From Sipunculus nudus (Eukaryota > Annelida > Sipuncula > Golfingiida > Sipunculidae): a stretch of 64,000 nt of DNA. Positions 1-64,000 of the stretch are shown piece by piece. Under the pieces are notes generated by a model, which searched no databases, was not told the origin of the DNA, and saw only the letters and a list, made by a program, of their open reading frames with translations. How positions within the stretch are numbered: the stretch's first letter is position 1; each line of letters begins with the position of its first letter. The stretch spans positions 6,817,519-6,881,518 of the forward strand of contig CM049306.1 of assembly GCA_026874595.1 (NCBI GenBank). Direction: 5' to 3'. Both the position numbers and the translations under genes were made by a program.

Positions 1-2191
1 TTTTTTCTTCCAGTTGTAAACTGGAATTATTAGGTTGTAAGGATTAAATTATCAATGTATTCTTGTATGTTGAACACAAGATGCCTTAGCTGTTGTCTTG
101 GCCAAAGTATGGATTCTCTTAATTTTTAATATGAAGCTAAATCATGATATTTCACATATATTCTTGTTAATCCTTGTGCACTTTAAAGCAATTAGGATTA
201 ATATAATAAAGGTTATAATGAGACATAAATAGCAGAGATGAAGGTGATGTACGTCCATGATGTCTCATTGTTGGATATGGCTGGCTCTGTTAATCATTCC
301 TAGACAGAGGACCATCTGCTCTCCTGCAGTAACATCATCGTGTGCCGTCATCGTGTGCCATCTTTTTGCTACATTTTATGTTTATTTAACACCTTGGACA
401 TTGGTCACCATAGAATCTGGCCATGAAATTCTGTTTAGTTGTGCATATTTGGGTTCCAAGTTTAAAATAGCATTTCAAACAAACTCAATTTATAGAAAAA
501 TTTAGACAAATATCATGGCATTGCCAGTCTTAGGACTTACTGATTAATGCTCTTTATTTCTCTTTTTGGTTTGATATGTCACGCCCAACGTATGTCATCC
601 CATTAATGCTGTCTCTCACAAATGTTCTAGAAGCACAAGAGGCCAATACAAATAGAAATCCTGTCCACCCATGATTTGATAATATCATCAAATCAGCTTG
701 AGGAATATTGTATATTTTGTAAGACATCCAGACAGTCTCATCTGGTCTTAGACCTTATTTCATATATACAATTTTATCACATTTTAATTGCGTAATCATG
801 AATTAATCACAATACTGATAAGTATCTAGTGAATAGTTGTATCACAGCTTTGCTGGTAAAATAATTAGGAAATTCATAAACCTTCACAATCCTGCACTTG
901 TGCCTACTCTGAAATTATTTTATTTGACATTGTTTTGGCCCTCAAATGTACGTTTTTTTCTGTAAATAATGGATCATATTTATATTATTTAGTAGCATAC
1001 ACATCAGGTAAATGTACTATAGTACTGTAGTACAGCACCTCTGCATGAGTGGTGGTAGATTAAGATACCTGCACATAACTGTAGATACCTACACTATTAA
1101 ATATACATTATCAGGTTCTTTACCATTTGAATTTTTAAAAAGGCTCACAACGTTTAGAATATGCTGCTGGTATCTGTACTTCCATGAGCTAAAGCTGAGG
1201 TGCAGGGTTTTTTATCTATTTTGTACAAATGTTTAAATGCAACTTTTCCATTAAAATACAAAACTTAATCTTAAGTCTATACCATACCAGTGATGTTCGG
1301 TGCTGTGAAGTGTCAGTCGTGTTGCCTATGTTCCCAACCAATAATCTATACTTATTGTATTGATGTGTATATATTTGTGTCAGGTGTACATGTATATCAG
1401 TGGTAAATGCAGTAACACACGGTGGCAAATCTAGCACTACCACAGGTGGACCATTAGGAAATTTAGGATACCCTTTCCTGCCAACCCTGGAAAGGTAAAA
1501 ATCATGTTTAAAGTTTCTTGCCAACAGCTTTGTATGAATTGTATGTGGTTACCATGTTCATGAGGGAAGTATTATATACATATAGCCATAATAATTGCAT
1601 TCATATGTGCAGCATGCCATATGTATCCATGGTAACTGTCTGTTTCCATGGTGCATGCATTCCTATATCTATAACAGGGCCAGATTTCTTTGTTAATATT
1701 ATTTCAGTGGGCGGAGTTATGCATTGAGCAAACATTGGAAAGACCAAACTGACTCTGGTATAAAAGTCTGTGTGATGGCTGACTGAAAGTAACAATGCAT
1801 TCATGTTTGGAAAGTTGGTATACAGTCAGGAAGGGCTTAATACTTGAAAGGATTTGAAAGTATTCTGTAATGGTAGAAAGCTTTATAATACTACATGTGC
1901 TTCTATGTATAAAGCACCACACTCTTGTAGAACGTTTTTAATAGCACATCTATTACATATATTGTAGGGCACGGCACCCATCACATATCCTCATAACTAA
2001 AGATAAGGCACTTGTAAATATCAGGCTTGCAGAACATCGGCTTCATTCTAGTTACAAGTGTATATACAGTGCAGCCATGAATAAAAAGTCATGTAATATC
2101 ATATAATACATTTAATAACAATGACTTAATGGTATTTTAGTTGTTTTTTCTAACTGTATATATTACAAAACCTGCTGAGATTAAAGTTGTA
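1..2191. other. No recognisable gene (AT-rich, single-copy-looking)
   Basis: Only short chance open frames on both strands, without codon bias or domain similarity. The first bases resemble a polypyrimidine tract and acceptor (TTTTTTCTTCCAG), and an AATAAA follows near 2969. A 3'-terminal exon of a plus-strand neighbour convergent with BNIP3 is therefore possible but unproven. Confidence 0.3.
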
Positions 2192-2398
2192 TATTCAGCA
2201 GCGGTGGGTCCAGGATTAAGGAAAAGGAGGGGTCCAACCCACCAGAACTAATGACAAAACCTAAAAATAAGGTCCTTGGGTCCCAAAAAGGGCACGTCTT
2301 AGCCCCAAAATTTGGTCTGAAACCCTTTAAAAAAAGGTTTCAGCCCCTGGAAAAGGGGGGGTCGGGACCCCCCTCTGGATCCGCTTTTCTTCAGGTAT
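2192..2398. mobile_element. Small MITE-like element with imperfect terminal inverted repeats
   Basis: About 200 bp bounded by AGCGGTGGGTCCAGGAT on the left and, on the opposite strand, AGCGGATCCAGAGGGGGG on the right. The inside is rich in G and C runs. Short elements with GGATCCAG-type ends and a G-run interior are common in marine invertebrate genomes. No open frame and no clear target duplication was seen. Confidence 0.45.
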
Positions 2399-3285
2399 TT
2401 ACCAGGTCTAAAGCTCACAAAAACTGCTGCTATGTTGTCCAGAAATGTTGCTGTAATGGTAGGTCTGAGAGTAGACAGAAAGTCTACTATGCTGTGATTT
2501 TCACCTTAAAGTTACCTGCTTGATCATATTTTCAAGATTTCTTGAAGAGCAGTTTGTGGTACTGTCTTTATTCTTGCTGCCTTCATATTAAAACCCAAGT
2601 TAAATCAAATATAGCTATGTCCGTTCCTGAAACTTGCAGATTTACTCTGTCAGCAAGGATAACAAAGTGCGAATATTTTTTTAGGTGAAAGTAACGGCAA
2701 AAATCTGTTTTAACTCTAGTGAATTCTAATGCCACCAGATGGCGATCATTGTTTGGCAATCCCATAATATTCTGCCGTCATCCTGCAGTCCAAGCTGCAT
2801 TATTGTGTCTATCCTGATTGTATGCATGTGCATCTTCTACTTTGCGTTATATTAAGTGATTGCAGAGTTGAGGAATGTGTGTTTTTGGGTTTTATATATT
2901 GGCAGCTTCCATCTCTCAACAGAAATAATCACCCTTTTTGTATATTTATGCAGCTTGTATCCTTCAATAGAAATAAATTTATTTAAACAAAGGATGTTTT
3001 GTGTTATTATGTGACATACAGTATGAATGTTACAAAACTAAAGGATTACTCCTGTTATATCAGTGAAGTTAAATGACGAAGCACAAAGTTAAAGACCTGT
3101 AGTTTGACAGGTTAAGTTGGTTCTCAGCTTGGATTCAACAATTAGTTAAAGCAGTCAAAATACAATAACATTATGCAATCTGCCCAATGATGCCACCATC
3201 AATGAAAATCTATAAGGCAAACACACTGGTATAAATTTATTAACGCCTAACATGTGCATCTCCGGATAATATATGAAGGCAATCC
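2399..3285. other. No gene seen; one CTCF-like motif
   Basis: AT-rich spacer. It contains AATAAA near 2969 and a 13-of-14 match to the CTCF consensus at 2732-2745 (CCACCAGATGGCGA). Nothing else recognisable. Confidence 0.3.
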
Positions 3286-3288
3286 TGA

Positions 3289-3572
3289 ACAAGTGGCCCA
3301 TGGGCCATGTCGCTCAGCTGAATTCAAAGAATGTTGAACAATGAACAATGATTTTGTGAAGAGTCCTAAGAAATGGGTTTCAGTGGGCTTTTGGACAGAT
3401 GACAACTTCATTTGAAGGTCTCATAAATAGAAAGAAAAATGCATAAAAATACAGGTAGTGCCACCAGTCTGCAGGAACTGATGAAACACTCCATGATCAA
3501 TATATATCCCAAGAATCATGGCTATTAAAGCATTAGTTATTCAGATACTGGAGCTTTTGTTTGTATCAAATT
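3289..3572 (+). mobile_element. 5' part of outer array-bearing repeat (continues at 6862)
   Basis: Begins with AACAAGTGGCCCATGGGCC, which contains a GGCCCATGGGCC palindrome, then CGCTCAGCTGA. Next comes one partial internal unit: CAGATGACAACTTCATTTGA, then a degenerate GGTAGTGCCACCAGTCTGCAGG, ending CTGGAGCTTTTG...TCAAATTTTT. The same unit text resumes at 6862, so the element was split by the insertion at 3573-6861. Confidence 0.7.
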
Positions 3573-4374
3573 TTTAGCGAACCTGTGAGCTTATGCGATG
3601 GCGCAGCTTCGTCCGTCCGCCGTCCAGGGCTGGCTTTCCACCGTCCATTGCTGTAAGTCAGAAACTGTTGAGCTAGCAGCTCCAAATTACATGTAAGAAT
3701 TCGTCACATGTGAAACTTGGTGCCCTGGAGCTTATTATTGGGTATCTGCATTAATTTAGATTTTATAGAGAAAAAGCTTAAAAACCTTTAAAAATCTTCC
3801 CTGAAACTGTCCAGCCAAATTGTCCAATATTTCACAGAAATGATCCCTGGAACAATCTCTCTCAAGTTTGTTCGAATGGTTCCAGTTCGGAGATTTTTGG
3901 CCGAGTTACAGGAGTTTGAACATAGTCATCTGTCCAAAAAAGCACACTAAAATTAAAATCTCAGAAACGGCTAGAGCTATATTCACTAAATTTTATACCA
4001 ATGTTTTTCACATATGTCGTATCTGATTTTGAGGTATTGGTGGCGCCACCTATATTGATGTGTTTTTTACAAGCGAAAATGTAGTTTTAAACTCTTCTAG
4101 CTTATACACTGATTTATGATGAAACTGTACGTTAAGCTGATTGGTTTAAACTTTACAAGAATTATTCTATGGTAGGGTTCTGCCAGTTTTATAAGAATAG
4201 ATTGGGTAAATACAGTTTTAAAAAAGCATTTTAGCCAATTGAAAAAGGCTTTCTGTATTTGAAAACAGATTTGACAACATTCTGAGTTTCAGCAGCCAAG
4301 TCAAGAGGTCACTCAGTACAAACAGGTGGGGTCCAGACATCACCATGGCAACTGACCTGGCTCGGGGGGGGGGG

Positions 4375-4432
4375 TGTCTAGACAATGTGTCTAGAAGTCT
4401 AGACACAGCGTCTAGACATCTAGACACAATGT
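4375..4432. repeat. Cluster of TCTAGA palindromes
   Basis: A run of GTCTAGACA, GTCTAGAAG, TCTAGACAC and TCTAGACAT motifs places five TCTAGA hexamers in under 60 bp, directly after a G-run. It looks like a short array grown from a palindromic core. Confidence 0.7.
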
Positions 4433-4487
4433 TTAGATGCAGAATTCCCAGATTATTGGAACTATATCTTTCAACTGTTTGAAAAAA

Positions 4488-6689
4488 CTTGGTTTGCATT
4501 TTAAGCGAATCGGGTTTATCGTCAGGTCACATGTGAACTGCTGCGCCCTCATTTTTGGTTGGCCTCTGACCTTTCCTCGCTGCCCAGCGTCCATTTGTGC
4601 GTCTCTTTCCACACATAAACCCGCATATCTCGGGAACCGTTTGACTGATCAGGCTAAACATTTTGCACAAATGTAGCCCTTTGATAGCTTTATAACATTC
4701 ACTAAAAATGGTGGCGCCACCTGCAATCATTTTTGCACAGCGTTCATCTGTTCATCTGCCTTGGGAAAAAAATCACTCATATCTCAGCAGTGGGTTGACT
4801 TATCCACCTGAAATTCTGCAGGTTTATACAACCTGGACAGCCTTCTCGATTTTATGACAGGTGGCGCCACCTACATTCAGGTTTACTCTGCAGACATCCA
4901 AGCTCATATCTCGGGAACTGTTTGACCGATTGGGCCAAAATTTTGCATGTGTATAGATCTCACATAGCTCTTCATCATAGACAAAACTGGTGGCAACACC
5001 TGAAACCACTTATGCACAGCGTCCATCTGTTCATCTGCCTTGGGATAAAATCACTCATATCTCAGCAGTGGTTTGACTTATTCACCTTAAATTATGCAGG
5101 TTTATACATACTGGACAGCTTTCTCGATTTTATGACAAGTGGCGCCACCTACATTCAGGTTTACTCTGCAGACATTCAAGCTCGTATCTCGGGAACCGTT
5201 TGACCGATTGGGCCAAAATTTTGCATGTGTATAGATCTCACATAGCTCTTCATCATAGGCAAAACTGGTGGCGCCACCTATTACCATTTATGCACAGTGT
5301 CCATCTGTTCATCTGCCTTGGGATAAAATCACTCATATCTCAGCAGTGGTTTGACTTATCCACCTGAAATTTTGCTGGTTTATACATCCTGGACAGCTTT
5401 CTCGATTTTATGACAGGTGGCGCCACCTACATTCAGGTTTACTTTGCAGACATCCAAGCTCATATCTCGGGAACCGTTTGACCGATTGGGCCAAAATTTT
5501 GCATGTGTATAGATCCCACATACCTCTTCATCATAGGCAAAACTGGTGGCGCCACCTGCAACCATTAATGCACAGCATCCATCTGTTCATCTGCCTTGGT
5601 GTAAAATCACTCATATCTCAGCAGTGGTTTGACATATCCACCTAAAAATTTTCCAGGTTTATGCATCCTGGAAAGCTTTCTCGATTTTATGACAGGTGGC
5701 GCCACCTACATTCAGGTTTACTTTGCAGACATCCAAGCTCACATCTCGGAAACGGTTTGACCGATTGGGCCAAAATTTTGCATGTGTATAGATATCACAT
5801 AGCTCTTCATCATAGGCAAAACTGGTGGCGCCACCTGCAACCATTAATGCACAGCATCCATCTGTTCATCTGCCTTGGTGTAAAATCACTCATATCTCAG
5901 CAGTGGTTTGACTTATCCACCTGAAATTTTGCAGGTTTATACATCCTGGACAGCATTCTCGATTTTATGACAGGTGGCGCCACCTACATTCAGGTTTACT
6001 TTGCAGACATCCAAGCTCATATCTCGGGAACCGTTCGACCGATTGGGCCAAAATTTTGCATGTGTATAGATCCCACATACCTCTTCATCATAGGCAAAAC
6101 TGGTGGCGCCACCTATTACCATTTATGTACAGTGTCCATCTGTTCATCTGCCATGGGATAAAAGCACTCATATCTCAGCAGTGGTTTGACTTATCCACCT
6201 GAAATTTTGCAGGTTTATACATCCTGGACAGCTTTCTCGATTTTATGACAGGTGGCACCACCTACATTCAGGTTTACTCTGCAGACATCCAAGCTCATAT
6301 CTCGATAACCGTTTGACCGATTGGGCCAAAATTTTGCGTGTGTATAGATCTCACAAAGCTCTTAATCATAGGCAAAACTGGTAGCGCCATCTGCAACCAC
6401 TTATGCACAGCGTCCATCTGTTCATCTGCCTTGGGATACATTCACTCATATCTCAGCAGTGGTTTGACTTATCCACCTGAAATTTTGCAGGTTTATACAT
6501 CCTGGACAATTTTCTCGATTTTATGACAGGTGGCACCACCTACATTCACGTTTAAGCTGCAGACATCCATGCTAATATGCAACACACCTCACTCTATTCC
6601 CCTTGCCATTTAATCCATGCCTCATTTCAACCGTCCCACTCTGATTTCTGCGGATGCACATAGTCGCTTGTCGACTACCCATATTCTAG
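4488..6689 (+). mobile_element. Helitron-like array element, copy A (3' end CTAG)
   Basis: Inner element of the nest. Its 5' part matches copy C (GGTCACATGTGAACTGCTGCG onward) but lacks that copy's terminal hairpin. The body is about seven tandem 278-bp units, each holding two GGTGGCGCCACC palindromes and the phrase TATCTCGGGAACCGTTTGACC. The 3' end is GCGGAT...TAGTCG-CTTGT-CGACTA hairpin...TATTCTAG, followed by T. CTAG-T after a hairpin is the signature of Helitron 3' ends. No Rep/helicase gene is present. Confidence 0.72.
4700..6560. repeat. 278-bp tandem array
   Basis: The phrase ACAGGTGGCGCCACCTACATT recurs at starts 4860, 5138, 5416, 5695, 5973, 6251 and 6529, giving a period of 278-279 bp. 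The unit is itself a diverged pair of halves, each with a GGTGGCGCCACC-like palindrome. Short minus-strand open frames of 61 residues recur once per unit, but they change at every frame-shifting difference and match no known domain. Confidence 0.95.
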
Positions 6690-6861
6690 TTTTAAAATGT
6701 CCTAGTCTAAAACTTGCAGGTCAGAAATGTCCGTTTTGCTGAAATCATAATGACTAAGGTAGATATGCAGGACTTAAAAGGATCAATATTAAATTTTAAA
6801 AATAAACCTCCATTCATACTCCCAAACTTTGCACAGGTTCGCATTAGGCCTGTAGGCCTTG

Positions 6862-8105
6862 TTAATTATTCTTAGGGGTACTTGCGAGCCCCATAGCTCG
6901 AAGGAAATGGGTAACAGAGACCTATCCACAGGGACTTTTCATGGACCTTCCTTGATTTCAAGTTAGAAGATTCCAGGTCCAGCAGTTACGATTTGTAACC
7001 TGTTAACAGATGAGGCTTTATTTGAAAGTCTCAAAAAGAGAAACAAATGCGTACAAATTTAAACAAATATATAGGTGGCGCCACCAGTCTGCAGGAACTC
7101 ATGAAACACTCCATGATCAATATGCCTGCAAAGAATCATAGTGATAAATGCATTAGTTATTCAGATACTGGAGCTTTTGTATCAAATTTTTAATTATTCT
7201 GAGGGGTACTTACTATGAAGGATATGGGTAACAGAGACCTAATTTCATGTTTTTCACAGAGACTTTTCATTGACCTCCCTTGATGTAAAGTTTGAAGAAT
7301 ACAGGTCCAGCGGTTATGATTTGTGCCCTGTTAACAGATGACAGCTTCTTTGAAAGTCTCAGAAATAAAAAAAAAAAATCGTAAAAATTGGTAAAAATAC
7401 AGGTGGTGCCACCAGTATGCATGAACTGATGGAACATCCCATGATCACTATTCATGCAGGAATCATGGTTATCAATGCAGTAGTTATTCAGATACGTGAG
7501 CTTTTGTATTAAATTTTGCATTATTCTGTGGGGGGGGGGGGGGGGGATTTCGGAGCCCCATAGCTCAAAGGATATGGGTAACAGAGACCTAATTTCAGGT
7601 TTTCAAGGAGATTTTTCATGGACCTCCCTGGATATTAAGTTTCAAGATTCCAGGTCCAGTGGTTACGATTTGTGCCCTGTTAACAGATGACAGTTTCATT
7701 GCAGGTCTGAAAAAAAAGAGAAAAAAAAATCGTAAAATTTGGAGAAAAAATACAGGTGGCGCCACCAGTCTGCAGGAAGTGATGGAACATCCCATGATCA
7801 ATATTAATGCAAAGAATCTTGGTGATCAATGCAGTAGTTATTCAGATATTTGAGCTTTTGTATCAAATTTTGCATTATTCTGGGGGGTACTTCAGAGCCC
7901 CATAGCTCAAAGGATATGGGTAACAGAGACCTAATTTCAGGTTTCCAAGGAGATTTTTTATGGACCTCCCAGGATGCCAAGTTAGAAGATTGCAGGTCCA
8001 GCGGTTACGATTTGTGCCCTGTTAACGGACGGCAGGACGGACGGACGGACGACGGACAAAGAGTGATCGCTATAGCTCAGATGACTTTCAGTCAGCTGAG
8101 CTAAA
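6862..8105 (+). mobile_element. 3' part of outer array-bearing repeat with hairpin tail
   Basis: Three to four units of about 330-350 bp (anchor GGTGGCGCCACCAGTCTGCAGG at 7074, 7402 and 7755). Each also carries GCCCCATAGCTCAAAGGATA and CCAGGTCCAGCGGTTACGAT. The last unit leads into GGACGGACGGACGACGGAC and a 3' hairpin, AGCTCAG-ATGACT-TTC-AGTCAG-CTGAGCT, followed by AAAAA. The same tail occurs at 15903-15975. No coding capacity. Confidence 0.75.
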
Positions 8106-8926
8106 AATTTTTAATTCTTTGAAAAAATTTGTTTAAAGTTCTGTAAAAAAGAAAGGAGTGGCCTAGCAAGTTCATATAAAGAAACCTTCAAAGGGCACAC
8201 CAAATTTCAAAACAATCCATGACGCCAATCCTGAGAAATTAAATTTCAGATAAAGAAGTACTGTAGGATTGTAGGTTTCCCAAAAATAAAACGCTGATGA
8301 TGTCTGAAAATGGACAACATCAATTATTTAGGAAGGAATGTATAAAATATCTCTTGGTTTGTATGAAAACATCGAAAAAAGGCCCAACATAAGGCTAAGG
8401 GCACTTATGATATTGTCAAGGTTATCGATCTACTAAGAAATTCTTAACAAATTCTATACAATCCAAATTATCCTGTACTCATTTTACTGGGAGAGATGAA
8501 CTGCAAAAACTGTTAAAAATGGTTTGCAAAGGTTAAATTACAGATTAAATCTGTGGAAACATGATTTCTTAATTAGTCTGTCGGTCCAACCCCTTGCCTA
8601 TCTTTCAAGAAATATCTCTATAAGCCCTGCTGCTTTCTTCACTGAATTTTGCAGTTGTACTCGTCACATGACTGATCTGTGAATATAATCTGCCTTCGGC
8701 GCCACCTTTGTACAGCTACCGGTACATTCAGCAGTCCAACTCTGTCCTTTCCACATTCTTTCAGACAAGCTTGGAATGGGACACAAGGATCTAGGGGATT
8801 CTGAGGAATTAAGTGAATACTAGTCTGAAGGGAATTTATTTTGAACTGATGAGTCCAAAAGACTTGCTGATCGCAAAATATTCTGATTTTATATTTGCCT
8901 ATATGTTGCAAAAGCTTTTACCTTAA
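8106..8926. other. No gene seen
   Basis: Mixed AT-rich sequence. A minus-strand open frame of 90 codons at 8639-8911 has no domain I can recognise. A CGGCGCCACC motif sits at 8697. Confidence 0.3.
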
Positions 8927-9190
8927 CAGTGGACACTCAGTTGTTTCAAAATTGAAAACAAATTGAAATGAGGTTGAGATGTTTTCAACTCATTTTCAAC
9001 ATTAAATCAATGCTTATTTGACAGTGATGGTTCAATGTTGATGATCAACTAGGTTTCAAAATTGAATAAATGTTGATTTTCCACTAGCGATTCAATCTTA
9101 ATTTTTTAACAAGTCAATATTGAATCAAAATTGATTTGACAATTACGGAAGCGTATTGCTGCCACCTGGTAAAAGAAAAATAAATTATTT

Positions 9191-9400
9191 ATCTCGTACG
9201 TACGACGTACTTTCTCGTACGTACGACATAGTATCTCGTACGTACGACATACTATCTCGTACGTACGACATATTATCTCGTACGTACGACATAGTATCTC
9301 GTACGTACGACATAGTATCTCGTACGTACGACATAGTATCTCGTACGTAAGACATATTATCTCGTACGTACGACATACTTTCTCGTACGTACGACATAAT
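9191..9400. repeat. 21-bp tandem repeat, 10 copies, in left arm of foldback
   Basis: Unit ATCTCGTACGTACGACATAGT, built on the palindrome TCGTACGTACGA. Because 21 is a multiple of 3, the array is open on both strands and yields artificial SRTYDIV-type heptads. Confidence 0.95.
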
Positions 9401-10552
9401 AAATCTCACGGATTTGATTCATAGACTAGATAACATGCCAACAGATATATGTTTAAGCAATATGTATATGTTAAATAATGTATGTTTTCACATTAACTAT
9501 ATATACAACATCTCCACCTCCTTGCAAACCGCTGGACCACCATTGAAAGCAACACACACAATCACATATATCTATTTATTTATAGTATATATTTAAATGC
9601 TATTCGATTCACATTTTTGTGTGTGTCCAGGTTTCTGTAATATTTCAAGCAAGCGAAATATACATCAAATCGTTGTCTGACAATCATATAAAGAACTCAT
9701 TTTACAACAGGTGAATAAATAATGTTTTTAACAGTATATGAGAGTATAATAGTGAGCCTGTCATAATGTTAATAAGAACAAAATCTTGCCTTTGCCAAAC
9801 TGAAACTACTTTTTTAGAAAGAAGGGTTCGGACAAGAGGTTCAGCTCCCAAATAGCCTGATTTTAAGTAACTGATCATTTGTACGGCAGGTTTCTAATAT
9901 TCTAAACTGATCTTTCTAAGAACTAGATTTATACATAACACATCGTGTAGTTGACCTTTTGAACTATTTAATGCATATACAGCCATTGGTATGATTGTTG
10001 GGTAGCTGAATAGAAAACAATACATTTAATGGGGTACGTATAATTTTTATTTTGAACTAAATTATAAATAAAAATATATTAAAAACTATCACTCATGGGC
10101 GTGCGATCAATCTGTGACAGAAGAATACGAAATTAAAAAATAAGTCTTAACCGCATATGTCAGGCTGAAGTGTTAGTAAAATCTACACCTCAGATTTGTC
10201 TCATTTGCGGATTGATAAAAGATAATGTATGTGGTACATGTGCGTGTAACTCGCCCTTTTGTAAACGGCATGAAGTTCAACTTATGAGATCAAGCACTTC
10301 GTTTAATTAAATATGAATCATGAACCTCTCCTAATTGGCATCTCTGTATTACAGAACCTCTATAAGTGTCTGTTACGTGTTTACATAAGAAGGCCCGGTG
10401 ACCAGAGGAAAAAAGATCTTGCTCGCGCATTTGCGACAATTATAAACAAATAAAAGAAACATAAAAGAAGAAACACCTAGAAAAGCTTGAAAACCCTTGA
10501 ATTGTGAATTTATGTTGTACCACCACCAGGTGGCGTGAGCGCTGTGTTTGTC

Positions 10553-10662
10553 ATGTACAAGAGACATATTAGTTATTGTTACTTGCGGGGGATTCCCATG
10601 CTTATATGGCAAATCTGAAATGGAAATAAAATTTAGAAACGAGACCAATCGTTTAGAAACGA
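10553..10662. other. Loop of the foldback palindrome
   Basis: A 110-bp unpaired centre between the two arms. It contains a short direct duplication, TTTAGAAACGAGA, at its right end. Confidence 0.75.
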
Positions 10663-11824
10663 GACAAACACAGCGCCCACGCCACCTGGTGGTGGTACAG
10701 CATAAATCCACAATTCAAGAGGTTTCAAGCTTCTCTAGGTGTTTCTTCTTTCATGTTTCTTTTCTTTTTTATAGTTGTCGCATGTGCGCGACCAAGATCT
10801 TTCCTCTGGTCACCCGGCCTTCTTATGTAAACACTTAACAGACACTAATAGAGGTTCTGTAATACAGAGATGCCCATTAGGAGAGGTTCATGATTCATAT
10901 ATTATGAAACGAAGTGCTTGATCCAATAAGTTGAACTTCATGCCGTTTACAGAAGGGCGAGTTACACGTACATGTGCCACATACAATATCTTGTACCAAT
11001 CCGCAAATGAGACAAATCTGAGGTGTAGATTTTACCACCACTTCAGACTTACAATGAGGTTATGACTTATTTTAGAATTTCGTATTCTTCTGTCACAGAT
11101 TAATCGCACATCCATGAGTGATAGTTTTTAATAATTTTTTTTTTTATGATTTAGTTCAAAATAAAAATTATACGTACCCCATTTAATGGATTGTTGTCTG
11201 ATCAGCTACCTACCAATCATATCAATGGCTGTATATGCATTAAATAGTCAAAAAGATCAACTACATGATGCGTTATAAGAAAGACCAGTTTAGAATATTA
11301 TAAACCTGCCCCACAAATATCCGTTCTCAGTTACTTTAAATCAGGCTCTTTGGGAGCTGTACCTCTTGTCCGAACCCTTCCTTCTCAAAAAGGTAGTTAC
11401 AATTTTGCAAAGGCAATATTTTTTTATAATTAATATTATGAAAATTGTTTCTTATTAACATTATGACAGGCTCACTATTATAACATCATATACTGCTAAC
11501 ATTATTTAATCATCTGTCTTAAAATGAGAGTTCTGTATTACTGTCAGACAACGATTTGATGTATATTTCGCTTGCTTTAAATTTTACAGAAACCTGGACA
11601 CACAAAAAAATGTGAATCGATTAGCACTTAAATATATACTATAAATATATAGACATATGTGAGTGTGTGTGTTGGTTTCAACGTTGGTCCAGCGGTTTGC
11701 AAGGAGGTGGAGATGTTGTATATATAGTAAATGTGAAAACATACATTATTTAACATATACATATTGCTTATACATATATCTGTTTGCATGTTGTCTAGTC
11801 TATGAATCAGATCCGTAAGATTTA

Positions 11825-11910
11825 TTATGTCGTACGTACGAGATAATATGTCGTACGTACGAGATATTATGTCGTACGTATGAGATAATATGTCGTACGT
11901 ACGAGATAAA
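11825..11910. repeat. 21-bp tandem repeat, 4 copies, in right arm of foldback
   Basis: The reverse-complement counterpart of the array at 9191-9400, but with four copies instead of ten. Copy number therefore changed in one arm after the palindrome formed. Confidence 0.93.
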
Positions 11911-12081
11911 TAATTTATTTTTCTTTTACCAGGTGGCAGCAATACGCTTCCGTAGACAATAATGTCTCAATGTTGATGATTTAAGGTTGAAGCAATTTTA
12001 AAATTACGCTTTTCCAATATTGTTTCAATATTGATGATAAATGTTGATTCAATATTTAATCAATGTTGATTTGCCCACTGG

Positions 12082-12950
12082 GAATTCTATCTCTAATCAT
12101 TACAAAAGTTTCACTGCTGTTTATCACATGATTGACATGACATTATAACTTGTAGGTGGTGCCACTGTCTAATGATTTTCTGTAATACAACCTGATATTA
12201 TAATTTGGCAGACCTGTTTGATCATGTGACCCCTGAATGTTGCTAGCAGATTGCACCACACTTAGTGTCTCACTCTCTGTCAAGTGAAATGGTATTTTCT
12301 GCTTTTGCCTGAATAAGTCAGAAATATTTAAACTTTCCTATCATGGTCAACTGTATCTTAGAAAAAGGGAAATTAAATAGATGTGATATGTGAATGGTTT
12401 ATTTTTTACATGGCTTTTTCATGCAAATAAAAAATACTACTAATCACAAAATTTAGAATTTAAGGGTTAAATTTGCATACTAAATGCAAAATGGTACAAA
12501 ATATTCCTGCAACAGCAGGAGCTGTTAGCATCACACGTTACAGGCAAATTTATTGGCAACAACCATAACAGGCATCTATTTTGGATAATAGCTGAAATGT
12601 TTCATTTTCTTACCCTGGCATTATCATTCACAATATTTGGGCCAATGTGAGACCTGAACCTTTGGCCTGTTGTTCAAATATGTGTAGTTATATGAGCTTA
12701 AGTGATCACCCTTTATCCATTGTCCAACTCTCTAAAGGTATCTGCTTGTCTTAAAACAGGGCTCGATCATCATCATTGGACTTGGAAACTTCTTTGCAGT
12801 GTGGCCCTGGGGAAATCTCTGTGTAAACCTGAAATTAGGTCACAGTAACCTATATTCTAATGTCAGGAGTTAAAGGGAAAAAGGACAATTTTGAGCACAC
12901 TGATAGCTCTTCCTACTGGCCAAGAAGGTTGAACATATTGAACATATTAT
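12082..12950. other. No gene seen
   Basis: AT-rich sequence with no open frame, splice pattern or clear repeat end. Confidence 0.3.
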
Positions 12951-14589
12951 TAGGGAACCTGTGAGCTTGAGCAATGGTGTGGAGTCGTTTGTCGTCTGTA
13001 CTATCTAAAAACGGCAGGATCTAGCATCACCAAATTTTAGGCAAAAAATCAATCATTTAAAAATCTATTGGATTTTGCTTTTTTTTTTGCTATCTGCATT
13101 TAATTAGATTTTATAGGGGAAAAGCTAAAAAAAACTTTAAAAATCTTCTTATCCGATAATGTTCAGCTAAATTGTCCAATATTTCACAGAAATGGTCCCA
13201 GAACTTGAACAATCTCTGTCAAGTTTGTTCAGATAGTTTGGGGTCGAGTAACTTTGGCTGAATTTCAGGAACTTGAACTTAATTTTGGCCAAGTAAGCAT
13301 TCTAACATAACAATCTCATAAACTACAGGAGTGAGCATCACCAAGTTTTGTGCAAATGTTGTTCACATGACTCATATGTGTTATATATGCTGTTATATAT
13401 GATAAAAAAATATGATTTAGAAATGAGGCACATGCTGGTTTTGTGTGGTAATAAGTATAAGCTGTATTATGACTTGTTGTTGTTAAGCTTATGTATGATT
13501 TTGATAGTACCTTTGGAGACAGAGAAGAGAATTGATTTCATTTATTTTATTAACAAATGGAGTACTATTGTCACACAGATTTTGACTTGGCCATATAACT
13601 TATAAGCAGAACATATAATATAAGAGTTTAACTTTTTATTAAAAAAATTACAAATATTGTCCCAGATATAATTTTTATTAAAAATAATAAGAAAATCGTA
13701 TGATTTTTAAAATGAAATATAACTGAAATGATTATTAAAATAATATTAAAGAATATATTCATGAATGCATTCATGAATACATTTGGAAAGTAATTGCACT
13801 GGTATTCATATACTTTCATTTTTACCTGAATTCCCATTCTTTATGCAAGAAATTTTATAATGGAGTACATATTCATATTCATATTTAAATACAATTGCAA
13901 AGTATTCCCACCATGTCTGGTATTTATTCAGTTTTCACCAAACAATGGTGTTGAGAATTCAGAATGTACAAAATTCACACATTTAAATAATGATCATAAG
14001 TACCTGGTTTTATGGCTTTTATTTATATTTAAAAAAATAAATGTGATATATTCATTTTGGACTAATTTCACATCAATGAATATACTAGACACAGTAGGAA
14101 TCTAGATTAATATTATCAACTGCATCTTTGTCTATCATTAATTTCCTTCATATGATCCCTAATGATTAGTAATGAATAATATGATTTACTTTTTTATTAT
14201 TAAAATTGAACTGAAAAATGCCATAGGTGACTGCATGGTGTTATTTGGAATACGTGACATTCTATCCATCGATACAAGATTCTTATATCATCAGTAACTG
14301 CAATTTAATTCCCTATTATTATAAACTAACAAATTCCTTTTCTATTTTTCTTTAATTTGTTATTAAAAACCAATAAAAATTGATTAATTTATTGTTTATT
14401 GTTATGTTGTTGGTTAAAACTACTAGATGAGTTGGGTTGGACACCTGGATCAACTGTGGCTGACCATAAGCTGCCTGGCTGCCCAAGTATATGCCTCGTC
14501 TCAAGCGTGCATAATTTGCTGAAAGTTCAACAAAGTCAACATACAGGTGACTCAAGAGTGGCTGGAGAGAGCCACGGTCTGACATGGTC

Positions 14590-15975
14590 TCATAAAAACA
14601 TTAATAAAAGCTACAATTTTTGGCCAATTTCTTTCAGCTTTCTAAACTAAAAAGCTGAAATCCTTATGTGTGCATGACATGAAAATTATATAAACAGAGC
14701 TCACATGAAACAAAAGTGAAATGGTCAAAGTTTGGCAAAATTTAAGGTACTAATTTTATATTTATACTAATAACTTAAAAATTTGAAAAATTCAGAACTA
14801 ATTTTGGGGATTCAATTGAATCTTGATAAAATAATGTTACATCCCTGACAAAAAATCTCTAGCTTCAGCAAGCCCCTTGTTAAGGGAGTAAATATATTTC
14901 TTGATTTTTTACAAAGTGCATTATGTTTGGGCCCATAACTTAAAACAATTATGCAATACTGACATCATTTCTGGCATGTGCACAGAGAATGAATAGAAAA
15001 ACGTATATTATATATGATTAAAGTCAGATCAGTGGTTTTGATATAAGGCAGTATTGAAGTGTAACAATGGGTTTTTAATTGAAAAATGAAGTTTTTCATT
15101 AATATCTCAAAGGTATTAAGTCCTAGTGACCAAATTCTTGGCATGATAGGGGATTTTGGAGACATCTAATTGTTACCAAATTTTACGAACTGAGAGCTTA
15201 AGCTGGGGAGCGGAGCTCTTGCAAACCGCATAACACTAGCCTGATGTAAACAATGTTACATGGTGCTTGAAAACTTGAATAAAATCTACAGTTTTTGAGC
15301 ATTTGGTTTTAAATTTTTGGTGTTAACAGACAAAATGCTAACAAAAACATGCTGAGAAAATTGAATCCACAGTACTTACAGGGAAAAAACGTGCCATGGT
15401 CAAAGTAAGGCAAAATATAAGGTACCAATTATTTATTTTTGTTAATATTTTAAAAAAATTAAAAGATTTTGATCTAATTTTGGGTATACAATTTAATTTT
15501 GATTAATTAAAGTTATATTACTTGAAAAAAAGTCCATAGCTTTAACAAGTTTTGTGTTAAGTGATCAAATATCTTTCCTGATTTTTTACAAAATGCATTA
15601 TGTTCTGGCCCATAACTTTCTTAAATTATATAATACAGACATAATTTCAGGCATGTACATAGGAACTATATAGAGGAATATTTATGGTAAATATGAGGAA
15701 AAACAGATGAGTGGTTTAGATATTAGGCAGCCCTGAAGTGTGAAAATAGGTTTTTAATAAAAAATTGAGGTTTTTCCTTAATTTCTCAAAGGAACAAAGT
15801 CGCAAAGACCCAGTTTTCGGCTTGGTAGGAGATCTTGGGGACATCTAACACTATGCCAAATTTTAGGTTCCTAGGTCTTACGGTTTCAAAACGTGCCACA
15901 TCTACGGACGGACGGACGACGGACAATGGACCACGACTATAGCTCAGATGACTTGTAGTCAGCTGAGCTGAAAAA
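14590..15975 (+). mobile_element. Dimeric repeat ending in GACGGACGG tract and hairpin
   Basis: Two diverged direct copies with a period of about 675 bp (anchor GGTCAAAGTNNGGCAAAAT at 14723 and 15398; also CATTATGTTYKGGCCCATAA). The second copy leads into CGGACGGACGGACGACGGAC and the hairpin AGCTCAGATGACTTGTAGTC/AGCTGAGCT near 15940-15971. The tail is the same as at 8062-8105 although the internal units differ. Confidence 0.7.
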
Positions 15976-16689
15976 ATCAAAATTGTCCAAGTCTCAACAA
16001 AAAGAATTTATTTAACATTAAAATTATTGGGTTATTGTCGGCTAAGTAAGCCCCCAGCTAAGGGAAGAGCCTATGCCTTTAAATGATTTTTGGCAGAATT
16101 ATTGGATCTTTAACAATGAAAGAACTGTGAGATACTTTGGTAAACATAGCTATTAGATTTATTGTCATTAACACACTGAGCTCTTTGGGTATATAAGCAG
16201 AGCTCTATAGGCAACATAAATAATTAGTTCCATTACCAGCTTATGTGTAAGGTAAATCCATGAATAAAATCTATCTGTTTTCTGATTTTGTTTTCAATAG
16301 GCATCTGTTATTATTCTTAACATTTTTATATAATTAAATCTTCTGAATATGCAGCTTGAAAAAAAGGCATTCTAGCCAAAGTCTTCAGTATGTATAAACA
16401 GATTTGGCAATGTGCCAAAAGTTTGTCTGTATCTATAAATAGCTTGGCAGACTGCCAATTATTTCAGATTTGCAAATAGACAAAGTTCCAGTCTTGATCT
16501 ATTTATATCTTTGGCAGACTGTCAACTCTATCAGAGCAGAGTTTGGTAGAGTCATCAAAATTATGCAAATTTTGTGCTTGTCAGGCGATTGACTGTATAC
16601 TTTGCTAATGGTAACTTGATTGGTTGCTCGCAACAGCTCTGCTCATGATTATTCATTGAATGATTATGCAACTGAGGTCACACAAAGTT

Positions 16690-16910
16690 CATTGATAGGT
16701 CAATTGTGGTGCCACCTACAATTGTTTTTTGGTTTCATGCATCTGTGCACATAGCCCAAGAGTGGTTTGAAGTATCTGCCTGAAATTTTGCATGTCCATA
16801 CAACTATGATGGCTTTATGTACACAAGACTGGTGGCACCACCTATGACCATTTTGTGTTGTGTACATCCATGCCAGTATTTCAGGAGTGACGTTTGTGTA
16901 ATTGGTGCTT
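16690..16910 (+). repeat. Diverged units of the 278-bp array family
   Basis: GTGGTGCCACCTACAATTG and GTGGCACCACCTATGACC stand about 130 bp apart with TTTGAAGTATCTGCCTGAAA between them, matching the half-unit spacing of the 278-bp family. This is an old copy. Confidence 0.55.
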
Positions 16911-17050
16911 ACACTCTGAGTCAAAATGTTTAGTACTTACATTGTACTTATATATGTCACACGTGTACTTGAAAAGTATTGGTCCAGCATGGAAGTATTA
17001 TACCTGATGTATATCCCATTGCACAGGTTCCCATTAGGTTGTAGGCCTTG

Positions 17051-18299
17051 TAAGAATAATGTGTCACAACTACACCTTCACATAAGGAAAATGTGGAAAG
17101 AATAAACACATGCAGTTCTTCAGAAAATATACTTAAAAGTTGTAAAATTTCACAGCGATTTGGAGTAAAACGTTTATACAAATGCCCATTTACTTAAATT
17201 ATTATTGCTCCGATTGCCATGAAGTTTGCTATGCATGTTATTGTGGCCATCTTATTGTTAATACTATACTAGTGGTGTCCCATATATATATTTTTTTAAT
17301 TTTTCACTCAGCTTACATAATGTCTCAACCGTTGGTTTTGCCCTTAAACTTGGCCTTCTTATTGTTCATAAAGTTTTATCAGTTGAACAAACTGATCGTA
17401 CCACCTATATATTTATTTAATTTTAAAGGGAAGTTGTCTGTAAAACTGTGAAATTACAGCAATAATTTATTCAGATACATGTTTGTGCTGAAACATGGTA
17501 TGCTTATTTTGAGACTGACAAATAACAGTCATCTCACAGTAAGCAAAATACTCATATTTTGCCTTTGGTGAATAAATTGAAAGAAAGTTCAATAATAAAA
17601 CATATCATTTTGATCATAAATGAAAATTTTAACAATCTTTGTTCAGAGAGTATGACTAACAGTTATGAGATTTTACTGCAGTTGATCTATTGTGAGTATA
17701 AAATCTTACATAAGCAAAAACTCTCGGGTAATTTATGCACAGAAATGAAATTTGCTTGGATTTTACTTTTTATGTTCATTTCACATAACTTTATCCACAC
17801 TATGACACCAGTGGTGATTTCTTATTTTTTACACTTTTTGCATGTTTTATGGTTATTTTAAGACAGTCATGGCATACTGTTAGCTTACATTTAGCTCATC
17901 ATTTAATATTTTGCCTAACAGTCCAAGTAATGTGCTTTACCGCCACATACATGTTTCTGCCATGTTTGTCATCCTTTAAGTTTGAACAAAACTGGCACAC
18001 AAATTCTTAAAAATGAATAACAGTCTATACCCTAATCTTTCATTCCACAGCCTTCACACAAACATATGCACACACACATGCACACACACACATGGGAACT
18101 TGATGGGACTGACCAACAACATTTAGCAGTATTTTTTGTATGCAAAAGTTTCATTCTTTTTTTTTTTTTTTTTTTGCATTCTGAGCAAACCATGATATCT
18201 ACTACACTGATGGATGAAGAACTACAACAACTCGCATAACTGGAACTGTCATTGTTCACCAGTTGATCAGAGCAAGGGTAATCGCTGTCTTTGTATGCA
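17051..18299. other. No gene seen
   Basis: AT-rich sequence with chance open frames. It contains a CA-rich patch (18050-18090) and a poly-T run near 18158-18174. Confidence 0.3.
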
Positions 18300-19393
18300 C
18301 TCATTTTTTTAAACCAGTGTGGCAGTACTTAGCTACAGATATGAGATTGATCCCCATGCATTCAAACTGGACTGAAAGGGCCTACTCCAACAACTTGTTG
18401 GACACACTACAGATGGTTTGCAATTGACACCTGGTGGTGGTCACTCAAAGGAGTGATTTACCAGGTCATGATAACCAACACTTCACAGACAGTTCTTACA
18501 TGGAACGCTATAACAACGATTTATTCAGTTTGCCATTTTCTCACCAGATGTACTGAAAGGCCAGGTCACAAATTAAGATGAGAAAAATCTTAATGTTTTA
18601 TTATTCAGTCATGCCAACAACAAGTCTCCTTTAACATAATACACAGACCATGCTTGTTTCTTAAATGCGTCTTTATGATTGATTGAATATATAAAACAGA
18701 GGAGTAAAATACATCACAGTCTACAATATGGAGGTTAACCAAAGTATTTTCTTTAGTTCCTTACATATTTCATGCATCATAAATACAGATCCTTTCAAAT
18801 AGCAGAGTGTATAGAAGACTTAAGCTGTTAACATTTTCAAGGATTCTAATTTGCATTTAAAATAAGGCTACTAAAGCTAGCATTCCATATATGTGTATGC
18901 AGTATTTTTACGTATGTGGTATGTATGCGTATGCAGCTAGCAAACCCATACCTGTGATCCATTAATATGTATGCAAATGCAGTACATTACTGCACATATA
19001 CAGCAAAACTAGGGATATATCAGCATCATGAAGCCTGCGACAGGGGTAGAGAGGTCATCTGTATAAACGAATATCCCATCACTGATGTCAAAGTGGGGAT
19101 TTCCCTGATTATTACAAAGCTTATCTGTTTTCAATCCCTACAGTGAAATGATCGAAAACAATCGAAACTTGCTGCATATGCATATATATATATATTTGCA
19201 TATATAATGCATAAGCATATATGGAACCATTCCAAGAGAATATAATGAGTCTGATTCCTAGCTGCACACCGATACATAACACATACATACTACATACACG
19301 TATATGGAATACTACCTTTACACTGCTACTGATCACTTGTATTTAAATGTAAAGTGCAGATGATCTCCATCATTCTGATAATCCATATCCTCT

Positions 19394-19437
<44 letters not shown>

Positions 19438-22400
19438 CAACAAATAACTGAGATAATTTAGTCCATATTTTTTATAATTTCTTTACCATTTTTTAAAATA
19501 TACCTGTAAAATTTGTTATCCTTCACACTTTTCATTAATTAGCACACCAAATACACAGATGAACCATTTTAACAGAGACATTTATATTTCGAAGGTAAGA
19601 TATTATACCACACAACATTTACCCAATAACTATTTTATTATCATAATTTGTAATGCATCCCTTTTCTTGTAACATAAATGAAAACGTTAATATGAGCATA
19701 CTTAATCTACATTATGAAATAATCACAAAATGACCAGATATACTGATACCAAATATATACCTGCATTTAAGATATCTGATAATTTTTCTGCTCCCTCATT
19801 ACAGACAGACCTATGGTTTGTATAAAAATAAAATCAATTCCTTTCAATATCACCCACAAAAAAAAATCTGCCAATACATATTAAAAATTAATTTTATTGG
19901 GTAAACTTTACGTTTTCTATGAAATGGCATATCAAGCTATCTAATTCTTTACATTTGCTGATTCTATATATTGCTAATAGTGAAATATACTATAGTATTT
20001 AGTACAATAGTGGAATCGTTCTAATTAGAAAATATTGGATGCCATGGGTGACCCATCTCATTTTGGCTTCATTACTTGTTGGGCATCATTAATATACAGG
20101 CTGAGTAGAGACTGTCAGAGATCAGGTTCTCCAAAAATGCACAGTTTACCATAGAATTTTTTTCCTGGAAATTGTCCAGTCTGAACCTAATGTCAAAGTC
20201 TACTGATCCAACAGAGATAACCATTACACATAAATAATAAAGACAAGATAATAAAAATTAACTATCCTAAATGAACAGAATACATCTACCCACCTAAATT
20301 ACATTAAATATATATACATAAAATATGTCCCCAGTATGTTAGGCACAGACACAGAACGCAATTCACAATGATCCAGGGTCATTATATCTAAACAAAGTTT
20401 CATTTCTGTCTACATGGATTTGGTACGTTGTAACTTGACCTTTATTCCAGATGGCAGCCTGACATGTGACTGCTGCAGGGTGTACCTCCCTGTCCCATCA
20501 GCCATTCAAACTTAAACGAAAACTTTTCCACTGTATTAAGCCATCTTGTGTTGAAATCACACCCAATCCAACATACCAGTATTGTGATCAGTCCCCAAGC
20601 CTCTTATGAAGCAAAAATCAAAATAACTTCGGTAACTGATCTTTGTCAGGGCAGTTCTAATCTTTATTCAATTAAGGGGCTTATATCATATTTATACTTT
20701 TTGTATCAATATGCCAGTTTTCATTTTTGTGTTTTTTATTTACCTTCAGAATTGATAATTACATCAGCAGTTTCATATTAAAAACACACAAACATCAACC
20801 TTGACCTGTAGACAAGTTTAATTCCAAAACAAGTGATAAACATAATGAAAAACCTTCTCCACGATGGTAATCTGGTACATGCTCCTACTTCACTTTTGAC
20901 CTTTGAACCCTGGTGTCCTAGATTTTACTACCTTAGCTTACAGACTATATAATTTAACTCTGATCAATGGTGTCCCTAGAATTTCCATCAAGTGGTGAAA
21001 CCTATAAACATTAAGAGCACTGATATATCATGTCATGCACAATTCATATAAGATCTTGGATGCATTGGCCTTGTGCTCACATAATTAGCATCAGTCATAT
21101 TGTGACTGTAGAACACTTCTTCATATACTATGTACTCACTGACCTGCCGGAGCAGGAAATGGTAACCATGTTCCAGCATCTGTGGTCCAGAGATAAAACA
21201 ATGCATCAGGAAGGCCTTATCCACCAACACTGAATATCATTTCTCCCAAAAATAACTTGCTTTCCTTTTTATATTTATTTTAGATTTGGACAAATTCTAA
21301 CACTGATTACATTAACAATACAGGCAACATCTTGCTCATTCATTTATTAAGTCTTTACCAAATTTTAAAGATGAGTTTGCTGTCTGTTTACTGGAATCTT
21401 CAGAACTAAAAATAAATATGCAATGTTTCACCTTAGAGAATACAACCATATGAGGACATACAAGGTGTCATTTTTGAGTGAGCTTAAGTGAGCCTGTAAA
21501 CAGTAAAGGGGTAACTTAATGAACCAAAATAATTAAGTAACCTTCATTTATTTTCCAGTATCTGGGATTCCCTGGCACAGAGATATCAGAAAAAGTCAAG
21601 TAAATCGTATTTCCCATGGACAACTAGATAACAAAACTTCTATGAGTAGTCCATGAAAAAAATCAGAAGCCAGTGGTAACAGGGAGAGAGCAGATTTCCA
21701 TCCCTGTGAAATGTGCAAAACCTTACATGAGTGGAACATGAACTCCCACAGAAAGACAGACAAAACAGCAAACATAGGAAGAATAAAATAACAGCAATGT
21801 CTCCACATATAATATACGGACAGGTTTGTCCAACACCATATTTAGTGACTCTTCAAACACGACCCTTTCTGAGAGGTTAATAGTTGTCAGCCAATAACAT
21901 CATAATGTAGATTGATAAATAGGTTAGCTCTCATGTGAACATCATTTAAAATGAATTAATGAAGCAAGCCTGGAAAATGCATTTTTTTTTCAACATCAGG
22001 TAGTGGTAACATTATAATGCCATCAACAACTATTGCTGCTCCGCTAGTTTTGAGATAACTAGGTACAAACATAATCAAGGGTCAGACTATCCACAGAAAA
22101 CCACTGAAACAAGTGAAAATCTAAAAACCAAAAGCAAACCAAAACCCACTTGGAAATCAACTAATTTCTTTGACATTCAGGAATATTTCAGTTTTTTAAC
22201 TGATACATAGCTTAAAATAATAAGGTAAGTATATAAAAATGAATATGATAATGAAATTTTATTTCACTCCCCAATCCTGTCAAGCTGACAATGTTAGTAA
22301 CAGCTTTGGCCAACAGGTGATGACACCTGTAGTCCTAAGCTTATGGCTTCAGTCAGTATAAAAATCAATTATTTTAAATTAAAATTGTTTAAACTGACTT

Positions 22401-22794
22401 GGTTTTTTTTCTGTTAATAATCAATCAAAAGAAATAAAACATTCTGGAATGTCAAGGAAATGAGTTAATTTCTAGAGGTATTTGGTTGATTTTCACTGGT
22501 TTTCTGTGGTTTGTGGTGGTTTTCTGTGAATAGTCCGACCAATAATCCTCAGTAGAAGATAATAAAATAATTTATGATGGAGACTTCTCATGAATCAAAT
22601 CAACCACAGATCAGAGTCAGAATTCACCATTATTTAGACTTGTATATATATGCCTGTGATGCTGATAGTATGTTCAAAAACAGTAATGTTACAAGAAACC
22701 CCTACACGGATGTTTGCATCAGCCCCTGTATATAAATGCATCCCTCAGTCCAGTCAGCTGAGCTTTGTACTCCGGCAATGACAGCACTGACTTA
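18300..22794 (-). other. BNIP3 downstream region, probable 3' untranslated sequence (extent unknown)
   Basis: AT-rich sequence without recognisable repeat families apart from an (AT)n tract, unlike the repeat-packed stretches either side. It follows the BNIP3 stop codon on the minus strand. Minus-strand AATAAA signals occur at several places (for example near 22258, 21550, 18597 and 18526), so the 3' UTR could be anything from 0.5 to 4 kb long. No other coding exon was recognised here. The UTR call rests on position only. Confidence 0.35.
19397..19433. repeat. (AT)n microsatellite
   Basis: About 18 uninterrupted AT dinucleotides. Confidence 0.97.
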
Positions 22795-22861
22795 TCAGTC
22801 CACTGTAGGAGAGCTGACACTGGCAGCCCAGCCACAATACTTCTTCAAGAACACAAACATC
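22795..22861 (-). CDS. BNIP3: BNIP3-like mitophagy receptor, last coding exon with stop
   Basis: Minus-strand terminal coding exon. Acceptor TTTTATTCCAG is followed by G, which completes an Ala codon across the 633-bp intron, then MFVFLKKYCGWAASVSSPTV, Asp and TGA at 22795-22797. MFVFLKKY finishes the transmembrane helix and supplies the basic residues that flank tail anchors; human BNIP3 has GRRL at this point. About 14 lumen-side residues follow, with no similarity I recognise; the human tail is equally short and variable. The five visible exons give about 173 residues, near the 194 of human BNIP3, so little more than the start is missing. Confidence 0.93.
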
Positions 22862-23494
22862 CTGGAATAAAAGAATATGATGAATCACTTTATGTCAGTA
22901 AATATAATAAAATCAACTAATAATGTTAACCATTGAAGGAGCCTGTTTTCTCAGTGTGAGAATTATTTAATATTAATTGAAACCATTTGGGTAAATATAA
23001 CTTTAACCTTATTATATAATAAGGGTAACCATATACCCATCTTTTTAATGAAAGTATCCCTAAATGCTGTGAGTGTTAACATGTATTTTTTAAATATGCT
23101 ATTACTATAAGGACTTTCTAGGACTGTATTTCTTTGTGATTTTGATATCACATGTTAGAGTGCATCTAGAGTTTTAATAAGTCTTCAGTTTTCTTCCCCA
23201 ATATTTCCTATGAAAAATCTTTTTTTCACATTATCAAAACAATTCTTGAAACTTGTTATTTCATCTTCATGTAATATATTACAGTATACAAGACCTCAGG
23301 TGCCAATTATTAACTGTAAGCGTACAAACATGCTTACAAAATATATTCACAAGTGAAAATATAAAATACATATATATTAACTATAATCCTTATGATAGGA
23401 TAGCAAAAACTGCTTGTAAATATATTCAATTCATTTTCTTTTTTATTCTATTCTATTCTGCCATTATTGCTTTAAAACATTTGACTTGACTTAC

Positions 23495-23641
23495 GCTGCT
23501 GCACCAAGAAAGAAACTGCAGGCATGTGTGAGAAGCAGCGTGGGCAGATTATCCATGGAAAACAGAGGGCTTTTCATGACGCGAGTGTTACGCACACTCA
23601 GTTTATGTTTCCTGCCTGGGTGTTTCAAACGACTCCATTCA
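23495..23641 (-). CDS. BNIP3: BNIP3-like mitophagy receptor, fourth visible exon (pre-membrane and transmembrane)
   Basis: Minus-strand exon of 147 nt, acceptor TTTTCTTGCAG, donor GTAAGT. It completes a Ser codon and then encodes 48 residues. LKHPGRKHKLSVRNTRVMK aligns with the human FKHPKRTATLSMRNTSVMK block that precedes the membrane. The exon then runs into the tail-anchor segment NLPTLLLTHACSFFLGAA. The His that is critical in the human BNIP3 transmembrane dimer is conserved in LLLTH (human LLLSH). The small-residue motif is altered: human A-xxx-G-xxx-G reads S-xxx-G-xxx-M here, the last residue lying in the next exon. The segment remains a plausible tail anchor for the outer mitochondrial membrane. 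Confidence 0.96.
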
Positions 23642-24079
23642 CTGCAAGAAAACAAAAAACATCTCTCTTCACTTAGTCAATCTCTCTCTGTTACTCTTAG
23701 TATTCAATCAAATACAAATTGAGTTTTATACACTCAACTTTCTAAATTCCCAAAATTCAATTTGTGTTAAACATTTCATCATACTTTCTAATTCAATAAC
23801 TTATTACTTTGCACTCTTGTTCTGCACAGCTATGATTAAAATACAAGCTGATGGAGATACCAGACACTTCAGTATTACACAAACCTCTGCAGAAAAGACA
23901 GAAAATCAAACAGAATCATAATTCACATTAGTACCAAATATCCCATTTCACAAAAATTAGAGCTGGTACTGCCTTTTCCAAGTTACCACCTGGAAAAAGA
24001 CTAGACATTTCTTGGCACCGCAGGTGCCATAGTATCCCCAAACAATTAATCCCCCCCCCCCCTTTAAGAATAGGTCCCC

Positions 24080-24985
24080 CATCTTAAGCAACAATATATA
24101 TCAGACCACACTCATAGAAAAGGTCACTCTCATAGAAAAGGTCATGACCCCAATTTCAATAAACATCATCCCCTAACCCATGTCTATGTATATGCATAAT
24201 ATGAAAGAAATCTGTCCATTAGTTTTTGACTTATTATGCTCACAGTACTGTTAAGTGGCAATGATGGGGTATTAAACGGCACAAACACAAGTAAAAGAAT
24301 AACTGGTGGCGCTATCAGTTTCCGGTAAATGACAACACTATCCAAGATCTTTGGTCAAGTTGATTTTTGGACCAATCAATGCATCCCTTATTGAGATATT
24401 AATGATTTTGTGTGATTTTCACCATATATGGCAATATTCAAGGTCAAGGCCACTCTCAAGAAAAGGTCATGACCCCAATTTAAATAAACATCATCCCCAT
24501 AACCCATATCTATGTATATGCATAATATAAAAGAAATCTGTCCATTAGTTTTTGACTTATAATGCTCACAGTACTGTCAAGTAGCAATTTAGGGGGTATT
24601 AAACGGCATGAAAACAAGTAAAGAATAATAGGTGGCGCCACCAGTTTCTGGAACATGACAACCCTATCCATGATCTCTCATCAACTTGATTTTGGGATCA
24701 ATCCATGTAAGATTTCTTGAGATATTTAAGAAATTGTGTGATTTTCCCCAAAATTGGACCTATTCAAGGTCAAGGACACTCTCCTAGTCAAGGTCATGAC
24801 CTCATTTTAAATAGGCGTCGTCCTCTCACCCATATCTATACATATACCAAGTTTGGTAAAGATCTGTGAAATATTTTTTGAGTTATCGTGCCAACAAGAT
24901 TTATATGCGGCGGCGGTGGCGGGGGGAGCAGTGGGACCAGTATGAAAACATAGTATCCCCAGACTTTGTCTAGCGATACAATGAT
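24080..24985. mobile_element. Intronic array-bearing repeat, ~325-bp units
   Basis: AGGTCATGACC recurs at about 24139, 24463 and 24790, and GGTGGCG at 24305 and 24631, giving two to three units of about 325 bp. The right end, read on the minus strand, is GTATCGCTAGACAAAGTCTGGGGATACTATGTTTTCA. It shares GATACTATGTTTTCA with the 5' ends of the Helitron-like copies B and C. A GCGGCGGCGGTGGCGG tract lies just inside. It sits between BNIP3 exons. Confidence 0.6.
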
Positions 24986-25897
24986 CATTTATGATAATTA
25001 AAACTAAATCAATCTGAATTTAATAAGTATTTTTATTTCACATACTTTTCAGTTAACTGAAGGATCCTGTGTTTATGTGTTTTATTTATCTCTGGAATAA
25101 AATATGGTGTCTCTTTTTCTCAAGGGAACTGACAATACTGAAGTGTTCACAACACTTAATTTAATCATCATAAAATCATCTGAAACCATCAACTTAACCA
25201 GAGTTTCACTGGTTCTACCTCTTGCCACTAGATGTCTCTTTCTTATGACCATTTAACAATGCAAGTATTATCTTAAACAGGTGTAACATTCTCCTTAATA
25301 AAATTATGCTATCTGAATTTAAGCAAACCACTAAAGAAGATACTTCATTCCTTAGCAGCAGTGAATCATGTACTAGAATTTCTCTTTTTGAGAACTAGTT
25401 TGCTTAATCAGCATTCTTCACCAGTCAAGTTGCCGTCAACTTGAGTTGCAGCCATTAACTGTTAGTATGGACAAATGATGATTCTTCTGCCAATGGATGG
25501 GTATAACTTGTATTGAAAGTGACTTTTGCATCGACTCAAACCTACCCGAGGACAAGTATAATTATCATATTCTTTAATATTCCTATAGATTATGATAATC
25601 ATACAGATCATTCTTTTTTTTTCAATATTTTTCATGTGTTTTCTTGCCATTTTTTTTTTACTTTTTTTAGCCATATATTTTTCATGCCTTTGTTTCTGTG
25701 TTTTCTCTAATGAACAATATATTTCTTGGTTTTCTTGTGATATATGTCAAGTTTTTTCCTTTAATGATTTTTCAATTGTTAATGTTTTTTAGTGATATAT
25801 TACATTTTTTCCTGGTCATTTACTCACTGGTACATTAAAATTTTTTTTATATATTTCACATATTTTTCCTAGTAATACATTTCATGTATATTCTTAC

Positions 25898-25965
25898 CTG
25901 GGAGGGTTGGCTTCTGGTCTACTTGACCAATCCCAAATCCAGTCTGTGGTCTGAAAAGCTGGTGC
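25898..25965 (-). CDS. BNIP3: BNIP3-like mitophagy receptor, third visible exon (WIWDWSSRPE block)
   Basis: Minus-strand exon of 68 nt, acceptor GTTTCAG, donor GTAAGA. It encodes APAFQTTDWIWDWSSRPEAN followed by PP, plus two spare bases. The DWIWDWSSRPE string is almost identical to the most conserved soluble segment of vertebrate BNIP3 and BNIP3L, next to the region described as BH3-like. This is the strongest single piece of evidence for the gene's identity. The upstream intron is about 10 kb and holds a TIR transposon and the 49-bp and 29-bp minisatellites; the downstream intron is about 2.3 kb and holds the repeat at 24080-24985. Confidence 0.96.
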
Positions 25966-26091
25966 CTGAAACAAATAATAATACTGTCAGCCAATGTACA
26001 AACCAATACTGTGGACTATACAACCAAGTCTACAGAAAGTTGGATTTTATCTTTATAGGCTGCTAGGGCTGGTACAGTGTATTGATATAAC

Positions 26092-27173
26092 CAAGGAGTT
26101 TACAGGACTGGAGTAACAACTGTCAGAAGCCCTGCCAGGTCGCGAGTGTCAGTCGTGCGCTAATTGCAATTAAGACATGATAAGCCCATTAACTCTATTG
26201 TACGCCTATTGTGCCGCGGTGTCAGGCGCAGCGGCGGCACGGCCTTTGATAAAGCGAGCCTGCTAGATGTTACTTCTGCGGTCCGCTGTAGCTCGCTGAA
26301 GCGGAGAGCGATATATCCAGTAACTGAGCAGTAAATCACTGGAATAACATTGACCGGAATTATGAATGCGCAAATGGTTTGTTTTGTCAAGAATTATGCG
26401 CAACAAATATATCTAGAGAGGTCTCGTGTTGAGGAATCACTTGACCAATTTTTGGATAGATGCGGACATTCTACATCAACTTATGCCGTGATTCATGACG
26501 GACGACTGGTAAGTGTAAACCTTATTTTCCCTGAATAACTTCGGAATTATAAAAAATTCCATCAGTTCCCACACTTCTGACTTATATTAAAAATTGGCCA
26601 TGTATTATAGTATTCCGACGATAAAAAAAAATTTTTAGCTTATGCTCGGATGACTTTCATTTTGATGGATAACAGCGAGCCATTGTCCGCTCTGTCACTG
26701 ACGGCGTTGTTCTCGTATTATCACCCATATGTACCGCAGCCAAGCTATAGCTCAGGCGTCATTAGCAACGAAACCTTCACACACGTTTCCCACACATATG
26801 GAAATATGGTGTTCAAATTTATGATTGTTTAAAAATTTATATTAAGTACTACCGGAGATAAATTTCAGGAGAAACTTACTCATCCCTGTCAAAATATTAA
26901 TAAAAATAACGGTACTATAAAATCCCTTAATTATTTTGTTAATAGCAACGGAGATCACGCGTGGGTCTCGCGTAAGTTCACATTGGTGGTCTCCGGGAAC
27001 TAACTAACTGTTCCGAAGTCACGCCGAAGGGTGGTCTCTCGCGCTGAATCAATTAGCGCCGAGCTTATCAGCGGCATCTCTGTGTGCCATTGAGCAGCGA
27101 GTTTTATGACCCCCGTCAGCAACATCCGACACGGCCAGACTCTCACTTGATACTCCATCCCTGTAAACTCCTT
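26092..27173. mobile_element. TIR DNA transposon with 8-bp TSD (hAT- or P-like size), GC-rich interior
   Basis: The left end CAAGGAGTTTACAGGACTGG is mirrored by the right end CCTGTAAACTCCTT, and similarity continues inward (GGAGTAACAACTGTCAG against GGAGTATCAAGTGAGAG). GATATAAC is duplicated at 26084-26091 and 27174-27181. The inside is GC- and CpG-richer than its surroundings and contains homeobox-like TAATTGCAATTA words. It lies in a BNIP3 intron. The element is probably non-autonomous; the superfamily cannot be fixed from the ends alone. Confidence 0.8.
26365..26511 (+). CDS. Possible N-terminal exon of an unknown (transposase?) protein inside the TIR element
   Basis: A plus-strand open frame starting MNAQMVCFVKNYAQQIYLER and reaching VIHDGRL just before a good donor, CTG|GTAAGT near 26511. 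Base composition is less AT-rich than the flanks. I do not recognise the protein. Because it lies inside a TIR transposon it may be a remnant of that element's transposase or a captured exon. A downstream open stretch at 26641-26832, after AATTTTTAG, could be a second exon, but the join is unproven. Confidence 0.3.
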
Positions 27174-27181
27174 GATATAAC

Positions 27182-27777
27182 AGTCAATGCAACAAGGCCA
27201 AAGGTTGCAGGAGCCATTCTGCCAACTACAGAGTGAATAATAATGTCTTACCTATCACATAATTTGTACAAGGCAAATAATCTAAAATATGACAAGACAC
27301 TTCACAATGACTGCAATTAATTAATCACCATAGATAACATAGATATAGCAAATTCCAGCTGATGACATCAGTCAATGTGACGTCATATGTCATCAAACTT
27401 TATGACGTCACTATTCGTCTTGTGAACAATTCTTACAATCATGGGCATGGAAGGCCTTTTGTGTAGGAACACTTTTGGGGCTAGTTATCATATTTTGGTT
27501 AAAAGGGTGGAGCATATGGGCTGTGGTGGATAGGTTAATTGGTTTAATTAAATATATTCCTTAAGATGGCCAGCCAATCAACAGTTCACCAACAAGTATA
27601 CATCAGAATGAAGTTGTGCATCTAAATTTACCTAATTCAGAGCAACTGGCTCTTCCAGGAGGGTATGTGTTCATTCCCCATGTGTGTTTGTGTGTTTGTG
27701 TGTTTGTTCATGAACAGAATCCCATGAACTGTTCAGGGCACCTGGGGAATGGGCCAGAGAAGAATTGATCAGATACA
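27182..27777. other. Intronic spacer ending in a repeat head shared with 35260
   Basis: Mostly single-copy. From about 27655 the text CCAGGAGGGTATGTGTTCAT with a (TGTGTTTG)n patch matches 35268-35310. The 49-bp minisatellite begins directly after it. Confidence 0.5.
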
Positions 27778-29243
27778 GGTTTGTGACCAGCTCATGATCC
27801 TTATCCTGACAGGACTTCTTGATTTAGGTTTGTGACCAGCTCATGATCCTTGTCCTGACAGGACTTCCAGATTTAGGTTTGTGACCAGCTCATGATCCTT
27901 ATCCTGAAAGGACTTCCAGATTTAGGTTTGTGACCAGCTCATGATCCTTATCCTGACAGGACTTCCAGATTTAGGTTTCTGACCAGCTCATGGTCCTTAT
28001 CCTGACAGGACTTCTTGATTTAGGTTTGTGACCAGCTCATGATCCTTGTCCTGACAGGACTTCCAGATTTAGGTTTGTGACCAGCTCATGATCCTTATCC
28101 TGACAGGACTTCCAGATTTAGGTTTGTGACCAGCTCATGATCCTTATCCTGACAGGACTGCCAGATTTAGGTGTGTGACCAGCTCATGATCCTTATCCTG
28201 AAAGGTCTTCCAGATTAAGGTTTGTGACCAGCTGATGATCCTTATCCTGAAAGGACTTCCAGATTCAGGTTTGTGACCAGCTCATGATCCTTATCCTGAA
28301 AGGAATTCCAGATTCAGGTTTGTGACCAGCTCGTGATCCTTATCCTGAAAGGACTTCCAGATTTAGGTTTGTGACCAGCTCATGTTCCTTATCTTGACAG
28401 GACTTCCAGATTTAGGTTTGTGACCAGCTCATAATCCTTATCCTGACAGGACTTCCAGATTAAGGTTTGTGACCAGCTCATAATCCTTATCCTGACAGGA
28501 CTTCCAGATTAAGGTTTGTGACCAGCTCATGATCCTTATCCTAACAGGACTTCCAGAATTAGGTTTGTGACCAGCTCATGATCCTTATCCTGACAGGACT
28601 TCCAGATTTAGGTTTGTGACCAGCTCATGATCCTTATCCTGAAAGGACTTCTAGATTTAGGTTTGTGACCAGCTCGTGATCCTTATCCTGAAAGGACTTC
28701 TAGATTTAGGTTTGTGACCAGCTCGTGATCCTTATCCTGACAGGACTTCCAGATTTAGGTTTGTGACCAGCTCATGATCCTTATCCTGACAGGACTTCCA
28801 GATTTAGGTTTGTGACCAGCTCATGATCCTTATCCTGAAAGGACTTCCAGATTTAGGTTTGTGACCAGCTCATGATCCTTATCCTGACAGGACTTCCAGA
28901 TTTAGGTTTGTGACCAGCTCATGATCCTTATCCTGACAGGACTTCCAGATTTAGGTTTGTGACCAGCTCATGATCCTTATCCTGACAGGACTTCCAGATT
29001 TAGGTTTGTCACCAGCTCATGATCCTTATCCTGACAGGACTTCCAGATTTAGGTTTGTGACCAGCTCATGATCCTTATCCTGAAAGGACTTCCAGATTTA
29101 GGTTTGTGACCAGCTCATGATCCTTATCCTGACAGGACTTCCAGATTTAGGTTTGTGACCAGCTCATGATCCTTATCCTGACAGGACTTCCAGATTTAGG
29201 TTTGTGACCAGCTCATGATCCTTATCCTGACAGGACTTCCAGA
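27778..29243. repeat. 49-bp minisatellite, about 30 copies
   Basis: Unit GGTTTGTGACCAGCTCATGA + TCCTTATCCTGACAGGACTT + CCAGATTTA. Copies differ by a few substitutions (GACAGGA/GAAAGGA, CATGAT/CGTGAT). The unit contains the near-palindrome TCCTGACAGGA. It lies in the BNIP3 intron between the linker and WIWDW exons. It contains no sustained open frame, because 49 is not a multiple of 3 and stops occur. Confidence 0.97.
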
Positions 29244-30668
29244 AATATTTACACGTGAGAATTCATATTTCTTCTTTTATTTTTTTATAATGATTTGAAT
29301 GTCCTCATAAACAGATACATGAACAAAATAAAATTTGAACAAAAGCATTTATTCAATACCCTCCTGCCCCAAAAATATCTACATCCCCTTCTGAAAGCAC
29401 TGAACCATCCCTTTTTGCTACCCTGTGTCTGCCTTTGTATTTAAAAAAAGTTATTTTAGTTTGTATTTTTTATGAACAAGGGCAAATGAACTCATGATAT
29501 CAGAAACCAAATTACATTAAACTTGTCAGTTTTCTGACAGGAAGTATGGACTCAGCTCATATCAAATATATTGTTCTTTACTGCACAGACAAATCCTTGA
29601 TTACATTATAACAAGAAATTTACATATTATAAATTAAAGAAAGTGCATGAACATCAAGATGTAACATTTCCTGCACTTCAAGGAAGTTTTGGTCAAGATG
29701 ACAAAGGCTGGATAGAGCAAATTTGTATCGATTTTTTCAAGCTGATGAAAGCAACCTATTTTGGCTCCTGAAAGAATGCCAAATGCAGTAGTTATTGGAA
29801 GTACTAAAATAAGCAAAGGTTTACTAGATTAGCCCTAATAACAAAACTTAACCAAACAGTGGAACAAACAGGGCCACAATATGTGTTCATCATTTTTACA
29901 AAGAGTAAACATTATCAGTGATTAAAAAAAGAACAGATATACTAATATTTATGGAAACTTAGTTATACAATGCATATTGAAGATATATATGGTAACAGGA
30001 CAATTTTTGCTTTACTGAGAGTTCCACTGCCCAGGAATAATACATATATACTGAAGCTGAACAGTTATGACTTTTATTTACATTTATCAAATTGAGTAAA
30101 GGAATTTCCATCAGGATCTCAAAAACACAACAAATGAATAGATTTAATACAGCTAGGTCAGAGATAATAAATTCAAGCATACTGCTCAAGTCAGTGATGT
30201 ATCTGAACAACCTTGTAATATGTGATTGAAAAATGGTGTGAATATTTTGTGGAAAGATGACTCAAACATCAGTAATAAGAGCAGATTCATCAATGTTTGA
30301 CTATGAATATTCTGCATGTAACCAGATAACAACATTCCATACATATTTAAGAATACAGGTATCACCATTCACTGGGAACATCTGATGTTGTACTATTATA
30401 TATGTTTCTCCTGACGTCATATCTAGGCCAATGTACATGACATGTCATAAATTTAAAGCCACTCTCCCCACTTGGGCCAGGCATGATGACCTTGGTTCTC
30501 TCAAAATCAAGGACACATACACTATATCATCTCTGAGTTAGCTTAATTTCCAGCACTAATCTTCCTTTCACACGGCAAATGCACGATGGTTTCAATCTAT
30601 TTGGAATGTTCACACAGCAATTCAAGATATGATTTCAAGCTCAAGAGGTGCTCCACTGAAGTGCTTTG
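29244..30668. other. No gene seen (BNIP3 intron)
   Basis: AT-rich intronic sequence. It has chance minus-strand open frames only. Confidence 0.35.
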
Positions 30669-33600
30669 GGGAGTATGATGTTATGTACAATGCTTGTGGG
30701 AGCATGATGTTATGTACAATGCTTGTGGGAGCATGATGTAACGTGCAATGCTTGTAGAAGCATGATGTTATGTACAATGCTTGTGGAAGCATGATGTTAT
30801 GTACAATGCTTGTGTGAGCATGATGTTATGTACAATGCTTGTGGGAGCATGATGTTTTGTACATGCTTGTAGGAGCATGATGTTATGTACAATGCTTGTT
30901 GGAGCATGATGTTATGTTTAAGGCTTGTGGGAGCATGATGTTATGTACAATACTTGTGGGAGCATGATGTTATGTACAATACTTGTGGGAGCATGATGTT
31001 AAGTACAATGCTTGTGGGAGCATGAGGTCATGTACAATGCTTGTGGGAGCATGATGTTAAGTACAATGCTTGTGGGAGCATGATGTCATGTACAATGCTT
31101 GTGGGAGCATGATGTTATGTACAATACTTGTTATGTACAATGCTTGTGGGAGCATGATGTTATGTACAATGCTTGTGGGAGCATGATGTTATGTACAATG
31201 CTTGTGGGAGCATGATGTTATGTACAATACTTGTTATGTACAATGCTTGTGGGAGCATGATGTTATGTACAATGCTTGTGGGAGCATGATGTTATGTACA
31301 ATACTTGTGGGAGCATGATGTTATGTACAATGCTTGTGGGAGCATGATGTTAAGTACAATGCTTGTGGGAGCATGATGTTATGTACAATACTTGTGGGAG
31401 CATGATGTTATGTACAATGCTTATGGGAGCATGATGTTATGTACAATACTTGTGGGAGCATGATGTTATGTACAATACTTGTGGGAGCATGATGTTATGT
31501 ACAATGCTTGTGGGAGCATGATGTTATGTACAATACTTGTGGGAGCATGATGTTATGTACAATGCTTGTGGGAGCATGATGTTATGTACAATGCTTGTGG
31601 GAGCATGATGTTATGTACAATGCTTGTGGGAGCATGATGTTATGTACAATGCTTGTGGGAGCATGATGTTATGTACAATGCTTTTGGGAGCATGATGTTA
31701 AGTACAATGCTTGTGGGAGCATGATGTCATGTACAATGCTTGTGGGAGCATGACGTTATGTACAATGCTTGTGGGAGCATGACGTTATGTACAATGCTTG
31801 TGGGAGCATGATGTTATGTACAATGCTTGTGGGAGCATGATGTTATGTACAATGCTTGTGGGAGCATGATGTTATGTACAATGCTTGTGGGAGCATGATG
31901 TTATGTACAATGCTTGTGGGAGCATGATGTTAAGTACAATATTTGTGGGAGCATGATGTTATGTACAATGCTTGTGGGAGCATGATGTAAAGTACAATAT
32001 TTGTGGGAGCATGATGTTATGTACAATGCTTGTGGGAGCATGATGTTATGTACAATGCTTTATGGGAGCATGATGTTATGTACAATGCTTGTGGGAGCAT
32101 GATGTTATGTACAATGCTTGTGGGAGCATGATGTTATGTACAATGCTTGTGGGAGCATGATGTTATGTACAATGCTTGTGGGAGCATGATGTTATGTACA
32201 ATGCTTGTGGGAGCATGATGTTATATACAATATTTGTGGGAGCATGATGTTATGTACAATGCTTGTGGGAGCATGATGTTATGTACAATGCTTGTGGGAG
32301 CATGATGTTATGTACAATGCTTGTGGGAGCATGATGTTATGTACAATGCTTGTGGGAGCATGATGTTATGTACAATGCTTGTGGGAGCATGATGTTATGT
32401 ACAATGCTTGTGGGAGCATGATGTTATGTACAATGCTTGTGGGAGCATGATGTTATGTACAATGCTTGTGGGAGCATGATGTTATGTACAATGCTTGTGG
32501 GAGCATGATGTTATGTACAATACTTGTTATGTACAATGCTTGTGGGAGCATGATGTTATGTACAATGCTTGTGGGAGCATGATGTTATGTACAATACTTG
32601 TGGGAGCATGATGTTATGTACAATGCTTGTGGGAGCATGATGTTAAGTACAATGCTTGTGGGAGCATGATGTTATGTACAATACTTGTGGGAGCATGATG
32701 TTATGTACAATGCTTATGGGAGCATGATGTTATGTACAATACTTGTGGGAGCATGATGTTATGTACAATACTTGTGGGAGCATGATGTTATGTACAATGC
32801 TTGTGGGAGCATGATGTTATGTACAATACTTGTGGGAGCATGATGTTATGTACAATGCTTGTGGGAGCATGATGTTATGTACAATGCTTGTGGGAGCATG
32901 ATGTTATGTAAAATGCTTGTGGGAGCATGATGTTATGTACAATGCTTGTGGGAGCATGATGTTATGTACAATGCTTTTGGGAGCATGATGTTAAGTACAA
33001 TGCTTGTGGGAGCATGAGGTCATGTACAATGCTTGTGGGAGCATGATGTTAAGTACAATGCTTGTGGGAGCATGATGTCATGTACAATGCTTGTGGGAGC
33101 ATGACGTTATGTACAATGCTTGTGGGAGCATGATGTTATGTACAATGCTTGTGGGAGCATGATGTTATGTACAATGCTTGTGGGAGCATGATGTTATGTA
33201 CAATGCTTGTGGGAGCATGATGTTATGTACAATGCTTGTGGGAGCATGATGTTATGTACAATGCTTGTGGGAGCATGATGTTAAGTACAATATTTGTGGG
33301 AGCATGATGTTATGTACAATGCTTGTGGGAGCATGATGTAAAGTACAATATTTGTGGGAGCATGATGTTATGTACAATGCTTGTGGGAGCATGATGTTAT
33401 GTACAATGCTTTATGGGAGCATGATGTTATGTACAATGCTTGTGGGAGCATGATGTTATGTACAATGCTTGTGGGAGCATGATGTTATGTACAATGCTTG
33501 TGGGAGCATGATGTTATGTACAATGCTTGTGGGAGCATGATGTTATGTACAATGCTTGTGGGAGCATGATGTTATGTACAATACTTGTGGGAGCATGATG

Positions 33601-33784
33601 TTATGTACAATGCTTGTGGGAGCAAGAGGTCATGTACAATGCTTGTGGGAGCATGATGTTATATACAATACTTGTGGGAGCATGATGTTATGTACAATGC
33701 TTGTGGGAGCATGATGTTATGTACAATGCTTGTGGGAGCATGATGTTATGTACAATGCTTGTGGGAGCATGATGTTATGTACAT
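30669..33784. repeat. 29-bp minisatellite, about 107 copies
   Basis: Unit GGGAGCATGATGTTATGTAC + AATGCTTGT. Variants include TACTTGT, AAGTACAAT and truncated units (ATACTTGTTATGTACAATGC). The order of variants around 31.1-32.06 kb recurs around 32.5-33.4 kb, showing block duplication. It lies in a BNIP3 intron. Confidence 0.97.
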
Positions 33785-35921
33785 TGTTGTACATATGAAC
33801 CGTACACCTGCTGCTTTGGTCCCAGATGCTGTGTTTGAAACAAATTTGATCTGTAATCTGCTCTGCCAGAAATGTTTTAAAACTGTTTTGTTTGGGAAAG
33901 AGGTTTGATTATTATGATCAGAAAAACAGAATCAGAAACAGATGTGAAGGTGGTTAACCTGGACCACGTGAGGTAACTGGATTTATATACCTGGGAGGCA
34001 GAGACACTGTGTATGACAGCAGATTATAAGCTGTGTGACATTATGACTAACATTACACATGTATCCAATGCTACACATTCTGTCCTGTCACTGGTCTGTA
34101 CTGTGAGCTGGTTTTTGATGGATGTCCTGCCACCAACGTTATTGATGGGTGTCTGTGTGAGGAGTCTGCTAGCTCAACATTGTCCTTGAACTGTCTCATG
34201 TATCATTTTTTTGCTCAGAATATTAGCTATCTTACCTATGATTTACCTCACTTTTGGAAAAAACTTAAAAAGTAACAAGTCTACTTCCCTGTAATTTGTA
34301 ATGATGAATTTCCCAGATCTGTATTATCAAACTTTATTTATGTTCACTAAAACAAAATGAATGCACCTTATATTTCTATCTGTATATACAATGTCCATTA
34401 TGCAACATACCTGTAATACACTTTTACAACCAAACTTCCATTTTGACTGAATGTAAATGGTTAATTATGGATTAACTGGCAACATTTTTTATTGAATGAT
34501 ACCTCAGACTGACATGGTCTTAACCAGGTGTAGTACAGTTGAATTAAAACACTACAATACTGACAGTCATAAATCTGTCCAACATGCACGCAGCTTACAG
34601 AATCAAATGTCAGAAGACAAGAAATAAAACAAAATGGAAATTAATAGCTCACAGGTGAGGTAAAAGGTAAGCTAACTGGTAAGCACTGAGTTTGATATCA
34701 GTCACTAGCTGCCAACCATTTTCTTTAACCTTGGCAGCACTCAGTGTGCGTGAATTTCTGCCAATTTCGGGTATTAAGTGATATTTCCACCAAAATGTAA
34801 TCAACTTTCTATTTCCTCAAGGCCCGCTTGTTTTAGTTCCAAATTTCTCCACCAGTTGCTGACCCAGGTGGCAGTGCTTTCATCTTGAACACGTGTACAG
34901 ACAAGGAGGTAGATCCTGCATCTACATTAATGGATCCAATTAGAAATTTACCAACTCCTCCCTGTCTCACAGTCAACTCTCAAAAAGATTTCAGTGGTAC
35001 ACATCCATAGTTAACAAACACACAAACAGATGGACAGACAAACACTGGTGAAAATATAAACTCTATCTTTGGACAGACTTAGAATAATTCACTTTGTTGT
35101 GCTTTTCCCAAATTTTTAAAGCTATCACCTTGGGCTGGACCCTTTTTATAGTATTACTACCTCAGCTGAACACTTAACTCTAACTTAAAAAATTCCTGAA
35201 ATCTGAATGAATATGGAAGGTTACATGATTTTTACCCCATGGAATTCAGCTTACTGCCTCTGCCAGGAGGGTATGTGTTCATCCCTGTTCATGTGTGTAT
35301 TTGTGTGTGTGTTTTTACAACTTTACTCATGCAATCATGAATGGAATCTCATGAAATTTCAATTAAATTTGGTGTGGATCTGGCATTCGATTTGTATTCA
35401 GGAAGTTCATCAGGTAATATTCACAATGAGCTGAATAAGTGCATGCAAACACAGATTTCAGCCTCCAACACCCACATGGCACCGGCTTGCATTCCTTAGA
35501 AGGCAGATTTCTGGTTGTATGTAGGGTCAGAGTCAGTGCATAATAAGCCCTATGTCAATCTTCCTTTATTATTCATTTAATCCCTCAGTGAGATAATCTG
35601 TTAGTGAAATGATTATCCTGAGAGATTATAATAAGAGTTTGTGGGGTGATGATTATCTGATGCCTGTCCCCTGTGCTCAGTAGTACTAGATACAGTACAC
35701 ACTGTCAGACAGGTGATATATGGTGTCACCTCCAGTGATACATTCATGGCAAGGTGCCATCTTTGTTAAGGAGCTGAAGGCCAAGTACATAACAAATACA
35801 TCACAAACATGGTCAAAGAGTGTAGTCTGGATACACAGAGTATCACAGCTATATGCATAAGCAACATACACACACATACACACACAAACTGCATTAATGT
35901 AATTAACAAAAGCTTACTTAC
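33785..35921. other. BNIP3 intron, no further exon seen
   Basis: Single-copy-looking sequence. It holds a CCAGGTGGCAG motif at 34864-34874 and a short repeat (35260-35440) homologous to the head at 27655. No splice-bounded open frame was recognised. Confidence 0.35.
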
Positions 35922-35979
35922 TTTACTGGTTGATATGTCTGTGGCCCATTCTGTGTTTGGACTGTGGGGACTTTTAGGA
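35922..35979 (-). CDS. BNIP3: BNIP3-like mitophagy receptor, second visible exon (linker)
   Basis: Minus-strand exon of 58 nt after acceptor ATTATTTCAG, ending AAA before donor GTAAGT (35916-35921). The first base completes the AG left by the exon at 53290-53473 to give Ser, followed by PKSPHSPNTEWATDISTSK. This Ser/Pro-rich piece corresponds to the variable linker of BNIP3 between the LIR and the WIWDW block, where vertebrate proteins also have SP/TP-rich sequence. The exon ends in phase 0, as the next exon requires. A second GTAAGC four bases further on would shift the frame, so the upstream GTAAGT was chosen. The upstream intron is about 17.3 kb and carries the 43-bp and 34-bp minisatellites. 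Confidence 0.85.
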
Positions 35980-36127
35980 CTGAAATAATGACAAATACAA
36001 ATAAAATTTCTATCAAGTGATTCTATTTGGATATAAAATTGACAAATACAAATCTAAGTAACCAATATTTTTAAAGATACATGCTCCATTTAAAATGTCA
36101 AATTGTAAATCCTATCAATATATATAT

Positions 36128-36385
36128 GTCAAGGCCAAGATCGCGATCTGGACGGATTTTAGATCTGTCCAGCCCAAATTGCGATCCCAGTTCAGGCCGG
36201 CCCAAACTGCGATCACAATTTAGGCTGGCCAGATTTTAGATCTGTCCAGCCCAGATTGCGATCGCAGTTTAGTCCGGCCAGATTGTGATCCTGTCTTTCT
36301 TGCTTCAGGATCGCAATCTTGGCTGGACAGATCTAAGATCTGTCCAGCCTAGATTACAATCCTAAACTTGACCAGCCCATATTGC
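36128..36385. repeat. Palindrome-built small element (GATCGCGATC / AGATCTGTCCAGC)
   Basis: Multiple copies of TTGCGATCNCAGTT and GATTTTAGATCTGTCCAGCC in both orientations. They include the inverted pair GCTGGACAGATCT-A-AGATCTGTCCAGC near 36322-36350. The element is almost wholly composed of these two words. Confidence 0.75.
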
Positions 36386-36399
36386 GATCCATGCTTTTA

Positions 36400-36610
36400 C
36401 TATCACAGGAGTGAAACATTGGATGTTTTACCAACTTATCTGGTATTGCATGGTACCATTTTACCATAATAAATACATTTATAATACGAAAAGGCACTTT
36501 CCACTCCTTCCTATCACAGGAGTGAAACATGGGATGTTTTACCAACTTATTTAGTTTTGCATAGTACCATTTCTCCATATTAAATACAATTATAGGCCTA
36601 ATACAAATAG
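36400..36610. repeat. 111-bp direct repeat, two copies
   Basis: CTATCACAGGAGTGAAACAT followed by GGATGTTTTACCAACTTAT starts at 36400 and again at 36511, with similar following sequence. The copies are diverged. Confidence 0.85.
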
Positions 36611-36649
36611 GTTCATGCAAAAAATGCTGCTTGTTGAAAAAGGTAAAAA

Positions 36650-37125
36650 CTAGTTGTGTCAGAACGACACAAATGCCCCCACCTGGGGCAAATTAGAAAC
36701 ATTTGTTAAATTTTGAAAAAAATTTTTAAGTTCAGGAGGTGTCATAAGGTCAAAAGTAGGTCAACAAGGGCAAACTCGATCTGTAACTGGTCATTATCTG
36801 CCCACACACCAAAAATCAGGCCAATATCTGCAGGTATTGCAAAAAAAAGTCCGTACATGTGTATTTGTCATGAAAATTTCTATTTTTCATGAAATTTTCT
36901 AAGTTTAGGAGCCGTAAAACGGTCAAAAGTAGGTTAAGTGGGACAAAACGCGAACTCGATCTGAAACTGGTCATTATCTGCCCACACACCAAAAATCAGG
37001 CCAATATCTGCAGGCATTGCGAAAAAAAGATCGTACAACTGTTTTATTTCGGAAGGACGGAAGGACGGAATGACGGACATGGGTAAAACTATATGCCCCG
37101 GCCACTTTGTGGCGGGGGCATAAAA
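36650..37125. mobile_element. Hairpin-ended non-autonomous element
   Basis: 5' hairpin TTGTGTC-AGAAC-GACACAA (36654-36672). Internal direct repeats have a period of about 180 bp (GGTCATTATCTGCCCACACA at 36789 and 36969). A GGAAGGACGGAAGGACGGAA tract is followed by the 3' hairpin ATGCCCCGGCCAC-TTT-GTGGCGGGGGCAT (37093-37121). No coding capacity. It lies in the large BNIP3 intron. Confidence 0.75.
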
Positions 37126-38700
37126 AAAAGAAAACATTTTAGGCAGTTACTAAAATGCAAAGCCCATGTAAGTCATCATGCAATCCCAAGTAATTATTTT
37201 GAAATTAACATTGAGGCTATCATCTAAATATTATTTTTTCATCCATCATGTATCTTTTAAAAATTCAATATTTTTATAAACTTTAATAGTATGTACTATA
37301 TATATATTTGTTACCAGTAGTTGTTCTGCTTGACTCATTGGATTTGGTCTGATTAATTAGTCACCTATTCATGGTGCCTGGAATCATGTGATCTTTCCGT
37401 GTGCTTAAATAAACTGACTGATATGATTCATAACTATAGCAAGCTATATTAAAATATAAATTGTTGTGTTCTTTGATTCAAGTTTTTATAATACCCTTCA
37501 CAAAATTTGTCAACTATAAACATGAAAAACATAATAAGTGCATAATAAGTGCATACTAGTCATGACAGTAAAACCTACATGGGCCTTTCATAAGCACATC
37601 TGTTAACTGGTTTCAACTGTCAATGGAAGACAGCTCTTATAGGGAAAAATGTACCTAAATGTCTGATGTTAACTATCATATGGCCTAAATACCTTGACAT
37701 GAACATATTGTGTGTATATGATTTTTTCCTTTTGGGTTACAGTCTCAGTTCTCTGATAAGAGTAAATGCAGAGAAACTTGCATAATCCTCAGCCAGGGAA
37801 ATAAAGAATTCCAAAACATCCTATACAAATACATTTAATCACATGACGCTGATATAAATCACATGATCTATTCTACAAAATATGAAAAACAAATATCTGA
37901 CATAATATTAAGCAAGTAAATGCCTTTTCTTTCATTTTCTTAATATTGTAGTTGGGTCTGTTTTACTCTGATCTAATATTCACAAATATAACATGATATT
38001 TATACAGCAGGAAGAGAGAACGATGATTGGTTTATGTTCTGTTGAAATAATCAGGAAAAATAAGCAATTATTAAAATTACAGCTGTAAATCCAATAGCTG
38101 AACTGGAATATAATATGCAGTGAAAAGTGAATAACAGCTAAAACATTTGTTCTTTCTGTCCACACTGCTTGTATTTCATACAGATAGTTCCTAGATCCTA
38201 GTTATTTAGAGTAAAAAGAAGATTTTAGTTACCATCAAACTACCACTGCAGTAGCATATGTTTCAGTAATATAACTCAATGTTTATACAAGATAAATACT
38301 GGTACTCCATTAATTGTTTCTTGTCCACAATCTCTTCAACACAGTACTCATCTACCGGTCATGAGTGACTAGTAGTGACTCAAAGGTGAACTAATAAATT
38401 ATGATAATATACAATTGGTAAACAAGCACTGCAATTTCTGCACGTACACATAAATATTAATGACACCATCGTGATTTGCAGTAATATATATGATAATATA
38501 TGTTTTATCAACATTTTATCTTGCTTAGGTACATATAAACAAGCATTTATCAAAATATGGGGGTCCTATCTTCAGCCTCTCAAAATACCAGTTTGAAACT
38601 TTCAGTTTATTTACATTATCTTATTTGCAAGTCATTGCTTCTTTGTGCTATCCTTTTTTTTATCTTATCCAGAGTTTATCTTGTTTTTTTTTGTACCATC
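37126..38700. other. No gene seen (BNIP3 intron)
   Basis: AT-rich intronic sequence with nothing recognisable. Confidence 0.35.
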
Positions 38701-38704
38701 TGCC

Positions 38705-39058
38705 AGTAAAGAACTAAGGAAGTTTTTCCTTTGTCTATAAATATTAAAGATTTTGTATGAGTTTTCCTTTGTCTATAAACATAAAAGATTTTGTATGAGT
38801 TTTCCTTTGTCTATTAACATTAAGGATTTTTTTGTATGAGTTTTCCTTTGTTTATTAACATTAAGGAATTTTTTGTATGAGTTTTCCTTTGTTTATTAAC
38901 ATTAATGATTTTTTGTATAAGTTTTCTTTTTTTGTATGAGTTTTCCTGTGTCTATTAACATTAATGATTTTGTATGAATTTCCTTTTGTCTATCAATATT
39001 AATGATTTTGTATCAGTTTTTTTTGTCTATTAATATTAATGATTTTTCCTTTGTCTGT
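38705..39058. repeat. ~40-bp degenerate tandem repeat
   Basis: About eight imperfect units of GATTTTTTGTATGAGTTTTC + CTTTGTCTATTAACATTAA, with variable T-run lengths. Confidence 0.85.
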
Positions 39059-41862
39059 TAAACCAATAATTTTTGTAAAATCTTCCACTAATAAACAGTA
39101 ACAACAGATTTACAAATACCTTTGTGGATGAAAGCTCCTCATCCCCTACTTCAAAATCAAAACACAATGAAACCCCTCTACAATGGACAGTCACGAGACC
39201 AGACAATTTGTCAGTTACAGCGGGGTGTCTGCCCATGAAGGGTTTGGGCCTGGTTGTCATGTTGTGGCCAGATGCCATTTATTCTTTTTATTAATGAGGC
39301 TGTTGCATGAATTGACTGGTTCACTGTCATTATTTGATGGACAATACAAACATTTCAACATTTATTGAGAGTGGCAGGATTTACTAGCATATATGCAACA
39401 TGTTGTTCAACGCATTCCCCATACGTGCATCAAAATTCTTAATCTGTTCGTAATTTGGAAATAATCATGGATTAACTAAAGCAATTTTTTATTTTCTTGG
39501 TTAACATTCTTTGCAATGGCAAAGGTAATAAAGACAAATAAATCAAAGTGTATTCTATGTGATTTCTAGGTGTATTTTCTTGAGATTGGCCTGTGCATGA
39601 GGCGTATGTTTTACGATCGAGGATCGGCTCATGTCAGGGCTACAGGTCACATTATTATCAATACTGTAAAAACTTCACTTATCAGGTTGACATGGGAATA
39701 ACTCCAAGAAATTACGAGTTCATCATTTTGAGCAATCAATAACCATATCAGCCACCAAACATGGGCATAATAAACATCTGGATCGTCTTTGATCTAAAGC
39801 CAAACCGGGTCCCTGGTCTGGCAGGAGGTCATGACCCATGAAGTTCATGTGTTCTCCCATGGGAAAATAAAATGGCCCTAAGACAGGATGAATATTTCAC
39901 TTCAGTTGAAGCTTGGCATAATGGGAAAGTACTGTCACATTTTGGTAAAAACTTAGAAACTTCGGGGTTAATAAAGTGAAAATGTCTCTTTTTTATTTCC
40001 ATCGCTAGTTGTCTAAATAATTAAAGCATAAAAATACACATTTAATTTATTAACTGAAATAAAATATTTGAAAAATTAAAATTTTCTATTTTCAAATGAG
40101 CATAAACAAAATTTAATTAGCAAGTTAAAATAATTAAGCCATTTAGGTATACATTGCATCTGCACTGTGTAATAGATAAAATTTGTAGCCTGAAACCATT
40201 TAATGATTCAATAAGGAAAAAAATAGTGATTTTTTAGCATATCCATTTTTTGCATGAACAGTTTAGTTCCAAATTCATTTTTTTAATTTACAATTTTTTT
40301 AAATCTGCATTTAAAAATTTCTTAAAATATAAGTTAATTCAGAATTGTAGGTTGCATCATTATTTATCCTTAGTTTGGCTCACATCAAGTCAAATAATTC
40401 ATTCATATATATTTTATCATATTTAAATCACAAAATGTTTAAAATGAATTAAACAGATTTTTAAAAGAAAATATCACTAAAATATTTTGCCACAACATGG
40501 CATCTTCAAGATTATTATTTGAATCATTATTTTTAAAAAAATTGTACTTTGGAGTTTTCAGTACATGCTTGATTTTATTAAATAAATAAAATATTCAGTA
40601 AATTTGATTAAATTCCCTTTTCAAAATCAGGTATACACACTGTTGGTTGAATTAGGGTGAAGCAATATCATGATTCTTATTACTATTTCAACTATAATTC
40701 AATAATGAAACTGATATTCAATTTCACACATGTTAAAAGTTTTTAATCTTTCTGAATCAATTAAATTTACTCATATCATGAACATCCACACTTTCATAGC
40801 CATACATTACTTTGTGGACACTTAAAATCATCTGTGCAAAAAAAACATATCTATCTATCACCTGTTTATTAAAATAAAAGTATAAGTTCCAACTGATAAA
40901 CTTTAAAAACCTAACATGAATAACAAAGAGGTTTGAGGTACTCAAAGAATCATCATCCCCCCACCAATATGTACAACCCCCCCCCCCCCCCCCCCACATG
41001 TACATAAACCAGGCCAGATCTCCAGCTGGTGAGGCTGACATTCCAAGCTGGATGTATATTTACATGGAGGAGAACACAAATCAGCTGAGGCAGCACATTC
41101 ACTTAATATACCGTCAAGAAAAAAATAACAGACAGTCCTCCTCACACAGACGCTGGATATTGGCACAGTTCCTGTTTCAAACAATCAACATCGACATAGC
41201 TTTTGGAACAAACCTGTGTTTATCTACAGGTGAATATATATATGACTCAGCAACCACACGCTGGATCACAGGTAACCACCTGGCATGCAGCCACTACCTG
41301 ATTCTGTTAAGTACATTACAACACTAAATCACGAAAGTCATTCTCTCATGTCAGAAGCTTTGTCTATATGCCCTATCCAGGCACATTTTCTATGAAGACT
41401 GAGACCTTGAGAATTGGAGTCTGATTTTCATATTCTCATCATATCAAGATTTCCTGCACGATATAGCTCTATTCACACTAGGTGGAAGATGAGCTTACTG
41501 CAGTATGCACATTAAGTACAGTATAATCTTTGTACTCTTTACACAGCACTTTACCTATAGGCCTACTACCTATATCGTAAGCGCTGTTTGTTATGACTCG
41601 TATCCTGAATTGCTGCACCAGAGGGGAGCACTGTATTTTTGTCCAATCAGATGAGACCTTGTGCTTTTTTACAGCGGACAATGAACCGCCATCTGGTGTC
41701 TAAATGTATCATAAACGGTCAAAGCAGGCAGCGTGAAAATCAGTTGCTTCTTTAGAAGCGCAAGATTTCCGCTGCCTCGGGAGCATATATAATCTTATTA
41801 GTAGAAAACATTTACTGTATCATAGCTGTTTACCTCATAAAATATATATTTTCTATTATGAA
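39059..41862. other. BNIP3 intron; AT-rich, poly-C tract, paired CTCF-like motifs
   Basis: No exon seen. A poly-C run lies near 40977-40995. At 41610-41700 a GC-richer patch carries GCACCAGAGGGGAG (plus) and, about 75 bp on, CGCCATCTGGTG (minus). Confidence 0.35.
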
Positions 41863-43468
41863 CTAGCGACAAGCGACTACGTGTATCCACAGAAATCAGA
41901 GTGTGACAGGTGAAGTGAGGCATGGATTGAGTGGCAAGGGGAAATAGAGTGAGGTGTGTTGCATATTAGCATGGATGTCTGCAGCCAAAATGTGTATGTA
42001 GGTTGTGCCACCTACCACAAAATCAAAAAAGCTATCAAAGTTGAATACAAATGCAAAAAGTCAAACCACTGCCGAGATACAAGTGATTTTATCCCACGGC
42101 AGACAAACAGACGGACACTGTGCAAAAAATCATTGCAGGTGGCGCCACCAGTTTTGCGTATGATAAAGAGCTATGTGAGATCTTTACACATGCAAAATTT
42201 TGGCCCAATCGGTTAAACTTTTCCAGAGATATAAGCCTGGATGTCTGCAGTGTAAACATAAATGAAGGTGGCGCCACCTGCCACAAAATCGAGAAAGCTA
42301 TCCAAGATGTTTGAACCTGCAAAATTATAGGCAGATAAGTCAAACCAGTGCAGATATATGAGTGATTTTATCCCACTGCAGACAAACAGACGGATGCTAT
42401 GCAAAAATGGTTGCAGGTGGCGCAACCAGTTTTGCATATGATAAAGAGCTATGTGAGATGCAAAATTTTGGCCCAATCGGTCAAACAGTTCCTGAGATAT
42501 GAGCTTGGATTTCTGCAGCGTAAACTTGAATGAAGGTGGCGCCACCTGTCATAATATTAAGTCAGCTGACCAGGATGTATACTGAGCAAAATTTCAGGTG
42601 GATAAGTCCAACCAATGCAGAGATATGACTGATTTTATCCCAAGGCAGATGAACAGATGGACTCTGTGCAAAAATTGGTTGCAGGTGGTGCCACCATTTT
42701 TTATGTATGTTATAAAGCTATCCAAGGGCTACATTTGTGCAAATTTTTTTTCCGGATTGGTCAAACGGTTCCCAAGATAAGTTGGTTAATGTGTCAAAAC
42801 AGACGCACAGATGGACGCACTGGAGAGAGGAAAGGTCAGAGGTTAAAACAAAATCGGGGTGCAGCAATTCACATGTGACCCGAACATAATCACGGGTTTT
42901 TTTTATTTATTTTTTTTTTTTTAATTATAATTTTTTTGGTGGAGGTAACCGCCTCCATTTTTTTAATGCTAACTTATCTAATTCTTAATCTAAGAATGTA
43001 CATCTGCAGAGTTTCCGTTTCGGTTTGGGACTACTTGACAGGGCGGTAGCACTCGCTTCCAATCATTTTTATTTTATATCCTGGTGTCACCCAGGCCCGG
43101 TGTCTACTGCACCTGCGGGTCCTGGGTGTGTAATCATCCCCATTGCTGGGTCATAACACCAAGGAACTCCCCAAAGACGCACTCGTATGTGAGTGATACA
43201 TGGCTGTGGGGCACAGCCTACCCATTAAGCCTGCAGAGTGCTCACCCTGGGTGGGGGCCGACCGTGAAAAACCTCACCGCCTCGGCTGAGATTAGAACCC
43301 ACGATCTCCCGGCTTTGAGTCCCGCGCTCTACCCCTGAGCCACAGAAGCTGGTCATAATCCTTGGTTTCGTAAAATTCCGCCCAGCAGTTACGGAGGAGT
43401 TCTCCGGACACCTACACGGCAGCAGCGTCTGACTGAAAACATAGTATCCAGAAATCCAGATATCCATA
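41863..43468 (-). mobile_element. Helitron-like array element, copy B, interrupted by a SINE
   Basis: Reverse orientation relative to copies A and C. On the minus strand it starts with a hairpin-like GGATATCTGGATTTCTGGATACTATG...(43.47 kb) and passes through GTGTCCGGAGAACTCCTCCG and GTCACATGTGAA...GCTGC. It carries about two 270-bp units with GGTGGCGCCACC and ends GTAGTCGCTTGTCGCTAG|TT at 41863. It differs from copies A and C by lacking ACTACCCGTATT just before CTAG. It is interrupted at 42892-43353. Confidence 0.72.
42892..43353 (-). mobile_element. tRNA-derived SINE inserted in copy B
   Basis: On the minus strand the head reads TGGCTCAGGGGTAGAGC (A box, 43326-43342), then GGGTTCTAATCTC (B box, 43288-43300), as in a tRNA-derived RNA polymerase III promoter. 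A body of about 300 bp and an A-rich tail (plus-strand T runs at 42897-42960) follow. CATAATC flanks it at 42885-42891 and 43354-43360 as a target duplication, and removal rejoins the copy B sequence. The SINE subfamily is not identified. Confidence 0.85.
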
Positions 43469-44440
43469 GTAACAGATTACACCGTTTTCTTGGATTTTTG
43501 CTGTCAAGAGGGTACAGTTTGATATGGTACAGATCTTTATAAAAAGCTGGTGGTAAATACAGGCTAGTGTGTGTAAGTGGTAGGGGTAATAAATGGTTTG
43601 TACTTATTGACAAAAAATAAAACGGCACAGGGAGTCATCATGTAATTATCTAGGAATACTTTGGATCTTACTCTTTCCTGTTTTCAAAATTACTGCTCAT
43701 GTTTATGAGGAGCGGGAGTTATTCCGGATAATGAGTACTGGTCCTGATGCTGTAACCAGGTCAGACAGAGAATACACAGCCCTCCCACTACTACAGCAGA
43801 CAGAAATGCCAAAAGTTACCAGAATCAAAGTAAGATTTGTGCTGACCACACACATTTACAGACACCTAGGAGGAACACTAAATTTAGTTTTCTTTAGTGT
43901 GTATAAATTTGTATCATTTATTATGACTTGCTAATAGTTTTGTTTATATTATACAGCTGAACTAGACCTTTTTGGTTTATTTTTGCCCCTGATGCAAGAG
44001 CTATGTAATTTAATATCATTTTTCTGGGTTCATTTGGGCTAGCTACAACAACATGACTCTCAGGGCACTGAACTCAAGCACTTTGGCCCTGATACATGTT
44101 TTCTATTGTTATGTTAATTCACAATAACAACCTCAAAGACAGCTTTGGGCAATTAATGAATTACACAGGATCCAGGTTTCTTATTTTGTCAAGATTTAAA
44201 TATATATGTCGGAGACCAGATTGAAATCTGGGAAATTTAGAAATGCATTTCAGAACTGATGTCGAATTCAATAATGTTAATTATTACATTCTTCTTAAAA
44301 TATTCTGTAAATATTAATAAATATATTACCTGTTTACTATAGTCTACCATTTAGTGTTTAAATATTGAAAATCTGACTGAAAACATCATTCATATGTCAA
44401 TTACAATGCCTAATATATTAGGAAATTAGATCAGATCACT
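43469..44440. other. No gene seen (BNIP3 intron)
   Basis: Intronic sequence without splice-bounded open frames or known repeat ends. Confidence 0.35.
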
Positions 44441-44640
44441 ATTTTAATCTCGCCTAGGCAGATTTTAAGCTGGCCTTAGTGATATCAGATGGATTTTAAA
44501 CTGGCCTGGATGATATCAGACAGATTTTAAACTTGCCTAGGTGAGATAAAAATCCCGGCCTGCTCCATAATGGATTTCGATTTCATCTTGGTGGGATGGC
44601 CATTGTGATCCCACCTAGGCGAAATTAAAATCTGCGTGGA
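44441..44640. repeat. Palindrome-built small element (GCCTAGGC / GATTTTAA)
   Basis: ATTTTAATCTCGCCTAGGCA at the left is mirrored by CCTAGGCGAAATTAAAATCT at the right. Between them GATTTTAARCTGGCCTNNRTG repeats three times. The design is like the element at 36128-36385 with a different core. Confidence 0.7.
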
Positions 44641-44764
44641 ATTCAACCTTGTATCTAACATCTATACATTGTTTATAAAGGTGGAGGTGCATTAAAATGA
44701 TACTACTTCTATCATGGTAGTAAATTTTTGTTATCATGCTCCTGTTGCGGTCAATGTGGATGTT

Positions 44765-47700
44765 GAGACTGTGAGTCTGACACTGTGAACAGCTGTTAAA
44801 ATGTACAAGGACAGTGAGCCTGACACTGTGAACAGCTGTACAATGTACAAGGACAGTGAGCCTGACACTGTGAACAGCTGTTACAATGTACAAGGACAGT
44901 GAGCCTGAGACTGTGAAAAGCTGTTACAATGTACAAGGACAGTGAGCCTGAGACTGTGAACAGCTGGTACAATGTACAAGGACAGTGAGCCTGAGACTGT
45001 GAACAGCTGTTACAATGTACAAGGACAGTAAGCCTGAGACTGTGAACAGCTGTTACAATGTACAAGGACAGTGAGCCTAAGACTGTGAACAGCTGTTACA
45101 ATGTACAAGGACAGTAAGCCTGAGGCTGTGAACAGCTGTTACAATGTACAAGAACAATGAGCCTGAGACTGTAAACAGCTGTTACAACGTACAAGGACAG
45201 TGAGCCTGAGACTGTGAACAGCTATTACAATGTACAAGGACAGTGAGCCTGACACTGTGAACAGCTGTTACAATGTACAAGGACAGTGAGCCTGAGACTG
45301 TGAAAAGCTGTTACAATGTACAAGGACAGTGAGCCTGAGACTGTGAACAGCTGGTACAATGTACAAGGACAGTGAGCCTGAGACTGTGAACAGCTGTTAC
45401 AATGTACAAGGACAGTGAGCCTGAGACTGTGAACAGCTGTTACAATGTACAAGGACAGTGAGCCTAAGACTGTGAACAGCTGTTACAATGTACAAGGACA
45501 GTAAGCCTGAGGCTGTGAACAGCTGTTACAATGTACAAGAACAGTGAGCCTGAGACTGTGAACAGCTGTTACAACGTACAAGGACAGTGAGCCTGAGACT
45601 GTGAACAGCTATTACAATGTACAAGGACAGTGAGCCTAAGACTGTGAACAGCTTTTTCAATGTACAAGGACAGTGAGCCTGAGACGGTTCACAGCTGTTA
45701 CAATGTACAAGGACAGTGAGCCTGAGACTGTGAACAGCTGTTACAATGAACAAGGACAGTAAGCCTGAGGCTGTGAACAGCTTTTTTAATGTACAAGGAC
45801 AGTGAGCCTGAGACTGTGAACAGCTGTTACAATGTACAAGGACAGTGAGCCTGAGACTGTGAACAGCTATTACAATGTACAAGGACAGTGAGCCTGACAC
45901 TGTGAACAGCTGTTACAATGTACAAGGACAGTGAGCCTGAGACTGTGAAAAGCTGTTACAATGTACAAGGACAGTGAGCCTGAGACTGTGAACAGCTGGT
46001 ACAATGTACAAGGACAGTGAGCCTGAGACTGTGAACAGCTGGTACAATGTACAAGGACAGTGAGCCTGAGACTGTGAACAGCTGTTACAATGTACAAGGA
46101 CAGTAAGCCTGAGACTGTGAACAGCTGTTACAATGTATAAGGACAGTGAGCCTGAGACTGTGAACAGCTGTTACAACGTACAAGGACAGTGAGCCTGAGA
46201 CTGTGAACAGCTATTACAATGTACAAGGACAGTGAGCCTAAGACTGTGAACAGCTTTTTCAATGTACAAGGACAGTGAGCCTGAGACTGTTCACAGCTGT
46301 TACAATGTACAAGGACAGTGAGCCTGAGACTGTGAACAGCTGTTACAATGAACAAGGACAGTAAGCCTAAGGCTGTGAACAGCTTTTTTAATGTACAAGG
46401 ACAGTGAGCCTGAGACTGTGAACAGCTGTTACAATGAACAAGGACAGTATAAGCCTGAGACTGTGAACAGCTGTTACAATGTACAAGGACAGTGAGCCTG
46501 AGACTGTAAACAGCAGTTACAATGTACAAGTACAGTGAGCCTGAGACTGTGAACAGCTGTTACAATATACAAGGATCTGAGACTGAGACTGTGAACAGCA
46601 GTTACAATGTACAAGGACAGTGAGCCTGAGACTTTGAACAGCTGTTACAATGTACTGTTACAACATACAAGGACAGTGAGCCTGAGACTGTGAACAGCTG
46701 TTACAATGTACAAGGACAGTAAGCCTGAGACTGTGAACAGCTGTTACAATGTACAAGGACAGTGAGCCTGAGGCTGTGAACAGCTGTTTCAATGTACAAG
46801 GACAGTGAGCCTGAGACTGTGAACAGCTGTTACAATGTACAAGGACAGTGAGCCTGAGACTGTGAACAGCTGTTACCATATACAAGGATCTGAGACTGAG
46901 ACTGTGAACAGCAGTTACAATGTACAAGGACAGTGAGCCTGAGACTCTGAACAGCTGTTACAATGTACTGTTACAACATACAAGGACAGTGAGCCTGAGA
47001 CTGTGAACAGCTGTTACAATGTACAAGGACAGTAAGCCTGAGACTGTGAACAGCTGTTACAATGTACAAGGACAGTGAGCCTGAGACTGTAAACAGCAGT
47101 TACAATGTACAAGTACAGTGAGCCTGAGACTGTGAACAGCTGTTACAATATACAAGGATCTGAGACTGAGACTGTGAACAGAAGTTACAATGTACAAGGA
47201 CAGTGAGCCGGAGACTGTGAACAGCGGTTACAATGTACAAGTACAGTGAGCCTGAGACTGTGAACAGCTGTTACAATATACAAGGATCTGAGACTGAGAC
47301 TGTGAACAGCTGTTACAATGTACAAGGACAGTGAGTCTGAGACTGTGAACAGCTGTTACAATATACAAGGATCTGAGACTGAGACTGTGAACAGCTGTTA
47401 CAATGTACAAGGACAGTGAGCCTGAGACTGTGAACAGCTGTTACAATGTACAAGGACAGTGAGCCTGAGACTGTGAACAGCTATTACAATGTACAAGGAC
47501 AGTGAGCCTGACACTGTGAACAGCTGTTACAATGTACAAGGACAGTGAGCCTGAGACTGTGAAAAGCTGTTACAATGTACAAGGACAGTGAGCCTGAGAC
47601 TGTGAACAGCTGGTACAATGTACAAGGACAGTGAGCCTGAGACTGTGAACAGCTGGTACAATGTACAAGGACAGTGAGCCTGAGACTGTGAACAGCTGTT

Positions 47701-48986
47701 ACAATGTACAAGGACAGTAAGCCTGAGACTGTGAACAGCTGTTACAATGTATAAGGACAGTGAGCCTGAGACTGTGAACAGCTGTTACAACGTACAAGGA
47801 CAGTGAGCCTGAGACTGTGAACAGCTATTACAATGTACAAGGACAGTGAGCCTAAGACTGTGAACAGCTTTTTCAATGTACAAGGACAGTGAGCCTGAGA
47901 CTGTTCACAGCTGTTACAATGTACAAGGACAGTGAGCCTGAGACTGTGAACAGCTGTTACAATGAACAAGGACAGTAAGCCTGAGGCTGTGAACAGCTTT
48001 TTTAATGTACAAGGACAGTGAGCCTGAGACTGTGAACAGCTGTTACAATGAACAAGGACAGTATAAGCCTGAGACTGTGAACAGCTGTTACAATGTACAA
48101 GGACAGTGAGCCTGAGACTGTAAACAGCAGTTACAATGTACAAGTACAGTGAGCCTGAGACTGTGAACAGCTGTTACAATATACAAGGATCTGAGACTGA
48201 GACTGTGAACAGCAGTTACAATGTACAAGGACAGTGAGCCTGAGACTTTGAACAGCTGTTACAATGTACTGTTACAACATACAAGGACAGTGAGCCTGAG
48301 ACTGTGAACAGCTGTTACAATGTACAAGGACAGTAAGCCTGAGACTGTGAACAGCTGTTACAATGTACAAGGACAGTGAGCCTGAGGCTGTGAACAGCTG
48401 TTTCAATGTACAAGGACAGTGAGCCTGAGACTGTGAACAGCTGTTACAATGTACAAGGACAGTGAGCCTGAGACTGTGAACAGCTGTTACCATATACAAG
48501 GATCTGAGACTGAGACTGTGAACAGCAGTTACAATGTACAAGGACAGTGAGCCTGAGACTCTGAACAGCTGTTACAATGTACTGTTACAACATACAAGGA
48601 CAGTGAGCCTGAGACTGTGAACAGCTGTTACAATGTACAAGGACAGTAAGCCTGAGACTGTGAACAGCTGTTACAATGTACAAGGACAGTGAGCCTGAGA
48701 CTGTAAACAGCAGTTACAATGTACAAGTACAGTGAGCCTGAGACTGTGAACAGCTGTTACAATATACAAGGATCTGAGACTGAGACTGTGAACAGAAGTT
48801 ACAATGTACAAGGACAGTGAGCCGGAGACTGTGAACAGCGGTTACAATGTACAAGTACAGTGAGCCTGAGACTGTGAACAGCTGTTACAATATACAAGGA
48901 TCTGAGACTGAGACTGTGAACAGCTGTTACAATGTACAAGGACAGTGAGTCTGAGACTGTGAACAGCTGTTACAATGTACAAGGAC
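44765..48986. repeat. 43-bp minisatellite, about 98 copies, with 1614-bp higher-order duplication
   Basis: Unit ACAAGGACAGTGAGCCTGAG + ACTGTGAACAGCTGTTACAA + TGT. Distinctive variants recur exactly 1614 bp apart: GTATAAGG at 46135/47749, GTTCACAGC at 46289/47903, TGTACTGTTACAAC at 46651/48265, ACTCTGAAC at 46944/48558. Because 43 is 1 mod 3, minus-strand frames of up to 133 codons cycle through all three readings of the same unit; these are not taken as genes. Confidence 0.97.
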
Positions 48987-49060
48987 TGTTTTTATACCAG
49001 GGTATATTTACCTCTGTTTTTATACCAGGGTATATTTACCTCTATTTTTATATACAGATA
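48987..49060. repeat. Short direct repeat after the 43-bp array
   Basis: CTGTTTTTATACCAGGGTAT followed by ATTTACCT is repeated in tandem with a further partial copy. Confidence 0.8.
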
Positions 49061-49289
49061 GTAAAAGCAAGATATATTACCTGTTATGTAAATATAAAGT
49101 GTCAGAGTTGTCTAAATTTTGAAATTAATCCAAGTTAGATAAGAATTTTTGTTCATAATAAAGACGTCTCTAACTTTCGGGAACACAAAATGGAGTTATA
49201 CAGGTGAGGAATTTAAAACTCATAGAATACATCATATCTGCAAGAGCAAGAAATATAAATTGTATCAATAAAATATCATTTGAAAGACA

Positions 49290-49825
49290 ACAAGAGCATT
49301 GCAAGTTAGTATAATATGCCCATCTTATGTCATGTGACCTCTCATCTCATTAAACATCCATGAATTTTGCAAAATATTAATACAGATGAGAAACCCTTTT
49401 GGTTAAAATTTATGATGAGTTTCCTGAAAATCCATAAGATTTTTGCTAAGTCATTATGACATGCCACCAAAGTATGGTGATGCCTGACCTCATTAAATAT
49501 GCATGGATTTGCCAGGAATCCAACTGAGGCCAGATTTTATATAGGTTAATTTTTCTGACTAGCTTCATCAAAATCCATCATATTCCTCTCAGTTATCACG
49601 GCATGACCGCAAAGTAGCCATGTGACCTCAAATATATAAATATATGTGGATTTTTTAACTTGAATCGTTTCTAACTCAGCCAAATAATCTATTTGAAGAA
49701 GTTATGGTAAGATTTGTGAAAATCCATGAAAGCCCCAGGTAAATTAAGGCACTAAAAGTTGAAGAACAGATGACAGACAGACAGACTGTGGATATACCAT
49801 AATATGTCCAGTCAAAGACAGGTGT
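49290..49825 (+). mobile_element. Old array-bearing repeat
   Basis: Starts CAAGAGCATTGCAAGTTAGT, with ATATGCCCATCTTATGTCAT after it. Three diverged units of about 165 bp follow (CATGTGACCTC...ATTAAACATCCATG; TGCCTGACCTCATTAAATATGCATG; CATGTGACCTCAAATATATAAATATATG). It ends GACAGACAGACAGACTGTGG. It follows the array-plus-purine-tract layout of the other families but is eroded. Confidence 0.5.
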
Positions 49826-50394
49826 ATAAAAACCCCATTCCCCTCAGTGAGGAGAGAAAATCATTTTCAGACAATGCACAAATGGATCTGCATTTTACTT
49901 AGATGTCCTGAACTTCTGATGGGAAAAATCTGACTGCTCATTTGTTCCCCTCGACAAACAGTTGTATAATCTCTGCTGACCCTCTGTGGTATATGTGTCA
50001 TGACTCTAGCAATATCACACTGACAGCTGTCTTATTAGCTACAACAAAGCCCTCATACACTGAACTTTGGTGGCCTGCAGCACAAACACTTCTGGAGAAC
50101 TGCTCCCACTAGCTAAGTTATAAAAGCTGAGCTACAACTTGATTTCAATGCAACTAATTTCTTTTTTTTACTTTGAAAATTTTTTGCAAAACTTAATAGA
50201 GTTTATTAGTTTTGTGGAACTGCATATACAGCTTTTAAATCATATATTTTTTTGTATAATCAAATATGAAGGGTCCTAACATACATTCACATCCATGTAT
50301 CTGTTTTTTCCCAAACAGTTATGTGAATATAAAATAAACTTATTTATTTAACATGGATTGTACAAATAGTTATTATAACAAATCAAGGCACTCT

Positions 50395-50578
50395 CCATGG
50401 CTCTAATGATGGCGTTCTGTAGTCTGTAGAGGTGGAGGAAACTGGAGAACCCAGAGAAAACCACCGGCCTTGGACGGGCTACTACAACCCACTCTCTTAG
50501 CCACATCGGGGATCAAACCCAGATTGCCAGCAGAGAGAGCCAAGGGATTTACCCCTCAACTGTCAAGCTGTAAGGTGA
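50395..50578 (-). mobile_element. Eroded tRNA-derived SINE
   Basis: Minus strand: CAGTTGAGGGGTAAATCCC (A-box-like), then GGGTTTGATCCCC (B-box-like). The body ends GGTTTTCTCTGGGTTCTCCA followed by GTTTCCTCCACC, a tail motif seen in several animal SINEs. No target duplication was identified. Confidence 0.55.
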
Positions 50579-50611
50579 ATATCAAATCAATATCTCAGGA
50601 TGTAAATACAA

Positions 50612-52115
50612 TACCAAAGTGAAAAGTCAGAGCATTTCTAAGTAATACCAAAGAGATAAGCCTGAGTATTTCTAAGTAATACCAAAGAGATAAGCCTGAG
50701 TATTTCTAAGTAATACCAAAGAGATAAGCCTGAGTATTTCAAGGTAATATCAGAGTGATAAGCCTGAGTATTTCTAAGTAATACCAAAGAGATAAGCCTG
50801 AGTATTTCTAGGTAATATCAGAGCAATAAGCCTGAGTATTTCTAAGTAATACCAAAGAGATAAGCCTGAGTATTTCTAAGTAATACCAAAGATATAAGCC
50901 TGAGTATTTCTAAGTAATACCAAAGAGATAAGCCTGAGTATTTCTAGGTAATGTCAGAGTGATAAGCCTGAGTATTTCTAAGTAATACCAAAGAGATAAG
51001 CCTGAGTATTTCTAAGTAATACCAAAGAGATAAGCCTGAGTATTTCCAAGTAATACCAAAGAGATAACCCTGAGTATTTCTAGGTAATACCAAAGAGATA
51101 AGCTTGAGTATTTCTAAGTAATACCAAAGTGATAAGTCTGAGTATTTCTAGGTAATATCAAAGTGATAAGCCTGAGTATTTCTAGGTAATACCAAAGTGA
51201 TATACCTGAGTATTTCTAGGTAATACCAAAGTGATAAGCCTGAGTATTTCTAGGTAATACCAAAGTGATATACCTGAGTATTTCTAGGTAATACCAAAGT
51301 GATAAGCCTGAGTATTTCTAGGTAATACCAAAGTGATAAGCCTGAGTATTTCTAGGTAATACCAAAGTGATATACCTGAGTATTTCTAGGTAATACCAAA
51401 GTGATATACCTGAGTATTTCTAGGTAATACCAAAGTGATAAGCCTGAGTATTTCTAGGTAATACCAAAGTGATATACCTGAGTATTTCTAGGTAATACCA
51501 AAGTGATAAGCCTGAGTATTTCTAAGTACTACCAAAGTGATATACCTGAGTATTTCTAGGTAATACCAAAGTGATAAGCTGAGTATTTCTAGGTAATACC
51601 AAAGTGATATACCTGAGTATTTCTAGGTAATACCAAAGTGATAAGTCTGAGTATTTCTAAGTAATACCAAAGTGATAAGTCTGAGTATTTCTAGGTAATA
51701 TCAAAGTGATAAGCCTGAGTATTTCTAGGTAATACCAAAGTGATATACCTGAGTATTTCTAGGTAATACCAAAGTGATATACCTGAGTATTTCTAGGTAA
51801 TACCAAAGTGATAAGCCTGAGTATTTCTAAGTTCTACCGAAGAGATAAGCCTGAGTATTTCTAAGTAATACCAAAGTCATAAGTCTGAGTATTTCTAGGT
51901 AATATCAAAGTGATAAGCCTGAGTATTTCTAGGTAATACCAAAGTGATAAGTCTGAGTATTTCTAAGTAATACCAAAGATATAAACCTGAGTATTTTTAA
52001 GTAATACCAAAGAGATAAGTCTGAGTATTTCTAGGTAAAACCAAAGTGATATACCTGAGTATTTCTAGGTAATACTAAAGTAATAAGCCTGAGTATTTCT
52101 AGGTTACACCAAAGG
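50612..52115. repeat. 34-bp minisatellite, about 44 copies
   Basis: Unit TACCAAAGTGATAWRCCTGA + GTATTTCTARGTAA. Two variants, GATAAGCCTGAG and GATATACCTGAG, intermix in the right half. The left half mainly uses AGAGATAAGCC. It lies in a BNIP3 intron. Confidence 0.97.
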
Positions 52116-53289
52116 TTTACATTTTCAAATAAAATACTTGGATTCACTATGTAAATTAAATATAGATACCATTTTTATCTTGAATGCTTAAAGAATTCTT
52201 ATGATTTCTGAATTTTTCTCTTATTTTTACCCACAATTTAAATCTGGTAAAAATCAAGATAAGGTATCTTAAAAGGAGAACAAATCTAGGTTCAACCAAG
52301 AGCTACAAGTTACTACTATATCAATTAAGCTGATGTGGTGATACAGAGTGTTACATTATTGATTTACATTGGTTTATTTGTTTACAGCAGTTGGGGCAGC
52401 TACATCCTGAGTGTCACAATCACCTCAAATTTTATACTTTTGTCAAATTTAACTGATACTGCTGTATTGTAATATAAATATGTTTTCTGTATTTTTTAAT
52501 AGATAAACACTCATGCCCATTGCTATCCTACATTGCACATGGACCTGAAGTCAAATGCTAGGACAGTTCAGCTCTGGGCCACTGTGACCACAGCATCAAG
52601 GATTCTGTCTGACAAAAAATTATTCAAGTTATTCAAGATCACTGGATGACGGAAATTGCAAGACACTCCTGAGATGATCAGTCATTCAAGTCAGCAGATT
52701 GACAAAGTTTATCCAAATTTGGGCTCTCAGGGATGGGGAGCTTTAGAGATTGGAAATGTAATGTGCTCACATACAGCACCCACAACACAGTATAGGTCTA
52801 CTACAGTATTGGTAGCACAGAGTGTGATTTTAGAATGTTCAGCTCAAAATTCTCTTTATATTCTGTCATGACTACAGGAGAACATGTAGTATAGAAACCT
52901 AAAAATCATAAAATTCATATTATATTAATTATTGCAGTCATAACCATGCATATTGATAACCATGAACAGGCTTGTGGCATCCAGGTTTTAATCTATGCAA
53001 AACAGCAGCCACAAGACTGGTTTTGGGAATCTGGTTTAAAGAAACTTGTCATTGTTCGATACAGGTGCAGAGAAGCAACATGGAAGTATTCTGAGGACAG
53101 CGTCGAGGCGTGAATCTATATTGACAGACAGCTGGCATGATTACATAAGTAGCGGCAAAGATAGGGCAGTATAACGCATTTCTGTGGCCACACCCAAAAC
53201 TGAACATTAGAGCAGGATACAATGTTGTAATCATTTCTGAAGTGTAAAGAGTACACCTGAGGGGGGTTTTATACATATGGCATGCTTAC
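52116..53289. other. No further exon seen (BNIP3 intron)
   Basis: Mixed sequence next to the LIR exon. Nothing recognisable besides the splice donor of that exon. Confidence 0.35.
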
Positions 53290-53473
53290 CTTGCCCTGCT
53301 TGAGGCAGCGCTTTGGTTTACTGATGACTGACGTGATGCCTCCTTCAAGGCCTCCAGCAACATGGAGTCCATCTGACCGTTATGTGAGGACACCGGGCGG
53401 GGCGTGGATGTCCCGCTGCTGTTCTGACTCTGCTGGGAGAGCTGCTGCTGGAAATGCAGCTCCACCCACGAAT
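53290..53473 (-). CDS. BNIP3: BNIP3-like mitophagy receptor, first visible coding exon (LIR exon)
   Basis: Minus-strand internal exon of 184 nt, bounded by acceptor TTTCAG (53474-53479) and donor GTAAGC (53284-53289). It encodes 60 complete residues starting SWVELHFQQQ, with two spare bases at each end. SWVELHF matches the N-terminal LC3-interacting region of vertebrate BNIP3, where W and L of WxxL bind LC3/GABARAP on the autophagosome; the serine just before W, a phosphorylation site in human BNIP3, is kept. A Gln/Ser-rich linker follows, then MDSMLLEALKEASRQSS, which aligns with the human segment MEKILLDAQHESGRSSS. BNIP3 is a tail-anchored outer mitochondrial membrane protein that recruits the autophagy machinery. 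The exon opens in phase 1, so an upstream coding exon must supply the start codon; it was not identified. Confidence is high because the downstream exons join in frame. Confidence 0.93.
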
Positions 53474-53566
53474 CTGAAAGGAAAGGCAGCAGGCGTTACA
53501 AAATGATGACAGCACTGAAAAATCACCACAAGATCAGAACTAGTGTTTTTTTAGATACTACAGTTA

Positions 53567-54869
53567 GGCCATCCTTAAAAAGTTCTGTGTTGGGGCTAAC
53601 CCGTCCGGTCGTGATTTTTGGCTGCGGCTGGAATTTTTTTTTGACATATCTGCAAATTAATATTTTTATATGATCTGCCGCAAGCACCTGGGCCCGTAAA
53701 AATCTGCCTTCATGTGCTAGAAAAATAGTCCTTCTATTACATTTTTAGATGCACTTAATTTCCATAATGAAAGGTATTACCCAACGTCGCCAATCGTTTA
53801 ATTTGAGCCCTTACAATTAGTCAGGTTGTGCCTATATATATACAAGTGGAACGATCGCTACACTCGTGCGCGAGAGTAGAAAAACTGCCAGGAAACCGCC
53901 ATCAAATTTCGTTGTTCTGGCGAAACAGGCTGAAAAAAAAATATTGAGCAATTAGAAATGGTTCTTATTTGATTTCAAATAGCGGAAGCTTACCGCTGTC
54001 GCATTAACTGATTAAATGAAAGTTCTCTCGACATTCATACTGTCAACTGACCAATGTTGGCATTTAAACAATGTGACACGTTGATTTGCATAAACACTTG
54101 CCTGGCCCACGCAAACGTTCTTGTGATTGGCGGAGTGGTCAAGAGTCATAGCCAGAGAGCCAATAAGAGGTCCGTAGTAAAAGTTCACCCCATATGACTT
54201 CATTCATCACTATTTTGGCGGGAAAATGTTCACTGACATCGTGTCACTTATGCTGGTTATAATTTTCAGCAACACTCACGGTGTTTTTATTGACTATTAC
54301 TAAAGAGTTCATTTATTACCGTCCTTCTTAATTATACCTCTTCACTTGCAAAGGAAATCTCAAACTGCACTCATTCCTACAATTCTGGCACTCGCATACA
54401 ACACAAAATAAAATTGTCTGCAAATTCATGTGAGATCCAGAACAAGGCTTACAGGCCTAATGCGAACCTGTGCAATGGGATATACATCAGTTATAATGCT
54501 TCCATGATAACATGCTTGACCATTATTGGAAAAGTACTTGATAACTTTTCAAATACATGAATGTTTGACATGTACATGTACAAAGCATGTACTAAAACAT
54601 TTTAAACCCAAGTACAGGATTTTAAGCCTGTAATAAAACACAAAATCTGTTCAGAGATACCTTGTTATGCATGTTTCAATGGTATCGAGGCAAGGAATGA
54701 ATGGAGTACGGGTATGTTATTTGACATAAACCTCGCATATGCTAATATCCGGTAAAAAAAGGTGTAGTAAACTCAAGATCCTCCTTTAAAAAAAATATTT
54801 TTTCCTCCCTACCTGATGACTTTTTTTGGACCAATGTTAGCCCCAACACAGAAATTTTTAAGGAATGCC
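53567..54869. mobile_element. PIF/Harbinger-like TIR element, non-autonomous (1.3 kb)
   Basis: The left end GGCCATCCTTAAAAAGTTCT + GTGTTGGGGCTAAC is mirrored at the right end (GTTAGCCCCAACACAGAAAT + TTTTAAGGAATGCC). TTA flanks both sides (53564-53566, 54870-54872), the TWA target duplication typical of PIF/Harbinger. The inside is locally GC-richer but has no transposase frame. It lies about 90 bp upstream of the BNIP3 LIR exon. Confidence 0.78.
54443..54545 (-). mobile_element. 3' end of a GCGAACCTGTG-family element
   Basis: Read on the minus strand: GATGTATATCCCATTGCACAGG + TTCGCATTAGGCCTGTAAGCCTTG, then T. It is homologous over about 100 bp to 16925-17050. Its own 5' limit is unclear. Confidence 0.65.
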
Positions 54870-54872
54870 TTA

Positions 54873-56240
54873 TTTTATGGACCACAGACACGTCACTGCA
54901 TAAGCTCACAGTTCACTAAAAACCAGACATAAGCATTAAAGACTGGAATTCAAGGGTTATTAATGGCTTGACCAGAATCTGGTAGCTGATGTATCAACAA
55001 ACTCAATTTTGTTATCAACAGTTTTGTTAAGAACTGGGCAATGCAAAACAGTAAACACAAGCTTCATAAACGATACAGCAAACCAGACATACTTTCAAGT
55101 AATCTTCATCTGTATGACAGATTTGGACATGAAATAAACACCCAGTGATCACTGGACATTTTGTTTATGTGACTTTTATTATTAACAGATCCACCCCTCT
55201 TACAAACTCTTTATCTCTTGAGAATTCAATGATATTTTGTACCTTTGAAGTTTGAACATTCTAACTGATCAAATTTTTGAATGATATGATTCTCAAATAC
55301 AGGATACTGCTTATAACAATACTCTTGTGTGTGGAGGCAGTAAATGACTGCCTGCTTGAAAAACTACAGGCAAGCAACTAGTGCCCCCTAGCGTCCAGCC
55401 TGACCAGCCCATTCAATAAGCACAGCTGTGTGCTCTGGACATATTGTTTTACACTGCCGTTCATCCTGATACTTATTATTTATCATATTTATTATACTGT
55501 GTTAAAACATATTACAGAAACATGAAGAGACAGGAGAAATTGCTGCATTCGGCACTGTTTGCATTAGAAATTGATCTTGGATCAACTGCCCTGTAATATG
55601 ATATGAGGGAAACATACACAGGGTTTTTCAGTTATCGATAGACACCAGTCACAACTCCTTGCATCAAATTCCTTGAATCGGTCATTCATTCTGGTCTGAA
55701 ACAATTGTATTTGTAACATCGTATTTATTCAATGATCATATACATTAATTAGAATCAATGGCATATTAAAGGTAACAAAGTGGGGACTGTAATTTTCGTC
55801 CTTGCTAATGAGTGTCCAGCAGAATCATGATTGCATGCCTGCATAAACAGGCTTCTGACTGTGTCAGTGGGTCATTTTTCTCCTTCTACATGAGAAGCTA
55901 CATTAGCGATATCCAATATTGGGTGTGTGCCTGATTAAAGAAGTGTATTATATACTGGTATAAAATTTACCACACACTACCATGCAATTTTTGTATGTCC
56001 TCATGGTAGGGGTTTCATGGTTTCTTATTTATGCAAAAATAAATTTAATTAAATAACTGGTTTCCTGTAACATGACTAGAATGTGGCACAATGACAACAG
56101 AAAACCTAACACCTCCATGTGCACATTAAATATTAATTTGTTATATCTATAATAATATATTTATGTCAAATATTTTATCAACTTTGACTCCCATCATATA
56201 AATTGACATGGCTGAAACATGGGACAATGAAAAGGTCCTG
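54873..56240. other. No gene seen; CTCF-like motif
   Basis: Upstream flank of the visible BNIP3 exons. Contains GTGCCCCCTAGCGTCC (55381-55396), whose complement holds TAGGGGGCAC, a full CTCF core. No start exon could be identified. Confidence 0.35.
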
Positions 56241-56248
56241 TCTAAATT

Positions 56249-58281
56249 GTATCCGCCAAAACAGAGTTTTGCGGATACTATGTTTTCAGCCCACTGCCGC
56301 CGCCACCACCGCCGCCGCGCAGGTGTCCGGAGAACTCCTCCATAACCGCTGGGGGGAATTTTACGAAACTCGGGATTATGTTCGGGTCACATGTGAACTG
56401 CTGCGCCCCGATTTTGTTTTGACCTCTGACCTTTCCTCTGCGCCCGTTTGTGCGTCTGTTTCCACACATAAACCCACATATCTCGGGAACCGTTTGACCG
56501 ATCGGGAAAATTTTTTTGCACAAATGTAGCCCTTGGAGAGCTTTATAACATACACAAAAAATGGTGGCGCCACCTGCAACCATGTTTGCACAGTGTCCAT
56601 CTGTTCGTCTGCCTTGGGTTAAAATCACTCATATCTCTGCAGTGACTTGACTAATTCACCTGAAATTCGTCATGCGTATACATCCTAGATAGCTTTTCTG
56701 ATTTTATGACAGGTGGCGCCACCTACATTCATGTTTACGCTGCAGACATCCAAGCTCATATCTCGGGAACCGTTTGACCGATCAGGAAAATTTTTTTTGC
56801 ACAAATGTAGCCCTTAGAGAGCTTTATAACATACACAAAAAATGGTGGCGCCACCTGCAACCATGTTTGCACAGTGTCCATCTGTTCGTCTGCCTTGGGT
56901 TAAAATCACTCATATCTCTGCCATGACTTGACTAATTCACCTGAAATTCGTCATGCGTACACATCCTGGATAGCTTTTCTGATTTTATGACAGGTGGCGC
57001 CACCTACATTCACGTTTACGCTGCAGACATCCAAGCTCATATCTCGGGAACCGTTTGACCGATCAGGAAAATTTTTTTGCACAAATGTAGCCCTTGGAGA
57101 GCTTTATAACATACACAAAAAATGGTGGCGCCACCTGCAACCATGTTTGCACAGTGTCCATCTGTTCATCTGCCTTGGGTTAAAATCACTCATATCTCTG
57201 CAGTGACTTGACTAATTCACCTGAAATTCGTCATGCGTATACATCCTGGATAGCTTTTCTGATTTTATGACAGGTGGCGCCACCTACATTCACGTTTACG
57301 CTGCAGACATCCAAGCTCATATCTCTGGAACCGTTTGACCGATCAGGAAGATTTTTTTTGCACAAATGTAGCCCTTGGAAAGCTTTATAACATACACAAA
57401 AAATGGTGGCGCCACCTGCAACCATGTTTGCACAGTGTCCATCTGTTCGTCTGCCTTGGGTTAAAATCACTCATATCTCTGCAGTGACTTGACTAATTCA
57501 CCTGAATTCGGCATGCGTATACATCCTGGATAGCTTTTCTGATTTTATGACAGGTGGCGCCACCTACATTCACGTTTACGCTGCAGACATCCAATCTCAT
57601 ATCTCGGGAACCGTTTGACAGATATGGCCAAAATTTTGCACATGTATAGATCTCACATAGCTCTTTATCATACGCAAAACTGGTTGTGCAACCTGCAGCC
57701 ATTTTTGCACAGCTCCTGTCTGTTTGTCTGCCATGGGATAAAATCACTCATATCTTGGCAGTGGTTTGACATATCTGCCTAAAATTTTGCAGGTTCATAC
57801 ATCCCCGACAGCTCTCTTGATTTTATGACAGGTGGCGCCACCTGCATTCTAGTTTATGCAGCAGACATCCAAGCTCATATCTTGGGAACCGTTTGACCGA
57901 TTGGGCCAAAGTTTTGCATGTGTATAGTTCTCACATAGCTCTTTTTCATATGCAAAACTGGTGGCATCACCTGCAACCATTTTTGCTAAGCGTCCATCTG
58001 TTTGTCAGCCACGGGCTAAAATCACTCATATACATGTACTGGTTTGACTTATCTGCCTTAAATTTTGCTTATGTATACAACTTGGACGGCTTTCTGGATT
58101 TTGTGGTGGGGGGGGGGGCAACGTACATACACAATTTGGCTGCAGACATCCATGCTAATATGCAACACTTTTTTTTCTAACACTCTATTTCCCCTTGCCA
58201 CTCAATCCATGCCTCACTTCACCCGTTCCACTCTGATTTAGGCGGATACAAGTAGTCGCTTGTCGACTACCCGTATTCTAG
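56249..58281 (+). mobile_element. Helitron-like array element, copy C (most complete)
   Basis: The 5' terminus is a hairpin (GTATCCGCCAAAAC-AGA-GTTTTGCGGATAC, 56249-56278). It is followed by ACTATGTTTTCA, a CCGCCGCC tract, GTCACATGTGAACTGCTGCG and tandem units of about 280 bp (GGTGGCGCCACCTACATTCA at 56712, 56993, 57273, 57553 and 57830). The 3' end is TAGTCG-CTTGT-CGACTA, CCCGTATTCTAG, then T. The first four units are nearly identical to one another, unlike those of copy A. No Rep/helicase gene is present. Confidence 0.75.
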
Positions 58282-60720
58282 TTGATTATGGAATCATTTC
58301 TTGTGAGAAGATGAATCAAATAGAAGAAAATTTGTTATGTCAATCAATCACAAGAGACTTTAATAACAGAAGAGTAAAGACCTCATTTAGTCACATACCA
58401 AAGCACTAAGATCAAAGTACTTATTAGATTACTAGATTGAGTTATATTTTGGTTCAAATATTAGACATCTAATGAGTAATATTAAGCAAAGAAATCCCAT
58501 ACATGCCATATGAATGTATTTTCCTCTACATGTGAACCAACATCTATCGAAAGATTTACTGACTGAAAAAATGCTAAAAAAAATATTTGTCAGTGTAACA
58601 AGGTAATGAGACATTCATATCAAAGTATGATGAAATAGGCAGGCACAGCAAAAGTTGGCCATGTTGAATATGTTACAATACACATAACATATAATGAAAT
58701 ATAACACACATAAAAAATGTTTCATTTACAGAGAGAGGGAGAGAGAGAGGACCACAGAAGAAAACTAGGCACCGAATGATGGTCTATAAATCTGTTATGA
58801 CAGCTAAATCAAAAATAAAATCAAACATCAGCAGTCACATGCATAATGACATAAATTCCATTTTGGGAAATGATAACAAATTCTAGATTAACAGCTTCAT
58901 TTTTAAACCAAAATTGAGTGGACCTCCATGTTGCTGTAGATCTCAGTATAACCTATGTACACACGTAAACATACTGTATGGCATGGCACAGGACAAACAA
59001 GTCTCTGCAATATATAATGTTCTCAGTATTTCTTGGTGACATTCAAGTGTTCCACACAAGATCAAGTATACCAGTGATCCTGTTTGTTAGTATCTGTAAG
59101 CTTATATTAATATCACAGCAACATGCGATGAAGTCTCTTGGAGGTGACATGTGAGTATTAATAAGGACATTACTGGGTCCCAGTATCCATAAACTGAAAC
59201 AAAGGGTCCCAATTTGTTACATTCTACAGAATCAGTTCTTTTACCTTTCATACATCATAAGATAATGAATAATCTAAATTTTGATTTTCCCCAGTCCACA
59301 ATAAAACTATATTGTCAGTCTGAAACTTTAAAGTACAAACTTTTAAAATAAAAATTTATATGATAATATGTAGACCTAAAACAGTCCATCATACATCATC
59401 ATATGTGAATAACAAATTTTCTACTTAATTTTCCTCATTTTTACTTTATTTGAAGAGCTTCAGTGATATTTTGTGTAAGCAAGTTCATGATATTCTATTT
59501 GTTTGTATCATAATATCATTCTCTGTTCATTTGTGTCATTTTGTCTGATAATGTCTTTTAGTGTTAGCTCGTGTCCCAGTATCATACTGTTTTCAATTAA
59601 AGTGTAAATGAGGTACACTAGTTGATTAAATTTTGATGAAGACCAGGCCTTGATGCAGATAAGGCACCAGGCCTTGTCGAGGGATATGCCCTGGTTAAGA
59701 TACAAAGATGACCTGGATAAATATGTCGTTTTTTTTTTTCGAAATGGTTATTTTAAACATTTTTATTAAAACAGGATTACAAAATAGCACAGTGGCTAAT
59801 ATTTATACATTTTCTCCTGAAATATGTATTCCCTTGCTGATAGATATTTATATTTTTCACCAAGTTCTTTAACAGTGCTGTTTAAAAAAATTCCGCATAC
59901 AGATGCCCATGATATTATGCAGTAAAGCCATAAAATGAAAGTGTGTTTAATTGATACAGTGACCAAGTTCATAAACATGCATCACTCTCTCACAACATGT
60001 TGTGCCAAGTTTAATGCAAATTTAGTGCAAGTCAGCTAAACCACAGGGTTCACCTTGAACTAATTTTTGGCACATTATCTAAGTAACAAGGTGTCATTCT
60101 AAATAAATTTAGAATTATTGTATTATTCTCTAGCTACTCTAACAACAGGAGACAGTAAAAAGACCTTCTGGGTAAAAGAGTTGTTATGATCATATTTTCT
60201 TAATACTAATACATGATAACACAGCTTGTATAATTATTTTAGTAATTTTACTTAAGTATGTGTCACTTAGACATGAACGAAGAGGTAATATGAAATTAAT
60301 ATTAATATAATATATTAACAATATTATATTAAATAATTTTTTATTCAATTCTATAAAGAGTATTTATTCTGAAACAGTGTCCTTTTCTTAATCAGGACAC
60401 TTATCCACTTTATATGAATTTTTAGAGTACAGCAGTTTCTACAATGCAATTTTAACAAGTAACCCACTGGCTACCATGCTAAGCTGAAATTGACATACAA
60501 GCAATGCATGCATGCATTTCTGATGTTATGATCTTGTGAAAAATATTTGTTAAAAACATTAACCAATTGGCAGAATGATTTCTCGTGTGCTCAAAATCAT
60601 GCTTCTAGCCCTTAGTCCTTAGAAAATAGGTTACTGCTACCTTATTTTGGGTCTCCAAGAAGATTTTACAAGGAACTCAATAGATGCTTAGTTAGGAGTT
60701 TCTACTAACCAACAGCTATG
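58282..60720. other. No gene seen
   Basis: AT-rich sequence, with a (GA)n patch at about 58731-58750. No splice-bounded coding sequence was recognised. Confidence 0.35.
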
Positions 60721-60799
60721 ATTTGTGTTCATACTTGCATCCTCATTTCCACTTTTTTTTTCAATATCCTGCCTCACTTATAGGCCTGCTGCTGAAATT

Positions 60800-61262
60800 G
60801 TTATTTTACAGAGCTCACAGAACACAGGTCACAATGAGCTCATTAAGGGTTTCCAAGGGGATATTATGTATGATGACCTGCTCAAAATCATATTTTTGGC
60901 CTGTAGCTAACACATTACAAGTCACTAAGACCTAGTTTCTGGTTTCTAAGAGATTTGCCCAGAACACCTCTTCACCTTGCATCAGAAGATTCTAGGCCTA
61001 ACCAATACAATTTTTGTCCAGTCAGCCTGGATGCTTAAAATAATGTTTTTTCTTTGCCCAAAGCTTGCAGAATATAGGTCCCCATGACCTATTTCTGGTT
61101 TTCCAGGAGATTGTCCTGGGACTTCCCTGAATGTAGTCAGAAGTTATACAGACTCACTCTAATGATTTTTGCCTTGTTAATGGAGGGACAGAGAGATAGA
61201 CAGACAACAGACAAAATGTGATCACTAATGATTGCATGATTACAGTCAGCCAAGCTAAACTG
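60800..61262 (+). mobile_element. Very old copy of the GACGGAC/hairpin-tailed family
   Basis: AGAAGATTCTAGGCCTAACC and TTTTTGCCTTGTTAATGGAGG parallel the units at 7.6-8.0 kb. A GACAGAGAGATAGACAGACA tract and TTACAGTCAGCCAAGCTAAA correspond to the GACGGAC tract and 3' hairpin tail, heavily mutated. Confidence 0.55.
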
Positions 61263-61970
61263 ACCTTAATGTTTGCTCAGATACAAACATGTGATGCTTA
61301 AATGTATTTTGTTGAATTAATGCTCACTGTGCTGCTTTGGGAGCATTTTGATCCTGTCTCCAACTACCATCAAGTCTCCTAGTAATGAGGTTACAATGAT
61401 TTAATTCTGAAGATTGTTTTACTCAATGTGTCATAAATATAACCAAGTCTAATATTCATATTACCAGTGCATGAGGTGCTAAGGCCTAAAAGTAGTAACA
61501 TGTTTTTACTGGTACATAAAAATAAGACAAGTTCAGCTTACTTAATATTCTGATTACTCTATTTAAGGCTTACTGATACCTGCTGATGCATGTATTACTA
61601 TTATACATAATTCCAAGCATCAACATTACCCAGCATTTAGGCTAAGTTTACCTTCACACAGAGGCCAGTCATTAACAAATATTCAAATTAAAAATCACTA
61701 AGAAATATACCACATATACCTCAGCTTCCTGATTAGTTCTATATAAATAGAGTGTTACATAACACATATACAGTTATACATTACTTCATCCACCTACATT
61801 ATATATATACATGTATGCAAAGGTACTTTAAACATTTGTAAATGCCCATACAAAATATTAATACAGAAAGTGAAAATGACAAAAGAGGGATACTGACAGT
61901 ACTATAAATGCTTAGGATTATTCGGTTCACGCCTGAAATGAAAGTAGTTAACTTTGCATAAATGTTGGGA
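61263..61970. other. No gene seen
   Basis: AT-rich sequence with nothing recognisable. Confidence 0.3.
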
Positions 61971-61971
61971 C

Positions 61972-62110
61972 CAGGGTTGGGGTCAAATGCGTATTTGTAT
62001 TTGTATTAAAATACAGTCAAAGTGTGTATTTGGATTTGTGATCTGCAAAATGATAATATTTGTATTTGTATTTGATCTAAATACTCAGTGTATTTGATCA
62101 ATATAATGTA
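61972..62110. mobile_element. hAT-like terminal fragment with TATTTG self-similar sequence
   Basis: Starts CAGGGTTGGGGTCAAATGCG and continues with many TATTTGTATTTG/AAATAC words. CAGGGTTGGG starts are common for hAT termini. The matching right end was not found. Confidence 0.4.
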
Positions 62111-62481
62111 CAAATATATATGCATCAATAAATATTCATATCTTGCACAATTTTGAAAATTTAACTACTACCTAACTTTGAACAACCCAAAAGGCAGCAT
62201 CAGGTCAAGTGTTATTTTGTGTTGCCTGGAAAATGTTCTGTCTGGAGGGCTGCCGTCTTTCAGACAACATGTTTGAGGAACTTATGTAAATGTGTTGCAA
62301 CAGGGAATTTATTTAGACTTTCTAGAATAAAGATATCTTTCAGACAGTGGGCTTGAGGAATTTATGTTCCTGTGTTGCAACAGGATTTTTTTTTAAACTT
62401 TGAAGAATTTAGAAAGTCTCTGATCTCTAAAAAGTACACAAGTAGCATCTGAACGAGTTGACATTATGAATATTTATATAA

Positions 62482-62630
62482 TTCAAGGTTGGGGTAATTG
62501 TCATGTGTAATTGTAATTACCTGTATTTAATTACAATTTTTCAAGTAATTGAATGTAATTTGGAACTGAACAAAATTCAATTACAAGTAATTGTAATTGT
62601 AATGATTACATGGGTAAAATAGATGTTATT
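62482..62630. mobile_element. hAT-like terminal fragment with AATTAC/GTAATT words
   Basis: AAGGTTGGGGTAATTGTCAT followed by dense TAATTGTAATTAC and CAAGTAATTG words in both orientations, self-complementary throughout. The layout is the same as the fragment at 61972 with a different word. Confidence 0.4.
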
Positions 62631-62712
62631 TCAATTACTTTCCACATTCATGACAGAGCACCATAGCTTATACCTCATTCCTTTGTACTGTTTTTCAAAA
62701 CACTCTTGGTTA

Positions 62713-63607
62713 CAGCCCCTTCACACGAGAAGGCGATCTCGCTGTGATCACCGAATATAGGGGCAGATCGCCGTAGAGCGCAGCCAGAGTGGCCTTAAGT
62801 TTTCATGAGCTTCGTAGGAGCGAGATAGTGTCGCCTTGGGTCATCAAATGGTCACCACGAACGCCAAGAGATGCGACCAGTTTTGAACATGGACAAATTT
62901 TCCGCCGCGGGGTCGCCGTGGATTTAAAAGCGCAGTCAGATCGGAATTTAATCGCCACTAGTGTCCCAGCAGCGCAGTACCAGCTTCCTGATAGCGCAGG
63001 TTGATCGCCAGTAAACATGGTAGCATCGGTCTATCCGTTTCGCTCCTGCTGCCTCCTTTTGGACACTGCCAGCTGTTCGTGGAGCAGCATGATCTGTTGG
63101 CCTTGCAGACAGGCCAGTTGTAGCATGTAATCTCTGTCCATGCTCACATATGTCGCTTCACTAAACTTTCTTACACCGGTCATGTTGTGTGTACTAGTCA
63201 ACAATGGGGACCATGGCAACCACCGACTGCCGGCTGAAGCATCGCAGTAGCATCTATCAATGCGCGCAGTTCTGTCGTCTTGATCGCAGACGGTTCGGGG
63301 GCCGGTTGCTGCGGGATCATCATGATTGCAGCCCTGTGGTGGACTGAGCTCTTCAATGGGTAGAAGGAACCTCATGCGGACGCAAGGGGAACGCAGTTCG
63401 ATCATAAACGACAGTGTAGCAGGGTCATACAATGTGGTAGGAACGGCATAAAACGGCCGAAAATTGCAATTGTATACGTAATGCAAGCAAATTGATAGCG
63501 GCATAGCCATCACAGATGGACATTTTTTCCCATGTTCTTGGCGATCAACGCCGATCTGCTAGGTCGCCTTAGTCGCCGTTAGGTCTCTTTCTCGTGTGAT
63601 GGGGGCT
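62713..63607. mobile_element. PIF/Harbinger-like element, deleted derivative (895 bp)
   Basis: The left end CAGCCCCTTCACACGAGAAG is mirrored by the right end TTCTCGTGTGATGGGGGCT. TTA flanks both sides (62710-62712, 63608-63610). GC-rich compared with the neighbourhood. It contains the open frame at 63031-63513. Confidence 0.8.
63031..63513 (-). pseudogene. Remnant of a Harbinger-type transposase N-terminus (tentative)
   Basis: A 160-codon minus-strand frame inside the TIR element at 62713-63607. The C-terminal part, MDRDYMLQLACLQGQQIMLL followed by HEQLAVSKRRQQERNG, resembles the leucine/arginine-rich start of many animal Harbinger transposases (a short hydrophobic helix, then an Arg/Gln run before the helix-turn-helix). 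A stop follows at once, and no DDE domain is present in the 895-bp element. The upstream 110 or so codons look like 5' transposon sequence that happens to be open. Internal deletion of a larger element is the simplest reading. Confidence 0.45.
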
Positions 63608-63610
63608 TTA

Positions 63611-64000
63611 AGGATTGTAAGCCATGATTATTGAAAAAATAGTACCCATGCATGTATAAAACATTGTAATTTACTTTGTGTGCCTTATAAGTTATACTGG
63701 CCTTTTTATTTTGCAAATGCCTCCACCGCAATGTAGATAAAGTAACAATCTTCCATAATGTACACCTGTCCAGAGCTTCACTACAACAAGTCTGGGCTTT
63801 CTACATTTCACACTTTCACTGAAATAGAGGCTGGAACATACTCATACTGATCTGGTTATATCTGTGTTTATCTGCTAATTAACTAACACTGAGAGAGTCA
63901 CAGGAACAAAGAGGCTAATGATCTAGGAAGGCTAATATCAAAATTACCTCAAGTCAATGGCCCACTAGGTAAATTGAGATTGGTATCAAGATAGCAGGGC
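63611..64000. other. No gene seen
   Basis: AT-rich flank to the window end. A GTAATT donor-like site near 63945 lacks a start codon in a usable frame. Confidence 0.3.

Follow-up and report, generated by a model that had tools for sequence, protein, structure and literature searches.

A symmetrical 12-letter word multiplied in Helentron-type repeat arrays around BNIP3 of Sipunculus nudus

In some mammals, SINEs carry CTCF sites that insulate or loop chromatin. Another kind of mobile repeat is represented by Cg_HINE of the Pacific oyster, non-autonomous Helentrons with subTIRs, a 3′ palindrome, and an oligo-T target (PMC7492417). In bacteria, the IS200/IS605 HUH elements transpose as single strands, and the orientation of their insertions follows the direction of replication (PMC5371812). 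Here we describe arrays from a 64-kb stretch of the Sipunculus nudus genome (the window). They form the internal repeats of rolling-circle transposons that are non-autonomous and of the Helentron/HINE type, and they carry GGTGGCGCCACC, a 12-letter word with perfect two-fold symmetry.

The arrays lie in and around a BNIP3 gene on the minus strand (23503–53480), whose exon matches at 53322–53480, 25897–25953, and 23503–23628 were obtained by tblastn with a human query (E 1e-6 to 1e-4). Because of the positions of these exons, the arrays at 24 and 42 kb are intronic and those at 4–8 and 56–58 kb flank the exons found, as the first-pass annotation of this DNA had placed them. Its figure of more than 20 palindromes in arrays also stands: the window holds 25 exact copies of GGTGGCGCCACC between positions 4039 and 57842, and 40 matches with up to two mismatches, compared with 0.34 expected from shuffles. 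In the whole genome there are 111,729 exact copies, or 78 per Mb, and 14 of the reversed-letter control. In viral contigs, a palindrome context from F1 and another from F2 gave 0 exact matches. A literature search with the exact palindrome returned a single match, on a bacterial chitinase, and among the matches listed for AGGTGGCGC none seemed relevant.

W1, a non-autonomous Helentron-like element on the minus strand (3577–6863; ends read by eye), combines an F4 palindrome with an F1 array. The former (4039–4050, minus strand) represents a fourth context of the word, and the latter (4704–6578, minus strand) consists of 278-bp units, each with two palindromes spaced about 149 and 129 bp apart. 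Subterminal inverted repeats of 11 bp, also read by eye, are found at 6832–6842 (CACAGGTTCGC) and 3577–3587 (GCGAACCTGTG). W1 sits inside a run of T belonging to an F2 element; the absence of a target duplication was judged by eye in this one case. The F2 element at 6865–8107 (plus strand) has an array of about 328-bp units (6865–8026) with palindromes at 7074, 7402 (one mismatch), and 7755, and ends in a 3′ terminal hairpin, TAGCTCAG..CTGAGCTA (8073–8103, plus strand), followed by oligo-A; a further F2-like piece is located at 3394–3575. The same 3′ terminus is found in a 2.6-kb element at 13389–15983 (plus strand), a relative that lacks the exact palindrome and has a 93% identical copy on C5 (L043). 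At 16705–16842 (minus strand) there is a decayed F1 relative, its strand and kinship judged by eye, with the CpG lost from both palindromes. Within BNIP3, an F3 array of about 326-bp units (24120–24839, plus strand) has palindromes at 24305 (two mismatches) and 24631 and a 3′ terminal hairpin at 24953–24979 (plus strand), and an F1 array with a 268-bp period occupies 42058–42701 (plus strand). The last F1 element (56249–58248, minus strand; ends by eye) contains an array of 281-bp period (56477–58031), 8-bp subterminal repeats read by eye at 58241–58248 (GGCGGATA) and 56250–56257 (TATCCGCC), and a 3′ hairpin at 56249–56278. The palindrome is indeed carried by three array families, F1, F2, and F3, as first proposed. 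The families are not wholly unrelated otherwise: a faint homology remains beside the palindrome in several of them, and F4 stands apart, with flanks that have little in common with the rest.

The central satellite-like array is a feature of Helentrons and HINEs, and inverted repeats near both ends are present in two elements, W1 and the one at 56 kb. The 3′ hairpins, taken from one end per family, fold as single-stranded DNA with z scores of −5.5 (F2), −7.7 (F1), and −3.2 (F3). An oligo-A/T target is indicated by the AA that comes after ..GAGCT at 19 of the 21 places where the F2-type end was matched, with the reservation that the first A belongs to the hairpin arm. A GGAC-rich microsatellite adjoins the 3′ hairpin of F2, not its left flank. 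With such ends surrounding the arrays, the proposal that transposons have spread the core is borne out. The genome has 143 Helitron_like_N (Rep) matches with open frames up to 2,426 aa; in the two Rep loci compared, the ends of the elements had no counterpart beyond 10 letters from the F2 end (L058). A scan of 15 pieces for tRNAs and SINEs detected nothing.

Among diverged F1 monomers, no 12-bp window of either half of the unit is better conserved than the palindrome (0.942 and 0.939), which 0 of 77 and 0 of 76 other windows equal after correction for locus choice; together with the preceding A it forms the best-conserved stretch. The signal is weaker in the other two array families, where windows as conserved number 5 of 75 for F2 and 3 of 75 for F3 (columns shifted by one). 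The conservation seen between families depends on a search with the exact palindrome, by which families that lost it are under-sampled, and the relative at 13389–15983 does without it. A similar pattern could also arise from gene conversion within arrays. Recent F4 copies behave differently from the F1 monomers. When they are picked by their flanks alone, the palindrome is changed in 34 of the first 100 listed, at the CpG only in 17 of these 34; when the palindrome is fixed instead, the neighbouring 12-mer is changed in 23 of the first 100 listed. At the CpG of the F4 palindrome, decay runs about 8 times faster than at the remaining positions, which suggests methylation.

Both behaviours are accommodated if the satellite-like monomers of several non-autonomous Helentron/HINE families have the palindrome as an internal cis motif, retained in source copies, and we hold this to be the probable explanation, with some reserve. 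Judged from sequence, the word is probably a cis site that active element lineages preserve and that is not maintained after insertion, with a predicted role in protein binding. Selection would keep the motif in source copies, where a protein may bind the palindrome as double-stranded DNA and thereby aid replication, expression, or escape from silencing of the element; once inserted, copies would decay, chiefly at the CpG. The putative binder may be another factor, or CTCF making a core-only contact that is probably weak. Should the elements require the motif in cis, it would open a way to learn what lets non-autonomous Helentrons multiply, and the 111,729 identical copies may titrate the binder.

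A sub-case of this explanation, tentative but worth keeping in sight, is that the reader is another dimeric or zinc-finger factor, or the Rep of the element itself. The perfect two-fold symmetry would suit a dimer. E-boxes of the form CAGGTG are read by Snail/ZEB-type proteins, and in the contexts of the window many palindrome copies have CAGGTG on one side or on both. However, the conserved stretch spans the central GCGC, which is dispensable for an E-box, and two 10-kb pieces that contain autonomous Helitrons have zero copies of the palindrome.

Neutral hitchhiking, according to which the palindrome is a role-less part of amplified monomers, is rather unlikely in our judgment. It agrees with the F4 copies, in which the ten non-CpG palindrome positions have 15 changes per 66 intact copies and the twelve neighbouring positions have 26 changes per 77 intact copies, 13 of them in one recurrent column; furthermore, with the residual similarity of the flanks, a single origin suffices for most families. 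But the palindrome tops conservation across the diverged F1 monomers despite its fast-decaying CpG, and it is also present in F4, the family with dissimilar flanks.

It seems improbable that the copies are transposon-spread CTCF sites insulating or looping chromatin as those borne by SINEs do in some mammals. The first-pass annotation had read a CTCF core in the word, and its letters are correct: CAGGTGGCGC agrees with YAGRKGGCRS, and the core occurs in the contexts of the window. In F1, however, an A/T-flanked core on both strands is limited to one half-unit of the two. Genome-wide, 108,995 of the 111,729 palindromes have an A/T flank yielding at least one AGGTGGCGC core. The genome encodes a CTCF ortholog with 11 fingers (C11:67037824), in which residues −1, 2, 3, and 6 of fingers 3–5 are identical to those of human. 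CTCF motifs are reported for the open chromatin of one annelid and at TAD boundaries and loop anchors of cephalopods. With a CTCF matrix, the 25 window palindromes score 1.6–12.1 of 31.8 bits; 20 palindrome matches pass p<1e-4, but none of the 25 passes p<1e-5, a threshold cleared by 13 hits at other places in the window, and the 25 best 19-mers at the palindromes contain no upstream CCA half. The full CCA-containing consensus shows enrichment of its own across the genome, with 4,264 occurrences compared with 41 for its reversal. In the F4 copies, moreover, neither selective maintenance nor a protected CpG is seen among the first 100 listed. The core, the transposon vehicle, and the ortholog speak for the proposed spread of CTCF sites, which is weakened by the absent CCA half, the enrichment of the full motif, and the unconstrained F4 copies. 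The palindrome resembles half of a CTCF site, and the CTCF reading is partly supported; we favour another factor, or a weak CTCF contact, over true CTCF sites genome-wide. Amplified 100,000-fold, a match to the core can mimic a CTCF network without being one, so that counting motifs in invertebrate genomes rich in repeats calls for the full motif and a test of decay.

Of the palindromes that can be oriented in C1:0.14–1.08 Mb, 91 of 91 have the same direction, and beyond this block most flip; replication direction is a candidate cause. It is highly doubtful, though conceivable, that AGGTGGCGCCACC (13 letters) is a conserved binding site by which Helentron lineages couple their copying or insertion to the replication or chromatin of the host, with co-oriented blocks recording germline fork direction. 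A strand bias of host A-tracts is not supported as the cause, with the reservation that eight block pieces together have 163 A-tracts vs 82 T-tracts: 102 of the 163 fall in the repeat arrays L047 and L049, four pieces (L048, L050, L051, L053) have 61 vs 69, and L046 and L052 have neither. The LINE YADD pattern (430 genome matches vs 26 reversed) is too sparse as an orientation control, and the sampled pieces yielded no further high-copy family, which leaves the co-orientation without a true control. If it follows replication, transposon strands would map germline fork direction in rolling-circle-rich genomes.

A role of the palindrome as a single-stranded hairpin for rolling-circle replication is rejected for most contexts because four of five fold no more clearly than shuffles (z −1.2, 0.2, −0.1, and 0.7); the fifth (z −2.9), which counts against our preferred cis-motif explanation, folds mainly via stems outside the palindrome.

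As in the mammalian SINE case, a transposon spreads a CTCF core here; unlike that case, the elements carry no more than the core half, and the tested copies are not maintained. The co-oriented block, if directed by replication, would be a eukaryotic counterpart of IS200/IS605, although those elements are bacterial (PMC5371812) and the replication link of the Helentrons here is a candidate. In architecture, Cg_HINE likewise has central satellite-like arrays in fixed orientation and families of mixed relatedness, with repeat units of 138–181 bp compared with about 270–330 bp here, and it has a microsatellite in the left flank, where F2 of Sipunculus has one beside its 3′ hairpin (PMC7492417). 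An exact 12-bp palindrome common to families, as in Sipunculus, is not described for Cg_HINE in the parts of that report considered here (PMC7492417). Pearl, DTC84, and MgE of bivalves, named in the same text, also have a HINE-like architecture with central repeats (PMC7492417).

The 12-letter palindrome GGTGGCGCCACC is real and frequent, as the first-pass annotation had claimed: the 64-kb window has it at 40 places if up to two mismatches are allowed, versus 0.34 expected in shuffles, and 25 sites are exact. The window is C1:6817519–6881518 of a 1.43-Gb genome, in which exact copies number 111,729 (78 per Mb), versus 14 of the reversed-letter control, which is rough since its dinucleotides differ from those of GGTGGCGCCACC. 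The window is five times as dense as the genome, and six arbitrary 8-kb pieces from other contigs had no exact copy. Genome-wide, copies flanked A..A number 33,642 in forward and 33,634 in reverse orientation, and 41,719 are flanked A..T. The repeat positions found agree with the array coordinates proposed for the window, and the claim of arrays inside BNIP3 also stands, because the minus-strand exon matches put those at 24 and 42 kb in introns. Between the exon matches lie long minisatellite arrays with units of 49 bp (27770–29243), 29/58 bp (30662–33790), 43 bp (44767–48986) and 34 bp (50610–52114).

By its letters, the proposed likeness to CTCF sites is half right; as a function it found no support. 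At least one AGGTGGCGC core is present in 108,995 of the 111,729 copies (97.6%). Human CTCF fingers 4–10, an exact match to CTCF in the PDB, were used as a query, and the top genomic match (C11:67037824; 55–56%, runner-up 42%) is an 11-finger protein. Its positions -1, 2, 3 and 6 are the same as in human in fingers 4, 5 and 3, the last when set against the human letters of the PDB match, and fingers 6 and 7 are partly different. With the CTCF matrix MA0139.1 (maximum 31.8 bits), the 25 window palindromes score 1.6–12.1 bits and supply 20 of the 61 window matches at p<1e-4 (12.8 expected in all). None is found among the 13 window matches at p<1e-5 (11 places; 1.3 expected), all of which lie elsewhere. 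In 14 other pieces (128 kb), 13 matches reached p<1e-5 versus 2.6 expected, which means either that true motifs are common across the genome or that the simple background is not strict enough. In the genome, the full consensus CCASYAGRKGGCRSY was counted 4,264 times, versus 41 for its reversal, which always contains CpG and so understates the chance level; five of the CCASYAGRKGGCRSY places listed read CCASCAGGTGGCGCC, where overlap with the palindrome is possible. From this excess and the strong matches off the palindromes, the genome seems to use a full CTCF motif that the window's palindromes lack. Weak, array-enhanced CTCF binding at the palindromes is possible. Strong single CTCF-like sites stand off the palindromes at 2729, 41684 and 55379 (19.9, 17.7 and 21.1 of 31.8 bits), and on motif score these are better candidates for true CTCF sites. 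The outer arms of a foldback DNA element (9144–11954; inverted arms up to 411 nt, 92% complementarity) contain a 21-bp palindromic tandem repeat, TATCTCGTACGTACGACATAG, and each of its inner arms has a full CTCF-like motif, with 20.6 bits for the one near 10520 and 20.8 bits for the one near 10677. In the available parts of the respective reports, CTCF motifs are placed in open chromatin in other lophotrochozoans (PMC7854359) and at TAD boundaries and loop anchors in cephalopods (PMC12407938), and their orientation at echinoderm boundaries is without pattern (PMC13317027).

The 100 places listed first in the genome search (C1:0.12–0.94 Mb) were cut as 39 loci and compared with the window and other pieces. 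Together with the 25 window sites, these 125 exact sites belong to the families F1 (two half-units), F2, F3 and F4 and a few rarer contexts. The elements bearing them have Helentron-type anatomy. The subterminal inverted repeat is 11 bp long in W1 (window 3577–6863, minus strand), which is inserted in a T-run of an F2 element, and 8 bp long in the F1 element at 56 kb. Folded as single-stranded DNA, one end from each of F1, F2 and F3 forms a hairpin (z -7.7, -5.5 and -3.2), and AA directly follows the F2-type end in 19 of 21 matches, the last A of the hairpin counted in. Helitron Rep is matched at least 143 times in the genome, and some of these matches have open frames exceeding 2,200 aa. Going by its repeats, the host would be a lophotrochozoan, probably a mollusc. 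A 2.6-kb Helentron-like element without the palindrome (window 13389–15983) has the F2 3′ end in common, and its copy on C5 is 93% identical.

To call the families otherwise unrelated was too strong, since several pairs retain flank similarity; F4 does stand largely apart. Both sides of the palindrome were compared in 36 family pairs (300 shuffles each; z uncorrected for multiple pairs), with F2b, F6 and F9 as single sequences. On the right flank, residual similarity connects several pairs among F1, F2, F2b, F3, F6 and F9 (F3-F9, z 6.1; F1b-F9, 5.2; F2b-F3, 4.9; F1b-F6, 4.9; F2-F3, 3.1), and none was detected for other pairs, e.g., F1a-F2 and F1b-F2b. The F4 left flank resembles F1a (z 3.4) and little else except F4's own variant; judging from the flanks, it is possible that F4 acquired the motif independently.

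Conservation was viewed on two time scales. A masked query collected 141 F1 half-unit monomers, of which four, each the sole perfect monomer of its locus, were dropped. The palindrome is the top-conserved 12-bp window in both halves (0.942 in 71 monomers and 0.939 in 66; other windows, mean 0.860 and 0.836, maximum 0.910 and 0.919), its level is reached by 0/77 and 0/76 windows, and the preceding A is invariant in both halves. F2 and F3 show a weaker tendency (5/75 and 3/75 windows equally high), where columns shifted by one or two make the rows unreliable; all 13 F4 copies are perfect but were selected for it, and that row, also shifted, is likewise unreliable. Recent F4 copies picked by flanks alone number 2,649. 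Of the 100 listed first, all of which are on C1, 34 have an altered palindrome, 17 of the 100 having a CpG-only C-to-T or G-to-A change. Requiring the intact palindrome and leaving the adjoining 12 bases free gave 2,288 copies, and these bases are altered in 23 of the 100 listed first. Per 66 intact copies, 25 changes, 21 of them transitions, fall on the two CpG positions and 15 on the remaining ten, or 8-fold more per CpG position. For every 77 intact copies, the neighbouring 12-mer has 26 changes across its twelve positions; half of these (13) recur in a single column, which may be a subfamily mark. Changes per position and intact copy are 0.023 at non-CpG palindrome positions and 0.028 in the neighbour, or 0.015 minus the recurrent column. 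These rates give no sign of constraint on the palindrome after insertion in the first 100 F4 copies listed, and its CpG behaves as if methylated.

Furthermore, the elements are co-oriented over a long stretch of C1. All matches of at least 100 bp among the 39 C1 loci have the same sense (2,760 versus 0 opposite, each pair counted from both sides). C1 sites listed before 1.09 Mb are A..A in 91 cases and T..T in none, the lack of T..T between 0.94 and 1.09 Mb being read from list order among the sites listed; from 1.09 to 1.713 Mb the counts are 9 and 43. Merged at 10 kb, these are 21 clusters versus 0, then 6 versus 11. Megabase-scale co-orientation of rolling-circle elements, mostly reversed after 1.09 Mb, spans C1:139956–1713023. 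Eight further pieces within the block gave 172 same-sense versus 25 opposite matches, and all 25 involve L046, a piece with two inverted segments. A gag-pol-like LTR retrotransposon with large open frames also lies in the block (L051 1696–6068, minus strand). Element orientation in the window is mixed. Pairs of F2 and F4 clusters from C1:0–70 Mb agree in 32/45 cases when separated by less than 200 kb (permutation p 0.009), in 27/45 at 200–400 kb (p 0.14) and in 68/134 at 0.4–1 Mb. F4-F4 pairs agree in 23/26 below 100 kb and 9/19 at 100–200 kb. F2-F2 pairs agree in 35/35 below 30 kb but in only 2/12 at 30–100 kb, which counts against a simple block model.

A candidate cause is strand-biased insertion at replication forks, by analogy with the bacterial IS200/IS605 elements, for which the available part of the report describes such a bias (PMC5371812). 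A unistrand piRNA cluster (PMC10643416) is another candidate. Local agreement can arise when elements nest in the A-rich tracts of older ones: at loci L009 and L039 an element end adjoins an A-rich stretch of F2 and shares its sense, and W1, nested in a T-run, has the opposite sense. Such nesting does not obviously account for 0.94 Mb of co-orientation. Among the papers listed on Helitrons and insertion orientation or orientation bias, no title or abstract opening reports such co-orientation. What deserves following up is the conservation of the palindrome between lineages, together with the orientation blocks. The motif itself was amplified on a large scale by transposons of a known kind. The palindrome-bearing elements fit the HINE elements of oyster, as these are described in the available part of PMC7492417.
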